From positions 24,571,323 to 24,635,322 of the forward strand of contig NC_089867.1 of NCBI RefSeq assembly GCF_036373705.1: 64,000 nucleotides of DNA, in the 5' to 3' direction. Each line of letters starts with the position of its first letter. Within the stretch, counting starts at the first letter, position 1. Below the pieces are notes generated by a model, which was not told where the DNA came from, did no database searches, and saw nothing but the letters and a program-made list of their open reading frames with translations. Shown piece by piece: positions 1-64,000 of this stretch. A program made the translations under genes and the position numbers. This DNA comes from Amia ocellicauda (taxonomy: Eukaryota > Chordata > Actinopteri > Amiiformes > Amiidae).

Positions 1-1406
1 TCAATCAGTCTCAGTTTGTTATGGTCAGTACAGCAGTGCAGTCTGGTCCAGACAGCAGCAAGCCATTCTACAGCTACGAACAATAGCGGTGCATCACCCG
101 AGCGTCATGTGACCGGGGTGGGGGAGAGACGTCTGACCGCAGCCGGACAGAGCAGTTCTAAACCGACATCGAAACCGTGTCCTCTTGCAGAAACTGCGAG
201 TCTGATAGACCTTTATCGCTGTCAGGGCCCAGTAAAACCTGCTTCACCACAGCGACATAGTTTCGACTATGTGGCAAGTGCTGAACTGCGAGACTGAACT
301 ATCATTTTTTTTCTTTTAGTCAGCAAGTTACAGAAACAGGCCCTGAAGGAAAGAAAAACAAGACAGCGAGGAGAAACAGATTTCCTCTTGAGAGAAAGAG
401 ATCTGTCTAGTTGCTAGCTGTTGACAGGCCTCCATCATTGCAGCAGCTAGAACACACTCACTGCTTTAATATTCGAATCAGACTCCGGAGAGCTCTTTAA
501 AAGCATCTCTGCGACACTGCTCGTTTCGTGCGTTTATGCCTCTAAGTGTGCCAGATCCCTCTCCGGCCTGTAGCGATTACTTATCATTGCTACAAGTCCT
601 CACTGATGCCAGAAGCGCAGACACAACTTTAAGCCCTTCCAGCTTGCATGAGGCGATTTGCCAGTGGAAATGAGCTTAATTACTTAATGAATGGGCAGCT
701 CACACACAGGGCTCGCGCTCAGCTCTGGCTAATTAAGAGGTTGGGTTCGTGCCAGCGGAGACCCACCTGCACCTCGGATCGGCGCTCTCTCGGGCACTGT
801 GTCCAACCTCTCCTGACTGCCCACACTACCAGAGTGCAACCATTCACATGCCACCCCAAGCACTAATTGTATCCACTGGGAGAGGTGCTGTACCCCCAAA
901 CCTGATCATCAGGACACCCTGCCGCACTCCCCGTCTGTCAGCGCTATCCTTCCTCCGCCATGTCTGTCTCCCAGTCCCCTCCAGTGGACTGCAGTACCCT
1001 GACACCATGGCTTCATGTCAACTTCCTCTACTGCTCATTCGGACTCAAATCGTTTCTCTTTCAACCCAATAGGATCAGGGGAAAGAATGATCAACTGCCC
1101 ACTTTACTGCTCAGTTCTCACCATCACATACACTTGGCATTTGCCCATCATGCCTACTGCCTTAGTGGCTGAGCTGGCACAGTAAAGGACGTTGTTCCTT
1201 CAGGGTCTCCAGACTCAGACACAATGTTCCTACTAATCATTTAATTAAAGAAAACCACGCATCGCCTCCCACAACACCATGCAATGCGTGATTTAATTAA
1301 TAAATTAGTCTACTTATCGATTGACTCACTGTATCGATTAAAAAAATACAGAACACCAGAAAACGACATAAAACCAGATTTTTAAAAAGAGACCGTGTCC
1401 ACTTAC
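1..1406. other. Intergenic, no gene recognised
   Basis: Reading frames here are short, lack recognisable domains and have no supporting splice pattern. The stretch alternates moderately GC-rich and AT-rich sequence and ends in an AT-rich segment (about 1,220-1,390). By human synteny the PLEKHG5 gene would lie to the left on the minus strand, so this could be its first intron or upstream region. That is inference only. Confidence 0.5.
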
Positions 1407-1494
1407 TCAGCTTGAGCCGCAACCCGAGCCAGTTCCGCGGCGGCGACCCGTATCTGTGCAGAACCGAGTTCATGGTCCACTTGTTGGGCACCAT
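1407..1494 (-). CDS. Candidate first coding exon, possibly PLEKHG5 (weak)
   Basis: On the minus strand an ATG at 1494 opens a frame beginning MVPNKWTMNSVLHRY and ending GLRLKL, followed by a near-perfect donor (A|GTAAGT, intron starting at 1406). The stretch is GC-rich against AT-rich flanks, as expected of a 5' exon. In human, PLEKHG5 lies on the minus strand with its 5' end facing the NOL9 3' end, which matches this position. The final GLRLKL plus a split serine-type codon resembles the GLKLSKK stretch near the human PLEKHG5 N terminus. The resemblance is six residues only, and no second exon is in the window to confirm it. It could equally be a noncoding first exon or chance. Confidence 0.2.
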
Positions 1495-3727
1495 GGGGGC
1501 ATGGAGGTGGTCTCCGCTGGCTCTCTCTTCCCCGTCCAGAGGCTCTGTATCCCTGGCGGCACAGACACGCGTGTGCGGCGGTTATTGTCACTGAAGTCGC
1601 CCCCCAAAGACCCCCACACTCCGGCAGAGTCCAGCGTGTAGATGTGGAGGCTGTCTCCGGTCCAAATTGTTCCTCCACTGCTTTATTCCTCCCAACACAA
1701 TCTTGCGCTTTTTATTTTCTTCTCTTATCAACCCATCTCGGATGCAAAACCCGATCCACTCGCTCCATACTGGCTACAGTGCACAGACTGAACTCCCAAT
1801 TAGTGCTAAACTTACTGCCCGGTGAGTCATTTACATGCAAAATAGCTGTGCCCGTGAAATAACAATAATAGGATCATGAAAAATGAAACATGAGCTAGTA
1901 TATGAACTCACACAGCTAGACAGCGGTGCAAACACACAAGCACAGCAGGCATAATAACCTGTTGCATGTATCCTGCCCGCCGACACACAACGCTCTGGCA
2001 ACATTGTAGCAAACTGTTATTGTTGCGTCCTCCTACCTCCCGGCTCCGGTCTCAGTGCATCACGGGTGTGCGGCGTGTGTCGTGCTCTCCCGTCGTCTGC
2101 GCGTAGCTCACACCACACACAACATACATGTTTTCTTCCCCGGCTGCCTTTGCATCAGCCTTCCTCTCATAGTCCCCCAGTGGCTCTGCTGCCTCCTGTT
2201 GCAAAGTCTCCCCGCCGTGCAGACAGTCTGCCCCCCCCCGGATTTACGGCTCGTCCAGCATGGCAGCGGCGTTTTCCATTCATTCCCACAGTCAGCTCTT
2301 TTTTTTTAATAGGCTTTTTTTCTTAACCCCTTCATGCTCAGACCTTTCACTGTTTCACCACTAGGGGCGCAGTTTAGCTGGGTGTTAAAAGCAGGCGATA
2401 CTTCTCCCGTCACTCATCTAAACAGATCAAACTAGAGGCCAGATAGCTTAGCAGTAGTATATTCAGGTGAAGGCCACTCATATTCAGAAGCACAACTGCA
2501 TTACAAACTTTTACAGTGACTATCATTTTTGGAAGCACAAACCCAGCGTCTGATTTTCCAGGACAAGGCTGCAACGTCTGGTGTGTTATGGTATAAGAGT
2601 GTGGCACTGCCGAGCCGAAGTGCCCGCTGTGGAGCTGCAGCTCGGCGCAGTACTGGGCGACAGACCTGTCCACACTTATTGCATTGACTGCAAAGGCAAA
2701 CACTGGGATGTTGTGTCAGGCCCTCACACCTCTGTATGAATTCCTCTCTTGGTTCATTTATTTGCCCATTAAATAAATAAAAAGAAGACCTAACATTCAT
2801 CTACACAACATTTGGAACAAGTCAAAGTTGGAGTATAATTGAACGCTGTGGGAAATATCTTACATAAGCACAAATTGAAAGTTGACAGCTATGGGGTAAT
2901 AAAAACAAAACAGGTGTCCAGTTCTGTGCCGTTCTCAGCGTGTGTGTGTGTGTGTGTTGTTGTGTTCCCATGTTTAGAGTTATAGTGCTACTTGAATAAA
3001 AGGAGGAGGCAGGTTGTAATAGCTTAATTTGACATCACTTAAACCTGTTGAACCTAAACAATATGCTAGGGTGGTTCAACGTTAAACCACAAGCCTCACC
3101 CACACCGAGCACTGACTGCCGACTACTGCTGCGTTTTGATTGGCCCAAATATGTGCCCAGTTGGAGCCGGGCCACTGTGTGCGTCACTGAAAGAGCTGGC
3201 GTTTTAATGTATATATGTATATATAGATTGCTGCCTAACTCTCTTTCTTCTTGTTCTTGTTCTTCCCAGGCAGCTGGCCTCCACATTTGTGCTTTAGACA
3301 CCGCAGAGGTCTTTCAATCGCCGCCAAGTCCTCTCTCGCCCTGCCAGCCAGCCCATGTGTGGAGCATTATCCGCTCAGAGAGAAGAGGGCCGTGCTCTGG
3401 AGCAAACACGGCGCTCCTACTTCAAACGCCGCGCTATAAAACAATCATGGGGCGTCGCGAACAACAAGTCCGAGGCCTGGTCCATACTCACTGCCCCTCC
3501 CCTGACTAGCTCTCAACCCCCTCCACTTCGAACGCAGCCTGAAGAGCATCAGGGGAGCTGAAAACATCGCCTTCCCCCTCATCCCCTGCCTGATCACTTG
3601 TTTCATAGTTGTCAACTCACCCCTATTTCACAAGACAACTCCTCTCATTTGACCCCTTCACATGATTTCTCCTGTACGTCTCCGGTGTAGCAAAGAAATT
3701 CACAGCAAAACCTCAAAATCCAGCCCA
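1495..3727. other. Intergenic, no gene recognised
   Basis: No domain-bearing frame is visible on either strand. A short (TG)n run sits at about 2,939-2,957. GC-rich patches at 1,990-2,280 and 3,100-3,560 hold short frames without recognisable content. They might be promoter or UTR sequence of the neighbouring gene, but nothing in the sequence decides this. Confidence 0.5.
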
Positions 3728-4258
3728 GAACATAAGACATTTTCCCAAATTGTCTCTTCAGCCACATCGCTGGGGAGTTTGTTCAGATTGTGACGCCTCT
3801 CTGTGTGAAGAAGTGTCTCCTGTTTTCTGTCTTGAATGCCTTGAAGCCCAATTTCCATTTGTGTCCCCGGGTGCGTGTGTCCCTGCTGATCTGGAAAAGC
3901 TCCTCTGGTTTGATGTGGTCGATGCCTTTCATGATTTTGAAGACTTGGATCAAGTCCCCACGTAGTCTCCTCTGTTCCAGGGTGAAAAGGTTCAGGTCCT
4001 CAGTCTCTCAGTAGGACATTCCCTTCAGACCTGGAATAAGTCTGGTTGCTCTCCTCTGAACTGCCTCTAGAGCAGCGATATCTTTCTTGAAGTGTGGAGC
4101 CCAGAACTGTCCACAGTATCCAGATGAGCTCTAACTAGTGCATTGTACAGTCTGAACATCACTGCCCTTGTTCTCAATTCTACACTTTTGACAATATACC
4201 CTAGCATTGTGTTTGCCTTTTGTATTGCTTCCCCACATTGTTTGGACGAGGAAAGCAA
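3728..4258 (-). mobile_element. CR1-like LINE 3' fragment, minus orientation
   Basis: Read on the minus strand, this is the 3' end of a non-LTR retrotransposon of the kind common in fish. Broken frames still show the C-terminal reverse-transcriptase tail (a RLRGDLIQVFKIMKG-like stretch over about 3,920-3,970). A second copy lies at 45,270-45,745. The element ends in a TTCTTATGTTCT-type octamer tail, seen here as the reverse complement at about 3,728-3,740, like the terminal octamers of CR1 elements. Between the body and the tail this copy has lost about 90 bp that the other copy retains. It is dead on arrival and 5'-truncated. Assignment to CR1 rather than L2 rests on the tail. Confidence 0.75.
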
Positions 4259-6620
4259 ATAGACCCCCTCACTCTAACTCTCCCTCACTTCTATCGCTCC
4301 ATGCTGTGTGTTTTTTCAATTATGATTTAGTGTAGACACCTGCGTGGGACCCCCAGTGAAAAGTGGTCAGACAGATTCATATCACGTTCTCTTTAGTGTG
4401 TTTTCTGGGTTGTATTCACTTTCAGAATCGGGAGATCGCAAATGCAGAGCTCGATTGGTGGATTCCCATTCCTCTCAGTGTCGTTTTAACTCTCTGCCTC
4501 TTTTCAGCTTGAATCCCTGCTAAGATATTAATATTTAGATTAAATATCTTCAGTATCTTCCTATTTGGAAGAGAGTTCTGCCCCCCGTTCACAAAATGAG
4601 CTGCACTTTTTCCATCTGCAACTGAAGCCCAGAAAAAAAACAACAACAATGGTTCAAGCTGTGCCATGTGATTTCCGCTGTGGCACTTTTACACATCTCT
4701 TCACTAGGTGTGTCGAGACAGAGGGTGGCTGCTTCCTTCGCTGAGAGAGAGCCGGACAAACAGGCAAATCGCCGAATTGGGTACGATTACCTGATCGTGT
4801 TCAATATAGCTAAAGTTAAAACCTCAAGATATTCTGGTTGAATTTGTATTCAGTAGCAAGGACCCCTCTCTCTGTCTCACTCTGCCCCCCACACACAAAC
4901 ACACTCGCACAGACCAGTTCAATCTTGGCACAGCCCTCATAAATACTGGCAGAAAAGGAGGTGAAGGACTCCGCAGACAGAGGCTCCTGTTTAAATGGCC
5001 TCTTCAACAGCTTAGCAACCCGGAGTGCTTCAGAAACAAACAAGCCCTCTCTCTCTCCCTCTCTCTCCCTCACACCCACACACGGCAGCCAGCGTCTGAG
5101 TCTGACCGAGGTGGGGGGGCGGATCAGACGGCCACCTAATTCAGGCCGCAGATGCTGCCCATCACCCCTCGCTCTGCTCCTTCCCCTGGTCTCGCGCATC
5201 TCCGACCTTCCTGGAGCTGAGCCTGTGCCGTCGAGGACTCTGTGCCCGCCGGGTGACTTCTGCTCCATATGTAAGCTTCGTCTTTTGCAATGAAGAAATT
5301 AAGCAATGGGGATTGGTTTCGTATCAGGCAATCCTGTCCACATGCCCGTATACACTTTCCTAGTTCGTATTCCCCCGGGTTAAGGATACACTGACGGTGG
5401 GTTGACTGCTTGATTTTCAGCTCCCATCGGGATCGACCCAGAATACACCCTCTAGGGAACAGAGCGGTATCCTGGGTAATTTTGACTGAAAATATTTGTG
5501 TGTACGTTCAATGATGGGTGATAAATATCAGGAAATGTAACTGAGAGCTTTCGCTATTGAGAGACACCCTGCAGGTGAAATACGTGTAAGTTGGCAACGA
5601 ATGGCATTCCCCCCCCGCCCTGCTCTCAGGACCGAGTTTTAACATGATGGAATCCGCAGGAATTCCTCGAGAGAACAGGGGTGTCTCGGCCTCACCCCCG
5701 CACGGCGCCGGTGGAAGCGAGCCACTTCATCTTGGCTGGCGAAGATCGTAAATAAATAAAACAGATCATCTATTTTTAAAATGGGGTGTCACTCGAAAAC
5801 GGAGGTGTGCGTGTGTCAGCAGGGTTTGATCTTTTCTTTGAGGGTCCTATGCCGGCTCGAGGAGATCCCAGACACCGGGTCACAGTCCGGCACTGCAGCA
5901 GCAGTTTGGAGCAGTTTAGCCCTGTGAAGGTAGTCAGGATTTAAAAGTGTCCAGAGAATCCATTTAATTAGTGGAGAGGGACGAAGTTGCCAGTAGCGGC
6001 TGGGACACCACCTCCCCCCTCAGCTCCTCCCTATCGCCTCGTCTTCCTTCCTTTTACAGACGCCTGTCCCCCCTCCACCCCCAGCTCTGCTCAAGTGAGC
6101 CAGTCACACACCCGATAAAGCAGAGGCTCAAATTGCCGCGTCTCGAGCAGATGGCAGCCCTGCATCCCTGCTGTGTCCCCCCTGGCTACAGTGCAGGAGC
6201 GGTACATGACAGTGTGTCAACTTCCAATTAGTGGAATTAAGAGGCTCTTACCAGGGTGTGTTTTTGTGAAGATGTAGGCGAGGTCTGGAGACACTGTTCT
6301 GCACAGGGCGTAATTACCGTATATAGAATTACTCTTCTTTACAGGGTCCCCCCCAACCCAGGAAGCTGCTATTCAATGCACAAGAAAAGCCAAACTGTCA
6401 TTCTTTGCACCAATCAGCCATTCTCAACAGAGAACTTTACTGCCCCCCAGTGGCAAACAGAGAACTACACTTTAATGCCCATTTACCCATATTTCTGGGA
6501 GTATCTTATATAGATGCATGAACAGTGTGCACATGTGTGTGTGTGTGTGTGAGAATAAAATACACATCCATAAAGATGCTACACCGTCTCTGCGCACAAC
6601 GGGACTCCAACAGACACTGT
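4259..6620. other. Intergenic with a GC-rich island
   Basis: No gene is recognised. A GC-rich stretch at about 5,090-5,260 holds an open minus-strand frame (4,816-5,268) of low complexity with no domain I can name. It may be a promoter or first exon for a gene to the left. Another mixed segment at 5,980-6,180 is pyrimidine-rich. A (TG)n run lies at about 6,535-6,551. The end of this interval abuts the NOL9 poly(A) site. Confidence 0.5.
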
Positions 6621-6636
6621 TAGACAAATGAAATGC

Positions 6637-6642
6637 TTTATT
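6637..6642 (-). terminator. nol9: NOL9 poly(A) signal
   Basis: The plus-strand TTTATT reads AATAAA on the minus strand, about 890 bp beyond the NOL9 stop codon. Cleavage would be expected near 6,615-6,625. The interval 6,643-7,532 is then the 3' UTR. It contains G- and C-rich runs and short frames without domains. No canonical AATAAA closer to the stop was noticed, but variant signals could be used. Confidence 0.55.
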
Positions 6643-7532
6643 ACATTAATAAACTCTTCCTCTCTCCCAGCGGTACGGATACACAAACAAAGAAAATGGA
6701 TAAACAACGACTAGAGTCCCGCAGGTCGTGGCAGCTGCGAGGCCGGCGGTGCGGACACCTGCAGACACTGGACCGCAAGGGAGGCCTGTATCCGGAGGGA
6801 CTCGGCTGAAAAACTCCAAGTTCCCAGAGATACGGAAATCGGACAGCAACGACGGCGGCACAACCAAGAGCACGGCGTGGGTGGGATGTTGAAACACAGT
6901 ATTGTGGCTTCCTTCCGAGACCCTGGACGTACTGGAGGACAGCACTGCGAACGCAGCACCCCCCCGGTGCGGACTGGGGGTCTGTCTGCGGAAGCGAGCG
7001 GCTATACTCGTCTGTTTGGGTTTATCCTGCCCCATGTTAAGTTGAGGGAAGAGACGGGGTTTGTGGCGATTGGTCAGCTGGCCTTGTCACAGACCGAGGC
7101 AGCCAATCAGCAGCTGCCTTCACTAGAGCCGCCCAGAACCAGTTCCAGTGGGAGAAACCGGGACGAGTTTCTCAAATATAAAACAATAAAAAGGCAAATC
7201 AGTGTCGGGCTGGTTTTCCTTCACTCAGTCTCTGAACCCCGCCTTCAAAATTAATCCAAAAGTACTGAACATGCTGGGGGGGCAGGGTCCCCAAAACAAA
7301 ACAAAGCAAAACCAAAACAATTCTCTTCAGCGCAAGTTATCGAGTTCACATCAGACTGTCCGCTGACAGGATCTCCGTCACGGTCTCTGGGGGCATGTGG
7401 CGCCGGAGGGGGCGGTACCGGGGGTGTCGTGTGGCTCCCTGTTCCGGGGGTGGGGGTGGAGGGTGGAGGGTGGAGGGACCGGTGTGGCGGTGACTGTGGG
7501 TGGGGGGGTGCCAGAGGTCCCAGGCGACAGAT

Positions 7533-9897
7533 CTACAGGTGCTCCCTCCTCCTCAGGCCCTTGCGGACCCGCAGTTTCCCCGCGCCCGAGATCTCGAAGC
7601 TGTAGTCCAGCGTGACGTAGGGTCGCTCACCCTCGACGCCCGTCTGAAACACACACGCAACACACACACACACGCATGTGAGCAGCAGAGAACACATCAC
7701 AGATGACATCACACATCTGAGCAGCTACTGCATCTAGTATAATCTACTGAACACAACCTGGACCGGTCCTGTGCGGATGCGAGTCGTGTACCGACCGCAT
7801 GGGAAGCGTGTCGGTTTCCAGGGGGCGGGGGGGCTCACCTGTGTCCTGTAGAGGGTGTGTGGCAGCGTCACCCCCCCCACTAGCAGGCAGTTGACCCGTC
7901 GCAGGAGGGAGGGGTCCAGGGGGGTCACCACGTAATAAAGCTCCCGGGCCATGTCCACCCCTCGCAGCACGCCTGGGGACGCAGACAGAGGGAGGGAAAG
8001 AGACGCAGAACAGTTAGTGCTTTAAACACAGTGACGGTTTCTGTTTCTGTCTCTTAATCCCTGGCCCACGGAACCGAACACTGAAATAGAACACAGCGAA
8101 GTCGGAACCGCTGAACCGAGCCGCCGCTGCCACCCCCCCCCGGCACGTCCGCACACTCACCGAAGCCCAGGCACTGGCAGACGGGTATGTGAGAGAGCAG
8201 CACTGGACCCCCAGTACCCCCCACCTTCTCCGCCAGGTAGCACAGCCCCACCAGGCTGCCGTTGGCCGTGTAGAGCACGTGGGCCGGGGACACGTCACAG
8301 TGCGTCACCCGCAGAGCCACCGCAGACATCGGCACCTGACACAAACACACGGAGAGACACTTAATTAATACACAATAGTCCAACACTGAGCAACATGTTT
8401 TAGAAGAGCTGCTCTACACTGACACACAACAATCCTCGACTCATTCAAATGCAATAGTAGCCACTTTCAGACACACAAAAACACGGACAGGGCTCCAGAA
8501 CAGCACACAGTTGCACTTTACTGCACGTGCACTGCACAGAAATCACCACATTCGTTATACCCATGTCATATCAAGCTAAGGGTTTACCTGGTACGGGGTG
8601 ATGCAGTGCAGGGGCCGCACGGGGCCGGGCTGTGGGTCCTGCAGCTGGCTGAAGTATCCCAGCAGGGACAGGTCCCGGAGCACGTTGCTGCGGTACGTCC
8701 TGCGCACAAAGACACGCGCTCAATGCCAACACACAACATGGTCTCCTACTGGGAGCACAGGCTGGGGGCTCTCCATCGAACACCGCAGAGGAAAGACCGC
8801 CTGTCCCACGCGACTTCAAGATCATTGGAGGCATTTTACATTATATTCCTCCCTCTCCACCTTTCCCTCCCTCCTTTCTGTGACCTCATGTCTTTCTCAT
8901 CTAAAAAACTCAAACCCTTACGTGTTCTGGGCCTCCCCCGCTCCCTCATACTCCGACTGGACGCTGATAAGTGTGTGACTCTCGGCCGACAGGGGGTCAT
9001 CGGGCTCCTCCCCCTCGGCAGCCAGGGCTGACCTCTGACCCCGCGGCGTGGTGATCCAGCCAGGGGCGGAGCTCAGATTGGCGTGGCTGAGGGCGGGGAA
9101 CTGGGCGGAGTCTCCGTGACTGAGCTGCACCACATGAGTGACGGACAGCAGGCGGATCAGGTCCACCAGCAACTGGAGTCCAAACCCTAGACCAGAGAGA
9201 GCAGTAAAGAGTGGTAAATAAACCGCATTTACCACAGAATGCCCCTTACATTTATCATCCAGAACCAGTTGGTCAACCTGCACAAAAAAGACACAGTACA
9301 GACCAAGTGGGAGTCTATTAGGTGCTTTATTGTATGAGGGAGAAAGAAAAAACGGGCGTTGTCCCACTCCGGCCCTGACCTTTGACCCAGCCCATAGTGT
9401 TGATGACGATGGGCGTCTCTCTCCTGTAGGAGCGCCACAGGAACTTGACCGAGTCCATGTAGCGGTCCAGGTCCCGCTCGCAGGAGCTCTCCCCGTAGAA
9501 CACCATCTTGTCTGGGGAGCGCTGGTGAGTGAAGGGCACACCTGGAGAGAGAGAGTAAAAGTAGGTTCTGCATCCATAGCAGCAAAACTATTCGTGCCAC
9601 CGAATTGTTTATACAGGGGCTCGAACTACCAGAACGGGCAGCTGTGATTGGCTGCACGGCCCTGTCCTCTTGCCCACAGTTTCCAGCTTGGCCCGGCAGA
9701 CTGAACGAAGGGCTGAGACTGAGCACGGAGAGAGACAGGGAGAGAGAGAGATGGGGATACACAGATATAGAGAGACAGAGAGATAGAGATGTACATACCC
9801 AGCAGAGGCTCTGTAATAGAGAGCAGAGACAGACAGCCGGGGGGTGTGAACTCAGTCTGTCCCAGATCACACTCCAGATACTCCACACTGACAGTAC

Positions 9898-9972
<75 letters not shown>

Positions 9973-10716
9973 TAGCATTGAACAGGGTCAATGGCTACAG
10001 AAACACATTTTTACATACATAAACACACACACAAATATATATACAGCTCTGGAAATTAAGAGACTACTCCAAGTTCTGAAATCAAATACACATATATACA
10101 ATACATAGTGTTTACATCAAGATTTCGAGACCTGGGTGGCCATCTTGGTATGTACAAAGGCTGATGTCGAACGAACGCCTCTGATTGGCTGACGAACAAA
10201 TCGCAATCTCCAATTATACCCGAACATACTCAGAGACGCACACACAGACCACCGGAGCCGCACACACGAACACAGAGGGACTCACTGGTTGAGCAGCGTG
10301 TTGATGAGGTGTCTGTTGAAGGTGGACTTCCCCATGTTCTTGCTCCCGCACACCAGGATCACCGGACAGCCGTCTGAGTCCTCTGTGAAGACAGGCGGAC
10401 CGTCCGCAGTCAAACACACATCCCACGATGTACGACACACAACAACAAACTACATTCGTCTGGTTGGCCAGGAGCAGTTCAATATGACTGACGCCGTCCG
10501 ATTCGCAGGATGAACCTGTACTGGGCCATGTCATACCTCGACAGGCGCTGACCAGTTGGTCGATGGCGTTCCGGTAACTCTGTGACATCACCAGACCCCC
10601 GCCGCCCTGCAGGGGGAGCATCCCGATGGCCGAGAGGGGGCAGTCCAGGGTCACTGGCTGGACAGCACGCTCCTTCTGTGGAACAAATCACAGGACACGG
10701 GGGTCAGAGATACCGC

Positions 10717-10747
<31 letters not shown>

Positions 10748-11876
10748 CGCGGGGGGGCTCCCTCACCGCGCTGAAGCCGAACAGCTGGCGGTGCTCGGGC
10801 AGGCTGCTCAGGAAGCGGGTCAGAGGGGTGTCCAGCGGCTCCAGCAGGACCAGGCAAGAGTTGGAGGTGACGCCGCTCCTCAGGCCCCGCCACGCCTCTG
10901 TGGACACAGCGGGAATCGCGATTTACAGACTACATAAACACAGGCCTGGATCTGAACCGTGCCTCAAATTAAACCACACACGTGTCGTCTGTATCTGTCC
11001 GTTACCTGTGGGCAGGTACTTGCGGACGAGGGACTTGGCCTCCAGCCGGCGCTCTTTCTTGGTGCGGCCACTGGCGGTGTGGCCCAGCGCGGTGAGGCTC
11101 AGGGGGCAGTGGGTGGGTGGGGAGAAGACGGGGTATGGCTGCTGGCCCTCCTCCACGGTGAAGCCCAGCACCTCCACCCTCCCGTATAGGCAGGTCAGCC
11201 GGCACCTGCCCCGGAACACCAGCGTCTGTGAGAGAGAGAGAGATCGAATTGTGAGAGGACACCCGGCACACCCAAGACCAAAACCAGCAATTTTAATTAA
11301 TTAACGAGGATCGGTGAGAGGGAGAGCTAGAGAGCCCACCTGCCCAGGCGTCATGACCAGCAGTGTCCGGTTCCTGTCCTCGTCCCAGGCAGCTTGGTAC
11401 GCCGGCCAGGGGGTGCCGTCCTCCATGTCGGCCGAGTCCTCCGCGCTGGGCTCCGTGCCAGAGCTGGTCAGGCCGTTCTGCTGCGCCATCTCGGCGTAGG
11501 ATGACCACTGGTCCGACTCCTCCCAGTTCGTGGAGTCGCGCTGGCGAGAGGGGGCGGGCGAGAGGGACGGGGAGGCGTCTCTGGCCCTCACCCTGGAACC
11601 CCCGTTGGTGTGCGCGTGCGATCTGCCCTCGGCGCTCGCTCCGGGACGGGCCGCCGGGGGACAGTCCCCATCTCGGGATGGCACGGGCTTGGCGCGGTGT
11701 TTCAGTCTCTTGAGGCTCGGGTGCCCCCTGCTGGCCGCCTGGCAGTACTTGGTGCCCAAAGCCGAGACGGGACTCAGGGCACAGGTCTCCATCTGTGACG
11801 CCGGCTTCTTTTTCCTCTTCTTGCCCTCGCCCATGCGCTGCCCCCTGGCTTTACTGTTGGAGACTGGCACCTTCAT
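7533..11876 (-). CDS. nol9: NOL9, polynucleotide 5'-hydroxyl kinase
   Basis: Twelve exons on the minus strand join in frame: 11876-11340, 11225-11006, 10897-10767, 10675-10537, 10382-10286, 9896-9799, 9541-9380, 9186-8922, 8699-8588, 8335-8161, 7972-7839, 7643-7533. The product is 726 residues (human about 702). NOL9 is the nucleolar Grc3-family kinase that works with LAS1L in ITS2 processing for 28S rRNA. The N terminus is basic and low-complexity (KKRKKK near residue 19). The Walker A loop is GSKNMGKST at about 355-363. A Walker B-like block, VEYLECDLGQTEF, lies at about 379-391, followed by the family block NTMGWV. The C-terminal half matches family order (VALRVTHCDVSP, CQCLGFG, VNCLLVGG). 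All introns are GT-AG and phases agree. The start is the first ATG of the GC-rich exon; a splice-acceptor-like TTTTTTCAG upstream at 11,944 suggests a noncoding first exon. Identification is firm; exact exon ends are my reading of splice consensus. Confidence 0.94.
9901..9970. repeat. (GA)n/(CT)n microsatellite at NOL9 splice acceptor
   Basis: About 70 bp of nearly pure AG dinucleotide on the plus strand. On the NOL9 strand it reads (CT)n and runs directly into GCAG, the 3' splice site of the exon beginning at 9,896. It therefore forms that intron's polypyrimidine tract. Shorter GA runs occur at 10,722-10,747 (same gene, next to the exon ending at 10,767) and 11,229-11,243 (before exon 2). 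Confidence 0.95.
10041..10090. mobile_element. Tc1-type terminal repeat relic
   Basis: The stretch TACAGCTCTGGAAATTAAGA and the bases after it resemble the terminal inverted repeat start of a common fish Tc1-like family, with a TA immediately before it. No transposase or second terminus follows within the intron, so it is a solo or truncated end. It lies in NOL9 intron 5. Family assignment is from memory of the motif. Confidence 0.45.
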
Positions 11877-11942
11877 TTTTGTTCTTTAACCTGGTTTTAA
11901 AAGCACTCTATTCTACTCGGGGCACAACATTCAAGCAGAAAA

Positions 11943-11946
11943 GCTG
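11943..11946 (-). promoter_or_regulatory. nol9: Likely 3' splice site of NOL9 5' UTR intron
   Basis: On the minus strand CCTTTTTTCAG precedes position 11,943, giving about 66 nt of 5' UTR before the ATG at 11,876. This is a good acceptor with a T-rich tract. It implies an upstream noncoding exon, for which the best candidate is the CpG-rich block near 13,025-13,150. Confidence 0.4.
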
Positions 11947-12850
11947 AAAAAAGGCAAACAGTGGTCAGGATTAGTGTGTATTCAAGAAGTCAATTGGGTT
12001 TCACAGCTCAAGTTGCCTTGGGTCAATATAGAAGACATAAATAACATGAATGTATACACCACCATTTTAATCATGAGTGTCTCAAAGTGCTTATCAGACC
12101 CTGCACTTGGAATAGACACACGTATGTCACATGGGGCATAATTAATTCCTTATAACACACCAGGGTTATAATTAATTAATTGGTCAGGGAGATTGATTTT
12201 CTGTAGAGATAACATCAACTACATGCAAATTGCCTTTGACTTCCCTAGATAACTGAACACAAGGTAATGCATGTCCAACTATATATAAGATTTAATTTCT
12301 ACAGAGTATCTCGTAGATTCCCATAAGGTTCACAAGATACCCAATCACAGCAGCCAGTTGTACAACTGATAGATACAGGTTACATAACGGACAGCATAAT
12401 ACTGTTTCACCGTGAAAGAAAATCGTGCATTTTTAAGTTAATGTCACCAGCAAATTAACCAGGGCTGCTTTGAAGGGGTAAAAACATGCTGCGTATGAAT
12501 ATGACGTCAATAGCCGATACTGTAAATGCTCTGGTATCGATGGGATAGCAGTTGTGTAATGGGGGGGTGCCAGTCCTTATTATAAGCCCATTTGAACAGA
12601 GAAAGTTAAAACACTAACGGCGAAACTAAATGCAAATAGACACATACAGGGGAAATGATTACAATATCTATGGTGGTACATACATCCTAGCTGATGCTCA
12701 TGCAAACCCCCGCTGTACAACATGGCGAAGGCTTTATGCAACACAGCAGCATTAAAAACACAAATGCATCTTTAAACACCCCCTTGAAGTACACAAAAAC
12801 AGTTCATCTGACACGTTTCTGTACTCCATCAACCCCCATTTCCAACCTAC
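11947..12850. other. AT-rich stretch, probable NOL9 5' UTR intron
   Basis: AT-rich, with no coding frame of note and no recognised repeat. If the acceptor at 11,943 is used, this is the first intron of NOL9. Confidence 0.4.
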
Positions 12851-13160
12851 GTTCACTCGCCTGGCTATTGTGACTCGCTGCCCCACACCACGACACAAGC
12901 GAGACCCCACGGCGAGTCTCTGGCCCTTACGGGTGCACACCTCTACACACCCCCACACACCCCCACACACCTCCACACAGACGCAGCATGTGAGCCCCGC
13001 CATCGCACTGAGTTTGTCGGGTCTTACAGGCGCGGAGCAAAGCGCTGCGTCTCCATGTGTAACCCCGCCGCCACCGCACCGAGCTGGGCTGGCCGACCAG
13101 CGCCGCTCGACAGGTTGCAGAAAACTCCGGAGTGGACAGAACAACTTCCCTGTCAAAACT
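12850..13160 (-). promoter_or_regulatory. nol9: CpG-rich block, candidate NOL9 promoter/exon 1
   Basis: This is a locally GC- and CpG-rich segment (densest about 12,990-13,140) in AT-rich surroundings. On the minus strand a donor-like CCT|GTAAGA occurs near 13,025, downstream of the CpG-rich sequence, which would suit a short noncoding NOL9 exon spliced to 11,943. Short C-rich direct repeats (CACACCCC type) lie at about 12,940-12,975. No TATA box is obvious. Confidence 0.4.
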
Positions 13161-13960
13161 GACGCGTACATGAGATGATACATACAATCACAATCACATA
13201 CCTGCAGAGTGAGTGTGTATCATTTATGGTCATTTTATTTGTTGTTCTACGTAAAATCGAGATGTTTATCTTCGCCCGACGAAGTACACAAAATGATGGA
13301 CAGTTAAAAACCTTCCCGAGGTTTTTCTTTTTTCTTACTGGTGGTATAATGCCCTCTACTGGATTCCCCCTTACTTTTATTTTATAAATGAACCTAAACT
13401 GCATTCTGTTAGGAATTTGAAGCCACTGATCTGGAGTATGTATATAGAATATAATTCAATTATTATCAAAATCTTATTATATTGAAAGTTAATATTGGTG
13501 TGGCTGACATACTATAACGTGTTTAGTGTGCATATTGTTTACTGCAGATAAACTAGAGAAAGCTTCAATAAAACAATTACACAACCAAGTCTGATAAAAC
13601 AAATAGCTGTGACTAAATGGGTGAAATAAAGAAACAGGAGTAATAGTAATAGATCTTGGGGGCAGTAAAGGACAACTTAATGTGCACAAGCAATAGAATG
13701 CATTTATGCTAAATGATATTGTTTTCCAGTGTCACTGTTAATAACGGTGGTGAAGATGTTGTATAATGGGCGTACAAACACATTACACATTGTGCACGGT
13801 GTAAAATACTGAATCATGTGTACCTGTGCACTGTTGTGCTTTTGCAGTGCAATTGTGCATCAAATCGCTATGACTGCAGATAGTCGATGCTTTAAAGAAG
13901 AGCAGGACTGGGAACCGGTTTAGATGCATCATTTATTGGGTCCAGACAATGGCAGCCTGG
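13161..13960. other. AT-rich spacer between NOL9 and ZBTB48
   Basis: No coding frame with recognisable content is present. In human this position relative to the neighbours holds TAS1R1. No seven-transmembrane or Venus-flytrap receptor exon is visible here or anywhere between 11,877 and 15,412. Confidence 0.6.
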
Positions 13961-13979
13961 TGTTTTGCAACGATTTCAG

Positions 13980-14197
13980 CTCGTCCGTCCCGTCAGCAGC
14001 TCCACGCCGCCGCGCTGCAGCACCGCCGGCACGTCATATCCGGCGCCTGTTTCAACATGGCTTCTTGCACGGTAGAAAAAAAGTATTTCATGCCCAATTG
14101 TTTTTCTCTCACTAAACACCATTAAAAGAGCCCAAGACGGACCCCCCACCCCGTGTGCGACCCTATAACCCCTCCTTCACCCCGCAGTAAGGTAAGT
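13980..14197 (+). promoter_or_regulatory. zbtb48: Candidate ZBTB48 promoter and 5' exon
   Basis: A CpG-rich stretch (about 13,985-14,050) contains an ETS-like TATCCGGC and a YY1-like CAACATGGCTTC at about 14,052-14,063. A strong donor, AAG|GTAAGT, follows with exon end at 14,191. A matching acceptor, GTTTCAG, ends at 15,396, 16 nt before the ZBTB48 ATG. A noncoding first exon from roughly 14,060 to 14,191 is therefore likely. No transcript evidence is available here. Confidence 0.45.
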
Positions 14198-14897
14198 CGC
14201 CGTGTCCGCAGCTGCATCTGCACCGCGAATGGCACCTTAGGGACCGTCTTTAAAAACACGTCTTCCGTGGTAAACGTCGAGTAAGGGTGAGTTGGTACAG
14301 ATTGGGCACCGCAGAGGAAGTCGTGCGAGTGTATTGCTTGTGCACATGACGAAACCCCCACATTGCTGTAACGGCCCCCCTGCACGCTGGATTGCACGCA
14401 TAGCACGAAGCTGCAGGAAAGCGTGTCGTCGTCTTACTGATTGTTACTCTGTTGCACTGAGAGCGCCCTTCCCTCGGACTGCCACTCACCCCGGCCTTGA
14501 GTAACAGGCGCAACTTACTCAGCTGGGAAGTGACTGATTTGGGATTTATGTATCTAAGCAGCTTCGGGAAAACGTGTTTCCACTATCATACCCACACACA
14601 AGCACACAAGGTCACAGTCTTTGGCCCCAAGAAGTAGTTGTGTGGCCTCCTGGACCCCTGCTGCGCCGCACGAAACCCGGTTCATTTCCTCTCGTATGGC
14701 TTTGAGTCCAGCTGTGTGTAGAGGGTTTCTAAGGAACCCGGGCACCCACAGTGGATTTAGAAAAGTTGTTTGTAAATAAACCAAATAAAGAATTGAATTA
14801 TAGCAAAAATAGGTCATTAGTGGAAGTAGTAGTAATAGTAGTTCCACTGAATTTGAATAGCAGGCAGTACATTATTTGGGCCAAATAGCAATCAGAA
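14198..14897. other. Probable ZBTB48 5' UTR intron, no feature recognised
   Basis: Mixed composition, with GC-rich sequence to about 14,510 and AT-rich sequence afterwards. No conserved coding frame is recognised. Confidence 0.4.
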
Positions 14898-14941
14898 AGG
14901 GAGCCCAGAGCTCTAACCACTACTCCACACTGCTGCCCTTA
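14898..14941 (-). mobile_element. tRNA-derived SINE head
   Basis: Read on the minus strand, the segment begins GGGCAGCAGTGTGGAGTAGT and continues into GGTTAGAGCTCTGGGCTCC. This is the head of a tRNA-derived SINE family widespread in fish. TAGTGGTTAGAGC resembles a pol III A box. No B box or tail is clear downstream, so the copy is truncated or decayed. Confidence 0.6.
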
Positions 14942-15009
14942 AATCACCATCATTGCATACTTTGAACACGGACATTTGCCTAATTAAGACCCACAATTGA
15001 TTCAATTCA

Positions 15010-15085
15010 GCAGTTAATGATCTGGATAAAGCAAAAGCCTGTAGACCCCGAGGCTCTCCGGGGATGGGTTAGCCACCACTGCTGT
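15010..15085 (-). repeat. Dispersed repeat, inverted partner of 15,239-15,345
   Basis: The stretch from GGATAAAGCAAAAGCCTGTA to CCACCACTGCTGTAC is a diverged reverse complement of the repeat beginning at 15,239 (CGGTGGTTCTCAACTCTGGT). The two arms are about 150 bp apart and could be two inserts in opposite orientation or the two ends of one element. Confidence 0.5.
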
Positions 15086-15238
15086 ACAATTTTAATCTCG
15101 TCTGTATGTGTAGGAGATGTTCTGGACCCTGAAGGGGCTGTGTGTTAGTTTGGATCAGACAGGAAAGACGTATACAAAGAGATGCCCACCGTGGTGACAG
15201 AAACCTGGGCGTTATACCCCCTAGCTATGGCTTATAGC

Positions 15239-15345
15239 GGTGGTTCTCAACTCTGGTCCTGGACGAGCCCCTACCCTGCTGGTTTTTGTTCCATCTGAGC
15301 TCTCAGATACTTATTGAACCCTTAATTGAAGTAATTTGATTACAT
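15239..15345 (+). repeat. Dispersed vertebrate repeat (GGTTCTCAACTCTGGTCCTG type)
   Basis: The sequence GGTTCTCAACTCTGGTCCTG, then CTGCTGGTTTTTGTTCCATC, then CTTAATTGAA, is a familiar interspersed repeat in fish genomes. I cannot name its family with certainty. It lies immediately upstream of the first coding exon of ZBTB48 and is probably intronic. Confidence 0.55.
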
Positions 15346-15412
15346 TTGACTCTGTAAAATTGTGTAATTCCTTAATAAGACAGCCTAACGTTTCAGGGAT
15401 CTGCAGCGGAAG

Positions 15413-18400
15413 ATGGCGGCGCCGGAGGGCAGACACGCCCTGCTGCTGCTGTCGTCGCTCAACCAGCAGAGGGTGCAGGGCAGCTTCTGCGACGCCAGCC
15501 TGAGCGCGGAGGACGGGGGGGTGTTCCGGGCGCACCGCAGCGTGCTGGCCTGCTTCAGCCAGCTGTTCCGCGACTCCTACGCTGCCACCCCGTTCGTGGA
15601 CGTGCGCCTGCCCGAGGGCTGCCCCTCCGAGGGACTGGGCCTGCTGCTGGACTTCATCTACACGGGGGAGCTGAAGCTGAGCTCGGGGACACTGGACAAG
15701 GTGCGCAGTGCGGCCCTCAGCCTGTCCGTGCCCGACGCCCTCAGCCTCTGCCAGGAGTTTGGCCAGGGGGACCCGCCCGAAGCCCCCCTACAGGCAGAAC
15801 CCAGCGCAGCAGACAGTGAGTGCCAGGGATCCCCGCGGGGGGCCCCCGAGGGACAGGAATGCACCGGCGCAGCTCAGCCATCGGGGACGGCGAAACCCAA
15901 ACCCAGACAGTCGGCCAAGATGAAATCCAAAGCGGTCAATACCACACCAAGGCCGGTTGCCCCCTGCCCAGCCACAGATGCCACCACAACCACACGCTCG
16001 GGACGCAGAGTCAAGGGCCCCAGCCGCCTGCTCAGGGACAGCCCCCCGCCCACGTCTCCCCGGATCCCCCCACGCCGGGCCGAGCCAGCAGCTAAGGAAG
16101 AGGGAAAGGGGGCGTCTGTGGCAGCCGATGTGGAGAGCGCCGAGCCCCCCGCCGTGGGCACAGAGGTACCGGGCTTTTCATTTCCTAATGCGCGGTGCCA
16201 AAGGATTTTACTGGCATTAAATAGAAAAACAAGAACTGACCCTTGGGATGTCAGAGGCAGGGACGAGAGACTAACTGCATCCTGCGGCACATCTCATTCA
16301 ATTACAGAGAGCCGGAGGATGTGAAACTGCCGGTACAGGGTTTGATTTCCCCCACTTTTTTCCCCTTGCAGGACGGGAGGGGAGTGGAGGCCGGCCGCGA
16401 CGTGGACCACGAGGAAGAAGAGGCTGGGGAGGGCGAGGTGGGGCGCGAGGACACCGACGAAGACTACCTCCCCCCCACGCCTCCCGCCACCGCGGCCAAC
16501 CCCCGGAGCAGGTACAGGGGCCGGGCGCGGGGAGCCGTCAACAAGGAGAATGGGGAGAGGCCCCGGAGGGATGCCAGGAGGGGCTCCGTTCAGTGCCCGA
16601 CCTGCCACAAGACCTTCCTCAGCAAGTACTACCTCAAGGTGCACAACAGGTAGGCCCTGCCAGCTGTCATACTTTTATGATCAGGTCCATTTACCACACA
16701 CACACACACACAACCGCATCTTGAGTCAGCTGGCATTCTCTCCCTCTCTCTCTCTCTCTCTCTCCCTCAGACGCCACACTGGGGAGAAGCCGTTCGAGTG
16801 TGGCAAGTGTGGCAAGTGCTACTACAGGAAAGAGAACCTTCTGGAGCACGAAGCCAGGAACTGTATGAACCGAGCAGAAGTGGTGAGTCTTACCTGGACC
16901 GGACATACACAGCTGTGTCCCCGAGCCAGGTGTTCTCTCAGTGTGTTGAATGTGTGTGTGTGTGTGTGTGTGGCAGGTGTTCTCTCGGTGTGTGTTTGTT
17001 GGGGCAGGTGTTCTCAGTGTGTTAATGTGTGTGTGTCTGTGTGGCAGGTGTTCTCAGTGTGTTAATGTGTGTGTGTCTGTGTGGCAGGTGTTCTCTCGGT
17101 GTGTGTTTCTTGTGGCAGGTGTTCTCTGTGTTAATGTGTGTGTGTTTGTTGTGGCAGGTGTTCTCAGTGTGTTAATGTGTGTGTGTGTCTGTGTTGCAGG
17201 TGTTCTCAGTGTGTTAATGTGTGTGTGTCTGTGTGGCAGGTGTTCTCAGTGTGTTAATGTGTGTGTGTCTGTGTGGCAGGTGTTCTCAGTGTGTTAATGT
17301 GTGTGTGTGTCTGTGTGGCAGGTGTTCTCAGTGTGTTAATGTGTGTGTGTTTGTTGTGGCAGGTGTTCTCTGTGTTAATGTGTGTGTGTCTGTGTGGCAG
17401 GTGTTCTCTGTGTTAATGTGTGTGTGTTTCTTGTGGCAGGTGTTCTCAGTGTGTTAATGTGTGTGTGTCTGTGTGGCAGGTGTTCTCAGTGTGTTAATGT
17501 GTGTGTGTCTGTGTGGCAGGTGTTCTCAGTGTGTTAATGTGTGTGTGTCTGTGTGGCAGGTGTTCTCAGTGTGTTAATGTGTGTGTGTGTCTGTGTGGCA
17601 GGTGTTCTCAGTGTGTTAATGTGTGTGTGTTTGTTGTGGCAGGTGTTCTCTGTGTTAATGTGTGTGTGTCTGTGTGGCAGGTGTTCTCTGTGTTAATGTG
17701 TGTGTGTTTCTTGTGGCAGGTGTTCTCAGTGTGTTAATGTGTGTGTGTCTGTGTGGCAGGTGTTCTCAGTGTGTTAATGTGTGTGTGTCTGTGTGGCAGG
17801 TGTTCTCAGTGTGTTAATGTGTGTGTGTCTGTGTGGCAGGTGTTCTCAGTGTGTTAATGTGTGTGTGTGTCTGTGTGTGTGTGTGTCTGTGTGGCAGGTG
17901 TTCTCTCGGTGTGTGTCTGTGTGGCAGGTGTTCTCAGTGTGTTAATGTGTGTGTGTCTGTGTGGCAGGTGTTCTCTCGGTGTGTGTTTGTTGTGGCAGGT
18001 GTTCTCAGTGTGTTAATGTGTGTGTGTGTCTGTGTGGCAGGTGTTCTCAGTGTGTTAATGTGTGTGTGTCTGTGTGGCAGGTGTTCTCAGTGTGTTAATG
18101 TGTGTGTGTGTGTGTGGCAGGTGTTCTCTCGGTGTGTGTTTGTTGTGGCAGGTGTTCTCAGTGTGTTAAGGTGTGTGTGTTTCTTGTGGCAGGTGTTCTC
18201 AGTGTGTTCATGTGTGTGTTTGTTGTGGCAGGTGTTCTCTCTGTGTGTGTTTGTTGTGGCAGGTGTTCTCAGTGTGTTAATGTGTGTGTGTCTGTGTGGC
18301 AGGTGTTCTCAGTGTGTTCATGTGTGTGTTTGTTGTGGCAGGTGTTCTCAGTGTGTTAAGGTGTGTGTGTTTCTTGTGGCAGGTGTTCTCAGTGTGTTAA

Positions 18401-21400
18401 TGTGTGTGTGTGTCTGTGTGGCAGGTGTTCTCTGTGTTAATGTGTGTGTGTTTGTTGTGGCAGGTGTTCTCAGTGTGTTAATGTGTGTGTGTGTCTGTGT
18501 GGCAGGTGTTCTCAGTGTGTTAATGTGTGTGTGTTTGTTGTGGCAGGTGTTCTCAGTGTGTTAAGGTGTGTGTGTTTCTTGTGGCAGGTGTTCTCAGTGT
18601 GTTAATGTGTGTGTGTTTGTTGTGGCAGGTGTTCTCAGTGTGTTAAGGTGTGTGTGTTTCTTGTGGCAGGTGTTCTCACTGTGTTAATGTGTGTGTGTGT
18701 CTGTGTGGCAGGTGTTCTCTGTGTTAATGTGTGTGTGTTTGTTGTGGCAGGTGTTCTCAGTGTGTTAATGTGTGTGTGTTTGTTGTGGCAGGTGTTCTCA
18801 GTGTGTTAATGTGTGTGTGTCTGTGTGGCAGGTGTTCTCAGTGTGTTAATGTGTGTGTGTCTGTGTGGCAGGTGTTCTCAGTGTGTTAATGTGTGTGTGT
18901 CTGTGTGGCAGGTGTTCTCAGTGTGTTAATGTGTGTGTGTCTGTGTGGCAGGTGTTCTCTCGGTGTGTGTTTGTTGTGGCAGGTGTTCTCAGTGTGTTAA
19001 TGTGTGTGGGTTTTTGTGGCAGGTGTTCTCAGTGTGTTAATGTGTGTGTGTGTCTGTGTGGCAGGTGTTCTTTCAGTGTGTTAATGTGTGTGTGTCTGTG
19101 TGGCAGGTGTTCTCAGTGTGTTAATGTGTGTGTGTCTGTGTGGCAGGTGTTCTCAGTGTGTTCATGTGTGTGTTTGTTGTGGCAGGTGTTCTCTCTGTGT
19201 GTGTTTGTTGTGGCAGGTGTTCTCAGTGTGTTAAGGTGTGTGTGTCTGTGTGGCAGGTGTTCTCAGTGTGTTAAGGTGTGTGTGTCTGTGTGGCAGGTGT
19301 TCTCTGTGTTAATGTGTGTGTGTTTGTTGTGGCAGGTGTTCTCAGTGTGTTAATGTGTGTGTGTGTGTCTGTGTGGCAGGTGTTCTTTCAGTGTGTTAAT
19401 GTGTGTGTGTCTGTGTGGCAGGTGTTCTCAGTGTGTTAATGTGTGTGTGTCTGTGTGGCAGGTGTTCTCAGTGTGTTAATGTGTGTGTGTCTGTGTGGCA
19501 GGTGTTCTCAGTGTGTTAATGTGTGTGTGTCTGTGTGGCAGGTGTTCTCAGTGTGTTAATGTGTGTGTGTCTGTGTGGCAGGTGTTCTCAGTGTGTTAAG
19601 GTGTGTGTGTTTCTTGTGGCAGGTGTTCTCAGTGTGTTAAGGTGTGTGTGTTTCTTGTGGCAGGTGTTCTCAGTGTGTTAATGTGTGTGTGTCTGTGTGG
19701 CAGGTGTTCTCAGTGTGTTAATGTGTGTGTGTCTGTGTGGCAGGTGTTCTCAGTGTGTTAATGTGTGTGTGTCTGTGTGGCAGGTGTTCTCAGTGTGTTC
19801 ATGTGTGTGTTTGTTGTGGCAGGTGTTCTCAGTGTGTTAATGTGTGTGTGTTTGTTGTGGCAGGTGTTCTCAGTGTGTTAATGTGTGTGTGTTTGTTGTG
19901 GCAGGTGTTCTCAGTGTGTTAATGTGTGTGTGTGTCTGTGTGGCAGGTGTTCTCTGTGTTAATGTGTGTGTGTTTGTTGTGGCGGGTGTTCTCAGTGTGT
20001 TAAGGTGTGTGTGTTTCTTGTGGCAGGTGTTCTCAGTGTGTTAATGTGTGTGTCTGTGTGGCAGGTGTTCTCAGTGTGTTAAGGTGTGTGTGTGTCTGTG
20101 TGGCAGGTGTTCTCAGTGTGTTAATGTGTGTGTGTGTCTGTGTGGCAGGTGTTCTCAGTGTGTTAATGTGTGTGTGTTTCTTGTGGCAGGTGTTCTCAGT
20201 GTGTTAATGTGTGTGTGTGTCTGTGTGGCAGGTGTTCTCTGTGTTAATGTGTGTGTGTTTGTTGTGGCAGGTGTTCTCAGTGTGTTAATGTGTGTGTGTG
20301 TGTCTGTGTGGCAGGTGTTCTCAGTGTGTTAAGGTGTGTGTGTTTCTTGTGGCAGGTGTTCTCAGTGTGTTAATGTGTGTGTGTCTGTGTGGCAGGTGTT
20401 CTCAGTGTGTTAATGTGTGTGTGTTTGTTGTGGCAGGTGTTCTCAGTGTGTTAAGGTGTGTGTGTTTCTTGTGGCAGGTGTTCTCAGTGTGTTAATGTGT
20501 GTGTGTGTCTGTGTGGCAGGTGTTCTCTGTGTTAATGTGTGTGTGTTTGTTGTGGCAGGTGTTCTCAGTGTGTTAATGTGTGTGTGTGTCTGTGTGGCAG
20601 GTGTTCTTTCAGTGTGTTAATGTGTGTGTTTGTTGTGGCAGGTGTTCTCAGTGTGTTAATGTGTGTGTGTCTGTGTGGCAGGTGTTCTCAGTGTGTTAAT
20701 GTGTGTGTGTCTGTGTGGCAGGTGTTCTCAGTGTGTTAATGTGTGTGTGTGTCTGTGTGGCAGGTGTTCTCTGTGTTAATGTGTGTGTGTTTGTTGTGGC
20801 GGGTGTTCTCAGTGTGTTAAGGTGTGTGTGTTTCTTGTGGCAGGTGTTCTCAGTGTGTTAATGTGTGTGTGTTTGTTGTGGCAGGTGTTCTCAGTGTGTT
20901 AAGGTGTGTGTGTGTTTGTTGTGGCAGGTGTTCTCAGTGTGTTAATGTGTGTGTGTGTCTGTGTGGCAGGTGTTCTCTGTGTTAATGTGTGTGTGTTTGT
21001 TGTGGCAGGTGTTCTCAGTGTGTTAAGGTGTGTGTGTTTCTTGTGGCAGGTGTTCTCAGTGTGTTAATGTGTGTGTGTGTCTGTGTGGCAGGTGTTCTCT
21101 GTGTTAATGTGTGTGTGTTTGTTGTGGCAGGTGTTCTCAGTGTGTTAATGTGTGTGTGTGTGTCTGTGTGGCAGGTGTTCTTTCAGTGTGTTAATGTGTG
21201 TGTTTGTTGTGGCAGGTGTTCTCTCTGTGTGTGTTTGTTGTGGCAGGTGTTCTCTCTGTGTGTTTGTTGTGGCAGGTGTTCTCAGTGTGTTAAGGTGTGT
21301 GTGTCTGTGTGGCAGGTGTTCTCAGTGTGTTAAGGTGTGTGTGTCTGTGTGGCAGGTGTTCTCTGTGTTAATGTGTGTGTGTTTGTTGTGGCAGGTGTTC

Positions 21401-24400
21401 TCAGTGTGTTAAGGTGTGTGTGTTTCTTGTGGCAGGTGTTCTCAGTGTGTTAATGTGTGTGTGTGTCTGTGTGGCAGGTGTTCTCTGTGTTAATGTGTGT
21501 GTGTTTGTTGTGGCAGGTGTTCTCAGTGTGTTAATGTGTGTGTCTGTGTGGCAGGTGTTCTCAGTGTGTTAATGTGTGTGTGTTTGTTGTGGCAGGTGTT
21601 CTCAGTGTGTTAAGGTGTGTGTGTGTCTGTGTGGCAGGTGTTCTTTCAGTGTGTTAATGTGTGTGTGTCTGTGTGGCAGGTGTTCTCAGTGTGTTAATGT
21701 GTGTGTGTCTGTGTGGCAGGTGTTCTCAGTGTGTTAATGTGTGTGTGTCTGTGTGGCAGGTGTTCTCAGTGTGTTAATGTGTGTGTGTCTGTGTGGCAGG
21801 TGTTCTCAGTGTGTTAAGGTGTGTGTGTTTCTTGTGGCAGGTGTTCTCAGTGTGTTAAGGTGTGTGTGTGTTTCTTGTGGCAGGTGTTCTCAGTGTGTTA
21901 ATGTGTGTGTGTTTGTTGTGGCAGGTGTTCTCAGTGTGTTAAGGTGTGTGTGTTTCTTGTGGCAGGTGTTCTCAGTGTGTTAATGTGTGTGTGTGTCTGT
22001 GTGGCAGGTGTTCTCTGTGTTAATGTGTGTGTGTTTGTTGTGGCGGGTGTTCTCAGTGTGTTAAGGTGTGTGTGTTTCTTGTGGCAGGTGTTCTCAGTGT
22101 GTTAATGTGTGTGTGTCTGTGTGGCAGGTGTTCTCAGTGTGTTAATGTGTGTGTGTCTGTGTGGCAGGTGTTCTCAGTGTGTTCATGTGTGTGTTTGTTG
22201 TGGCAGGTGTTCTCTCTGTGTGTGTTTGTTGTGGCAGGTGTTCTCAGTGTGTTAATGTGTGTGTGTTTGTTGTGGCAGGTGTTCTCAGTGTGTTAATGTG
22301 TGTGTGTGTCTGTGTGGCAGGTGTTCTCTGTGTTAATGTGTGTGTGTTTGTTGTGGCAGGTGTTCTCAGTGTGTTAAGGTGTGTGTGTCTGTGTGGCAGG
22401 TGTTCTCTGTGTTAAGGTGTGTGTGTTTCTTGTGGCAGGTGTTCTCAGTGTGTTAATGTGTGTGTGTCTGTGTGGCAGGTGTTCTCTGTGTTAATGTGTG
22501 TGTGTTTGTTGTGGCAGGTGTTCTCAGTGTGTTAATGTGTGTGTGTCTGTGTGGCAGGTGTTCTCAGTGTGTTAATGTGTGTGTGTGTGTGTGGCAGGTG
22601 TTCTCAGTGTGTTAATGTGTGTGTGTCTGTGTGGCAGGTGTTCTCAGTGTGTTAATGTGTGTGTGTGTCTGTGTGGCAGGTGTTCTCAGTGTGTTAAGGT
22701 GTGTGTGTTTCTTGTGGCAGGTGTTCTCAGTGTGTTAATGTGTGTGTGTCTGTGTGGCAGGTGTTCTCAGTGTGTTAATGTGTGTGTGTGTGTGTGGCAG
22801 GTGTTCTCAGTGTGTTAATGTGTGTGTGTCTGTGTGGCAGGTGTTCTCAGTGTGTTAATGTGTGTGTGTCTGTGTGGCAGGTGTTCTCAGTGTGTTAATG
22901 TGTGTGTGTTTGTTGTGGCAGGTGTTCTCAGTGTGTTAAGGTGTGTGTGTTTCTTGTGGCAGGTGTTCTCAGTGTGTTAATGTGTGTGTGTGTCTGTGTG
23001 GCAGGTGTTCTCTGTGTTAATGTGTGTGTGTTTGTTGTGGCAGGTGTTCTCAGTGTGTTAATGTGTGTGTGTGTCTGTGTGGCAGGTGTTCTCAGTGTGT
23101 TCATGTGTGTGTCTGTGTGGCAGGTGTTCTCAGTGTGTTAAGGTGTGTGTGTGTCTGTGTGGCAGGTGTTCTCAGTGTGTTAATGTGTGTGTGTGTCTGT
23201 GTGGCAGGTGTTCTCAGTGTGTTAATGTGTGTGTGTTTGTTGTGGCAGGTGTTCTCAGTGTGTTAAGGTGTGTGTGTTTCTTGTGGCAGGTGTTCTCAGT
23301 GTGTTAATGTGTGTGTGTGTCTGTGTGGCAGGTGTTCTCTGTGTTAATGTGTGTGTGTTTGTTGTGGCAGGTGTTCTCAGTGTGTTAATGTGTGTGTGTG
23401 TCTGTGTGGCAGGTGTTCTCAGTGTGTTAAGGTGTGTGTGTTTCTTGTGGCAGGTGTTCTCAGTGTGTTAATGTGTGTGTGTCTGTGTGGCAGGTGTTCT
23501 CAGTGTGTTAAGGTGTGTGTGTGTCTGTGTGGCAGGTGTTCTCAGTGTGTTCATGTGTGTGTCTGTGTGGCAGGTGTTCTCAGTGTGTTAAGGTGTGTGT
23601 GTGTCTGTGTGGCAGGTGTTCTCAGTGTGTTAATGTGTGTGTGTGTCTGTGTGGCAGGTGTTCTCAGTGTGTTAATGTGTGTGTGTCTGTGTGGCAGGTG
23701 TTCTCAGTGTGTTAAGGTGTGTGTGTTTCTTGTGGCAGGTGTTCTCAGTGTGTTAATGTGTGTGTGTGTGTGTGGCAGGTGTTCTCAGTGTGTTAAGGTG
23801 TGTGTGTTTCTTGTGGCAGGTGTTCTCAGTGTGTTAATGTGTGTGTGTGTCTGTGTGGCAGGTGTTCTCTGTGTTAATGTGTGTGTGTTTGTTGTGGCAG
23901 GTGTTCTCAGTGTGTTAATGTGTGTGTGTGTCTGTGTGGCAGGTGTTCTCAGTGTGTTAAGGTGTGTGTGTTTCTTGTGGCAGGTGTTCTCAGTGTGTTA
24001 ATGTGTGTGTGTTTGTTGTGGCAGGTGTTCTCAGTGTGTTAAGGTGTGTGTGTTTCTTGTGGCAGGTGTTCTCAGTGTGTTAATGTGTGTGTGTGTGGCA
24101 GGTGTTCTCTGTGTTAATGTGTGTGTGTTTGTTGTGGCAGGTGTTCTCAGTGTGTTAATGTGTGTGTCTGTGTGGCAGGTGTTCTCAGTGTGTTAATGTG
24201 TGTGTGTTTGTTGTGGCAGGTGTTCTCAGTGTGTTAAGGTGTGTGTGTTTCTTGTGGCAGGTGTTCTCAGTGTGTTAATGTGTGTGTGTCTGTGTGGCAG
24301 GTGTTCTCTGTGTTAATGTGTGTGTGTTTGTTGTGGCAGGTGTTCTCAGTGTGTTAATGTGTGTGTGTGTCTGTGTGGCAGGTGTTCTTTCAGTGTGTTA

Positions 24401-27400
24401 ATGTGTGTGTGTCTGTGTGGCAGGTGTTCTCAGTGTGTTAATGTGTGTGTGTCTGTGTGGCAGGTGTTCTCAGTGTGTTAATGTGTGTGTGTCTGTGTGG
24501 CAGGTGTTCTCAGTGTGTTCATGTGTGTGTTTGTTGTGGCAGGTGTTCTCTCTGTGTGTGTTTGTTGTGGCAGGTGTTCTCAGTGTGTTAAGGTGTGTGT
24601 GTCTGTGTGGCAGGTGTTCTCAGTGTGTTAAGGTGTGTGTGTCTGTGTGGCAGGTGTTCTCTGTGTTAATGTGTGTGTGTTTGTTGTGGCAGGTGTTCTC
24701 AGTGTGTTAAGGTGTGTGTGTTTCTTGTGGCAGGTGTTCTCAGTGTGTTAATGTGTGTGTGTCTGTGTGGCAGGTGTTCTCTGTGTTAATGTGTGTGTGT
24801 TTGTTGTGGCAGGTGTTCTCAGTGTGTTAATGTGTGTGTGTGTCTGTGTGGCAGGTGTTCTTTCAGTGTGTTAATGTGTGTGTGTTTGTGTGGCAGGTGT
24901 TCTCAGTGTGTTAATGTGTGTGTGTCTGTGTGGCAGGTGTTCTCAGTGTGTTAATGTGTGTGTGTCTGTGTGGCAGGTGTTCTCAGTGTGTTAATGTGTG
25001 TGTGTCTGTGTGGCAGGTGTTCTCAGTGTGTTAAGGTGTGTGTGTTTCTTGTGGCAGGTGTTCTCAGTGTGTTAAGGTGTGTGTGTGTTTCTTGTGGCAG
25101 GTGTTCTCTGTGTTAATGTGTGTGTGTTTGTTGTGGCAGGTGTTCTCAGTGTGTTAAGGTGTGTGTGTTTCTTGTGGCAGGTGTTCTCAGTGTGTTAATG
25201 TGTGTGTGTCTGTGTGGCAGGTGTTCTCTCGGTGTGTGTTTCTTGTGGCAGGTGTTCTCAGTGTGTTAATGTGTGTGTGTCTGTGTGGCAGGTGTTCTCA
25301 GTGTGTTTGTTGTGGCAGGTGTTCTCTCTGTGTGTGTTTGTTGTGGCAGGTGTTCTCAGTGTGTTAATGTGTGTGTGTTTGTTGTGGCAGGTGTTCTCAG
25401 TGTGTTAATGTGTGTGTGTGTGTCTGTGTGGCAGGTGTTCTCTGTGTTAATGTGTGTGTGTTTGTTGTGGCGGGTGTTCTCAGTGTGTTAAGGTGTGTGT
25501 GTCTGTGTGGCAGGTGTTCTCTGTGTTAAGGTGTGTGTGTTTCTTGTGGCAGGTGTTCTCAGTGTGTTAATGTGTGTGTGTCTGTGTGGCAGGTGTTCTC
25601 TGTGTTAATGTGTGTGTGTTTGTTGTGGCAGGTGTTCTCAGTGTGTTAATGTGTGTGTGTGTCTGTGTGGCAGGTGTTCTCAGTGTGTTAAGGTGTGTGT
25701 GTTTATTGTGGCAGGTGTTCTCAGTGTGTTAATGTGTGTGTGTCTGTGTGGCAGGTGTTCTCAGTGTGTTAATGTGTGTGTGTGTGTGTGGCAGGTGTTC
25801 TCAGTGTGTTAATGTGTGTGTGTCTGTGTGGCAGGTGTTCTCAGTGTGTTAATGTGTGTGTGTCTGTGTGGCAGGTGTTCTCAGTGTGTTAATGTGTGTG
25901 TGTTTGTTGTGGCAGGTGTTCTCAGTGTGTTAAGGTGTGTGTGTTTCTTGTGGCAGGTGTTCTCAGTGTGTTAATGTGTGTGTGTGTCTGTGTGGCAGGT
26001 GTTCTCTGTGTTAATGTGTGTGTGTTTGTTGTGGCAGGTGTTCTCAGTGTGTTAATGTGTGTGTGTGTCTGTGTGGCAGGTGTTCTCAGTGTGTTCATGT
26101 GTGTGTCTGTGTGGCAGGTGTTCTCAGTGTGTTAAGGTGTGTGTGTGTCTGTGTGGCAGGTGTTCTCAGTGTGTTAATGTGTGTGTGTGTCTGTGTGGCA
26201 GGTGTTCTCAGTGTGTTAATGTGTGTGTGTTTGTTGTGGCAGGTGTTCTCAGTGTGTTAAGGTGTGTGTGTTTCTTGTGGCAGGTGTTCTCAGTGTGTTA
26301 ATGTGTGTGTGTGTCTGTGTGGCAGGTGTTCTCTGTGTTAATGTGTGTGTGTTTGTTGTGGCAGGTGTTCTCAGTGTGTTAATGTGTGTGTGTGTCTGTG
26401 TGGCAGGTGTTCTCAGTGTGTTAAGGTGTGTGTGTTTCTTGTGGCAGGTGTTCTCAGTGTGTTAATGTGTGTGTGTCTGTGTGGCAGGTGTTCTCAGTGT
26501 GTTAAGGTGTGTGTGTGTCTGTGTGGCAGGTGTTCTCAGTGTGTTCATGTGTGTGTCTGTGTGGCAGGTGTTCTCAGTGTGTTAAGGTGTGTGTGTGTCT
26601 GTGTGGCAGGTGTTCTCAGTGTGTTAATGTGTGTGTGTGTCTGTGTGGCAGGTGTTCTCAGTGTGTTAATGTGTGTGTGTCTGTGTGGCAGGTGTTCTCA
26701 GTGTGTTAAGGTGTGTGTGTTTCTTGTGGCAGGTGTTCTCAGTGTGTTAATGTGTGTGTGTGTGTGTGGCAGGTGTTCTCAGTGTGTTAAGGTGTGTGTG
26801 TTTCTTGTGGCAGGTGTTCTCAGTGTGTTAATGTGTGTGTGTGTCTGTGTGGCAGGTGTTCTCTGTGTTAATGTGTGTGTGTTTGTTGTGGCAGGTGTTC
26901 TCAGTGTGTTAATGTGTGTGTGTGTCTGTGTGGCAGGTGTTCTCAGTGTGTTAAGGTGTGTGTGTTTCTTGTGGCAGGTGTTCTCAGTGTGTTAATGTGT
27001 GTGTGTTTGTTGTGGCAGGTGTTCTCAGTGTGTTAAGGTGTGTGTGTTTCTTGTGGCAGGTGTTCTCAGTGTGTTAATGTGTGTGTGTGTCTGTGTGGCA
27101 GGTGTTCTCTGTGTTAATGTGTGTGTGTTTGTTGTGGCAGGTGTTCTCAGTGTGTTAATGTGTGTGTCTGTGTGGCAGGTGTTCTCAGTGTGTTAATGTG
27201 TGTGTGTTTGTTGTGGCAGGTGTTCTCAGTGTGTTAAGGTGTGTGTGTTTCTTGTGGCAGGTGTTCTCAGTGTGTTAATGTGTGTGTGTCTGTGTGGCAG
27301 GTGTTCTCTGTGTTAATGTGTGTGTGTTTGTTGTGGCAGGTGTTCTCAGTGTGTTAATGTGTGTGTGTGTCTGTGTGGCAGGTGTTCTTTCAGTGTGTTA

Positions 27401-30400
27401 ATGTGTGTGTGTCTGTGTGGCAGGTGTTCTCAGTGTGTTAATGTGTGTGTGTCTGTGTGGCAGGTGTTCTCAGTGTGTTAATGTGTGTGTGTCTGTGTGG
27501 CAGGTGTTCTCAGTGTGTTCATGTGTGTGTTTGTTGTGGCAGGTGTTCTCTCTGTGTGTGTTTGTTGTGGCAGGTGTTCTCAGTGTGTTAAGGTGTGTGT
27601 GTCTGTGTGGCAGGTGTTCTCAGTGTGTTAAGGTGTGTGTGTCTGTGTGGCAGGTGTTCTCTGTGTTAATGTGTGTGTGTTTGTTGTGGCAGGTGTTCTC
27701 AGTGTGTTAAGGTGTGTGTGTTTCTTGTGGCAGGTGTTCTCAGTGTGTTAATGTGTGTGTGTCTGTGTGGCAGGTGTTCTCTGTGTTAATGTGTGTGTGT
27801 TTGTTGTGGCAGGTGTTCTCAGTGTGTTAATGTGTGTGTGTGTCTGTGTGGCAGGTGTTCTTTCAGTGTGTTAATGTGTGTGTGTTTGTGTGGCAGGTGT
27901 TCTCAGTGTGTTAATGTGTGTGTGTCTGTGTGGCAGGTGTTCTCAGTGTGTTAATGTGTGTGTGTCTGTGTGGCAGGTGTTCTCTGTGTTAATGTGTGTG
28001 TGTTTGTTGTGGCGGGTGTTCTCAGTGTGTTAAGGTGTGTGTGTCTGTGTGGCAGGTGTTCTCTGTGTTAAGGTGTGTGTGTTTCTTGTGGCAGGTGTTC
28101 TCAGTGTGTTAATGTGTGTGTGTCTGTGTGGCAGGTGTTCTCTGTGTTAATGTGTGTGTGTTTGTTGTGGCAGGTGTTCTCAGTGTGTTAATGTGTGTGT
28201 GTGTCTGTGTGGCAGGTGTTCTCAGTGTGTTAAGGTGTGTGTGTTTCTTGTGGCAGGTGTTCTCAGTGTGTTAATGTGTGTGTGTCTGTGTGGCAGGTGT
28301 TCTCAGTGTGTTAATGTGTGTGTGTGTGTGTGGCAGGTGTTCTCAGTGTGTTAATGTGTGTGTGTCTGTGTGGCAGGTGTTCTCAGTGTGTTAATGTGTG
28401 TGTGTCTGTGTGGCAGGTGTTCTCAGTGTGTTAATGTGTGTGTGTTTGTTGTGGCAGGTGTTCTCAGTGTGTTAAGGTGTGTGTGTTTCTTGTGGCAGGT
28501 GTTCTCAGTGTGTTAATGTGTGTGTGTGTCTGTGTGGCAGGTGTTCTCTGTGTTAATGTGTGTGTGTTTGTTGTGGCAGGTGTTCTCAGTGTGTTAATGT
28601 GTGTGTGTGTCTGTGTGGCAGGTGTTCTCAGTGTGTTCATGTGTGTGTCTGTGTGGCAGGTGTTCTCAGTGTGTTAAGGTGTGTGTGTGTCTGTGTGGCA
28701 GGTGTTCTCAGTGTGTTAATGTGTGTGTGTGTCTGTGTGGCAGGTGTTCTCAGTGTGTTAATGTGTGTGTGTTTGTTGTGGCAGGTGTTCTCAGTGTGTT
28801 AAGGTGTGTGTGTTTCTTGTGGCAGGTGTTCTCAGTGTGTTAATGTGTGTGTGTGTCTGTGTGGCAGGTGTTCTCTGTGTTAATGTGTGTGTGTTTGTTG
28901 TGGCAGGTGTTCTCAGTGTGTTAATGTGTGTGTGTGTCTGTGTGGCAGGTGTTCTCAGTGTGTTAAGGTGTGTGTGTTTCTTGTGGCAGGTGTTCTCAGT
29001 GTGTTAATGTGTGTGTGTCTGTGTGGCAGGTGTTCTCAGTGTGTTAAGGTGTGTGTGTGTCTGTGTGGCAGGTGTTCTCAGTGTGTTCATGTGTGTGTCT
29101 GTGTGGCAGGTGTTCTCAGTGTGTTAAGGTGTGTGTGTGTCTGTGTGGCAGGTGTTCTCAGTGTGTTAATGTGTGTGTGTGTCTGTGTGGCAGGTGTTCT
29201 CAGTGTGTTAATGTGTGTGTGTCTGTGTGGCAGGTGTTCTCAGTGTGTTAAGGTGTGTGTGTTTCTTGTGGCAGGTGTTCTCAGTGTGTTAATGTGTGTG
29301 TGTGTGTGTGGCAGGTGTTCTCAGTGTGTTAAGGTGTGTGTGTTTCTTGTGGCAGGTGTTCTCAGTGTGTTAATGTGTGTGTGTGTCTGTGTGGCAGGTG
29401 TTCTCTGTGTTAATGTGTGTGTGTTTGTTGTGGCAGGTGTTCTCAGTGTGTTAATGTGTGTGTGTGTCTGTGTGGCAGGTGTTCTCAGTGTGTTAAGGTG
29501 TGTGTGTTTCTTGTGGCAGGTGTTCTCAGTGTGTTAATGTGTGTGTGTTTGTTGTGGCAGGTGTTCTCAGTGTGTTAAGGTGTGTGTGTTTCTTGTGGCA
29601 GGTGTTCTCAGTGTGTTAATGTGTGTGTGTGTCTGTGTGGCAGGTGTTCTCTGTGTTAATGTGTGTGTGTTTGTTGTGGCAGGTGTTCTCAGTGTGTTAA
29701 TGTGTGTGTCTGTGTGGCAGGTGTTCTCAGTGTGTTAATGTGTGTGTGTTTGTTGTGGCAGGTGTTCTCAGTGTGTTAAGGTGTGTGTGTTTCTTGTGGC
29801 AGGTGTTCTCAGTGTGTTAATGTGTGTGTGTCTGTGTGGCAGGTGTTCTCTGTGTTAATGTGTGTGTGTTTGTTGTGGCAGGTGTTCTCAGTGTGTTAAT
29901 GTGTGTGTGTGTCTGTGTGGCAGGTGTTCTTTCAGTGTGTTAATGTGTGTGTGTCTGTGTGGCAGGTGTTCTCAGTGTGTTAATGTGTGTGTGTCTGTGT
30001 GGCAGGTGTTCTCAGTGTGTTAATGTGTGTGTGTCTGTGTGGCAGGTGTTCTCAGTGTGTTCATGTGTGTGTTTGTTGTGGCAGGTGTTCTCTCTGTGTG
30101 TGTTTGTTGTGGCAGGTGTTCTCAGTGTGTTAAGGTGTGTGTGTCTGTGTGGCAGGTGTTCTCAGTGTGTTAAGGTGTGTGTGTCTGTGTGGCAGGTGTT
30201 CTCTGTGTTAATGTGTGTGTGTTTGTTGTGGCAGGTGTTCTCAGTGTGTTAAGGTGTGTGTGTTTCTTGTGGCAGGTGTTCTCAGTGTGTTAATGTGTGT
30301 GTGTCTGTGTGGCAGGTGTTCTCTGTGTTAATGTGTGTGTGTTTGTTGTGGCAGGTGTTCTCAGTGTGTTAATGTGTGTGTGTGTCTGTGTGGCAGGTGT

Positions 30401-33400
30401 TCTTTCAGTGTGTTAATGTGTGTGTGTTTGTGTGGCAGGTGTTCTCAGTGTGTTAATGTGTGTGTGTCTGTGTGGCAGGTGTTCTCAGTGTGTTAATGTG
30501 TGTGTGTCTGTGTGGCAGGTGTTCTCAGTGTGTTAATGTGTGTGTGTCTGTGTGGCAGGTGTTCTCAGTGTGTTAAGGTGTGTGTGTTTCTTGTGGCAGG
30601 TGTTCTCAGTGTGTTAAGGTGTGTGTGTGTTTCTTGTGGCAGGTGTTCTCTGTGTTAATGTGTGTGTGTTTGTTGTGGCAGGTGTTCTCAGTGTGTTAAG
30701 GTGTGTGTGTTTCTTGTGGCAGGTGTTCTCAGTGTGTTAATGTGTGTGTGTCTGTGTGGCAGGTGTTCTCTCGGTGTGTGTTTCTTGTGGCAGGTGTTCT
30801 CAGTGTGTTAATGTGTGTGTGTCTGTGTGGCAGGTGTTCTCAGTGTGTTTGTTGTGGCAGGTGTTCTCTCTGTGTGTGTTTGTTGTGGCAGGTGTTCTCA
30901 GTGTGTTAATGTGTGTGTGTTTGTTGTGGCAGGTGTTCTCAGTGTGTTAATGTGTGTGTGTGTGTCTGTGTGGCAGGTGTTCTCTGTGTTAATGTGTGTG
31001 TGTTTGTTGTGGCGGGTGTTCTCAGTGTGTTAAGGTGTGTGTGTTTCTTGTGGCAGGTGTTCTCAGTGTGTTAATGTGTGTGTGTCTGTGTGGCAGGTGT
31101 TCTCAGTGTGTTAATGTGTGTGTCTGTGTGGCAGGTGTTCTCAGTGTGTTAAGGTGTGTGTGTGTCTGTGTGGCAGGTGTTCTCAGTGTGTTAATGTGTG
31201 TGTGTTTGTTGTGGCAGGTGTTCTCAGTGTGTTAATGTGTGTGTGTCTGTGTGGCAGGTGTTCTCAGTGTGTTAATGTGTGTGTGTGTCTGTGTGGCAGG
31301 TGTTCTCAGTGTGTTAATGTGTGTGTGTTTGTTGTGGCAGGTGTTCTCAGTGTGTTAAGGTGTGTGTGTTTCTTGTAGCAGGTGTTCTCAGTGTGTTAAT
31401 GTGTGTGTGTGTCTGTGTGGCAGGTGTTCTCTGTGTTAATGTGTGTGTGTTTGTTGTGGCAGGTGTTCTCAGTGTGTTCATGTGTGTGTCTGTGTGGCAG
31501 GTGTTCTCAGTGTGTTAAGGTGTGTGTGTGTCTGTGTGGCAGGTGTTCTCAGTGTGTTAATGTGTGTGTGTGTCTGTGTGGCAGGTGTTCTCAGTGTGTT
31601 AATGTGTGTGTGTTTGTTGTGGCAGGTGTTCTCAGTGTGTTAAGGTGTGTGTGTTTCTTGTGGCAGGTGTTCTCAGTGTGTTAATGTGTGTGTGTGTCTG
31701 TGTGGCAGGTGTTCTCTGTGTTAATGTGTGTGTGTTTGTTGTGGCAGGTGTTCTCAGTGTGTTAATGTGTGTGTCTGTGTGGCAGGTGTTCTCAGTGTGT
31801 TAATGTGTGTGTGTTTGTTGTGGCAGGTGTTCTCAGTGTGTTAATGTGTGTGTGTCTGTGTGGCAGGTGTTCTCAGTGTGTTAATGTGTGTGTGTGTCTG
31901 TGTGGCAGGTGTTCTCAGTGTGTTAATGTGTGTGTGTTTGTTGTGGCAGGTGTTCTCAGTGTGTTAAGGTGTGTGTGTTTCTTGTAGCAGGTGTTCTCAG
32001 TGTGTTAATGTGTGTGTGTGTCTGTGTGGCAGGTGTTCTCTGTGTTAATGTGTGTGTGTTTGTTGTGGCAGGTGTTCTCAGTGTGTTCATGTGTGTGTCT
32101 GTGTGGCAGGTGTTCTCAGTGTGTTAAGGTGTGTGTGTGTCTGTGTGGCAGGTGTTCTCAGTGTGTTAATGTGTGTGTGTGTCTGTGTGGCAGGTGTTCT
32201 CAGTGTGTTAATGTGTGTGTGTTTGTTGTGGCAGGTGTTCTCAGTGTGTTAAGGTGTGTGTGTTTGTTGTGGCAGGTGTTCTCAGTGTGTTAATGTGTGT
32301 GTCTGTGTGGCAGGTGTTCTCAGTGTGTTAATGTGTGTGTGTTTGTTGTGGCAGGTGTTCTCAGTGTGTTAAGGTGTGTGTGTGTCTGTGTGGCAGGTGT
32401 TCTCAGTGTGTTAAGGTGTGTGTGTTTCTTGTGGCAGGTGTTCTCAGTGTGTTAAGGTGTGTGTGTGTTTGTTGTGGCAGGTGTTCTCAGTGTGTTAATG
32501 TGTGTGTGTGTCTGTGTGGCAGGTGTTCTCTGTGTTAATGTGTGTGTGTTTGTTGTTACGGGTGTTCTCAGTGTGTTAAGGTGTGTGTGTTTCTTGTGGC
32601 AGGTGTTCTCAGTGTGTTAATGTGTGTGTGTCTGTGTGGCAGGTGTTCTCAGTGTGTTAATGTGTGTGTGTGTCTGTGTGGCAGGTGTTCTCAGTGTGTT
32701 AATGTGTGTGTGTGTGTGTGGCAGGTGTTCTCAGTGTGTTAATGTGTGTGTGTTTGTTGTGGCAGGTGTTCTCAGTGTGTTAAGGTGTGTGTGTTTCTTG
32801 TGGCAGGTGTTCTCAGTGTGTTAATGTGTGTGTGTGTCTGTGTGGCAGGTGTTCTCTGTGTTAATGTGTGTGTGTTTGTTGTGGCAGGTGTTCTCAGTGT
32901 GTTAATGTGTGTGTGTGTCTGTGTGGCAGGTGTTCTTTCAGTGTGTTAATGTGTGTGTGTCTGTGTGGCAGGTGTTCTCAGTGTGTTAAGGTGTGTGTGT
33001 CTGTGTGGCAGGTGTTCTCTGTGTTAATGTGTGTGTGTTTGTTGTGGCAGGTGTTCTCAGTGTCTTAAGGTGTGTGTGTTTCTTGTGGCAGGTGTTCTCA
33101 GTGTGTTAATGTGTGTGTCTGTGTGGCAGGTGTTCTCAGTGTGTTAATGTGTGTGTGTTTGTTGTGGCAGGTGTTCTCAGTGTGTTAAGGTGTGTGTGTT
33201 TCTTGTGGCAGGTGTTCTCAGTGTGTTAATGTGTGTGTGTCTGTGTGGCAGGTGTTCTCAGTGTGTTAATGTGTGTGTGTCTGTGTGGCAGGTGTTCTCA
33301 GTGTGTTAATGTGTGTGTGTCTGTGTGGCAGGTGTTCTCAGTGTGTTAAGGTGTGTGTGTTTCTTGTGGCAGGTGTTCTCAGTGTGTTAAGGTGTGTGTG

Positions 33401-36400
33401 TTTCTTGTGGCAGGTGTTCTCAGTGTGTTAATGTGTGTGTGTCTGTGTGGCAGGTGTTCTCAGTGTGTTAAGGTGTGTGTGTTTCTTGTGGCAGGTGTTC
33501 TCAGTGTGTTAATGTGTGTGTGTGTCTGTGTGGCAGGTGTTCTCTGTGTTAATGTGTGTGTGTTTGTTGTGGCAGGTGTTCTCAGTGTGTTAATGTGTGT
33601 GTCTGTGTGGCAGGTGTTCTCAGTGTGTTAATGTGTGTGTGTTTGTTGTGGCAGGTGTTCTCAGTGTGTTAAGGTGTGTGTGTTTCTTGTGGCAGGTGTT
33701 CTCTGTGTTAATGTGTGTGTGTCTGTGTGGCAGGTGTTCTTTCAGTGTGTTAATGTGTGTGTGTCTGTGTGGCAGGTGTTCTCAGTGTGTTAATGTGTGT
33801 GTGTCTGTGTGGCAGGTGTTCTCAGTGTGTTAATGTGTGTGTGTCTGTGTGGCAGGTGTTCTCAGTGTGTTAATGTGTGTGTGTCTGTGTGGCAGGTGTT
33901 CTCAGTGTGTTAATGTGTGTGTGTTTGTTGTGGCAGGTGTTCTCAGTGTGTTAAGGTGTGTGTGTTTCTTGTGGCAGGTGTTCTCAGTGTGTTAATGTGT
34001 GTGTGTGTCTGTGTGGCAGGTGTTCTCTGTGTTAATGTGTGTGTGTTTGTTGTGGCGGGTGTTCTCAGTGTGTTAAGGTGTGTGTGTTTCTTGTGGCAGG
34101 TGTTCTCAGTGTGTTAATGTGTGTGTGTCTGTGTGGCAGGTGTTCTCAGTGTGTTAATGTGTGTGTGTCTGTGTGGCAGGTGTTCTCAGTGTGTTAAGGT
34201 GTGTGTGTTTCTTGTGGCAGGTGTTCTCAGTGTGTTAATGTGTGTGTGTGTGTCTGTGTGGCAGGTGTTCTCTGTGTTAATGTGTGTGTGTTTGTTGTGG
34301 CAGGTGTTCTCAGTGTGTTAATGTGTGTGTGTGTCTGTGTGGCAGGTGTTCTCAGTGTGTTAATGTGTGTGTGTGTCTGTGTGGCAGGTGTTCTCTGTGT
34401 TAATGTGTGTGTGTTTGTTGTGGCAGGTGTTCTCAGTGTGTTAATGTGTGTGTCTGTGTGGCAGGTGTTCTCAGTGTGTTAATGTGTGTGTGTTTGTTGT
34501 GGCAGGTGTTCTCAGTGTGTTAAGGTGTGTGTGTTTCTTGTGGCAGGTGTTCTCAGTGTGTTAATGTGTGTGTGTCTGTGTGGCAGGTGTTCTCTGTGTT
34601 AATGTGTGTGTGTTTGTTGTGGCAGGTGTTCTCAGTGTGTTAATGTGTGTGTGTGTCTGTGTGGCAGGTGTTCTTTCAGTGTGTTAATGTGTGTGTTTGT
34701 TGTGGCAGGTGTTCTCTCTGTGTGTTTGTTGTGGCAGGTGTTCTCAGTGTGTTAATGTGTGTGTGTGTCTGTGTGGCAGGTGTTCTCTGTGTTAATGTGT
34801 GTGTGTTTGTTGTGGCGGGTGTTCTCAGTGTGTTAAGGTGTGTGTGTCTGTGTGGCAGGTGTTCTCAGTGTGTTAATGTGTGTGTGTGTCTGTGTGGCAG
34901 GTGTTCTCAGTGTGTTAATGTGTGTGTGTCTGTGTGGCAGGTGTTCTCAGTGTGTTAATGTGTGTGTGTGTCTGTGTGGCAGGTGTTCTCAGTGTGTTAA
35001 TGTGTGTGTGTTTGTTGTGGCAGGTGTTCTCAGTGTGTTAAGGTGTGTGTGTTTCTTGTGGCAGGTGTTCTCAGTGTGTTAATGTGTGTGTTTGTTGTGG
35101 CAGGTGTTCTCTCTCTGTGTGTTTGTTGTGGCAGGTGTTCTCAGTGTGTTAATGTGTGTGTGTTTGTTGTGGCAGGTGTTCTCAGTGTGTTAAGGTGTGT
35201 GTGTCTGTGTGGCAGGTGTTCTCTGTGTTAATGTGTGTGTGTTTGTTGTGGCGGGTGTTCTCAGTGTGTTAAGGTGTGTGTGTTTCTTGTGGCAGGTGTT
35301 CTCAGTGTGTTAATGTGTGTGTGTCTGTGTGGCAGGTGTTCTCAGTGTGTTAATGTGTGTGTGTTTGTTGTGGCAGGTGTTCTCAGTGTGTTAAGGTGTG
35401 TGTGTGTCTGTGTGGCAGGTGTTCTCAGTGTGTTAATGTGTGTGTCTGTGTGGCAGGTGTTCTCAGTGTGTTAATGTGTGTGTGTGTCTGTGTGGCAGGT
35501 GTTCTCAGTGTGTTAATGTGTGTGTGTTTGTTGTGGCAGGTGTTCTCAGTGTGTTAAGGTGTGTGTGTTTCTTGTGGCAGGTGTTCTCAGTGTGTTAATG
35601 TGTGTGTGTGTCTGTGTGGCAGGTGTTCTCTGTGTTAATGTGTGTGTGTTTGTTGTGGCAGGTGTTCTCAGTGTGTTAATGTGTGTGTGTGTGTCTGTGT
35701 GGCAGGTGTTCTTTCAGTGTGTTAATGTGTGTGTGTCTGTGTGGCAGGTGTTCTCTCTGTGTGTGTTTGTTGTGGCAGGTGTTCTCTCTGTGTGTTTGTT
35801 GTGGCAGGTGTTCTCTCTGTGTGTTTGTTGTGGCAGGTGTTCTCTCTGTGTTTGTTGTGGCAGGTGTTCTCAGTGTGTTAATGTGTGTGTGTTTGTTGTG
35901 GCAGGTGTTCTCAGTGTGTTAAGGTGTGTGTGTCTGTGTGGCAGGTGTTCTCAGTGTGTTAATGTGTGTGTGTTTGTTGTGGCAGGTGTTCTCAGTGTGT
36001 TAAGGTGTGTGTGTGTCTGTGTGGCAGGTGTTCTCAGTGTGTTAATGTGTGTGTCTGTGTGGCAGGTGTTCTCAGTGTGTTAATGTGTGTGTGTGTCTGT
36101 GTGGCAGGTGTTCTCAGTGTGTTAATGTGTGTGTGTTTGTTGTGGCAGGTGTTCTCAGTGTGTTAAGGTGTGTGTGTTTCTTGTGGCAGGTGTTCTCAGT
36201 GTGTTAATGTGTGTGTGTGTCTGTGTGGCAGGTGTTCTCTGTGTTAATGTGTGTGTGTTTGTTGTGGCAGGTGTTCTCAGTGTGTTAATGTGTGTGTGTG
36301 TGTCTGTGTGGCAGGTGTTCTCTCTGTGTGTGTTTGTTGTGGCAGGTGTTCTCTCTGTGTGTTTGTTGTGGCAGGTGTTCTCAGTGTGTTAATGTGTGTG

Positions 36401-39400
36401 TGTCTGTGTGGCAGGTGTTCTCTGTGTTAATGTGTGTGTGTTTGTTGTGGCAGGTGTTCTCAGTGTGTTAATGTGTGTGTCTGTGTGGCAGGTGTTCTCA
36501 GTGTGTTAATGTGTGTGTGTTTGTTGTGGCAGGTGTTCTCTGTGTTAATGTGTGTGTCTGTGTGGCAGGTGTTCTCAGTGTGTTAAGGTGTGTGTGTTTC
36601 TTGTGGCAGGTGTTCTCAGTGTGTTAATGTGTGTGTATGTGTCTGTGTGGCAGGTGTTCTTTCAGTGTGTTAATGTGTGTGTTTGTTGTGGCAGGTGTTC
36701 TCTCTGTGTGTGTTTGTTGTGGCAGGTGTTCTCTCTGTGTGTTTGTTGTGGCAGGTGTTCTCTCTGTGTGTTTGTTGTGGCAGGTGTTCTCAGTGTGTTA
36801 ATGTGTGTGTGTTTGTTGTGGCAGGTGTTCTCAGTGTGTTAATGTGTGTGTGTCTGTGTGGCAGGTGTTCTCTGTGTTAATGTGTGTGTGTTTGTTGTGG
36901 CAGGTGTTCTCAGTGTGTTAAGGTGTGTGTGTTTCTTGTGGCAGGTGTTCTCAGTGTGTTAATGTGTGTGTGTGTCTGTGTGGCAGATGTTCTCAGTGTG
37001 TTCATGTGTGTGTTTGTTGTGGCAGGTGTTCTCTCTGTGTGTGTTTGTTGTGGCAGGTGTTCTCAGTGTGTTAAGGTGTGTGTGTCTGTGTGGCAGGTGT
37101 TCTCAGTGTGTTAAGGTGTGTGTGTCTGTGTGGCAGGTGTTCTCTGTGTTAATGTGTGTGTGTTTGTTGTGGCAGGTGTTCTCAGTGTGTTAAGGTGTGT
37201 GTGTTTCTTGTGGCAGGTGTTCTCAGTGTGTTAATGTGTGTGTGTGTCTGTGTGGCAGGTGTTCTCTGTGTTAATGTGTGTGTGTTTGTTGTGGCAGGTG
37301 TTCTCAGTGTGTTAATGTGTGTGTGTCTGTGTGGCAGGTGTTCTCAGTGTGTTAATGTGTGTGTCTGTGTGGCAGGTGTTCTCAGTGTGTTAATGTGTGT
37401 GTGTCTGTGTGGCAGGTGTTCTCAGTGTGTTAATGTGTGTGTGTTTGTTGTGGCAGGTGTTCTCAGTGTGTTAATGTGTGTGTGTCTGTGTGGCAGGTGT
37501 TCTCAGTGTGTTAATGTGTGTGTGTCTGTGTGGCAGGTGTTCTCAGTGTGTTAATGTGTGTGTGTCTGTGTGGCAGGTGTTCTCAGTGTGTTCATGTGTG
37601 TGTTTGTTGTGGCAGGTGTTCTCTCTGTGTGTGTTTGTTGTGGCAGGTGTTCTCAGTGTGTTAAGGTGTGTGTGTGTCTGTGTGGCAGGTGTTCTCAGTG
37701 TGTTAAGGTGTGTGTGTTTCTTGTGGCAGGTGTTCTCAGTGTGTTAATGTGTGTGTGTTTGTTGTGGCAGGTGTTCTCAGTGTGTTAATGTGTGTGTGTT
37801 TGTTGTGGCAGGTGTTCTCAGTGTGTTAATGTGTGTGTTTCTTGTGGCAGGTGTTCTCGTGCTCTCAGTGCACATTGACTTTCCGCCGGCGGTTGGAGCT
37901 GCGTCTGCACATGGTCAGCCACACCGGAGAAATGCCCAACAAGGTACCGGCCAGTTCCTAATATTCATATTATTGTTATTTGACCGATGTAGTGTGTACC
38001 CCCGTGCCTGACGCCTCTGTGTGTCCTTCTGTCTGTGTACCAGTGCACCTCGTGTCCAGAGCAGTTCATGCAGAAGAAGGACTTGAAGAGCCACCTAATC
38101 AAGGTTCACGGCGCGCCCAAACCCCACGCGGTGAGCGCACAACACCCTACTCCCTGCTGTTGTCGGGATGTGTGTTCTGGGGAAATGGTTAATGTTGATT
38201 GTGCGTTGTGTGTGTGTGTCGTGCTCAGTGCTCGCTGTGTCCCAAGTGCTTCCTGTCCCGCACCGAGCTGCGACTGCACGAGGCCTCCAAGCACCGTGGG
38301 GAGAAGCTGTTCGTGTGCGAGGAGTGCGGACACCGCGCCTCCAGCCGCAACGGCCTGCAGATGCACATCAAGGCCATCCACCGGTGAGCAGGGGCAGCTG
38401 GGGTGGATAGGGGGAGAGGGGCAGGATGTGTTGTCAATGTGGGGGAATCCATAGACTGGTCTTTTGTTACCCTATAAAAAAAATATTGAGCAGTATTGTG
38501 AGTGACTTCCTCTCTAAGTGCTGTGCATCAACCTATTGCATGCTGGGAGAATAGGAGGGTATGTTTTGGCATAGGAGGGCAATTGTGCCGGCCTTGTGCC
38601 CAGGGTGGTCTGGGGTGGTTTAGTGTGTGAAGCAGCAGGAACCCCGCACTGATGACTCTGCTGGGGGCTGTTTGTGTGTTTGTGCGGCAGCAACGAGAGG
38701 CCCTTTGTGTGTGAGTTCTGCAGCCACGCCTTCACGCAGAAGGCCAACCTGAACATGCACCTGCGCACACACACCGGCGAGAAGCCCTTCCAGTGCCACC
38801 TGTGCGGCAAGACCTTCCGCACACAGGGTAACCCCTCTGCTACTGACACACACACACACTCACACACACCTGAATCTGAGTCTCACACCTGAACTACAGC
38901 GATACGGGCAATGGGAAAGCCTGGGGTTCAGGGACTTGTGCTTGTCCTTCCTCCTGATTGTGTGTGTGTTACAGCCAGCCTCGACAAGCACCACCGCACA
39001 CACACGGGCGAGCGGCCGTTCCGCTGTGAATTCTGCGAGCAGCGCTTCACGGAGAAGGGGCCTCTGCTGAGACACGTGGCCAGCAAGCACCAGGAGGGCC
39101 GGCCGCACTACTGCCACATCTGCAGCAAGACCTTCAAAGGTAACCACCGCACTGAAACACACACACAGCGGTCATGTGACTGACGATCGTCCGACCGGTC
39201 ATCTTTACCTGCCCTGTCCCCTTGTTTCTGCCCCCCAGCCATCGAGCAGCTGCGGGTCCATGTGCGCCGACACAAGGGGATGAGGAAGTTTGAGTGCTCC
39301 GAGTGCGGCTACAAGTTCACCAGACAGGTACGGTGAATCTGTGAGGATGTTTTTATTATACCCTTTGAACGAACTTCTGATTTAAAATGGGGGTTCGATT

Positions 39401-40172
39401 CTGGAAACCGAGCCGGTGGGTTCGAGGTAGATGCCAAACCCAGTTTTTTGTGGTCAAAATTTGCCAGCAGCTGTTTCAGGGGACTCTGAACCACATGTGT
39501 GTCCCATCTTCAGTTTAACAAGATGTGTATAGATACAGACGGGTGACAAATTAAAGGAAAAACCTGAATCAATGAGTGGAGGAACATATCGAATGCAGAT
39601 GCCTCCTAACAGCTGTACTGCATGATACAATTAAGCAATTAACATCCTGTCATGCTCTGTGGCATGTATAAACATGCTGAGCAGGCCCAGTTGACCTCGA
39701 TTTGTCACCTGTCTGTATATACACACACACATTTCATAATAATGTACTCCTAAAAACCGAAGTGAAACCAGTTTAAATCTCTCCCCCTCTCCAGGCCCAC
39801 CTGCGGCGGCACTCCCAGATACACAACCGGGTGGAGAACTACAACCCTCGGCAGAGGAGGCTGCGCAACCTGGTGGTGGAGGACGAGAAGGCCGAGGTGG
39901 AGGCGGGGGCGGTCCTGCCCGGCGAGGAGGCGGTGGAGGGCGAGGGCACGCTGCCCGGCGACATCATCAGCGTCATGATCCCGTCCGGCACCATCGTGGT
40001 GGAGGAGGTGGTCTCCACGCAGGGGTGCGGCACCAGGGGGGACGAGCCCGGCTTCACGGTGGCCGACGTCATGGAGCAGACCCTGCTGGTGACCGGGGCG
40101 TACCCGCTGCACCACGCCGCGGTCGTCACCGAGGAGCTGGTGGAGGGGGGGGGCACAGTGGATAAGGCCTGA
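15413..40172 (+). CDS. zbtb48: ZBTB48 (TZAP/HKR3), BTB zinc-finger protein
   Basis: Ten coding exons join in frame: 15413-16165, 16372-16649, 16771-16882, 37851-37943, 38044-38130, 38229-38383, 38691-38827, 38975-39139, 39239-39327, 39795-40172. The product is 748 residues (human 688). ZBTB48 binds telomeric TTAGGG repeats and promotes telomere trimming; it also activates some promoters, including that of MTFP1. Residues about 10-120 are the BTB domain ([20 protein letters not shown]). A proline/serine-rich and then acidic linker follows. Eleven C2H2-type fingers span about 326-634. Finger 2 ends EHEARNC, a C2HC variant shared with human. Finger 11 and the arm [14 protein letters not shown], the known telomere-binding unit, are intact. 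The C-terminal tail is acidic and diverged. Exon phases agree throughout. The start ATG lies in AAGATGGCGGCG, 16 nt after a probable acceptor. The oddity is intron 3 (16,883-37,850), which is nearly all minisatellite and separates fingers 2 and 3. Confidence 0.95.
17221..17780 (+). repeat. 280-bp higher-order repeat pair in the array
   Basis: The translated pattern starting at 17,221 recurs unchanged for at least 78 codons starting at 17,501, a 280-bp shift equal to seven 40-bp units. This shows local unequal duplication of multi-unit blocks. Confidence 0.8.
22360..31030 (+). repeat. Three large higher-order blocks of the minisatellite
   Basis: Long translated patterns recur in the same order three times, for example starting at 23,351, 26,345 and 28,887 (each 216 codons, identical in translation), and at 24,405, 27,405 and 29,947. 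The shifts are 2,994-3,000 bp between the first and second blocks and 2,542 bp between the second and third. Approximate blocks are 22,360-25,480, 25,480-28,020 and 28,020-31,030. A tail of about 460 bp (25,020-25,480) is repeated at 30,560-31,020 (shift 5,542 bp) but missing from the middle block. Smaller 609-bp duplications lie at about 31,320/31,930 and 35,360/35,970. Confidence 0.85.
39536..39715. mobile_element. MITE, Tc1/mariner type, in ZBTB48 intron 9
   Basis: The left end CAGACGGGTGACAAATT and the right end AATTTGTCACCTGTCTG with one internal mismatch (GATTTGTCACCTGTCTG) form inverted repeats of about 17 bp. Each is flanked by TA (39,534-39,535 and 39,716-39,717), the target duplication of Tc1/mariner elements. 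The 180-bp element is too short to encode a transposase. It lies between the last two coding exons, well away from the splice sites. Confidence 0.8.
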
Positions 40173-40431
40173 GCTGGATGAGCCGGGGGTGGGGAGGATG
40201 GGGAAGGGGCGGTTAGAAACTGTCTTGCCCCACTCTCCGAAATTCCCCACCTGCGGTCGCTGCATTGGTCACGATCTGGACTCAGAGGGACCTGGTTAAG
40301 CTGTTATTATAAATGATCAGCCCCCTGTCAATGTGTCGATCAGATAAATCTCTCCGGCCCATGACAGGCTGCTCCACAGCTCAGGCGTGAGCGAAGCCCT
40401 CGAATGCCAAAACGCAAATCAAATGAACAAA

Positions 40432-40437
40432 AATAAA
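40432..40437 (+). terminator. zbtb48: ZBTB48 poly(A) signal
   Basis: AATAAA lies 260 bp after the ZBTB48 stop codon, so the 3' UTR would be about 280 nt. It is the first canonical signal noticed downstream. Confidence 0.6.
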
Positions 40438-40459
40438 ACCTCCAGTCCGTCAAGCAGTT

Positions 40460-43400
40460 CATTTCCACTCCTCTCTCCGCTGTTCTGGAATTCAAACCAC
40501 GCCGAGATGGGTGGGCAGATTTGCCGTTTCCCGGTGCTGCGGGTCCTCGAGACACGAGCCCGGCGCCCGTTATCGGGATAATTGGAAACGGCCTCGGCGG
40601 AATCGATGGCTCGCCAGATTAGAGCAAAATCATCAAAACCTTCCTTGCGGACGGGACGGGCATTTCAATCTCCCAGCATCGTTTCGATCTGCACAGAACT
40701 TTCAACATTTAACTGTCTTCCGTCTGCTTTCGGACATATATACCCCACCCCCCACCATCACACAACCCAAATATAAACACAACAGGCCCCCTTCCATCCC
40801 CCAATTACCCATATACCTGTATAATTACGTCTTTTATTGGATTGTGTTGATTAGAAGTCTGATACCATCTTCACCCCTGCAGTTAATTTCTAAATGCTTG
40901 TTTGAAAACCTAACGGCGGCACATCTTGAGTTTTATTTTGACTGGCTCTAACAATACATCTCCAGATATCGCAGCAATTCATCGATATCCAGAGGGAGAC
41001 GTGACTTCTAAACCTTACAAATTCAAATCGGTGAGTTTGCCCCGACATGCTGACCTGCCCATGCCAATATCCCACAATCCTCTGCTCCTCAACGTCTCCT
41101 ACTTCCTGCTAACAAGAGGAATAAAGGACAGGCTGGTCGGTTGCATGTAAAATGATATGGTTCTCAGATCATAGTTCATTAAAAGCATGCAAATAAAAAG
41201 ATTGTATAAATCTCACTGGTGAACATTATCTCCTCCATTGGCTTTGTACAGTAATTCATTGACGCAGTTTTAATCACGATTGATGTGTGTTTTTTTAATG
41301 TATTATACTGCAAAGAATAGTAATTAAAATCTAAAACTGACCCATGAAGTTTGAAGTTATTTATTTGGGAAATTAAGTGACAACTAGTCAAGATGTATTT
41401 GTTATTTAGTTTATTGGTTTGCGTAGCTGGAATACAGAACTACATTTTTATTTTTTTCCCATGAATATAAAATCATACCACTATGGTACAGTATGATACA
41501 CAAGCTCTCACCGCAGGCCTTTGTGTTGCCGGCGAATGCATGGATTTGTTTAGCGAGATGTGGGTTTATCAGCCACAACACTGAATCATCAGCACTTGAC
41601 AACTGTTAAGCAACTTTTATAAAATCGTTCAAGATGCAGTGAAATCCATCACACACTCAGTCCAAATACACGAGACAGGGAAATAAAAACCTATCCACAT
41701 TGACGCATAATAAAGAACATACTTCCCTCGCAAGCCGTTAGACACACAAGGACTCGTGACAGATGACAACGGCAAACAAACACCGCCTTTATACGCCACT
41801 GAAGTCTGTTACGCAACTGTTCTCAGTTTGGTTCTTTTCTTACCAAGTCCCAACTGTCCAGATGTGCAAACAACCCCCACACACATCTGGTCCACTGCCA
41901 GCAAATGGTGAAGGGTAGCCGTCACAAAAACCCGATATTAAAGCTTGTACTGGATCTGACAGTAGCCTCGTATTCCACAGTGGTTCAAAACTAAACATTC
42001 ACCAGCTTCGGCTAGGAACGGTGTTTATTTCGGCTTGGACTCGATTCCGCTGAGCCCACGTAAACGCTGCTCTGTTTCTGCTCCACAATCCGTGGGAGTG
42101 TTTTGCTCAAGTGAAACCTGTGGGCGCCAGACGCAGCCGGTCCGCATCTCCAAACACTCGCTGTAAACGATCCACAGACCCCCTAGTAACGCTCCGAGCT
42201 CCTCCAAGTGCAGGGTTTGTTAGCAACAGATTTATTTTCAGTTGTTTCCGCACATAACAGATAGTCTCTCCTGCTACACTGCCTCAAACGCCATCAACGA
42301 TAGCCCTGCTGTGGACCTGGACGCCTTCATCGTGCGACTCTACACCCAGTGACTCATCCACTGGACAATACTGGGCCACAGTCACTCCTTGTTGGTGGCT
42401 GTTGGGTTTTCTTCACCTCAGAGATTTCTGACAATCTTCCCAGAGTACGAATCGAACCCATTCAGTGCTGAAACGTATTCATTCACTGCAATTTGCGATC
42501 AATTGTGGCGGAACAAAACCCCCCACATACACACACAACCTGTGCTCGTGTGTTGTGAGAGGAAGCCCTCTAGACATGAATGGGGAGGAGACTTGTCAGT
42601 AGGTGTGCGATGAACGCTTTGCAGAAAAACTTTAGTTTGTGGCCACAGACACTAATCACTGACGATAAAACTGAAAAATCATGTTGTGCCAAACGACAGA
42701 TCAGAACAACACTGTAGTAAAAATGATACAAAACACACTAATAGGATGTCAAAACTGTGCTGTACTGCAGATTATACTTCACTTCTCTGCAAAGCTCACA
42801 ACTGAATACAAAAGAAATTAAAAATACCAATCGCTGCTTCCAGTTAACCCTACACTGGCACTGCTTACTTCACAACAGCTTAATAAAATGATATTCATTG
42901 ACACTTCATCTGAGCTCACAGAAGAGAACAGATCTGTTTTAAAGTATTGCCATGCAGCACCTACAACTACCCACGACAGTTAAATACATAAATAACATGT
43001 AATACACAACACATATATACTCATATATATATATATAAAACAAAGTTAAAATAAGTTACAAAAACAAACAGAAGCATCTTTCAACACGGCTTCGGCTCTT
43101 TGACTCTACGGAAGCCACATGCAGATGTTAGGTATGAACTGAAGAGCAAAGCCACGGATATAAAAACAGTCCAGGGGGTCGCAGGGACTTTGCCGATTGG
43201 CTAATCTGGAGGACCAGTCCTTTTTTCCCAAGTCACCCACGGGAGGCTGAGGGAACAGAGATCTGGACAAAAAACGACGTGGGCATCAGTCCTAGGGTTG
43301 AATGTTTTGTGGCCGTCGCTCTCGATCGGAATGTGCCGTCTTAATTGGGGTGCAAATTGGAGTCGAAGGCCCTGGGGTCTCCCACTAGCACCCCAGCCTT

Positions 43401-43678
43401 CCATGAGGGTCTCTGTTCTGTGTGAAGGTGTGGGGTGTCCAAGGATGAAGTCTGCATCAGCTGTCACGTCACAAATGAAAACTGGGCTGTTCCTCTTTAT
43501 GTGAACATGGTTTGTGTGCTAGCCTCACGAGCCCCAGAGCTCCCCTGTGTGTAAACACTGCCTCAATACTGAGCACCACTGTTGCATGCTGGGAGTGTGG
43601 AGTCCCCATGTTCCACAGGAGGAAGGAGAGGATGGATTGGGTTTGACGTCAGAGGGGGGGCGTGGGGCCAGACTGTGC
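40460..43678 (-). other. klhl21: Region downstream of KLHL21, probable long 3' UTR
   Basis: No coding exon is recognised. The minus strand carries several AATAAA signals (plus-strand TTTATT at 42,024-42,029, 41,447-41,452 and 41,410-41,415), any of which could end KLHL21, whose mammalian 3' UTR is long. A (TA)n run lies near 43,020-43,035. Part of 40,460-41,400 probably belongs to neither gene. The two genes converge here. Confidence 0.4.
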
Positions 43679-46600
43679 TCAGTGGGCCTGGTTGAGGTTC
43701 TGGTTGTTGTTGTGGTTCTGCAGGGCCTGGGTGCGGTAGTGGTGCCGGTGCAGCTGGATGGCGTTGACCTCGGCGTTGTCCAGCGCCGGCTCGAACACGC
43801 TGGGCACCAGGGGCATGAACTGGCGGAAGATGCTGACGCTGCCATGCCAGAAGGTGGGCTGGGGCAGGCGGCCCGCGTGGCTCCAGGTGCGGGTGGTCGG
43901 GTCGTAGGCCTCCACCACGTCCGACAGCTCGAAGGTGTTGTCGTAGCCCCCCGACACGAAGATGCGCCCGCCCAGGGGGGTCACGCTGCCGCCGACGTGG
44001 ACCTGGGGGCAAAGACAGACAACAGTGTAGCTCACACACACTGCGGCACAGAGCGAGGGGCAGGAAGCCACGGCAGGGGTGGAAACAAGGGCAGCTTTGC
44101 AAAATAGTCTGAATCATTGAAGGCTTTTCCAAATTGCAGGCTCATAATATCTAATGTCTTCATTTTTTCTTACAATACACCTTAAAAACAAAAAGAACTG
44201 CAAGTATATAAATATTTTATCTGAAACATTTCTATGAGCTAATCTTGGCCCTTAGGCATTTGTTGTTTTTTGAGTTACCCCAAGACGACAATCTTTGACT
44301 TTCCTTTGAGTAAAAACAAAGGATATCAAAACCTACGCACAACTTAACAAAAAGGAGCAAAACTGAATGAAGGCCAAAGATTTTTACAGGTTGAGGACAA
44401 TTCCCGTTTCCTTCCCCACCGAGTAAACCACTCTGGACAGGGCTGTGATGCAGAAGGGACTTATGGGTACCTGAGTCATCGGGGGGATCTTGTCCCACTC
44501 GTTCTTCTGGGGGTTGTAGACGTCGACCTCCGCCGAGTCGTCCCTGGAACACAAGGCCAAGACAGTCACCTCACAACGTGCCTCTCTCCCTCCTCCAGCA
44601 CCCACTGAAAAACCCCAAACCCACACTTCCTGTACAGACTGAACTCTGAAACGCAACTTCCTGTCTTGCTCTGTGTAGAAATTCCCATCTACAGGGACAA
44701 TTCAATTAAGGAATAGTTAGACCTGCTGCAGGAATCATTGCAAGATGTCCGCAGCCCCTCCCTCCACCATGTACCTTATGTTTTTACCTGATGAAGTAGA
44801 TGAGTCCATTGAGCGTGACCGTCTTGGGGGCGAAGGACCAGGGCGGCAGCTGTCCGCAATTGACCAGGGCCCAGCGGTCGGTGTCGGGGTCGTAGCTCTG
44901 AATGACCATGGTCTCCTGGCCGGCCAGCGAGCCGATGGCGTAGAGGCGGCCCCGGCAGGTGGTGGTGGAGCAGTTGTCCATGGGGTGCAGCATGGGCCGC
45001 AGCCCCTCCCAGCAGTCCAGCGCGTGGTCGTAGCGCTCGGTGCTGTCGGACGCTACCACGTACAGCTGGCCCTTCAGCACCACGGAGCTGTGGTACTCGC
45101 GCGGCTTCAGCATGGGCGACACCTCCGTCCACTCGTTCACGCTCGAGTTGTAGCGCCACACACCATCGTAGAGCCGAGAGCCGTCAGATCCCCCTGCGCC
45201 GGGAAGGAGAGAGACGCGTATCACTGTGGTGTTGCCACCTGTGTGCCTGGTAATGCATATGCATATTGATGGGTATACTGTCAAAAGTGTAGAATTGAGA
45301 ACAAGGGCAGTGATGTTCAGACTGAACAATGCACAAGTTAGAGCTCATCTGGATACTGTGGACAGTTCTGGACTCCACACTTCAAGAAAGATATCGAGGC
45401 AGTTCAGACGAGAGCAAGCAGACTTATTCCAGGTCTGAAGGGAACGTCCTACTGAGAGACTGAGGACCTGAACCTTTTCACCTGGAACAGAGGACACACG
45501 CAGCCGGGGACACAAATGGAAATTGGGCTTCAAGGCATTCAAGACAGAAAACAGGAGACACGTCTTCACACAGAGAGGCGTCACAATCTGAACAAACTCC
45601 CCAGCGATGTGGCTGAAGAGACAATTTGGGAACATTCAAAAACAGACTGGATAGGATCCTTGGACCACTTAGTTATTAATGGACACCAAACGAGCACGAT
45701 GGGTCGAAAGGCCTCCTCTCGATTGGACACTTTCTTATGTTCTTACCATTTCAAAAGAGCATATTTAGCTTAAGAGCCGTCTAAGAGAGTTTGTCTTTTG
45801 TTTTTAAGTCTGGTCCCGGATAGCCACAATCCTGCTGGTCTTACAGACACGTTCAGAGCTTTACTGGGGCAAACGAAGACCATTAATGACTGAAGAGATG
45901 GAGTAACAGCCCAGGTACACTGGAGACTAGAGGACTATGTCTCTCCAGGAGACTTATAGGTCTTATATAAACCATTTCTACCCATATAGAAGACTTACCC
46001 TAGGTATTAACTATAAATTTGAATACCAGTACAGTCTGATAGATCTTAGAGGGCATACTCTCCAATAAGTCAATACAGGAGGAGTTTCAAAACCATTTTT
46101 GTCTGGAGGACACAATATTCTCTTTGTTTGTTGTCTCTAGGGGGCTCCTGTGATATCTGCATTTACTTGGCCCCAGCAGTACAAAATCTTTGGACGTACA
46201 TGGTGGCTAGGGGGGCTGTCCCTCAAATGGCCTGTTATGGTTATGGTCTCACACAGCTGTGGCTGTCCGCTATACCCCTGGGGTCCCCAGGGAGCAGCTC
46301 AAAGGGCTCTCCTGACACCCCCCCATTTACGTCCCTGACTTTGGAAAGACCAGCAGGACTGTTGGTCGGGGCAGCTTAGCGGCTGCGCAATCCTGTGACC
46401 GCAGCAGCGTCTCTGGCAGAACACAGCGTCCCCCCTCGCCCCTCCCTGGTTTAGACATGTATTTATACTCGAGCAGCCCGTTGTTTAAAAACACAGGGGC
46501 CTGGCGAATGTCACAGCTTTCCCCATCAATACACAACACAGCAAAACGCCAGGCAAAGCACAGAGCAAAAACACTCCTCTCTTTCTGGATCTCAGCTGTA

Positions 46601-48209
46601 CCACAAAAACAACTTGACACGGAAAACTTCCCAAAGAAACTCATTCCACAGAGACCACCACAATGTGGACACAGTGCAACTTTTAAATAAAAGTAAAATT
46701 CATTATTTTAGATACATTTACATTACATTACATTTACGTTTAAGGGTATTACATCATATTTGTGCACAGACCTGCCAGTTAGCTTAAGGTTAAAACTCCG
46801 TTCACTCTAACGCGATGTGACATTGCAAGGTAGCACATCTGAAAAGTGTAAATTCCTACCATACTTTTTGTACGGAAGCCACGGACAGCACTGAGTCGTG
46901 ACTCGTGCGTCTTAAAAAAAGAGCTACTCCAGAAACGGCCAGCCTGCCACCGAGATATGTTAATGACTTAATGAATGTTTGAATGGTATATAAGTTTGCC
47001 TGTGCCGGATACAAGCAGAGCCTGTGATGAAATTAGCATTCATTCATTCATAAACTACTATTTAAATATTATTTCATAAGATACTGTTGCATTACTCTCA
47101 TGATTGTGATCCCAGAAGCCCCAGACGGTACCTGGACGCCGCCCCGCTCCCCCCAGCGCCCCGCATCTCCCAGGTCACCTACCTGTGACGTACATGTCGT
47201 TGCCCAGCGCGGCGATGCTGTAGCCGCCACCCAGGTGGTCGGGGAACTCGGCCAGGTAGCGCCACTGTCCGGTCTGGGGGTTGTAGCAGTCCACGGTCAC
47301 CAGCTCGTCGCAGTCCTGGTCGCAGCCGCCCACCACCACCAGGATCTCGGCAAGGCCGGTGGAGGGGCGCGGCCGCATGCGGTGGCAGGGCTGGTCGTGC
47401 CGGTCGTACTCGCAAGACTGGAAGGCGCGCGCCTCGCTGACCAGGCGCAGGCAGGGCGGGGACAGGTACACAAGGGGGTCGCTCTCCACGTGGGCCAGCA
47501 GGTAGAAGCGGCGCACAAAGGGCAGCCGCACCTGCTGCAGCAGCTCAGGCCAGTAGTGCAGCCGGCGCTGGGGGCTGGCCTTCACCCACCGTGCGGCGAT
47601 CTGGTAGGCCGTCTCCTCCTTGTCCACGCAGAGCCCGTCGTCCGACACGAACTCCAGCAGCCGCTTCCAGGGCAGCCGCTCGAAGTCCTTGCCCTTGGCC
47701 AGCTCCACAATGTTCTTGAGCACAAAGAGGCGCGCGCTCTCGGCCAGGCCGCGGCAGGCGTAGGCCTCGGCGAAGTCCTGGATCTCCAGGCAGTTGGACA
47801 CGTCCAGCCGCTGCTCCAGGAAGGCGCAGCAGGCCTCCTTCACCGAGGGGAACTGGAAGAGGTCGGCGGTCTTGAGCAGCAGGTCCACGTTGTCCTGTGT
47901 GACGGTGACGCGGCCCGTGTAGCAGAAGTCCACCAGCAGCCCCAGCAGCTCGGCCGACACCTCGTGCAGCTCCACGCGGTCCATGGCGCTCTCGCGCAGT
48001 GTGCCGGCGAACATGGCCTTGAAGTAGTTGCTGGCGGCGGCCAGGACGGTGCGGTGGCAGGCGAACTCACGGCCCTCTGCGCACAGCGTCACGTCGAAGA
48101 ACTTGCACTCGGCGCGCAGCTCGTGGATGCCGCGGAGCAGGTTGAGGGCATGGGAGGAGTCGAAGAAAGGCAGCGTGGAGGCCTGCGTCTGCACCACGGG
48201 CTTCTCCAT
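43679..48209 (-). CDS. klhl21: KLHL21, BTB-BACK-Kelch CUL3 adaptor
   Basis: Four exons on the minus strand join in frame: 48209-47183, 45193-44788, 44543-44471, 44002-43679. The product is 609 residues (human 597). KLHL21 is the substrate adaptor of a CUL3 RING ligase that ubiquitinates Aurora B and is needed for chromosomal passenger movement and cytokinesis; it also restrains IKK-beta. The BTB domain spans about 27-135 ([20 protein letters not shown]), BACK about 143-245, and Kelch repeats about 285-570 ([55 protein letters not shown]). The split codons at each junction restore conserved residues (VTG|GSDG, YFI-R-DDSAE, MTQ|VHVGG). The C-terminal tail is His/Asn-rich ([13 protein letters not shown]) and unlike the human tail. 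Introns 2 and 3 are short; intron 1 (45,194-47,182) holds a retroposon relic. An acceptor at 48,288 indicates a noncoding upstream exon. Confidence 0.96.
45270..45745 (+). mobile_element. CR1-like LINE 3' fragment, plus orientation
   Basis: This is the same family as the copy at 3,728-4,258, starting at the same internal point (ACTGTCAAAAGTGTAGAATT) and ending in the complete 3' tail TTTCTTATGTTCTTA. It lacks about 80 bp of the reverse-transcriptase tail segment that the other copy keeps, between GGAACAGAGGA and CACACGCA. It lies in KLHL21 intron 1, antisense to the gene, and codes for nothing intact. Confidence 0.75.
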
Positions 48210-48960
48210 TATGACGTCTCTCTCTCTATCTGTGGGTGTCTCGGTTTGTCCCCTTCTCTGTCCGGGAGTCTCAGGACGCTGTGCTCATCTGGGGACAAAG
48301 ACAAGCGCTCTTGATTACTGGCAGATAACTGGCCGAGCTCCTGACAGTAGGCAGTACAGAACACAGTTCAACACAAGGATTACGTTTCGTTTCTGTTTAA
48401 CAGTTCACAACCAAACGCAACTTACAGGCAGTTCAGTAAAGGCAAGATCAATTATGTTATTAATGTGTTACACTTCAGTACCAGAGAGCACTTTTGTTTA
48501 TCCTTCATTTAATGTTTTGTTGTGGTTGTCGATCGATATATTTCAGAAACAATCCTCTCCTGTAAAGCGCATCGTCCACTTTGCCTTTTAAAAACTCACA
48601 GTAGCTTCTGCCATTCGACTGTGCTCAATCGTCACCCTTTCAGCCACAAAGTACAAAAGAAAACCCCCAGATATTCCCCCACATGGACTCTACAGCTCCC
48701 AGATCCTGTCGAGATTCATCTTAGAGTAAAGTTGAATTACCTGTGAGCCCTTAAACGTGGTCTAAAATTTGTAACACATACACAACAGCAGAAATTAGAC
48801 ACCAAAGAAAAAACGAATGGAATAAAACACTAACAATAGGTTCTCTAAACCGCGAGGCAGGAGCTGAAGTGAGTGCGACCCGTTCCTCTGTGCTCCTCTT
48901 AAGAAAAGGCGCTCGAGCCCGGCCCCAGTCTATAAATACCCTCAGAGACGCTTCTAGTGG
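48210..48960 (-). promoter_or_regulatory. klhl21: KLHL21 5' UTR and TATA-type promoter candidate
   Basis: On the minus strand the ATG exon extends to an acceptor (TTGTCCCCAG) ending at 48,289. A donor-like CACAG|GTAATT lies near 48,741. Upstream of that, TATTTATA (plus-strand TATAAATA, 48,931-48,938) could place transcription start near 48,900. The exon structure is plausible but unproven. Confidence 0.35.
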
Positions 48961-49000
48961 AGGTGGATGGGGGAGGAGCGGGGGGGGTGTCATGCTATCC

Positions 49001-49062
49001 TGACTCAGAGCGCCAGGATGATGACATCACCACCTCCTCTCGCCTTCCCCCTCGTTGACTCA
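49001..49062. promoter_or_regulatory. AP-1/CRE motif cluster upstream of KLHL21
   Basis: TGACTCA occurs at 49,001-49,007 and 49,056-49,062, with the CRE-like TGACATCA at 49,022-49,029. All three lie within about 130 bp of the TATA-like box on the upstream side for KLHL21. The motifs are exact matches to AP-1 and ATF-type sites; function is inferred. Confidence 0.4.
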
Positions 49063-49069
49063 GTCCCCC

Positions 49070-52000
49070 CTGAGTAACATCTAAAACATTTTTCACTCTT
49101 GTAGCTGGGCGGGCTCTCCTGCGTTACCCCCCTACAATGCAGGGGCCACACAATCAGCTGTCCGGTATTGCCCCGGTGTTCCAGGCGGGAGGCGGGGGGG
49201 CTATTTCTAGAGCTGTGTGAAGTAAAACCCAAAACCAAAAGAAATATCTTTATAACAGCCCCCCCCCCCCCCAATCTGCTCTCTGACACTTTCAGGAGCG
49301 AACAGGCGAGGGAAGGACAGGAGTCTTGTCGGTGTGAGGAGGGCGGTTGTCTGGGACCCATAACGAGGTGCTGCCTCTTTAACGCGCCATGGTCGCGCAT
49401 TCCCGGACTATAAATACACGGATCCAAAGCCAAAGCCCGCCTGCACACACGCCATCACCTCTGGCCTTCTCGGCATCCCCCCCACCTCTCCACTCTGCGC
49501 TCACGGCCTCTGCTCCAGCCCTGAACTTTCCAGGAGCACAGTTATATAAGAAACATGGTTCATCTGTAGAGTAGCCAGTGCCAGCCAGCCCCCAGTTTTG
49601 TAATCCAATGCCCGGATTATCTGAAGTTTTAAAGAAACAGCCTATTTACTACTTTCAACCTATTCCATATTACAAAGCATGTTTTCATGACTATATTAAT
49701 CTCAGAGCACATTCCACAGACCAATCACAACAGGACTCACAAGGGAAGCCTTATATAGAAAGCAATCCGTGACGGAAAAGGTATTTTTTTTTTCAATAAA
49801 GCCTCTGCAGTTGCAGTACTTTATATTCCACAACTCTTACAGGAAGCTCGCAGCAATCATTTCAGTTACTGTCCAAGAGGAACACAACCGACTTCGCAAT
49901 CTTCCTGGTCTTTCTACTGTTGATTTGTATATTTTAGATGCACCCGATGCTTTGTACTGGCCTGCACATTTGTCAATTACCAGCAGCACCAGACACCTCT
50001 ATGTGTGTTATTAATTAACTGTTTTATACATATTGTGAACAGTGATAGTCTTTTGTATTTTGCCTGTTGTCCCAACATAATGGCTCAACAACTACTACAA
50101 CCTCCCCTCGGGGCTTCCCAAATCCTCCACCCAGAGTCTGGATGGCTGGAGAGCACAAGGGGCCGGTCTGGGCCGAGCTGGGCTGAGCTCCTTCATGGGA
50201 GAGAGGAGCACGCCGTTCGGCAGAGATCAAGAGGGGTTTTAGTGAAAGCGCGGCTCGTTCCCGAGTATTTTCACACTCCATTACACAGGATCAGTTTTCG
50301 CAGCACAATAAAGTTGCCCGATCTGGTGTGAAGATAATGACGCTTTGCTCTCTCTGGCTGCCAGCCCGGGAGCACACAAACGGGACGGACTGCAATGAGA
50401 AAAGGTCCCCACATAGCCCAAGAGCCAGAGCCACCATGCAAGTTCACCCGGGGACAGTACAGGCATCCCAGAATTTACTCTGCATGTGGCAGCAAAACTG
50501 ACTTGAGAGACCTTGTAAAAACAAAGCCGAAGCCCTCCAGGCCACAGCAGGACAGTTTATTGTGTGGAGCAGGGCAAGTTTGTGTTTCTATTTCCAACTC
50601 CCCCTCCCCCGTCCTGTCTTTGAATGTTCTCGTTCAAGGTCTGTTTACCGACATGTGGTTCCACTCTCTGGGGTTTTGCCCGGTCAAGTCAGGCTCAGTC
50701 AGCGGTCTGCATCTCCGGCAAGATGATGGATGGGACCGATCCTCGCAGGTGTGTTTTTTTCTTTTTGGATGAAAGCAGCGAGCACGGAAAAATAAAGCAG
50801 ACCGACGTCCCGCAACAGAAATAAAAACTTTTCAGAGTTAGAGAGTTCAAAACAGAGCTATTGCCAAGGGATGCATATTGAGCAATCAGGGACGGTCTGG
50901 GACATTTTATTTATGAAAGCAGCCGCCAGAAGAGCCCCAGAATAGCAGAGATGGGCAATACTGTGGCGCGGGGGGGAGGCTGTGGTGACGAGTGTTTGTT
51001 TACTTGGTGAGCAGCACAGAGAGAGCAGTGTTTGGAGACCATGTGATCTTCACGGCCGCGGGCCCACGCTGCACATACCTAGCATACACTTCCCCAGCAC
51101 TCGTTTCCCCAACACTCAGCTCTGGTCTGGGGGGGGTAGGTGGCTGCCGAGGACTCACTCATCCTCTATAGTTAGATCCGGCGGACATTTCTGTAGGAGG
51201 CATTCGGGTGTCGGAAGAGCCCAGACTCGGTGGCGCGGTTATGAAGATAGCCTCCCCGATCCACACCTCGCACAGACCCGTCTGGCTTTGTATCGGCCAG
51301 GGTCAGTCCGAGTCCAAACTGAGCTGTGCCAGCCGGGCTGCTCTGGTTAGATTGAGGTGCTTTGGTCTCTTGAGAACCAAGAAATCCGCTGGGACCGAAT
51401 TTTCTTCTTTTGCTCGTTAAGATCAGTCATCAAGTCAGTCTCAGCCATGTTAAATTAAAGTAGCGGCTGTAATAGTGACAGGGAGGGGTGTGACGGACGC
51501 TGTCAGTGCAGCGAAGGAAGTGAAAGTTGGCGTCAACTGTCAGCACTTCTTCAGAAAGCAATTAAGTGTATGTGAATTTCGAGGGGGACTTTGAAAACCC
51601 CAAACATCAACAAGCATCCTGTGTACATGCTGGCCTCTCCTCTCTACCCACAAACCCCCAGCTGCCGCCCATCCCCCACGACCACAGCTCTCACCCCTGG
51701 CCTCGGCTCACTCACCTTTTTCTTTTTGTATCCGTGCATTTCACAAACACACAGTGCAGGATTGTACGGTACGCTCTGATACACGAGTGATGAGGTTCAC
51801 CTACAGATTGAGCCGGTTTTATTAAATGACAAAATACAGATTCATCTTTTTAAAATGTTTTCTGCTGAACGTTGATAAACTTAGACGGGAGGGAAGAAAA
51901 ACACATCTCAAGGACAGGATAAGGAATTCACATCTGGAAAGCAGCCGACAATATAACAGTAAATGAGAACCAGGCTGTGTTTGTACGCGCGGCCCCCTGC

Positions 52001-54940
52001 TGGTTCAATCGCACCCGGCACCCAGAGAAGAAATGATCAGCATGTAAACACTGACTGTAAATTCATAACGGGAGTTGCATTCTTCCTGAAGAGAGAGCAT
52101 ACGAACCGCAGTGATCATGGCAGAGGACTTTTGAAATCGGGTTTCATCTGATCCCACTTCAGATATGTATTTTTAATCGTTTGCTCAATTAGAGTTCATG
52201 AAATCGACATAATCAGTATTGATTTAATTGAACACCGTAATGCCACAATATAAAAAAAAAATGTATTACGCGGGCCTTGCACCTGTTCTTTTATAACGCT
52301 AATTTCAGCAGCAACAACAACCAAAAAGACCTGTTGCAGGATCTCTGTTCGTTTTTATACCATAAAGTACTGCAAGAACAAATTACTATGGGGGGAAAAC
52401 GCACCAGAGACTTGTAATGCGTTTCACGATTGATGAAAACCGTGCAAGGCCAAGCCCGGCTCTCCTGGACTGGAGCGAGCAGCCTTCAGGCCCAGTACTG
52501 CCTCCGTCCCCCCACCCTCAGGCATATGATCTTAATGAATCAAACAAATCACAATACTTCTGTACTTAGTTATAGACTAAGCTGCCAAACAACACAAATT
52601 TGTCAATGCCATAGTGTCCGAAAGTCATAAAATGTCACTTGTTTAGATGAGATTTCTTCCCTCAACCCCCTACTACGATTCCACCTCAACAATATAGCCT
52701 TGGACCTGGGCTGGACTACGAATCCTGCATCTCAGCATTGATGTTTACAGCGACACTGTTCTTATTAACAAGATACCGTAAAAGGCCTGATCTTGTCAGT
52801 CCCTCACTCTCGCATTGCTTCGGAGTTAATCTATAGAATGTAGGCCGGGCAGATAAGGATATGGGTCGAGTGTTTCTGCATTGTTTAAATTGTAACGGCA
52901 TCACTGGGAAACTGATAACAGGTTCAATGGATACCAGTTAGATCGCTTACTCCTTTCATGAGCTGAATGCTAGTGTACGTACTGCACTGATGAAGCAGCA
53001 CAGAAATATATATTGACTGACTGTTGAATCAGGGAACTGGAAATACCCCAGAATTGATACCGGGTTATACAGTGCGATAATCTGCTTAAATGGAAAACCC
53101 TGATGTACTAAGTCTGAGGTTTCCCTCAAACCATTACATCCACGTTCCTGTAAACTGTGACAATAAATCCCCAATTAGGACCATAAGGTCAAACCTCCGG
53201 TCAGATCCAGTCTGGACCACAAACATATTGAATCTGACCTGCCTGCCACCCATCTTTGCCCTCCGTTCAAAAATATAAAACTTTAACATTTTCTTAACTG
53301 CACCTGAATCTGTGATTTTATGCCATTAACACTTTTGCCCCAGTGGCTCTCAGAGAAGATAAGCACCACACATTGGGGAATATAGTCTTACAGCATCTTA
53401 TCAGACAGAAAGTATCTCCTGCTTTGTGAAGACTATAACACTGTTCTCCTCCTCTCATTACAACAGTATGTATGTACAGCGTACAGCAATATGCATTCAC
53501 AGTATATCTAAACACAAGGCTAGAGATACTTCACAACAAGCAGAAAAAGATGGTCACCATTAATTAAAGGTTTTTCTAACGACTAACAGTTTGTTCAAAG
53601 CATCTAAAAAGAACAGGTCAAAAACTGAAAATGCATCTCAAACATAATACGCAACACAAATCAAGCTACTTCTCAAGCACTTTTATTTTCCCCTTCTCAC
53701 TGAAACTTTAATTCATCAGGTGGGCAGCTGTGACTACCAAATCATTAGCACACAGACATAATTAGATTGAATCCGAAGAAGTCTTCTGTAAAACAGAGGT
53801 TATGTCATGAAAGCAACTACTTACATTTATGCTACAGGTTCTCACCTCACTTTATCTTGACTCACCAAACTAAACAATAGGATTGCTTAGTTTACAATGG
53901 CCATATAGAAGGTGCCCCAGTTTATAAGCTTTGAGTGGCTCCAGATAATTGAATAAGAGCCGTTATTTAATCAGTGCCACCCCTGGCTTTGGCCCGACCT
54001 GCGTGACCACATGGTGTGGACAGCTGAAAAGCAGCACACTGCATACCATATACAGACTAGAAACTACCAGCTGCCAGCCGCATTTTAACCTCTGCTGTGC
54101 TGGAGAATGCATTATACTTTGTGGCGAGTGCATAAAATAAATCCAGGCAACATACTGTACACACATATCATTAGTAGTATGGATACATATGAAACAACAC
54201 ATTGACTTCAGCATTGCAAAGTACCCAGATCCCAGATTGAGGACCACAGAACTAAAATGGTTCAACAACTCCTAAAACAACACGTCTATCCTCGATGGTG
54301 GAGATCTGAAAATAAAGACATGATCTCACCGCACCTCATTATACCACTACACACTCCAGCAGGGCAAAGCCTACAGCTTCAGCCTCCTGGAAAGGTGCAG
54401 TAAATCTCTCCACCCCGTTTTAACGGTGGCATCGGTATGTGTAAGATCACACACCCTTTCTTTCGAGGATAAAGTTGGTTTATTACTGGGAAGTGTAGCA
54501 GGCACGCAAACACGTATGTCTGTGACGTCGTGCGAGCTGTCAGCCCGTGCAACACTGTCACAGCACTGATGGTGGCTCAGACTGGAAAGGATACAGTAGC
54601 ACACAAAACAGAAAACCGGCGTCTGCATTGAAGAAAAACATTCAAATAAGATGCATGCAATGTGGAGGTGGATGCTAATCCCTCAGCAAGCCCGTCTGCG
54701 TGTCTTAGTGGGTCAGACATGCACGGCGCAGTCTCTGTCTGCTCACCCCTGGGTGCCTCCAGAGAAGGGAAAAAAGAAAGACACCCTCCTGTCCTGTCCA
54801 GTGACCCCATTATGACGCCACAACGGCAGGTTCCACTTACCCGATATGAATACTTATTATTTCCTCCACTGGGTCCCGTTGTTTACCTCTATGTCCACTC
54901 TTGTCTGGTCTTAAACTTCGCAGCGCACTGGCCTATGTGC
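49070..54940. other. Intergenic, no gene recognised
   Basis: Frames are short and without domains. A second TATAAATA sits at 49,409-49,416 beside a CpG-richer patch, with no open frame to go with it. Poly-C occurs at 49,260-49,272. From about 51,800 to 54,300 the sequence is AT-rich. No RNA gene or known repeat was recognised. Confidence 0.5.
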
Positions 54941-55019
54941 GTCGCTCTGCGCCTGCGCCTCCCTCCCGGCCCAGCGTGACTCCATTCCAGCCCCCGGGGC
55001 GGACGCAACAGCTGCTCGC

Positions 55020-55068
55020 CGCTGATTGGCTGCCCGCCTCGTACGTCATTACGTATGCGGAAGTGGCA
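55020..55068. promoter_or_regulatory. CCAAT/CRE/ETS promoter-like cluster
   Basis: ATTGG (inverted CCAAT box) at 55,025-55,029, the CRE half-site TACGTCA at 55,042-55,048, and the ETS-type CGGAAGTG at 55,058-55,065 lie within 45 bp of each other in a CpG-rich stretch (about 54,935-55,070). The spacing is typical of a vertebrate housekeeping promoter. No gene is evident on either side. It may serve an upstream noncoding exon of PHF13 or a noncoding RNA. Confidence 0.4.
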
Positions 55069-55843
55069 TGTTGAACAACTATAAACTGTTGCAGAGACTA
55101 GAAAGATCTCCCATCATGTGCCGATCTGTGTGTGTGAGTGTGCTTTAGGAGGGATGACAAGTCCTGCGCGGTTGAGACATTATTTATTAATAACATAGCC
55201 TGCTCTATGAGAGTCCGTGGTGACACATTTAGGTACCAAAGACGTATAAACCCGCAGGTTGCACACAATCATACAGTCACGAAATTGTGTGTAAAATGGC
55301 GGATGGGAACAGAGCAACTTCCTCACCGCGCTGGTGTGGTTGTTTATATTGAAATGTGTGTTTTGACGGCTATGGGAGAGTGATATACAGTGTTTGGTGT
55401 CTACGCTCATGTGACACGACCGTCTGGACGCCCCACGCAGCCGCCACCCCCGGCCCCGGCGTGTCTGGTGTCGGCGATAAGTGTCTCTCGGCCCCCTTCT
55501 GCATTGTGAGCCCGTTATCTGTGAGCAGCACACCGGCTCCCCCACGCCAGTGTCGGCAGCAGGAAGCGGGAGAGGCGTCTTTGCCGAGGCCGTGCAGCCT
55601 GCGTGTCAGCCTGATTAATGACTCTGACACGCGTGATTTAGGCATGACGCTAATTATGACCTGTGGCTAATCTATGCAAGGTAGTTGTTGCAAGCTAAGT
55701 CAATAGTGCACGCTTTTAAAAATAAAATATTGTTACTTTCTGCAGGTTTAGCTCATCCACACAACGTGGGGTTCTTCCATTTGTGGGAAACCATTATTCT
55801 TCCATTTTGTATAAAACACAATTGGGAGAGTTTAGTCGCTACT

Positions 55844-55892
55844 GCGCATGCGCCGACTGACCTGCCGCCGCCCGCCCAGTGAAGATGGCGGC
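55844..55892 (+). promoter_or_regulatory. NRF1 + YY1 promoter-like element
   Basis: A perfect NRF1 palindrome GCGCATGCGC (55,844-55,853) is followed 28 bp later by the YY1-type AAGATGGCGGC (55,882-55,892). In established mammalian promoters a YY1 element of this form sits just after the start site and contains the initiator ATG. Here that ATG (55,885) opens a frame starting MAALFFFRGVARVQVR. No downstream exon was recognised, so the gene, if any, is unknown. The sequences on either side (55,100-55,830 and 55,900-56,570) hold no recognised gene. Confidence 0.45.
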
Positions 55893-56583
55893 ACTTTTCT
55901 TTTTTCGGGGGGTGGCCAGAGTTCAAGTTCGGTGTATGTGCGTGTTTTTCTTTTCTTTTCTTTACTTGATTGATTTTATTTGTCTCAGAATTATAGGCTA
56001 CTGTGATATAGTATATTAAAATATGTTACATAGTTTACACATAAATACATATTAATATATACAAACACTACGCACACCCCTCGTACGTCAAGTAATAAGA
56101 CCGTCGTTTATATGACAATTTCAACCAACTTTGTCACTTTTAAAACAGAGCGACCCACAGTGCGGAAAGTTTCCTGTAACAACAAAACGTGTTGAAGTGA
56201 AAATAAAACAATCACGCATGAAAAAATACCCCATATAACCTCAACTGTACCGTCGACATCCGTGCTATAAAATAACACAAACATTTCCAAGCATGAATGG
56301 ATAAATCCCATTTTGGAGCATACGACTGTGGCAAATCATTGGGGGGGGTAGCCGAGAGATCATACACGATTATTAACACCAACAACACACATGACATACA
56401 TTAAAACTCGTTTACTATGTTAGTAACACTCACACACATGTAGCTGAGGTTTGCATTGAAAGTAATTGTGTTCTGTTTACTACGTAGCTCTGGTTTTAAA
56501 TAGCTCCCCCCCCCGTGTTGACTTAGACAATAGTCGGCCCCTCATGAATATGTAAGTAGCGTGGAGCGGCCGGTGTCTGCTGC

Positions 56584-56599
56584 TGACGTCACGGATTGG
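56584..56599 (+). promoter_or_regulatory. phf13: PHF13 promoter: full CRE and CCAAT box
   Basis: The palindromic CRE TGACGTCA (56,584-56,591) and the inverted CCAAT box ATTGG (56,595-56,599) lie in CpG-rich sequence about 690 bp before the PHF13 ATG. GC-rich sequence continues to the coding start, consistent with a long 5' UTR in the first exon. No TATA box is seen. Confidence 0.6.
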
Positions 56600-57281
56600 G
56601 TCACTCCGCGCTGGGTGGGTTCAGAGCAGCCCAGTCGAGCTGCTTCAGGGCCGGAGGAGAGAGCCGTCATCTCCCAGGACAGCGCGCAACTTCGGGGGGA
56701 CGTTTCGCTTCATTCCTCCCTCCGTAACTTGCAATGCCCGGCGATACTGCTGGGGCATCCTCCAGAGGCGAACTCTGACCGGTGTCTGCCGCCGGTCCCG
56801 ACACTCCCGACTCGGAAAGTGTGTTTGTTTCCAGCAGCACGATGCGCGGCTGATCCGTGCGGGTCTCTCCATCCCCTCCACCCCGGCGGTCCTGCACACC
56901 GACTGCCAGAGGAGGCTACTTTCTTCGGCAACTCGCAGGGCTGACCACCAGCACCCCCTTGCATTTGCATCCGCACTCTGCAGAGGTTAACCAGCCCTGC
57001 CTTCTTTATTTCCCGGCGAGCCCATACGCCGTGCCCGGGACTTCAGCACCGCGACCCCTCTGTGTGCGATGGAGCTCGTTTAACTCCCCCTGAAACGGGC
57101 TCAGAAAGCATCGCCCTGCCTGCTGCCGGGAGCACCCAGCCCAGGGACAGAGCTCCGGCTGTCTGTAGTATTGCCCCCTGCTTTGAAGAAGTGCCGCTGC
57201 CTGGTTTTTCTGGACCGGTCCAACACCCATTTTTCTCTCCTGTGGCACCGGTTCCCTCCGCTCGCCCGTCCCCGCGTCGCG

Positions 57282-60200
57282 ATGGACACATCCTCCTCCT
57301 GCACGCTGGACTCCGAGGTGAGCTGCTCTGTGACGTTTACACGATTGATACAATGTGCTGACAGCGGCCACTAAATAGCCATTTGCATGTTTGTGCTCCA
57401 GCCTTTGGGGGTTTGGGAGGGGGAGGGCAGTTTATCCCCCCACAACAGTCCAGATAACGTTACACAAACGCCCTGTTTCAGGGTGGCTTTTATACCCCAC
57501 TACCCCGTCTTCCATCAGACGAGCACATTTGAACTCTGCTGTAACAGCTGACGGAGCAATATCCCTTGATCGTTTAATAAGTGATCGGTTTCTCATTACA
57601 CGTCGCGCCATCTTGTTTGTCTACTGTCAAAAAGTACTTTAATTGTGTGATCGGGGGCATTTTCCGCCGCGGCACTGGGGTTTCTGGTCTCCACACCCTA
57701 GTGCCACCGATGTCCACTTGGATCAGGGCTGAGGAACACCTTGTTGTGTTTCTTATGGGGTTGCGATTTCTCTTTTTTTGATCGGGGGGGTGTCCGGGGA
57801 GTATGGAAAATCGCCATCTTGTTTCAGTCATACTATTTATTGGTTTTGATAGACAGTCTCTCATTGTTTTATGACCCACGACACTTCATAAAAGTTACTT
57901 AGAAGTGAGTGGGGGGTGTTGAAGGACGTGTCCAGGCCGGTCCTGCGGTGTCGCAAACCTGTCCTTTTACACTGACCACCGTGATCCGCCCGGCGGATGA
58001 ATGTGCCAGACAAAATGTCATCGCAAACCCGCACCCAAAAAAGTTCGTTTTGGAGAGTTTTAATCTGCAATTTTCAAGCCGATGGGTACGTTAAATATTT
58101 GAAATGCCCTAAACGGCTTCCGACGCCATGCACACTCGATTTTGTCATGTAGCCCCTTTGTTTTCAAATGAGACACTAGTGTGTGTGTGTGTGTATGTGT
58201 CTGTATGTGTGTGTGTGTGTGTATGTGTCTGTGTGTGTGGAGGGTGGGGGTGGGGTCGACGTTGCATTATGATTATGGTACGATATGCTTTTACTAGCAT
58301 AGCTGACACGGTTCAAACTTGGAAGACAAAACATTTTATTTGTGTTTTGCGAGGCAGCGACCGCCGTAGTCAGTGGGGATCTTGTGTGCACACGGTATAC
58401 CGCCTGGTATCGGGAGCACCGCGCATTCATATGTTGCATTGGGTTCATTAGGTTCATTACAGTGGACTGGACTCATGGCACCAGCTCGTACTGCAGCCGA
58501 ATCAAACCAGTTCATCTCGGACCCGGCCCGGTGCACTGAGGACTGTGCCGATCTGCTTGTGTGCGCTGCTCTGAGACTTGAACCGACGGCTGTCGTATGT
58601 GTATGTGTGTGTGTGTGTGTGTGAGAGAGATGGGAGGGGTAATCGCGCTGTGCATGTGTGTGGACACTTACATACAAGAAGATCGTGGTTTAAACGTCTT
58701 CTTGTGCAGTTGATTTCACCTAACCGGTGTGAAAGGGATCCTCTGGTCGCCGGTTGTCAGACTGTCCGCCGGCTGAGCGTCGGTGCCGGGAAAGGACGTG
58801 AACACGGCGGCGCTGAACTCTTCGTGCAAGTTGCGGCTGCATGTTTTCTGACGTGCAGCTGTGGGTGTGTGCACAGGCAACACGGCGATCAGAAACGCCG
58901 ACTTGCTTTTATAACGCAGGGTTTCGTGAGACATTTACTGGGAAGGTAAAAACCTTTTCGTTTGGCTCGACGGGCTCAATCGGTTAACCGTGGTCTGGTT
59001 GTTAGATGTCCGCAGTTCTGCTCGGCTGCACCAATCAGATCGCGAGATTCTGCAGGTCTGCGCAGAGCTGCGCATTGTGACGCGGCGGCTCCCCGGCTCG
59101 CTGGCTGTTACAGTCGCAGTTTCTCGCTGGGGACAGTGAGCCGCGCTGGGCTGGGAGGACCCGGGAGGACCCGGGAGGACCTGGCGCTTCAACAGCCCGT
59201 CTTCCCACGCAGATCTAGTTTTCAGAGGCGTTTGTGACCTTGCATTGCATTGCATTGCCCTCGCCCGCTGGGTACTGCCCCCGGGTATCTGCCCCCGGTA
59301 TCCGTGCACTGTGTGGAGTGCTGCGCTCGGCGGTACCGGCTCTGTGAATCTCTGGGTTTTGGATCCGCAGCCCAGCTCCGTCCGATCTGCCTGGTTTAAT
59401 TGCTGTTTAAAGGCGTCTGATCTGGTGCTTTCCGACGAGGACCTCCCTCGCCCCGGGACTAATGCTGTGTTTAATGGCTGCACATGTAACATTGACTCAC
59501 TGTTGTAAAGTGTGCGGCGCAACTCCACTCCTGCCCCTCTTATGCAATGGCAGCTGATCGGGGTCACTGTTGTCTTCTAGTTATTCTTGACGTTTTCTTT
59601 TGACGTGATCACTGACTTATATTGGTTTCCGGTGTAGTTTTTTTTTCATTTTATATAATATCTGCAGACCTTTATGTATATTTACGGCACTAAACCTAAT
59701 CAACAGAGAGGGCTTCGTAGCCATAATATTTAAATTAATGTATACTACGTTTGGTAGTAGGAATCTGACTGGCCAAAAGTGACCTGCTTTCCCAACCCCT
59801 AGTGACCAAATCTATCACTGCTGATCAGGACTCCGGTGCGATTTTATTTAAGGGAGATAGAGAAGCGTGTTTTGAGGGAGAGGGAATTCAATTAATTAAT
59901 TATCATTGTAAACGGTGTGGCTGTGAGGCTACTCTAACACAGAAACGCCAGAACAATTACAGAATATATTCTCAGAGCATTTTGTTACTTAGATCATTAC
60001 AGGACAGGAGTCTGATGGTTTTCAATGCAAAAATGCATAATGTTAATGCTCATTATTCACCTCCGTGGATTTAACCGTTATTTCATGTTTCTACTTGTTG
60101 AATCGCAAGAAGAGCGCATTGCATGAAAGATTTTAAGTAAATACTCAAACCACGTCTAACAGTAGCCGATAAGAGATTGCGAATTCACATTCACCGGCTC

Positions 60201-63040
60201 AGGAAAATGAAATTCTAGCGGATTAAAGGGTCGATATTTCATTATGATGCAGGCTATTGCGATTTTCATTGCCTTAATAAGTAGTTGGCTATGCAAAACT
60301 GTCTGCCATGAATTATTTTTTTTTTCCCTGTTTGTTTGTGACTAACAAATAGAAAGGCACAGAACTGTGATTCACTGCATTGTGCCTGTTGAGGATAATA
60401 GAATAATATCAGTAATGCTGGTTACTGCTTTTTATGTGTATTGTGTACGTTACATGCTATTTTTGTTTTCAGTGCACTATAAGATGATTTTTATTTTGTT
60501 CCTATGTCAGGACTACAGTCCCAGTTACAAGAGGCGCCGGACGGTGGAGGATTTTAACAAGTTCTGCACCTTTGTGTTGGCCTACGCAGGTTATATTCCA
60601 TACCCTAAGGAGGTAAGTACCGGCTGACCGGTGGAGCAGCTAAATTATAACCATCTTCCAATTTCTTTCTTTCTTTTTCTTTCTTTCTATCATACCATGA
60701 CGCACCACAAAAAAACTAAACAAAAAAATAAATAACCTACAGCCTTCTAAATGCATTTTTTGGATCCTCCGCACTTTCTTTCTGGTAATCCAACGTCTGT
60801 AACCCACCCCCCCTTCACGGTAGTCCAGTGTAGGCATTCTCCGCCATGCTGTCCACTGTCACATTCCCTCCATCGCTTTTTTTATTGAGGTGAATCAGTG
60901 ATGACACGACTGATTAAATTATTTAAGGAGGGCAATTAAGCTGGTCGGCAGAGTGATCTTCTGGGTCAAGAGTCGCCTCCCCTTGTGATTAAAGTGCGGG
61001 AGTCAGCGTTTTCCAGGCGATCTGGAAGCTTTGTCTTTAAGTGAGCTGTGGCTGTTCGAGGAGCTCTCTGTCCTGGAAGTGTGGAGGTCTTAAACCGCAC
61101 AAACCCGTGTGTCCAGGCTCGGGTCTGCAGCCGCAGGTCTCGCGACCGGTGTGTGTGTCATGGTCCTATTCTGTGCTACTGTTCTTCTACTCTGTTTATC
61201 CCACAGATCAGTTACAGTGCGGCAGCTGCAGTGCCGGGCTTCCCCACACACTGCCCCGCCAATCCTCCTCATCCTCCTCTTCCTCTCCATCTCCTCCTCC
61301 TCTCTGTCCTGGAGGGACCCCCCCTCTCCCAGGGTAAGAGGGCCGTTGCAGTCTCCATGCTCCTGTCTCTCTGCCATGCTCTGCAGTGTAGCGCTCTCGG
61401 GACACATGTGGAACGAACAGGGACTGAGCTGAGACCCTCCCCCAGCCCCTAACCCCCCCAACTTGTTTAGCTCTGATCTCTGGTGACAAGAGGATGAGAG
61501 GAGACCCCAACTGTACTCTGGCCATCCCCCCACCCCTTTAAAGACTGCCCCCTGCGATGGCATGACCTGTTCACCTGCCAAGCTGTCCAGTCTGAGTTTC
61601 TTTGTTTTGTTTTTTTGTGTGTGTGTGTAGCATCAAAGATCATCTCCCCCTCTTCCTTGTTCTCGATTTGCTTGCTGTGGATCTTCTGGTTGATGCCTGA
61701 GTTCTCGGGTGCTGTTCCAGTGAAGCACTGTAGTCTCTCTCCTATCCTGACTTCATTTTGATGGATCTCAAGACCATTTTAAATTAAAAGTCCATCAGTG
61801 GAAAATCAGAACTCAAAGCACCGAGGACTGAATTCAGAGATGATGCCAAAGCAAGGGGAAGGAGAAGTGGATCTTGGGCTGAATTGTCTGATGGTGATGT
61901 GCGTTTATACGAGATTACGATGTTGTAGTGAAAGCTTTGCAATGATTTAGTATCTCTGGGAGTCTCGATACATCGCCTGGTCCACAAGTGGAAGGAAAAC
62001 TTGGCATGGACGTTCAGGATTTCAGTAGCAGGTTAGAAGATCCTGCACGTGGGCTGAGGAACACTGGAGGAGATGGAGGAGCAAACTGGTGGCTTCGGTG
62101 TTCTCACGTCCACTGCAGACTGAGGCTGATCAGAAGAGGGTCAGTAGATCAGGACATTGTAGTGCTGTCATGATCACCGTACTCCAGGGGCCTGGTGGCA
62201 CCAGGTCTCCCTAGCACTCCAGTGTGGTCTCGGGTTTTGGTCGATGGGAGACGTTTCAAACTGCTGGTGGTCTTGTGGAGGTACTAATCTTATGTACGTA
62301 TCTGACTTGACTTTTTTTTTCTTTGTGTCTTCAGGAGACTCCACTGAGGACGAGCTCCAGCCCCCCCAACAGCACGGGCAGCACGGTGGACAGCGATGGC
62401 TGGGAGCCGCCACGCTTCGGCAGCGACCTGCACCCTGGCGGCAGCCTCTCCGTGACCCCCAAGAACCGGAGGAGCTTCGGGAGCTTCAAGCGGGCCGAGA
62501 AGGCGTCCGACCCTCTGGCGCCCCTGATGAAGCGCTCCAAGTCGGCGGGCTTCCTGCTGGATGGGAAGAAGACGGACAAGGTGAAGAAGAAGAAGAAAAA
62601 GCTGAAGATGAGGGAGTCGGGGGAGCGGCCGGCAGCTCCCGCGGTGACGGTGAAGGCCGAACCGGAGCTGCCTGCAACGGACCGACCGATCAAACAGGAG
62701 CCGGCGGATGACTTCAGCATCTCCTCGGAGGCGGTGGACGGCACGGAGACGGGGAGAGACCCCGAGCCTGCCTCTCCCGGGATCTACTCCCCCGCCGACG
62801 GTGCCGCCGGCCGGCCCGACTGGGAGGTCCGCTTCAAAGAGGAGCCGCAGCCCGACAGCCCCAGCTCGGACTCCTCCGCCTACGAGGGGCTTGAGGACGC
62901 AGAAGGGGAGCAGGATGACACGGAGGCGCCAAGACGGGAGGCAGTTCCCGGGAAGAGGACGGTGATCCGACAGGGGAAGCAGGTGGTTTTCCGGGACGAG
63001 GACGGCTCTGGGAACGACGAGGACATCATGGTCGACTCTG
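57282..63040 (+). CDS. phf13: PHF13 (SPOC1), N-terminal part; PHD exons beyond window
   Basis: Three coding exons are present: 57282-57317, 60511-60612, 62335-63040, giving 281 residues plus one base; the gene continues past 64,000. PHF13 is a chromatin protein whose PHD finger reads H3K4me3; it takes part in chromosome condensation, DNA damage response and germ cells. Exon 1 is [12 protein letters not shown]. Exon 2 carries the family signature [20 protein letters not shown]. Exon 3 has STVDSDGW, a lysine-rich nuclear signal ([14 protein letters not shown]) and the conserved [12 protein letters not shown] and [10 protein letters not shown] blocks just before the PHD finger. SUMO-type motifs VKAE, IKQE and FKEE lie in exon 3. 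The fish protein is already longer than the matching human part. The paralog PHF23 shares exon 2 but lacks the KQVVFRDED block, and KLHL21 linkage favours PHF13. Intron 1 (57,318-60,510) has (TG)n runs, a CpG-rich part at 58,730-59,460 and an AT-rich remainder; intron 2 (60,613-62,334) has nothing else recognised. Confidence 0.93.
58178..58242. repeat. Interrupted (TG)n microsatellite in PHF13 intron 1
   Basis: About 65 bp of TG dinucleotides broken by TATGTGTCTG. A second (TG)n run lies at 58,602-58,622. These are ordinary intronic microsatellites. Confidence 0.85.
59155..59262. repeat. Short tandem repeats in CpG-rich PHF13 intron
   Basis: GGGAGGACCC-type units repeat three times at about 59,153-59,182, and TTGCA-type units repeat three times at about 59,240-59,258. 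Both lie in CpG-rich sequence that could hold an alternative promoter, though no exon is clear. Confidence 0.5.
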
Positions 63041-63093
63041 GTACGTGTCAGATTTGTGTTTTATAGTGTTTGCTTGTGTAGGAAATGGGTATA

Positions 63094-64000
63094 TACACTC
63101 ACCTAAAGGATTATTAGGAACACCTGTTCAATTTCTCATTAATGCAATTATCTAACCAACCAATCACATGGCAGTTGCTTCAATGCATTTAGGGGTGTGG
63201 TCCTGGTCAAGACAATCTCCTGAACTCCAAACTGAATGTCTGAATGGGAAAGAAAGGTGATTTAAGCAATTTTGAGCGTGGCATGGTTGTTGGTGCCAGA
63301 CGGGCCGGTCTGAGTATTTCACAATCTGCTCAGTTACTGGGATTTTCATGCACAACCATTTCTAGGGTTGACAAAGAATGGTGTGAAAAGGGAAAAACAT
63401 CCAGTATGCGGCAGTCCTGTGGGCGAAAATGCCTTGTTGATGCTAGAGGTCAGAGGAGAATGGGCCGACTGATTCAAGCTGATAGAAGAGCAACTTTGAC
63501 TGAAATAACCACTCGTTACAACCGAGGTATGCAGCAAAGCATCTGTGAAGCCACAACACGTACAACCTTGAGGCGGATGGGCTACAACAGCAGAAGACCC
63601 CACCGGGTACCACTCATCTCCACTACAAATAGGAAAAAGAGGCTACAATTTGCACAAGCTCACCAAAATTGGACAGTTGAAGACTGGAAAAATGTTGCCT
63701 GGTCTGATGAGTCTCGATTTCTGTTGAGACATTCAGATGGTAGAGTCAGAATTTGGCGTAAACAGAATGAGAACATGGATCCATCATGCCTTGTTACCAC
63801 TGTGCAGGCTGGTGGTGGTGGTGTAATGGTGTGGGGGATGTTTTCTTGGCACACTTTAGGCCCCTTAGTGCCAATTGGGCATCGTTTAAATGCCACGGCC
63901 TACCTGAGCATTGTTTCTGACCATGTCCATCCCTTTATGACCACCATGTACCCATCCTCTGATGGCTACTTTCAGCAGGATAATGCACCATGTCACAAAG
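63094..64000 (+). mobile_element. Tc1/mariner transposon, left part, in PHF13 intron 3
   Basis: The left terminal repeat starts just after a TA (63,092-63,095) with CACTCACCTAAAGGATTATT and continues AGGAACACC, the terminus of a widespread fish Tc1-like family. The transposase frame follows (separate entry). The element runs off the window, so the right end and the full target duplication cannot be seen. It inserted about 55 bp after the PHF13 exon 3 donor. Confidence 0.9.
63244..64000 (+). CDS. Tc1-like transposase, partial at window end
   Basis: An ATG at 63,244 opens a frame with no stop through the window end (252 codons). The N terminus carries the paired helix-turn-helix region typical of Tc1 transposases (GLSISQSAQLLGFSCTTISR). 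The catalytic core shows the first aspartate in VAWSDESRF and the second in QDNAPCHK; the glutamate expected about 34 residues later lies beyond the window. A GGGG-containing linker before VMVWGMFS is also typical. Tc1 transposases are about 340 residues, so roughly three quarters is present. The uninterrupted frame suggests a fairly young copy. It is not part of PHF13. Confidence 0.9.
   Translation, partial: MGKKGDLSNFERGMVVGARRAGLSISQSAQLLGFSCTTISRVDKEWCEKGKTSSMRQSCGRKCLVDARGQRRMGRLIQADRRATLTEITTRYNRGMQQSICEATTRTTLRRMGYNSRRPHRVPLISTTNRKKRLQFAQAHQNWTVEDWKNVAWSDESRFLLRHSDGRVRIWRKQNENMDPSCLVTTVQAGGGGVMVWGMFSWHTLGPLVPIGHRLNATAYLSIVSDHVHPFMTTMYPSSDGYFQQDNAPCHK

Follow-up and report, generated by a model that had tools for sequence, protein, structure and literature searches.

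The ZBTB48 locus

The window analysed here, a stretch of 64,000 nt from the genome of Amia ocellicauda, contains an intact ZBTB48 gene. Joining position 16,882 to position 37,851 gives a single open frame of 748 aa across 10 exons, with GT-AG boundaries at all introns; the repeat array described below thus lies between in-frame exons of ZBTB48, where the preliminary description had placed it. The features of the gene are as follows:

15413..40172, forward strand: coding region of ZBTB48 (TZAP/HKR3), with 10 exons, 748 aa, a BTB domain and C2H2 fingers
16883..37850, forward strand: intron 3 of ZBTB48, 20,968 nt long (the remaining eight coding introns span 98–467 nt)
16883..16888, forward strand: authentic exon 3 donor in the spliced gene model, GTG/GTGAGT (a slash marks the splice point)
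37851..37943, forward strand: exon 4, with a length of 93 nt, phase 0 on either side and one C2H2 finger recognised by eye

Among PDB matches to the 748-aa protein, the top row was a chain of the many-fingered ZNF568, followed by 2dlq (HKR3; E 9.6e-63) and 5yj3 (telomere zinc finger-associated protein; E 7.5e-61), while the BTB part matched 3b84 (ZBTB48; E 6.6e-23). Exon 4 has its own donor at position 37,944. Skipping exon 4 keeps the frame and leaves 717 aa without an internal stop, with the loss of one zinc finger.

A 39-base pattern spanning the exon 3–4 join, searched with up to three mismatches, had no match in the assembly that would represent a processed ZBTB48 copy; a control search with 36 bases taken from the beginning of exon 4 matched the assembly once, at ZBTB48 itself. 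A protein search, a weak test in which 150 of 1,144 candidates were scored, likewise showed no processed copy among the matches listed. These included other zinc-finger genes, with long matches of 37–44% identity, and ZBTB48's own exons were absent from them.

Structure of the intron 3 array

Almost the whole of intron 3 is occupied by a tandem array with the following features:

16928..37850, forward strand: boundary minisatellite of 525 units, mostly 38–44 nt; 515 of 525 units have the AG ahead of the junction
16928..16976, forward strand: first unit, a divergent singleton, with its junction at 16,930 and 47 nt to the next
22630..31044, forward strand: blocks duplicated inside the array, letter-exact over 893 to 2,279 nt, with offsets of 2,542, 2,994, 3,000, 5,536 and 5,542
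32556..32569, forward strand: degraded junction TTACGG/GTGTTCTC, missed by the anchor search

TRF reported one array at 16,988–37,858 (period 40, 519.7 copies, 87% matches). Anchoring on the junction sequence GGCAGGTGTTCT, with up to two mismatches allowed, counted 524 units, and the degraded TTACGG junction at 32,562 raises the total to 525. Their junctions extend from 16,930 as far as the true site at 37,851, and the precise number of copies is that of one assembly. Each unit of about 40 nt consists of the 3′ end of intron 3 and the start of exon 4, with up to 8 exonic nucleotides. All 8 exon letters are present in 507 of the 524 decoy units and the first 7 in a further 16, and one unit begins with A. 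The sequence CAG/GTGTTC occurs at 514 of the 525 junctions, the true junction included. AG is absent from ten units, nine of them identical GCGG units and the other the TTACGG unit, and has been lost in two different unit types. The preliminary description had reported about 500 tandem copies of the intron's own 3′ splice site, sharing the start of exon 4 with the authentic exon at the end of the last unit, and only a small minority without the AG; this picture is borne out, with the number nearer 525 in an intron running from 16,883 to 37,850.

The interior of the array fits concerted evolution. The commonest unit, GTGTTCTCAGTGTGTTAATGTGTGTGTGTCTGTGTGGCAG, accounts for 100 of 523 units, and these 523 comprise 47 distinct strings. 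The first two units and the last are singletons, and 17 more singletons are located in the interior. Use of the first unit's AG would produce an intron of only 47 nt. Alternating GT runs of at least 6 nt number 1,207 and cover 9,882 of the 20,968 nt of intron 3; UG tracts flank the array junctions on both sides. A yUnAy branch-point-like element at 15–44 nt is missing from 154 of 524 units. Five 10-kb stretches sampled as background contained 1.5% tandem repeat and no array above 500 bp, a number too small to gauge the rarity of a 21-kb array.

The internal block duplications are recent, and their letter-exact copies raise the question of whether a real but much shorter array was lengthened by the assembler through exact duplication of 1–2-kb blocks, especially as the array may be longer than many long reads. 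However, only 24% of k-mers in the array recur at 800 nt, 7% at 1,600 nt and none at 2,400 nt, so that block copying does not account for most of the array. Furthermore, the window is free of N, and by our estimate hundreds of units would remain after deletion of the copied blocks. Inflation of this kind is considered quite unlikely.

Origin of the array and related systems

The match between array and exon is not due to chance, because the assembly of 988 Mb holds 496 copies of the junction 16-mer TGTGGCAGGTGTTCTC, 493 of them inside the window, and none of the reversed pattern. Three copies lie outside the window, and both of the two inspected are single copies. The direction of copying is indicated by the protein. 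At the start of exon 4, HKR3 (2dlq) reads NRSEQVFTCSVC and the protein encoded here reads NRAEVVFSCSQC, with the Val-Phe specified by GTGTTC kept. This conserved Val-Phe is therefore old coding sequence, and copying went from the exon to the array. These data bear on the proposal that a generic GT-rich satellite was inserted into the intron and resembles the exon only by coincidence. The genome does contain further GT-rich minisatellites, whose motifs include CAGTGTTAATGTGTGTG (at least 39 matches at 72–82% identity), and ten other GT-rich stretches, picked by similarity, were retrieved; this search is no census, however, and the ZBTB48 array itself was not among the matches listed. A junction 16-mer that is nearly private to intron 3 and a full set of exon letters placed exactly at the splice point in 507 of 524 decoys, together with the conserved coding sequence, make an accidental match very improbable.

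By its unit structure, the array is a boundary minisatellite of the mirage type and represents an extreme form of something already described. Its units contain intronic and exonic sequence across the real junction, with AG/GT kept in many; the last unit runs into exon 4 and the array is local to ZBTB48; and the interior is homogenised, with the edge units left out as singletons. The sequence shows that the 3′ end of intron 3, originally a short intron (an estimated 85–130 nt), was tandemly duplicated together with the opening 8 nt of exon 4; the array is proposed to have then grown to about 525 units by slippage and unequal exchange.

The amphioxus mirages are tandem copies of intron–exon boundaries, with 3–6 units in one globin gene; they are known from Adh3, TnC and the globin genes BflGb6 and BflGb9, and similar repeats occur in PGBD5 (PMC3087553, PMC3902484). 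According to the authors, normal splicing is undisturbed, on the basis of RT-PCR and earlier work (PMC3087553, PMC3902484). Like these mirages, the ZBTB48 array consists of minisatellite-like tandem copies across an intron–exon boundary, with AG/GT in many units and edge units that escape homogenisation, and, as in BflGb6, the copied part is the 3′ end of an intron with the 5′ part of the following exon. In contrast, the two BflGb6 haplotypes have 6 and 3 units, versus 525 here, and mirage units measure 150–160 nt (10–72 nt in Adh3), versus about 40 nt here. The ZBTB48 array also differs in its length of 21 kb, its mere 8 exonic nucleotides per unit and its location in a vertebrate gene.

A second point of comparison is the VNTR in intron 18 of human ABCA7, which carries a donor in every 25-bp unit and ranges from 298 bp (about 12 units) to 10,678 bp (about 427 units) (PMC5954066). 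Both arrays consist of up to hundreds of copies of a short unit holding the real splice site of an adjoining exon, and in both cases in-frame skipping of the exon after the array is possible. Whereas the ABCA7 units carry the upstream exon's 5′ splice site, in ZBTB48 it is the 3′ splice site that recurs, in most units accompanied by a branch-point-like element, and the units are GT-rich instead of C-rich. The ABCA7 VNTR is polymorphic, with measured effects on splicing. The preliminary description knew of no gene with a splice-acceptor satellite on this scale; the wider idea that nothing similar has been described is not supported, as the amphioxus mirages (PMC3902484) and the ABCA7 donor VNTR (PMC5954066) precede it. 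Within the open-licence literature on repeated splice sites and boundary duplication, no acceptor array of comparable scale appeared among the papers listed, and none of ten papers listed in a separate search names ZBTB48.

Human IFI6 (G1P3) reportedly carries a minisatellite, described in a 1995 paper, that feeds many donor sites to one transcript, and in this respect it resembles the ZBTB48 array; the IFI6 array is said to be short. The units of a herpesvirus repeat also hold splice sites.

Choice among the acceptors

Two sites near the end of intron 3 bear on acceptor choice:

37826..37850, forward strand: true acceptor in a singleton unit, with a branch-point-like TTAAT some 22 nt upstream of the junction, followed by TTTCTTGTGGCAG
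37730..37737, forward strand: nearest decoy with an identical 23-nt acceptor window, exonic part GTGTTCTC, 121 nt upstream of exon 4

Over a window of 20 intronic and 3 exonic nucleotides, 83 of the 514 AG decoys have exactly the letters of the true acceptor. Models that consider only the local site therefore cannot separate these decoys from it, and if the gene splices normally, something further away must decide. The earlier statement that the true site is distinguished only by the exon beyond it is correct over this window for these 83 and incorrect for the others; the unit before exon 4 has a shorter GT tract, and past position −21 no decoy agrees with the true site. A splice score ranked 421 of the 514 AG decoys below the true acceptor, 92 equal to it and one above it, although this is a rough position table and not MaxEntScan, and letter identity was given more weight. 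The pyrimidine fraction equals or exceeds that of intron 5 in 501 of 514 decoys and that of the true site in 95 of 514; the tracts of the authentic introns 5, 6 and 7 are likewise TG-rich.

Read-through from a decoy without further splicing meets an in-frame stop before the end of exon 4 in all 514 cases, within 6 codons in 375 of them. The sequence added by decoy use would contain stops or be Cys/Val-rich, in line with the earlier expectation of cysteine-rich or stop-containing additions. The 300 nt preceding exon 4 hold only the true acceptor and 7 decoys out of the 515 AG acceptors. Exon definition has a limit of about 300 nt, and it would therefore leave only a handful of candidates.

The account that we favour, with a probability of roughly 0.6, is that the mirage-type array is probably neutral and is tolerated through exon definition, UG-binding repressors and nonsense decay of leaked products. 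The spliceosome would mostly recognise exon 4 and the donor at 37,944 together as one unit, so that the gene stays functional, and repressors that bind UG tracts, such as TDP-43 and CELF proteins, would probably coat the remaining decoys. Leaked decoy use would be cleared as nonsense mRNA, because every AG decoy gives an in-frame stop, and where no acceptor is chosen the in-frame skip of exon 4 would yield the 717-aa protein. With the decoys most likely hidden by exon definition and by the repressors, the array would probably be tolerated and not selected for. As a precedent, TDP-43 represses a cryptic exon adjoining a UG-rich tract; for the cryptic exon of Nfasc, this tract is on the downstream side (PMC7946431).

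Several observations weigh against this account or modify it. In ZBTB48, unlike Nfasc, the UG tracts lie on either side of the junctions and could silence the true acceptor too. As the true site outscores 421 of 514 decoys by the rough score, local strength may outweigh exon definition, and many decoys may be intrinsically weak given the 154 units without a yUnAy element. Splice sites are often chosen in the order in which they appear, and this would give early decoys the advantage. By analogy, the long ABCA7 donor array, which accompanies lower expression and more skipping, may also argue against full tolerance.

An alternative in line with this analogy is that the array acts as a length-dependent regulator, which would weaken recognition of exon 4 and thereby set the ratio of full-length to one-finger-less ZBTB48, or lower output via nonsense decay. 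The 93-nt, phase 0/0 exon 4 and the stop-free 717-aa frame are consistent with such a role, as are the longer ABCA7 alleles, which show more in-frame skipping of exon 19 and lower expression (PMC5954066). In-frame skipping of exon 4 may nevertheless be coincidence, and even a real effect on splicing would not itself imply selection; we regard this role as unlikely but credible. There is a small chance that both elements combine, the gene splicing to the last of several hundred acceptors mainly by exon definition while array length tunes zinc-finger skipping.

If splicing is normal, the locus is a natural experiment on 3′ splice-site choice that would show how many decoy acceptors a gene can bear before harm, and it would extend boundary minisatellites from the 3–6 copies of amphioxus globin and the donor side of ABCA7 to more than 500 acceptor copies. 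If splicing is abnormal, the array would represent a length-dependent splicing defect or switch in the gene of a telomere-associated protein.

The decoys may also act as donors. Decoy junctions match 6 of 9 donor consensus positions, as do several of the authentic donors, and could therefore give rise to decoy exons or to recursive splicing. In a recursive ladder, each CAG/GTG would be a zero-length exon, the intron would be removed stepwise, and a wrong choice would be re-spliced from the regenerated donor. Acceptor and donor meet at one point in the 514 junctions reading CAG/GTGTTC, resembling the CAG/GT of recursive splice sites, and in Drosophila such a juxtaposition of acceptor and donor is known from ratchet points (PMC8605326). 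Unlike ratchet points, the ZBTB48 sites have a weak donor half and exist in hundreds of copies. The donor rebuilt after decoy splicing would be GTG/GTGTTC, with 4 of 9 matches, and the dual site may merely reflect that exon 4 starts with GTG (Val); such a ladder is highly doubtful. At positions +4 to +6 (TTC) the decoys match none of the three consensus letters, although, among the nine authentic ZBTB48 donors (5–7 of 9 matches), those of introns 1 and 4 are no better at these positions.

Host gene and extent of the array

Ten coding exons between positions 15,413 and 40,172 join to form a 748-aa open frame, with all introns of the GT-AG type. The encoded protein contains a BTB domain and C2H2 fingers, and its PDB matches include 2dlq (HKR3), 5yj3 (telomere zinc finger-associated protein) and 3b84 (ZBTB48); the further matches are many other zinc-finger chains, and a ZNF568 chain tops the list by E-value. 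The gene is taken to be ZBTB48, alias TZAP. Two other protein-coding frames lie in the window:

47175–48284, minus strand, BTB-BACK-Kelch protein frame adjoining ZBTB48 (Pfam BTB, BACK and Kelch matches)
63244–64000, plus strand, Tc1-like transposase frame continuing past the window end (HTH_Tnp_Tc3_2, E 6.9e-17)

The first of these is probably KLHL21, a name based on the human gene neighbourhood ZBTB48-KLHL21-PHF13.

Intron 3 of ZBTB48 measures 20,968 nt, and the remaining eight introns measure 206, 121, 100, 98, 307, 147, 99 and 467 nt. From the coordinates, intron 3 with one unit only would be ~85–130 nt long, comparable to several neighbouring introns. The single very large tandem array in the window was placed by TRF at 16,988–37,858, with a period of 40 and 519.7 copies. 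Anchoring on the splice junction gave 524 units, or 525 with a unit whose junction is degraded (32,562); this count is an estimate from one assembly, in which part of the block copying could be assembly error. Both approaches bear out the preliminary description, which had placed tandem copies of the intron's own 3′ splice site at 16930–37850; its count of about 500 was of the right order, and 525 is the closer figure. The AG preceding the junction is kept in 515 of the 525 units, the ten losses being a GCGG unit (one type, nine copies) and a TTACGG unit. All 8 initial letters of exon 4 are present in 507 of 524 units, the true site being left out.

Anatomy, origin and growth of the units

A typical unit begins with the exon part GTGTTCTC, followed by AGTGTGTTAATGTGTGTG... 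and a GT- or T-rich tract ending in TGTGGCAG. In 370 of 524 units a branch-point-like yUnAy, mostly TTAAT, lies 15–44 nt upstream of the junction, and the other 154 lack it in that range; at the true site, TTAAT lies ~22 nt upstream. Given this motif, the tract and the junction, the majority of units are complete candidate acceptors joined to the first exon bases. TG-rich acceptors also occur at introns 5, 6 and 7 (38131–38974; e.g. TTTGTGTGTTTGTGCGGCAG), suggesting that such tracts are normal for acceptors of this gene.

HKR3 (2dlq), a mammalian protein, has NRSEQVFTCSVC at the position where ZBTB48 here has NRAEVVFSCSQC. This match at the start of exon 4 indicates that GTGTTC, which specifies Val-Phe, is an old part of the coding sequence. 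Judging from sequence, exon letters passed to the array. The 988-Mb assembly contains 496 copies of the 16-nt string across the junction, 493 of them inside the window; two of the three outside were inspected, and each is a single copy. The exon 4 start occurs once in the assembly.

GT-rich minisatellites also occur elsewhere in the genome, and none of the fetched examples is built on this junction. Three such stretches, picked by similarity, hold long GT/AC-rich minisatellites (L010, 1–3627; L014, 3202–7479; L017, 20–5987), with 11–54 bp units and extents of up to ~6 kb inside the fetched stretches.

The 523 units comprise 47 distinct strings. Exact block copies of 893–2,279 nt recur at offsets of 2,542, 2,994, 3,000, 5,536 and 5,542, and singletons comprise the first two units, the last unit and 17 more inside the array. 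This pattern is typical of unequal exchange and slippage that bypass the edges. Strand asymmetry is strong (GC skew ~+0.6 and AT skew ~−0.65 in each 2-kb step of 18001–36000), and a non-template strand so rich in GT might promote R-loops or Z-DNA.

Known boundary repeats

IFI6 is said to contain a minisatellite of splice donors. Mirages are tandem, minisatellite-like copies of intron–exon boundaries in amphioxus. The BflGb6 mirage has a unit made of the intron 3′ end and the 5′ part of exon 2, with 6 copies in one haplotype and 3 in another, and RT-PCR by the authors suggested normal splicing (PMC3087553). The Adh and TnC mirages are said to yield no aberrant mRNAs, and PGBD5 has repeats similar to mirages (PMC3902484). 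The human ABCA7 intron 18 VNTR has a 25-bp unit beginning with the exon 18 donor and ranges from ~12 to ~427 copies; in carriers of longer alleles, exon 19 is skipped in frame more often and expression is lower (PMC5954066).

The ZBTB48 array shows all of the testable sequence features of mirages, on the acceptor side, at a copy number ~90 to 175 times that of BflGb6. With the mirages and ABCA7 as precedents, it is assigned on its sequence to this known kind, as a variant of it. No acceptor array of comparable scale was seen among the matches listed in searches of the open-licence literature on repeated splice sites and boundary duplication.

True acceptor, decoys and predicted splicing

The array is most likely a neutral boundary minisatellite. 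Exon definition would narrow the 515 acceptors to those close to exon 4, and UG-binding repressors would probably mask the array. Intron 3 has 1,207 alternating GT runs of 6 nt or longer, which together cover 9,882 of its 20,968 nt. TDP-43, known to recognise UG-rich RNA, represses a cryptic Nfasc exon; the UG tract there lies downstream of that exon, making the parallel a loose one (PMC7946431).

The 514 AG-bearing decoys (array junctions other than the authentic exon 4 junction at 37,851) display 18 different 20+3 nt windows, and 83 share that of the true acceptor. Identity between decoys and the true acceptor stops at −21, where the GT tract of the true unit is shorter. The pyrimidine fraction (−20 to −5) equals or exceeds that of intron 5 in 501 of the 514 decoys and that of the true site in 95; decoys are not poor by the standard of the gene's own acceptors. 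On a rough position table, 421 decoys scored lower than the true site, 92 tied with it and 1 exceeded it. By this rough score the true site ranks with the better acceptors, which counts against the favoured reading of exon definition and masking. The 300 nt upstream of exon 4 contain seven AG decoys, including one (37,730) whose window is identical to that of the true site. The CAG/GTGTTC junction is also donor-like, matching 6 of 9 consensus positions (5–7 in the nine authentic donors), with zero matches at +4 to +6.

Under exon definition and masking, leaked decoy transcripts would be expected to be destroyed, or exon 4 skipped. A genome search for a processed mRNA copy that would show the exon 3–4 join found none. 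Read-through from each AG decoy, with no further splicing, meets a stop codon in frame before exon 4 ends (514/514). This stop falls within 6 codons of the decoy in 375 cases, where it is the TAA inside the next acceptor's branch-point-like TTAA (next letter T in 268 and G in 107). Skipping of exon 4, which by eye covers one C2H2 finger, leaves an open frame of 717 aa.
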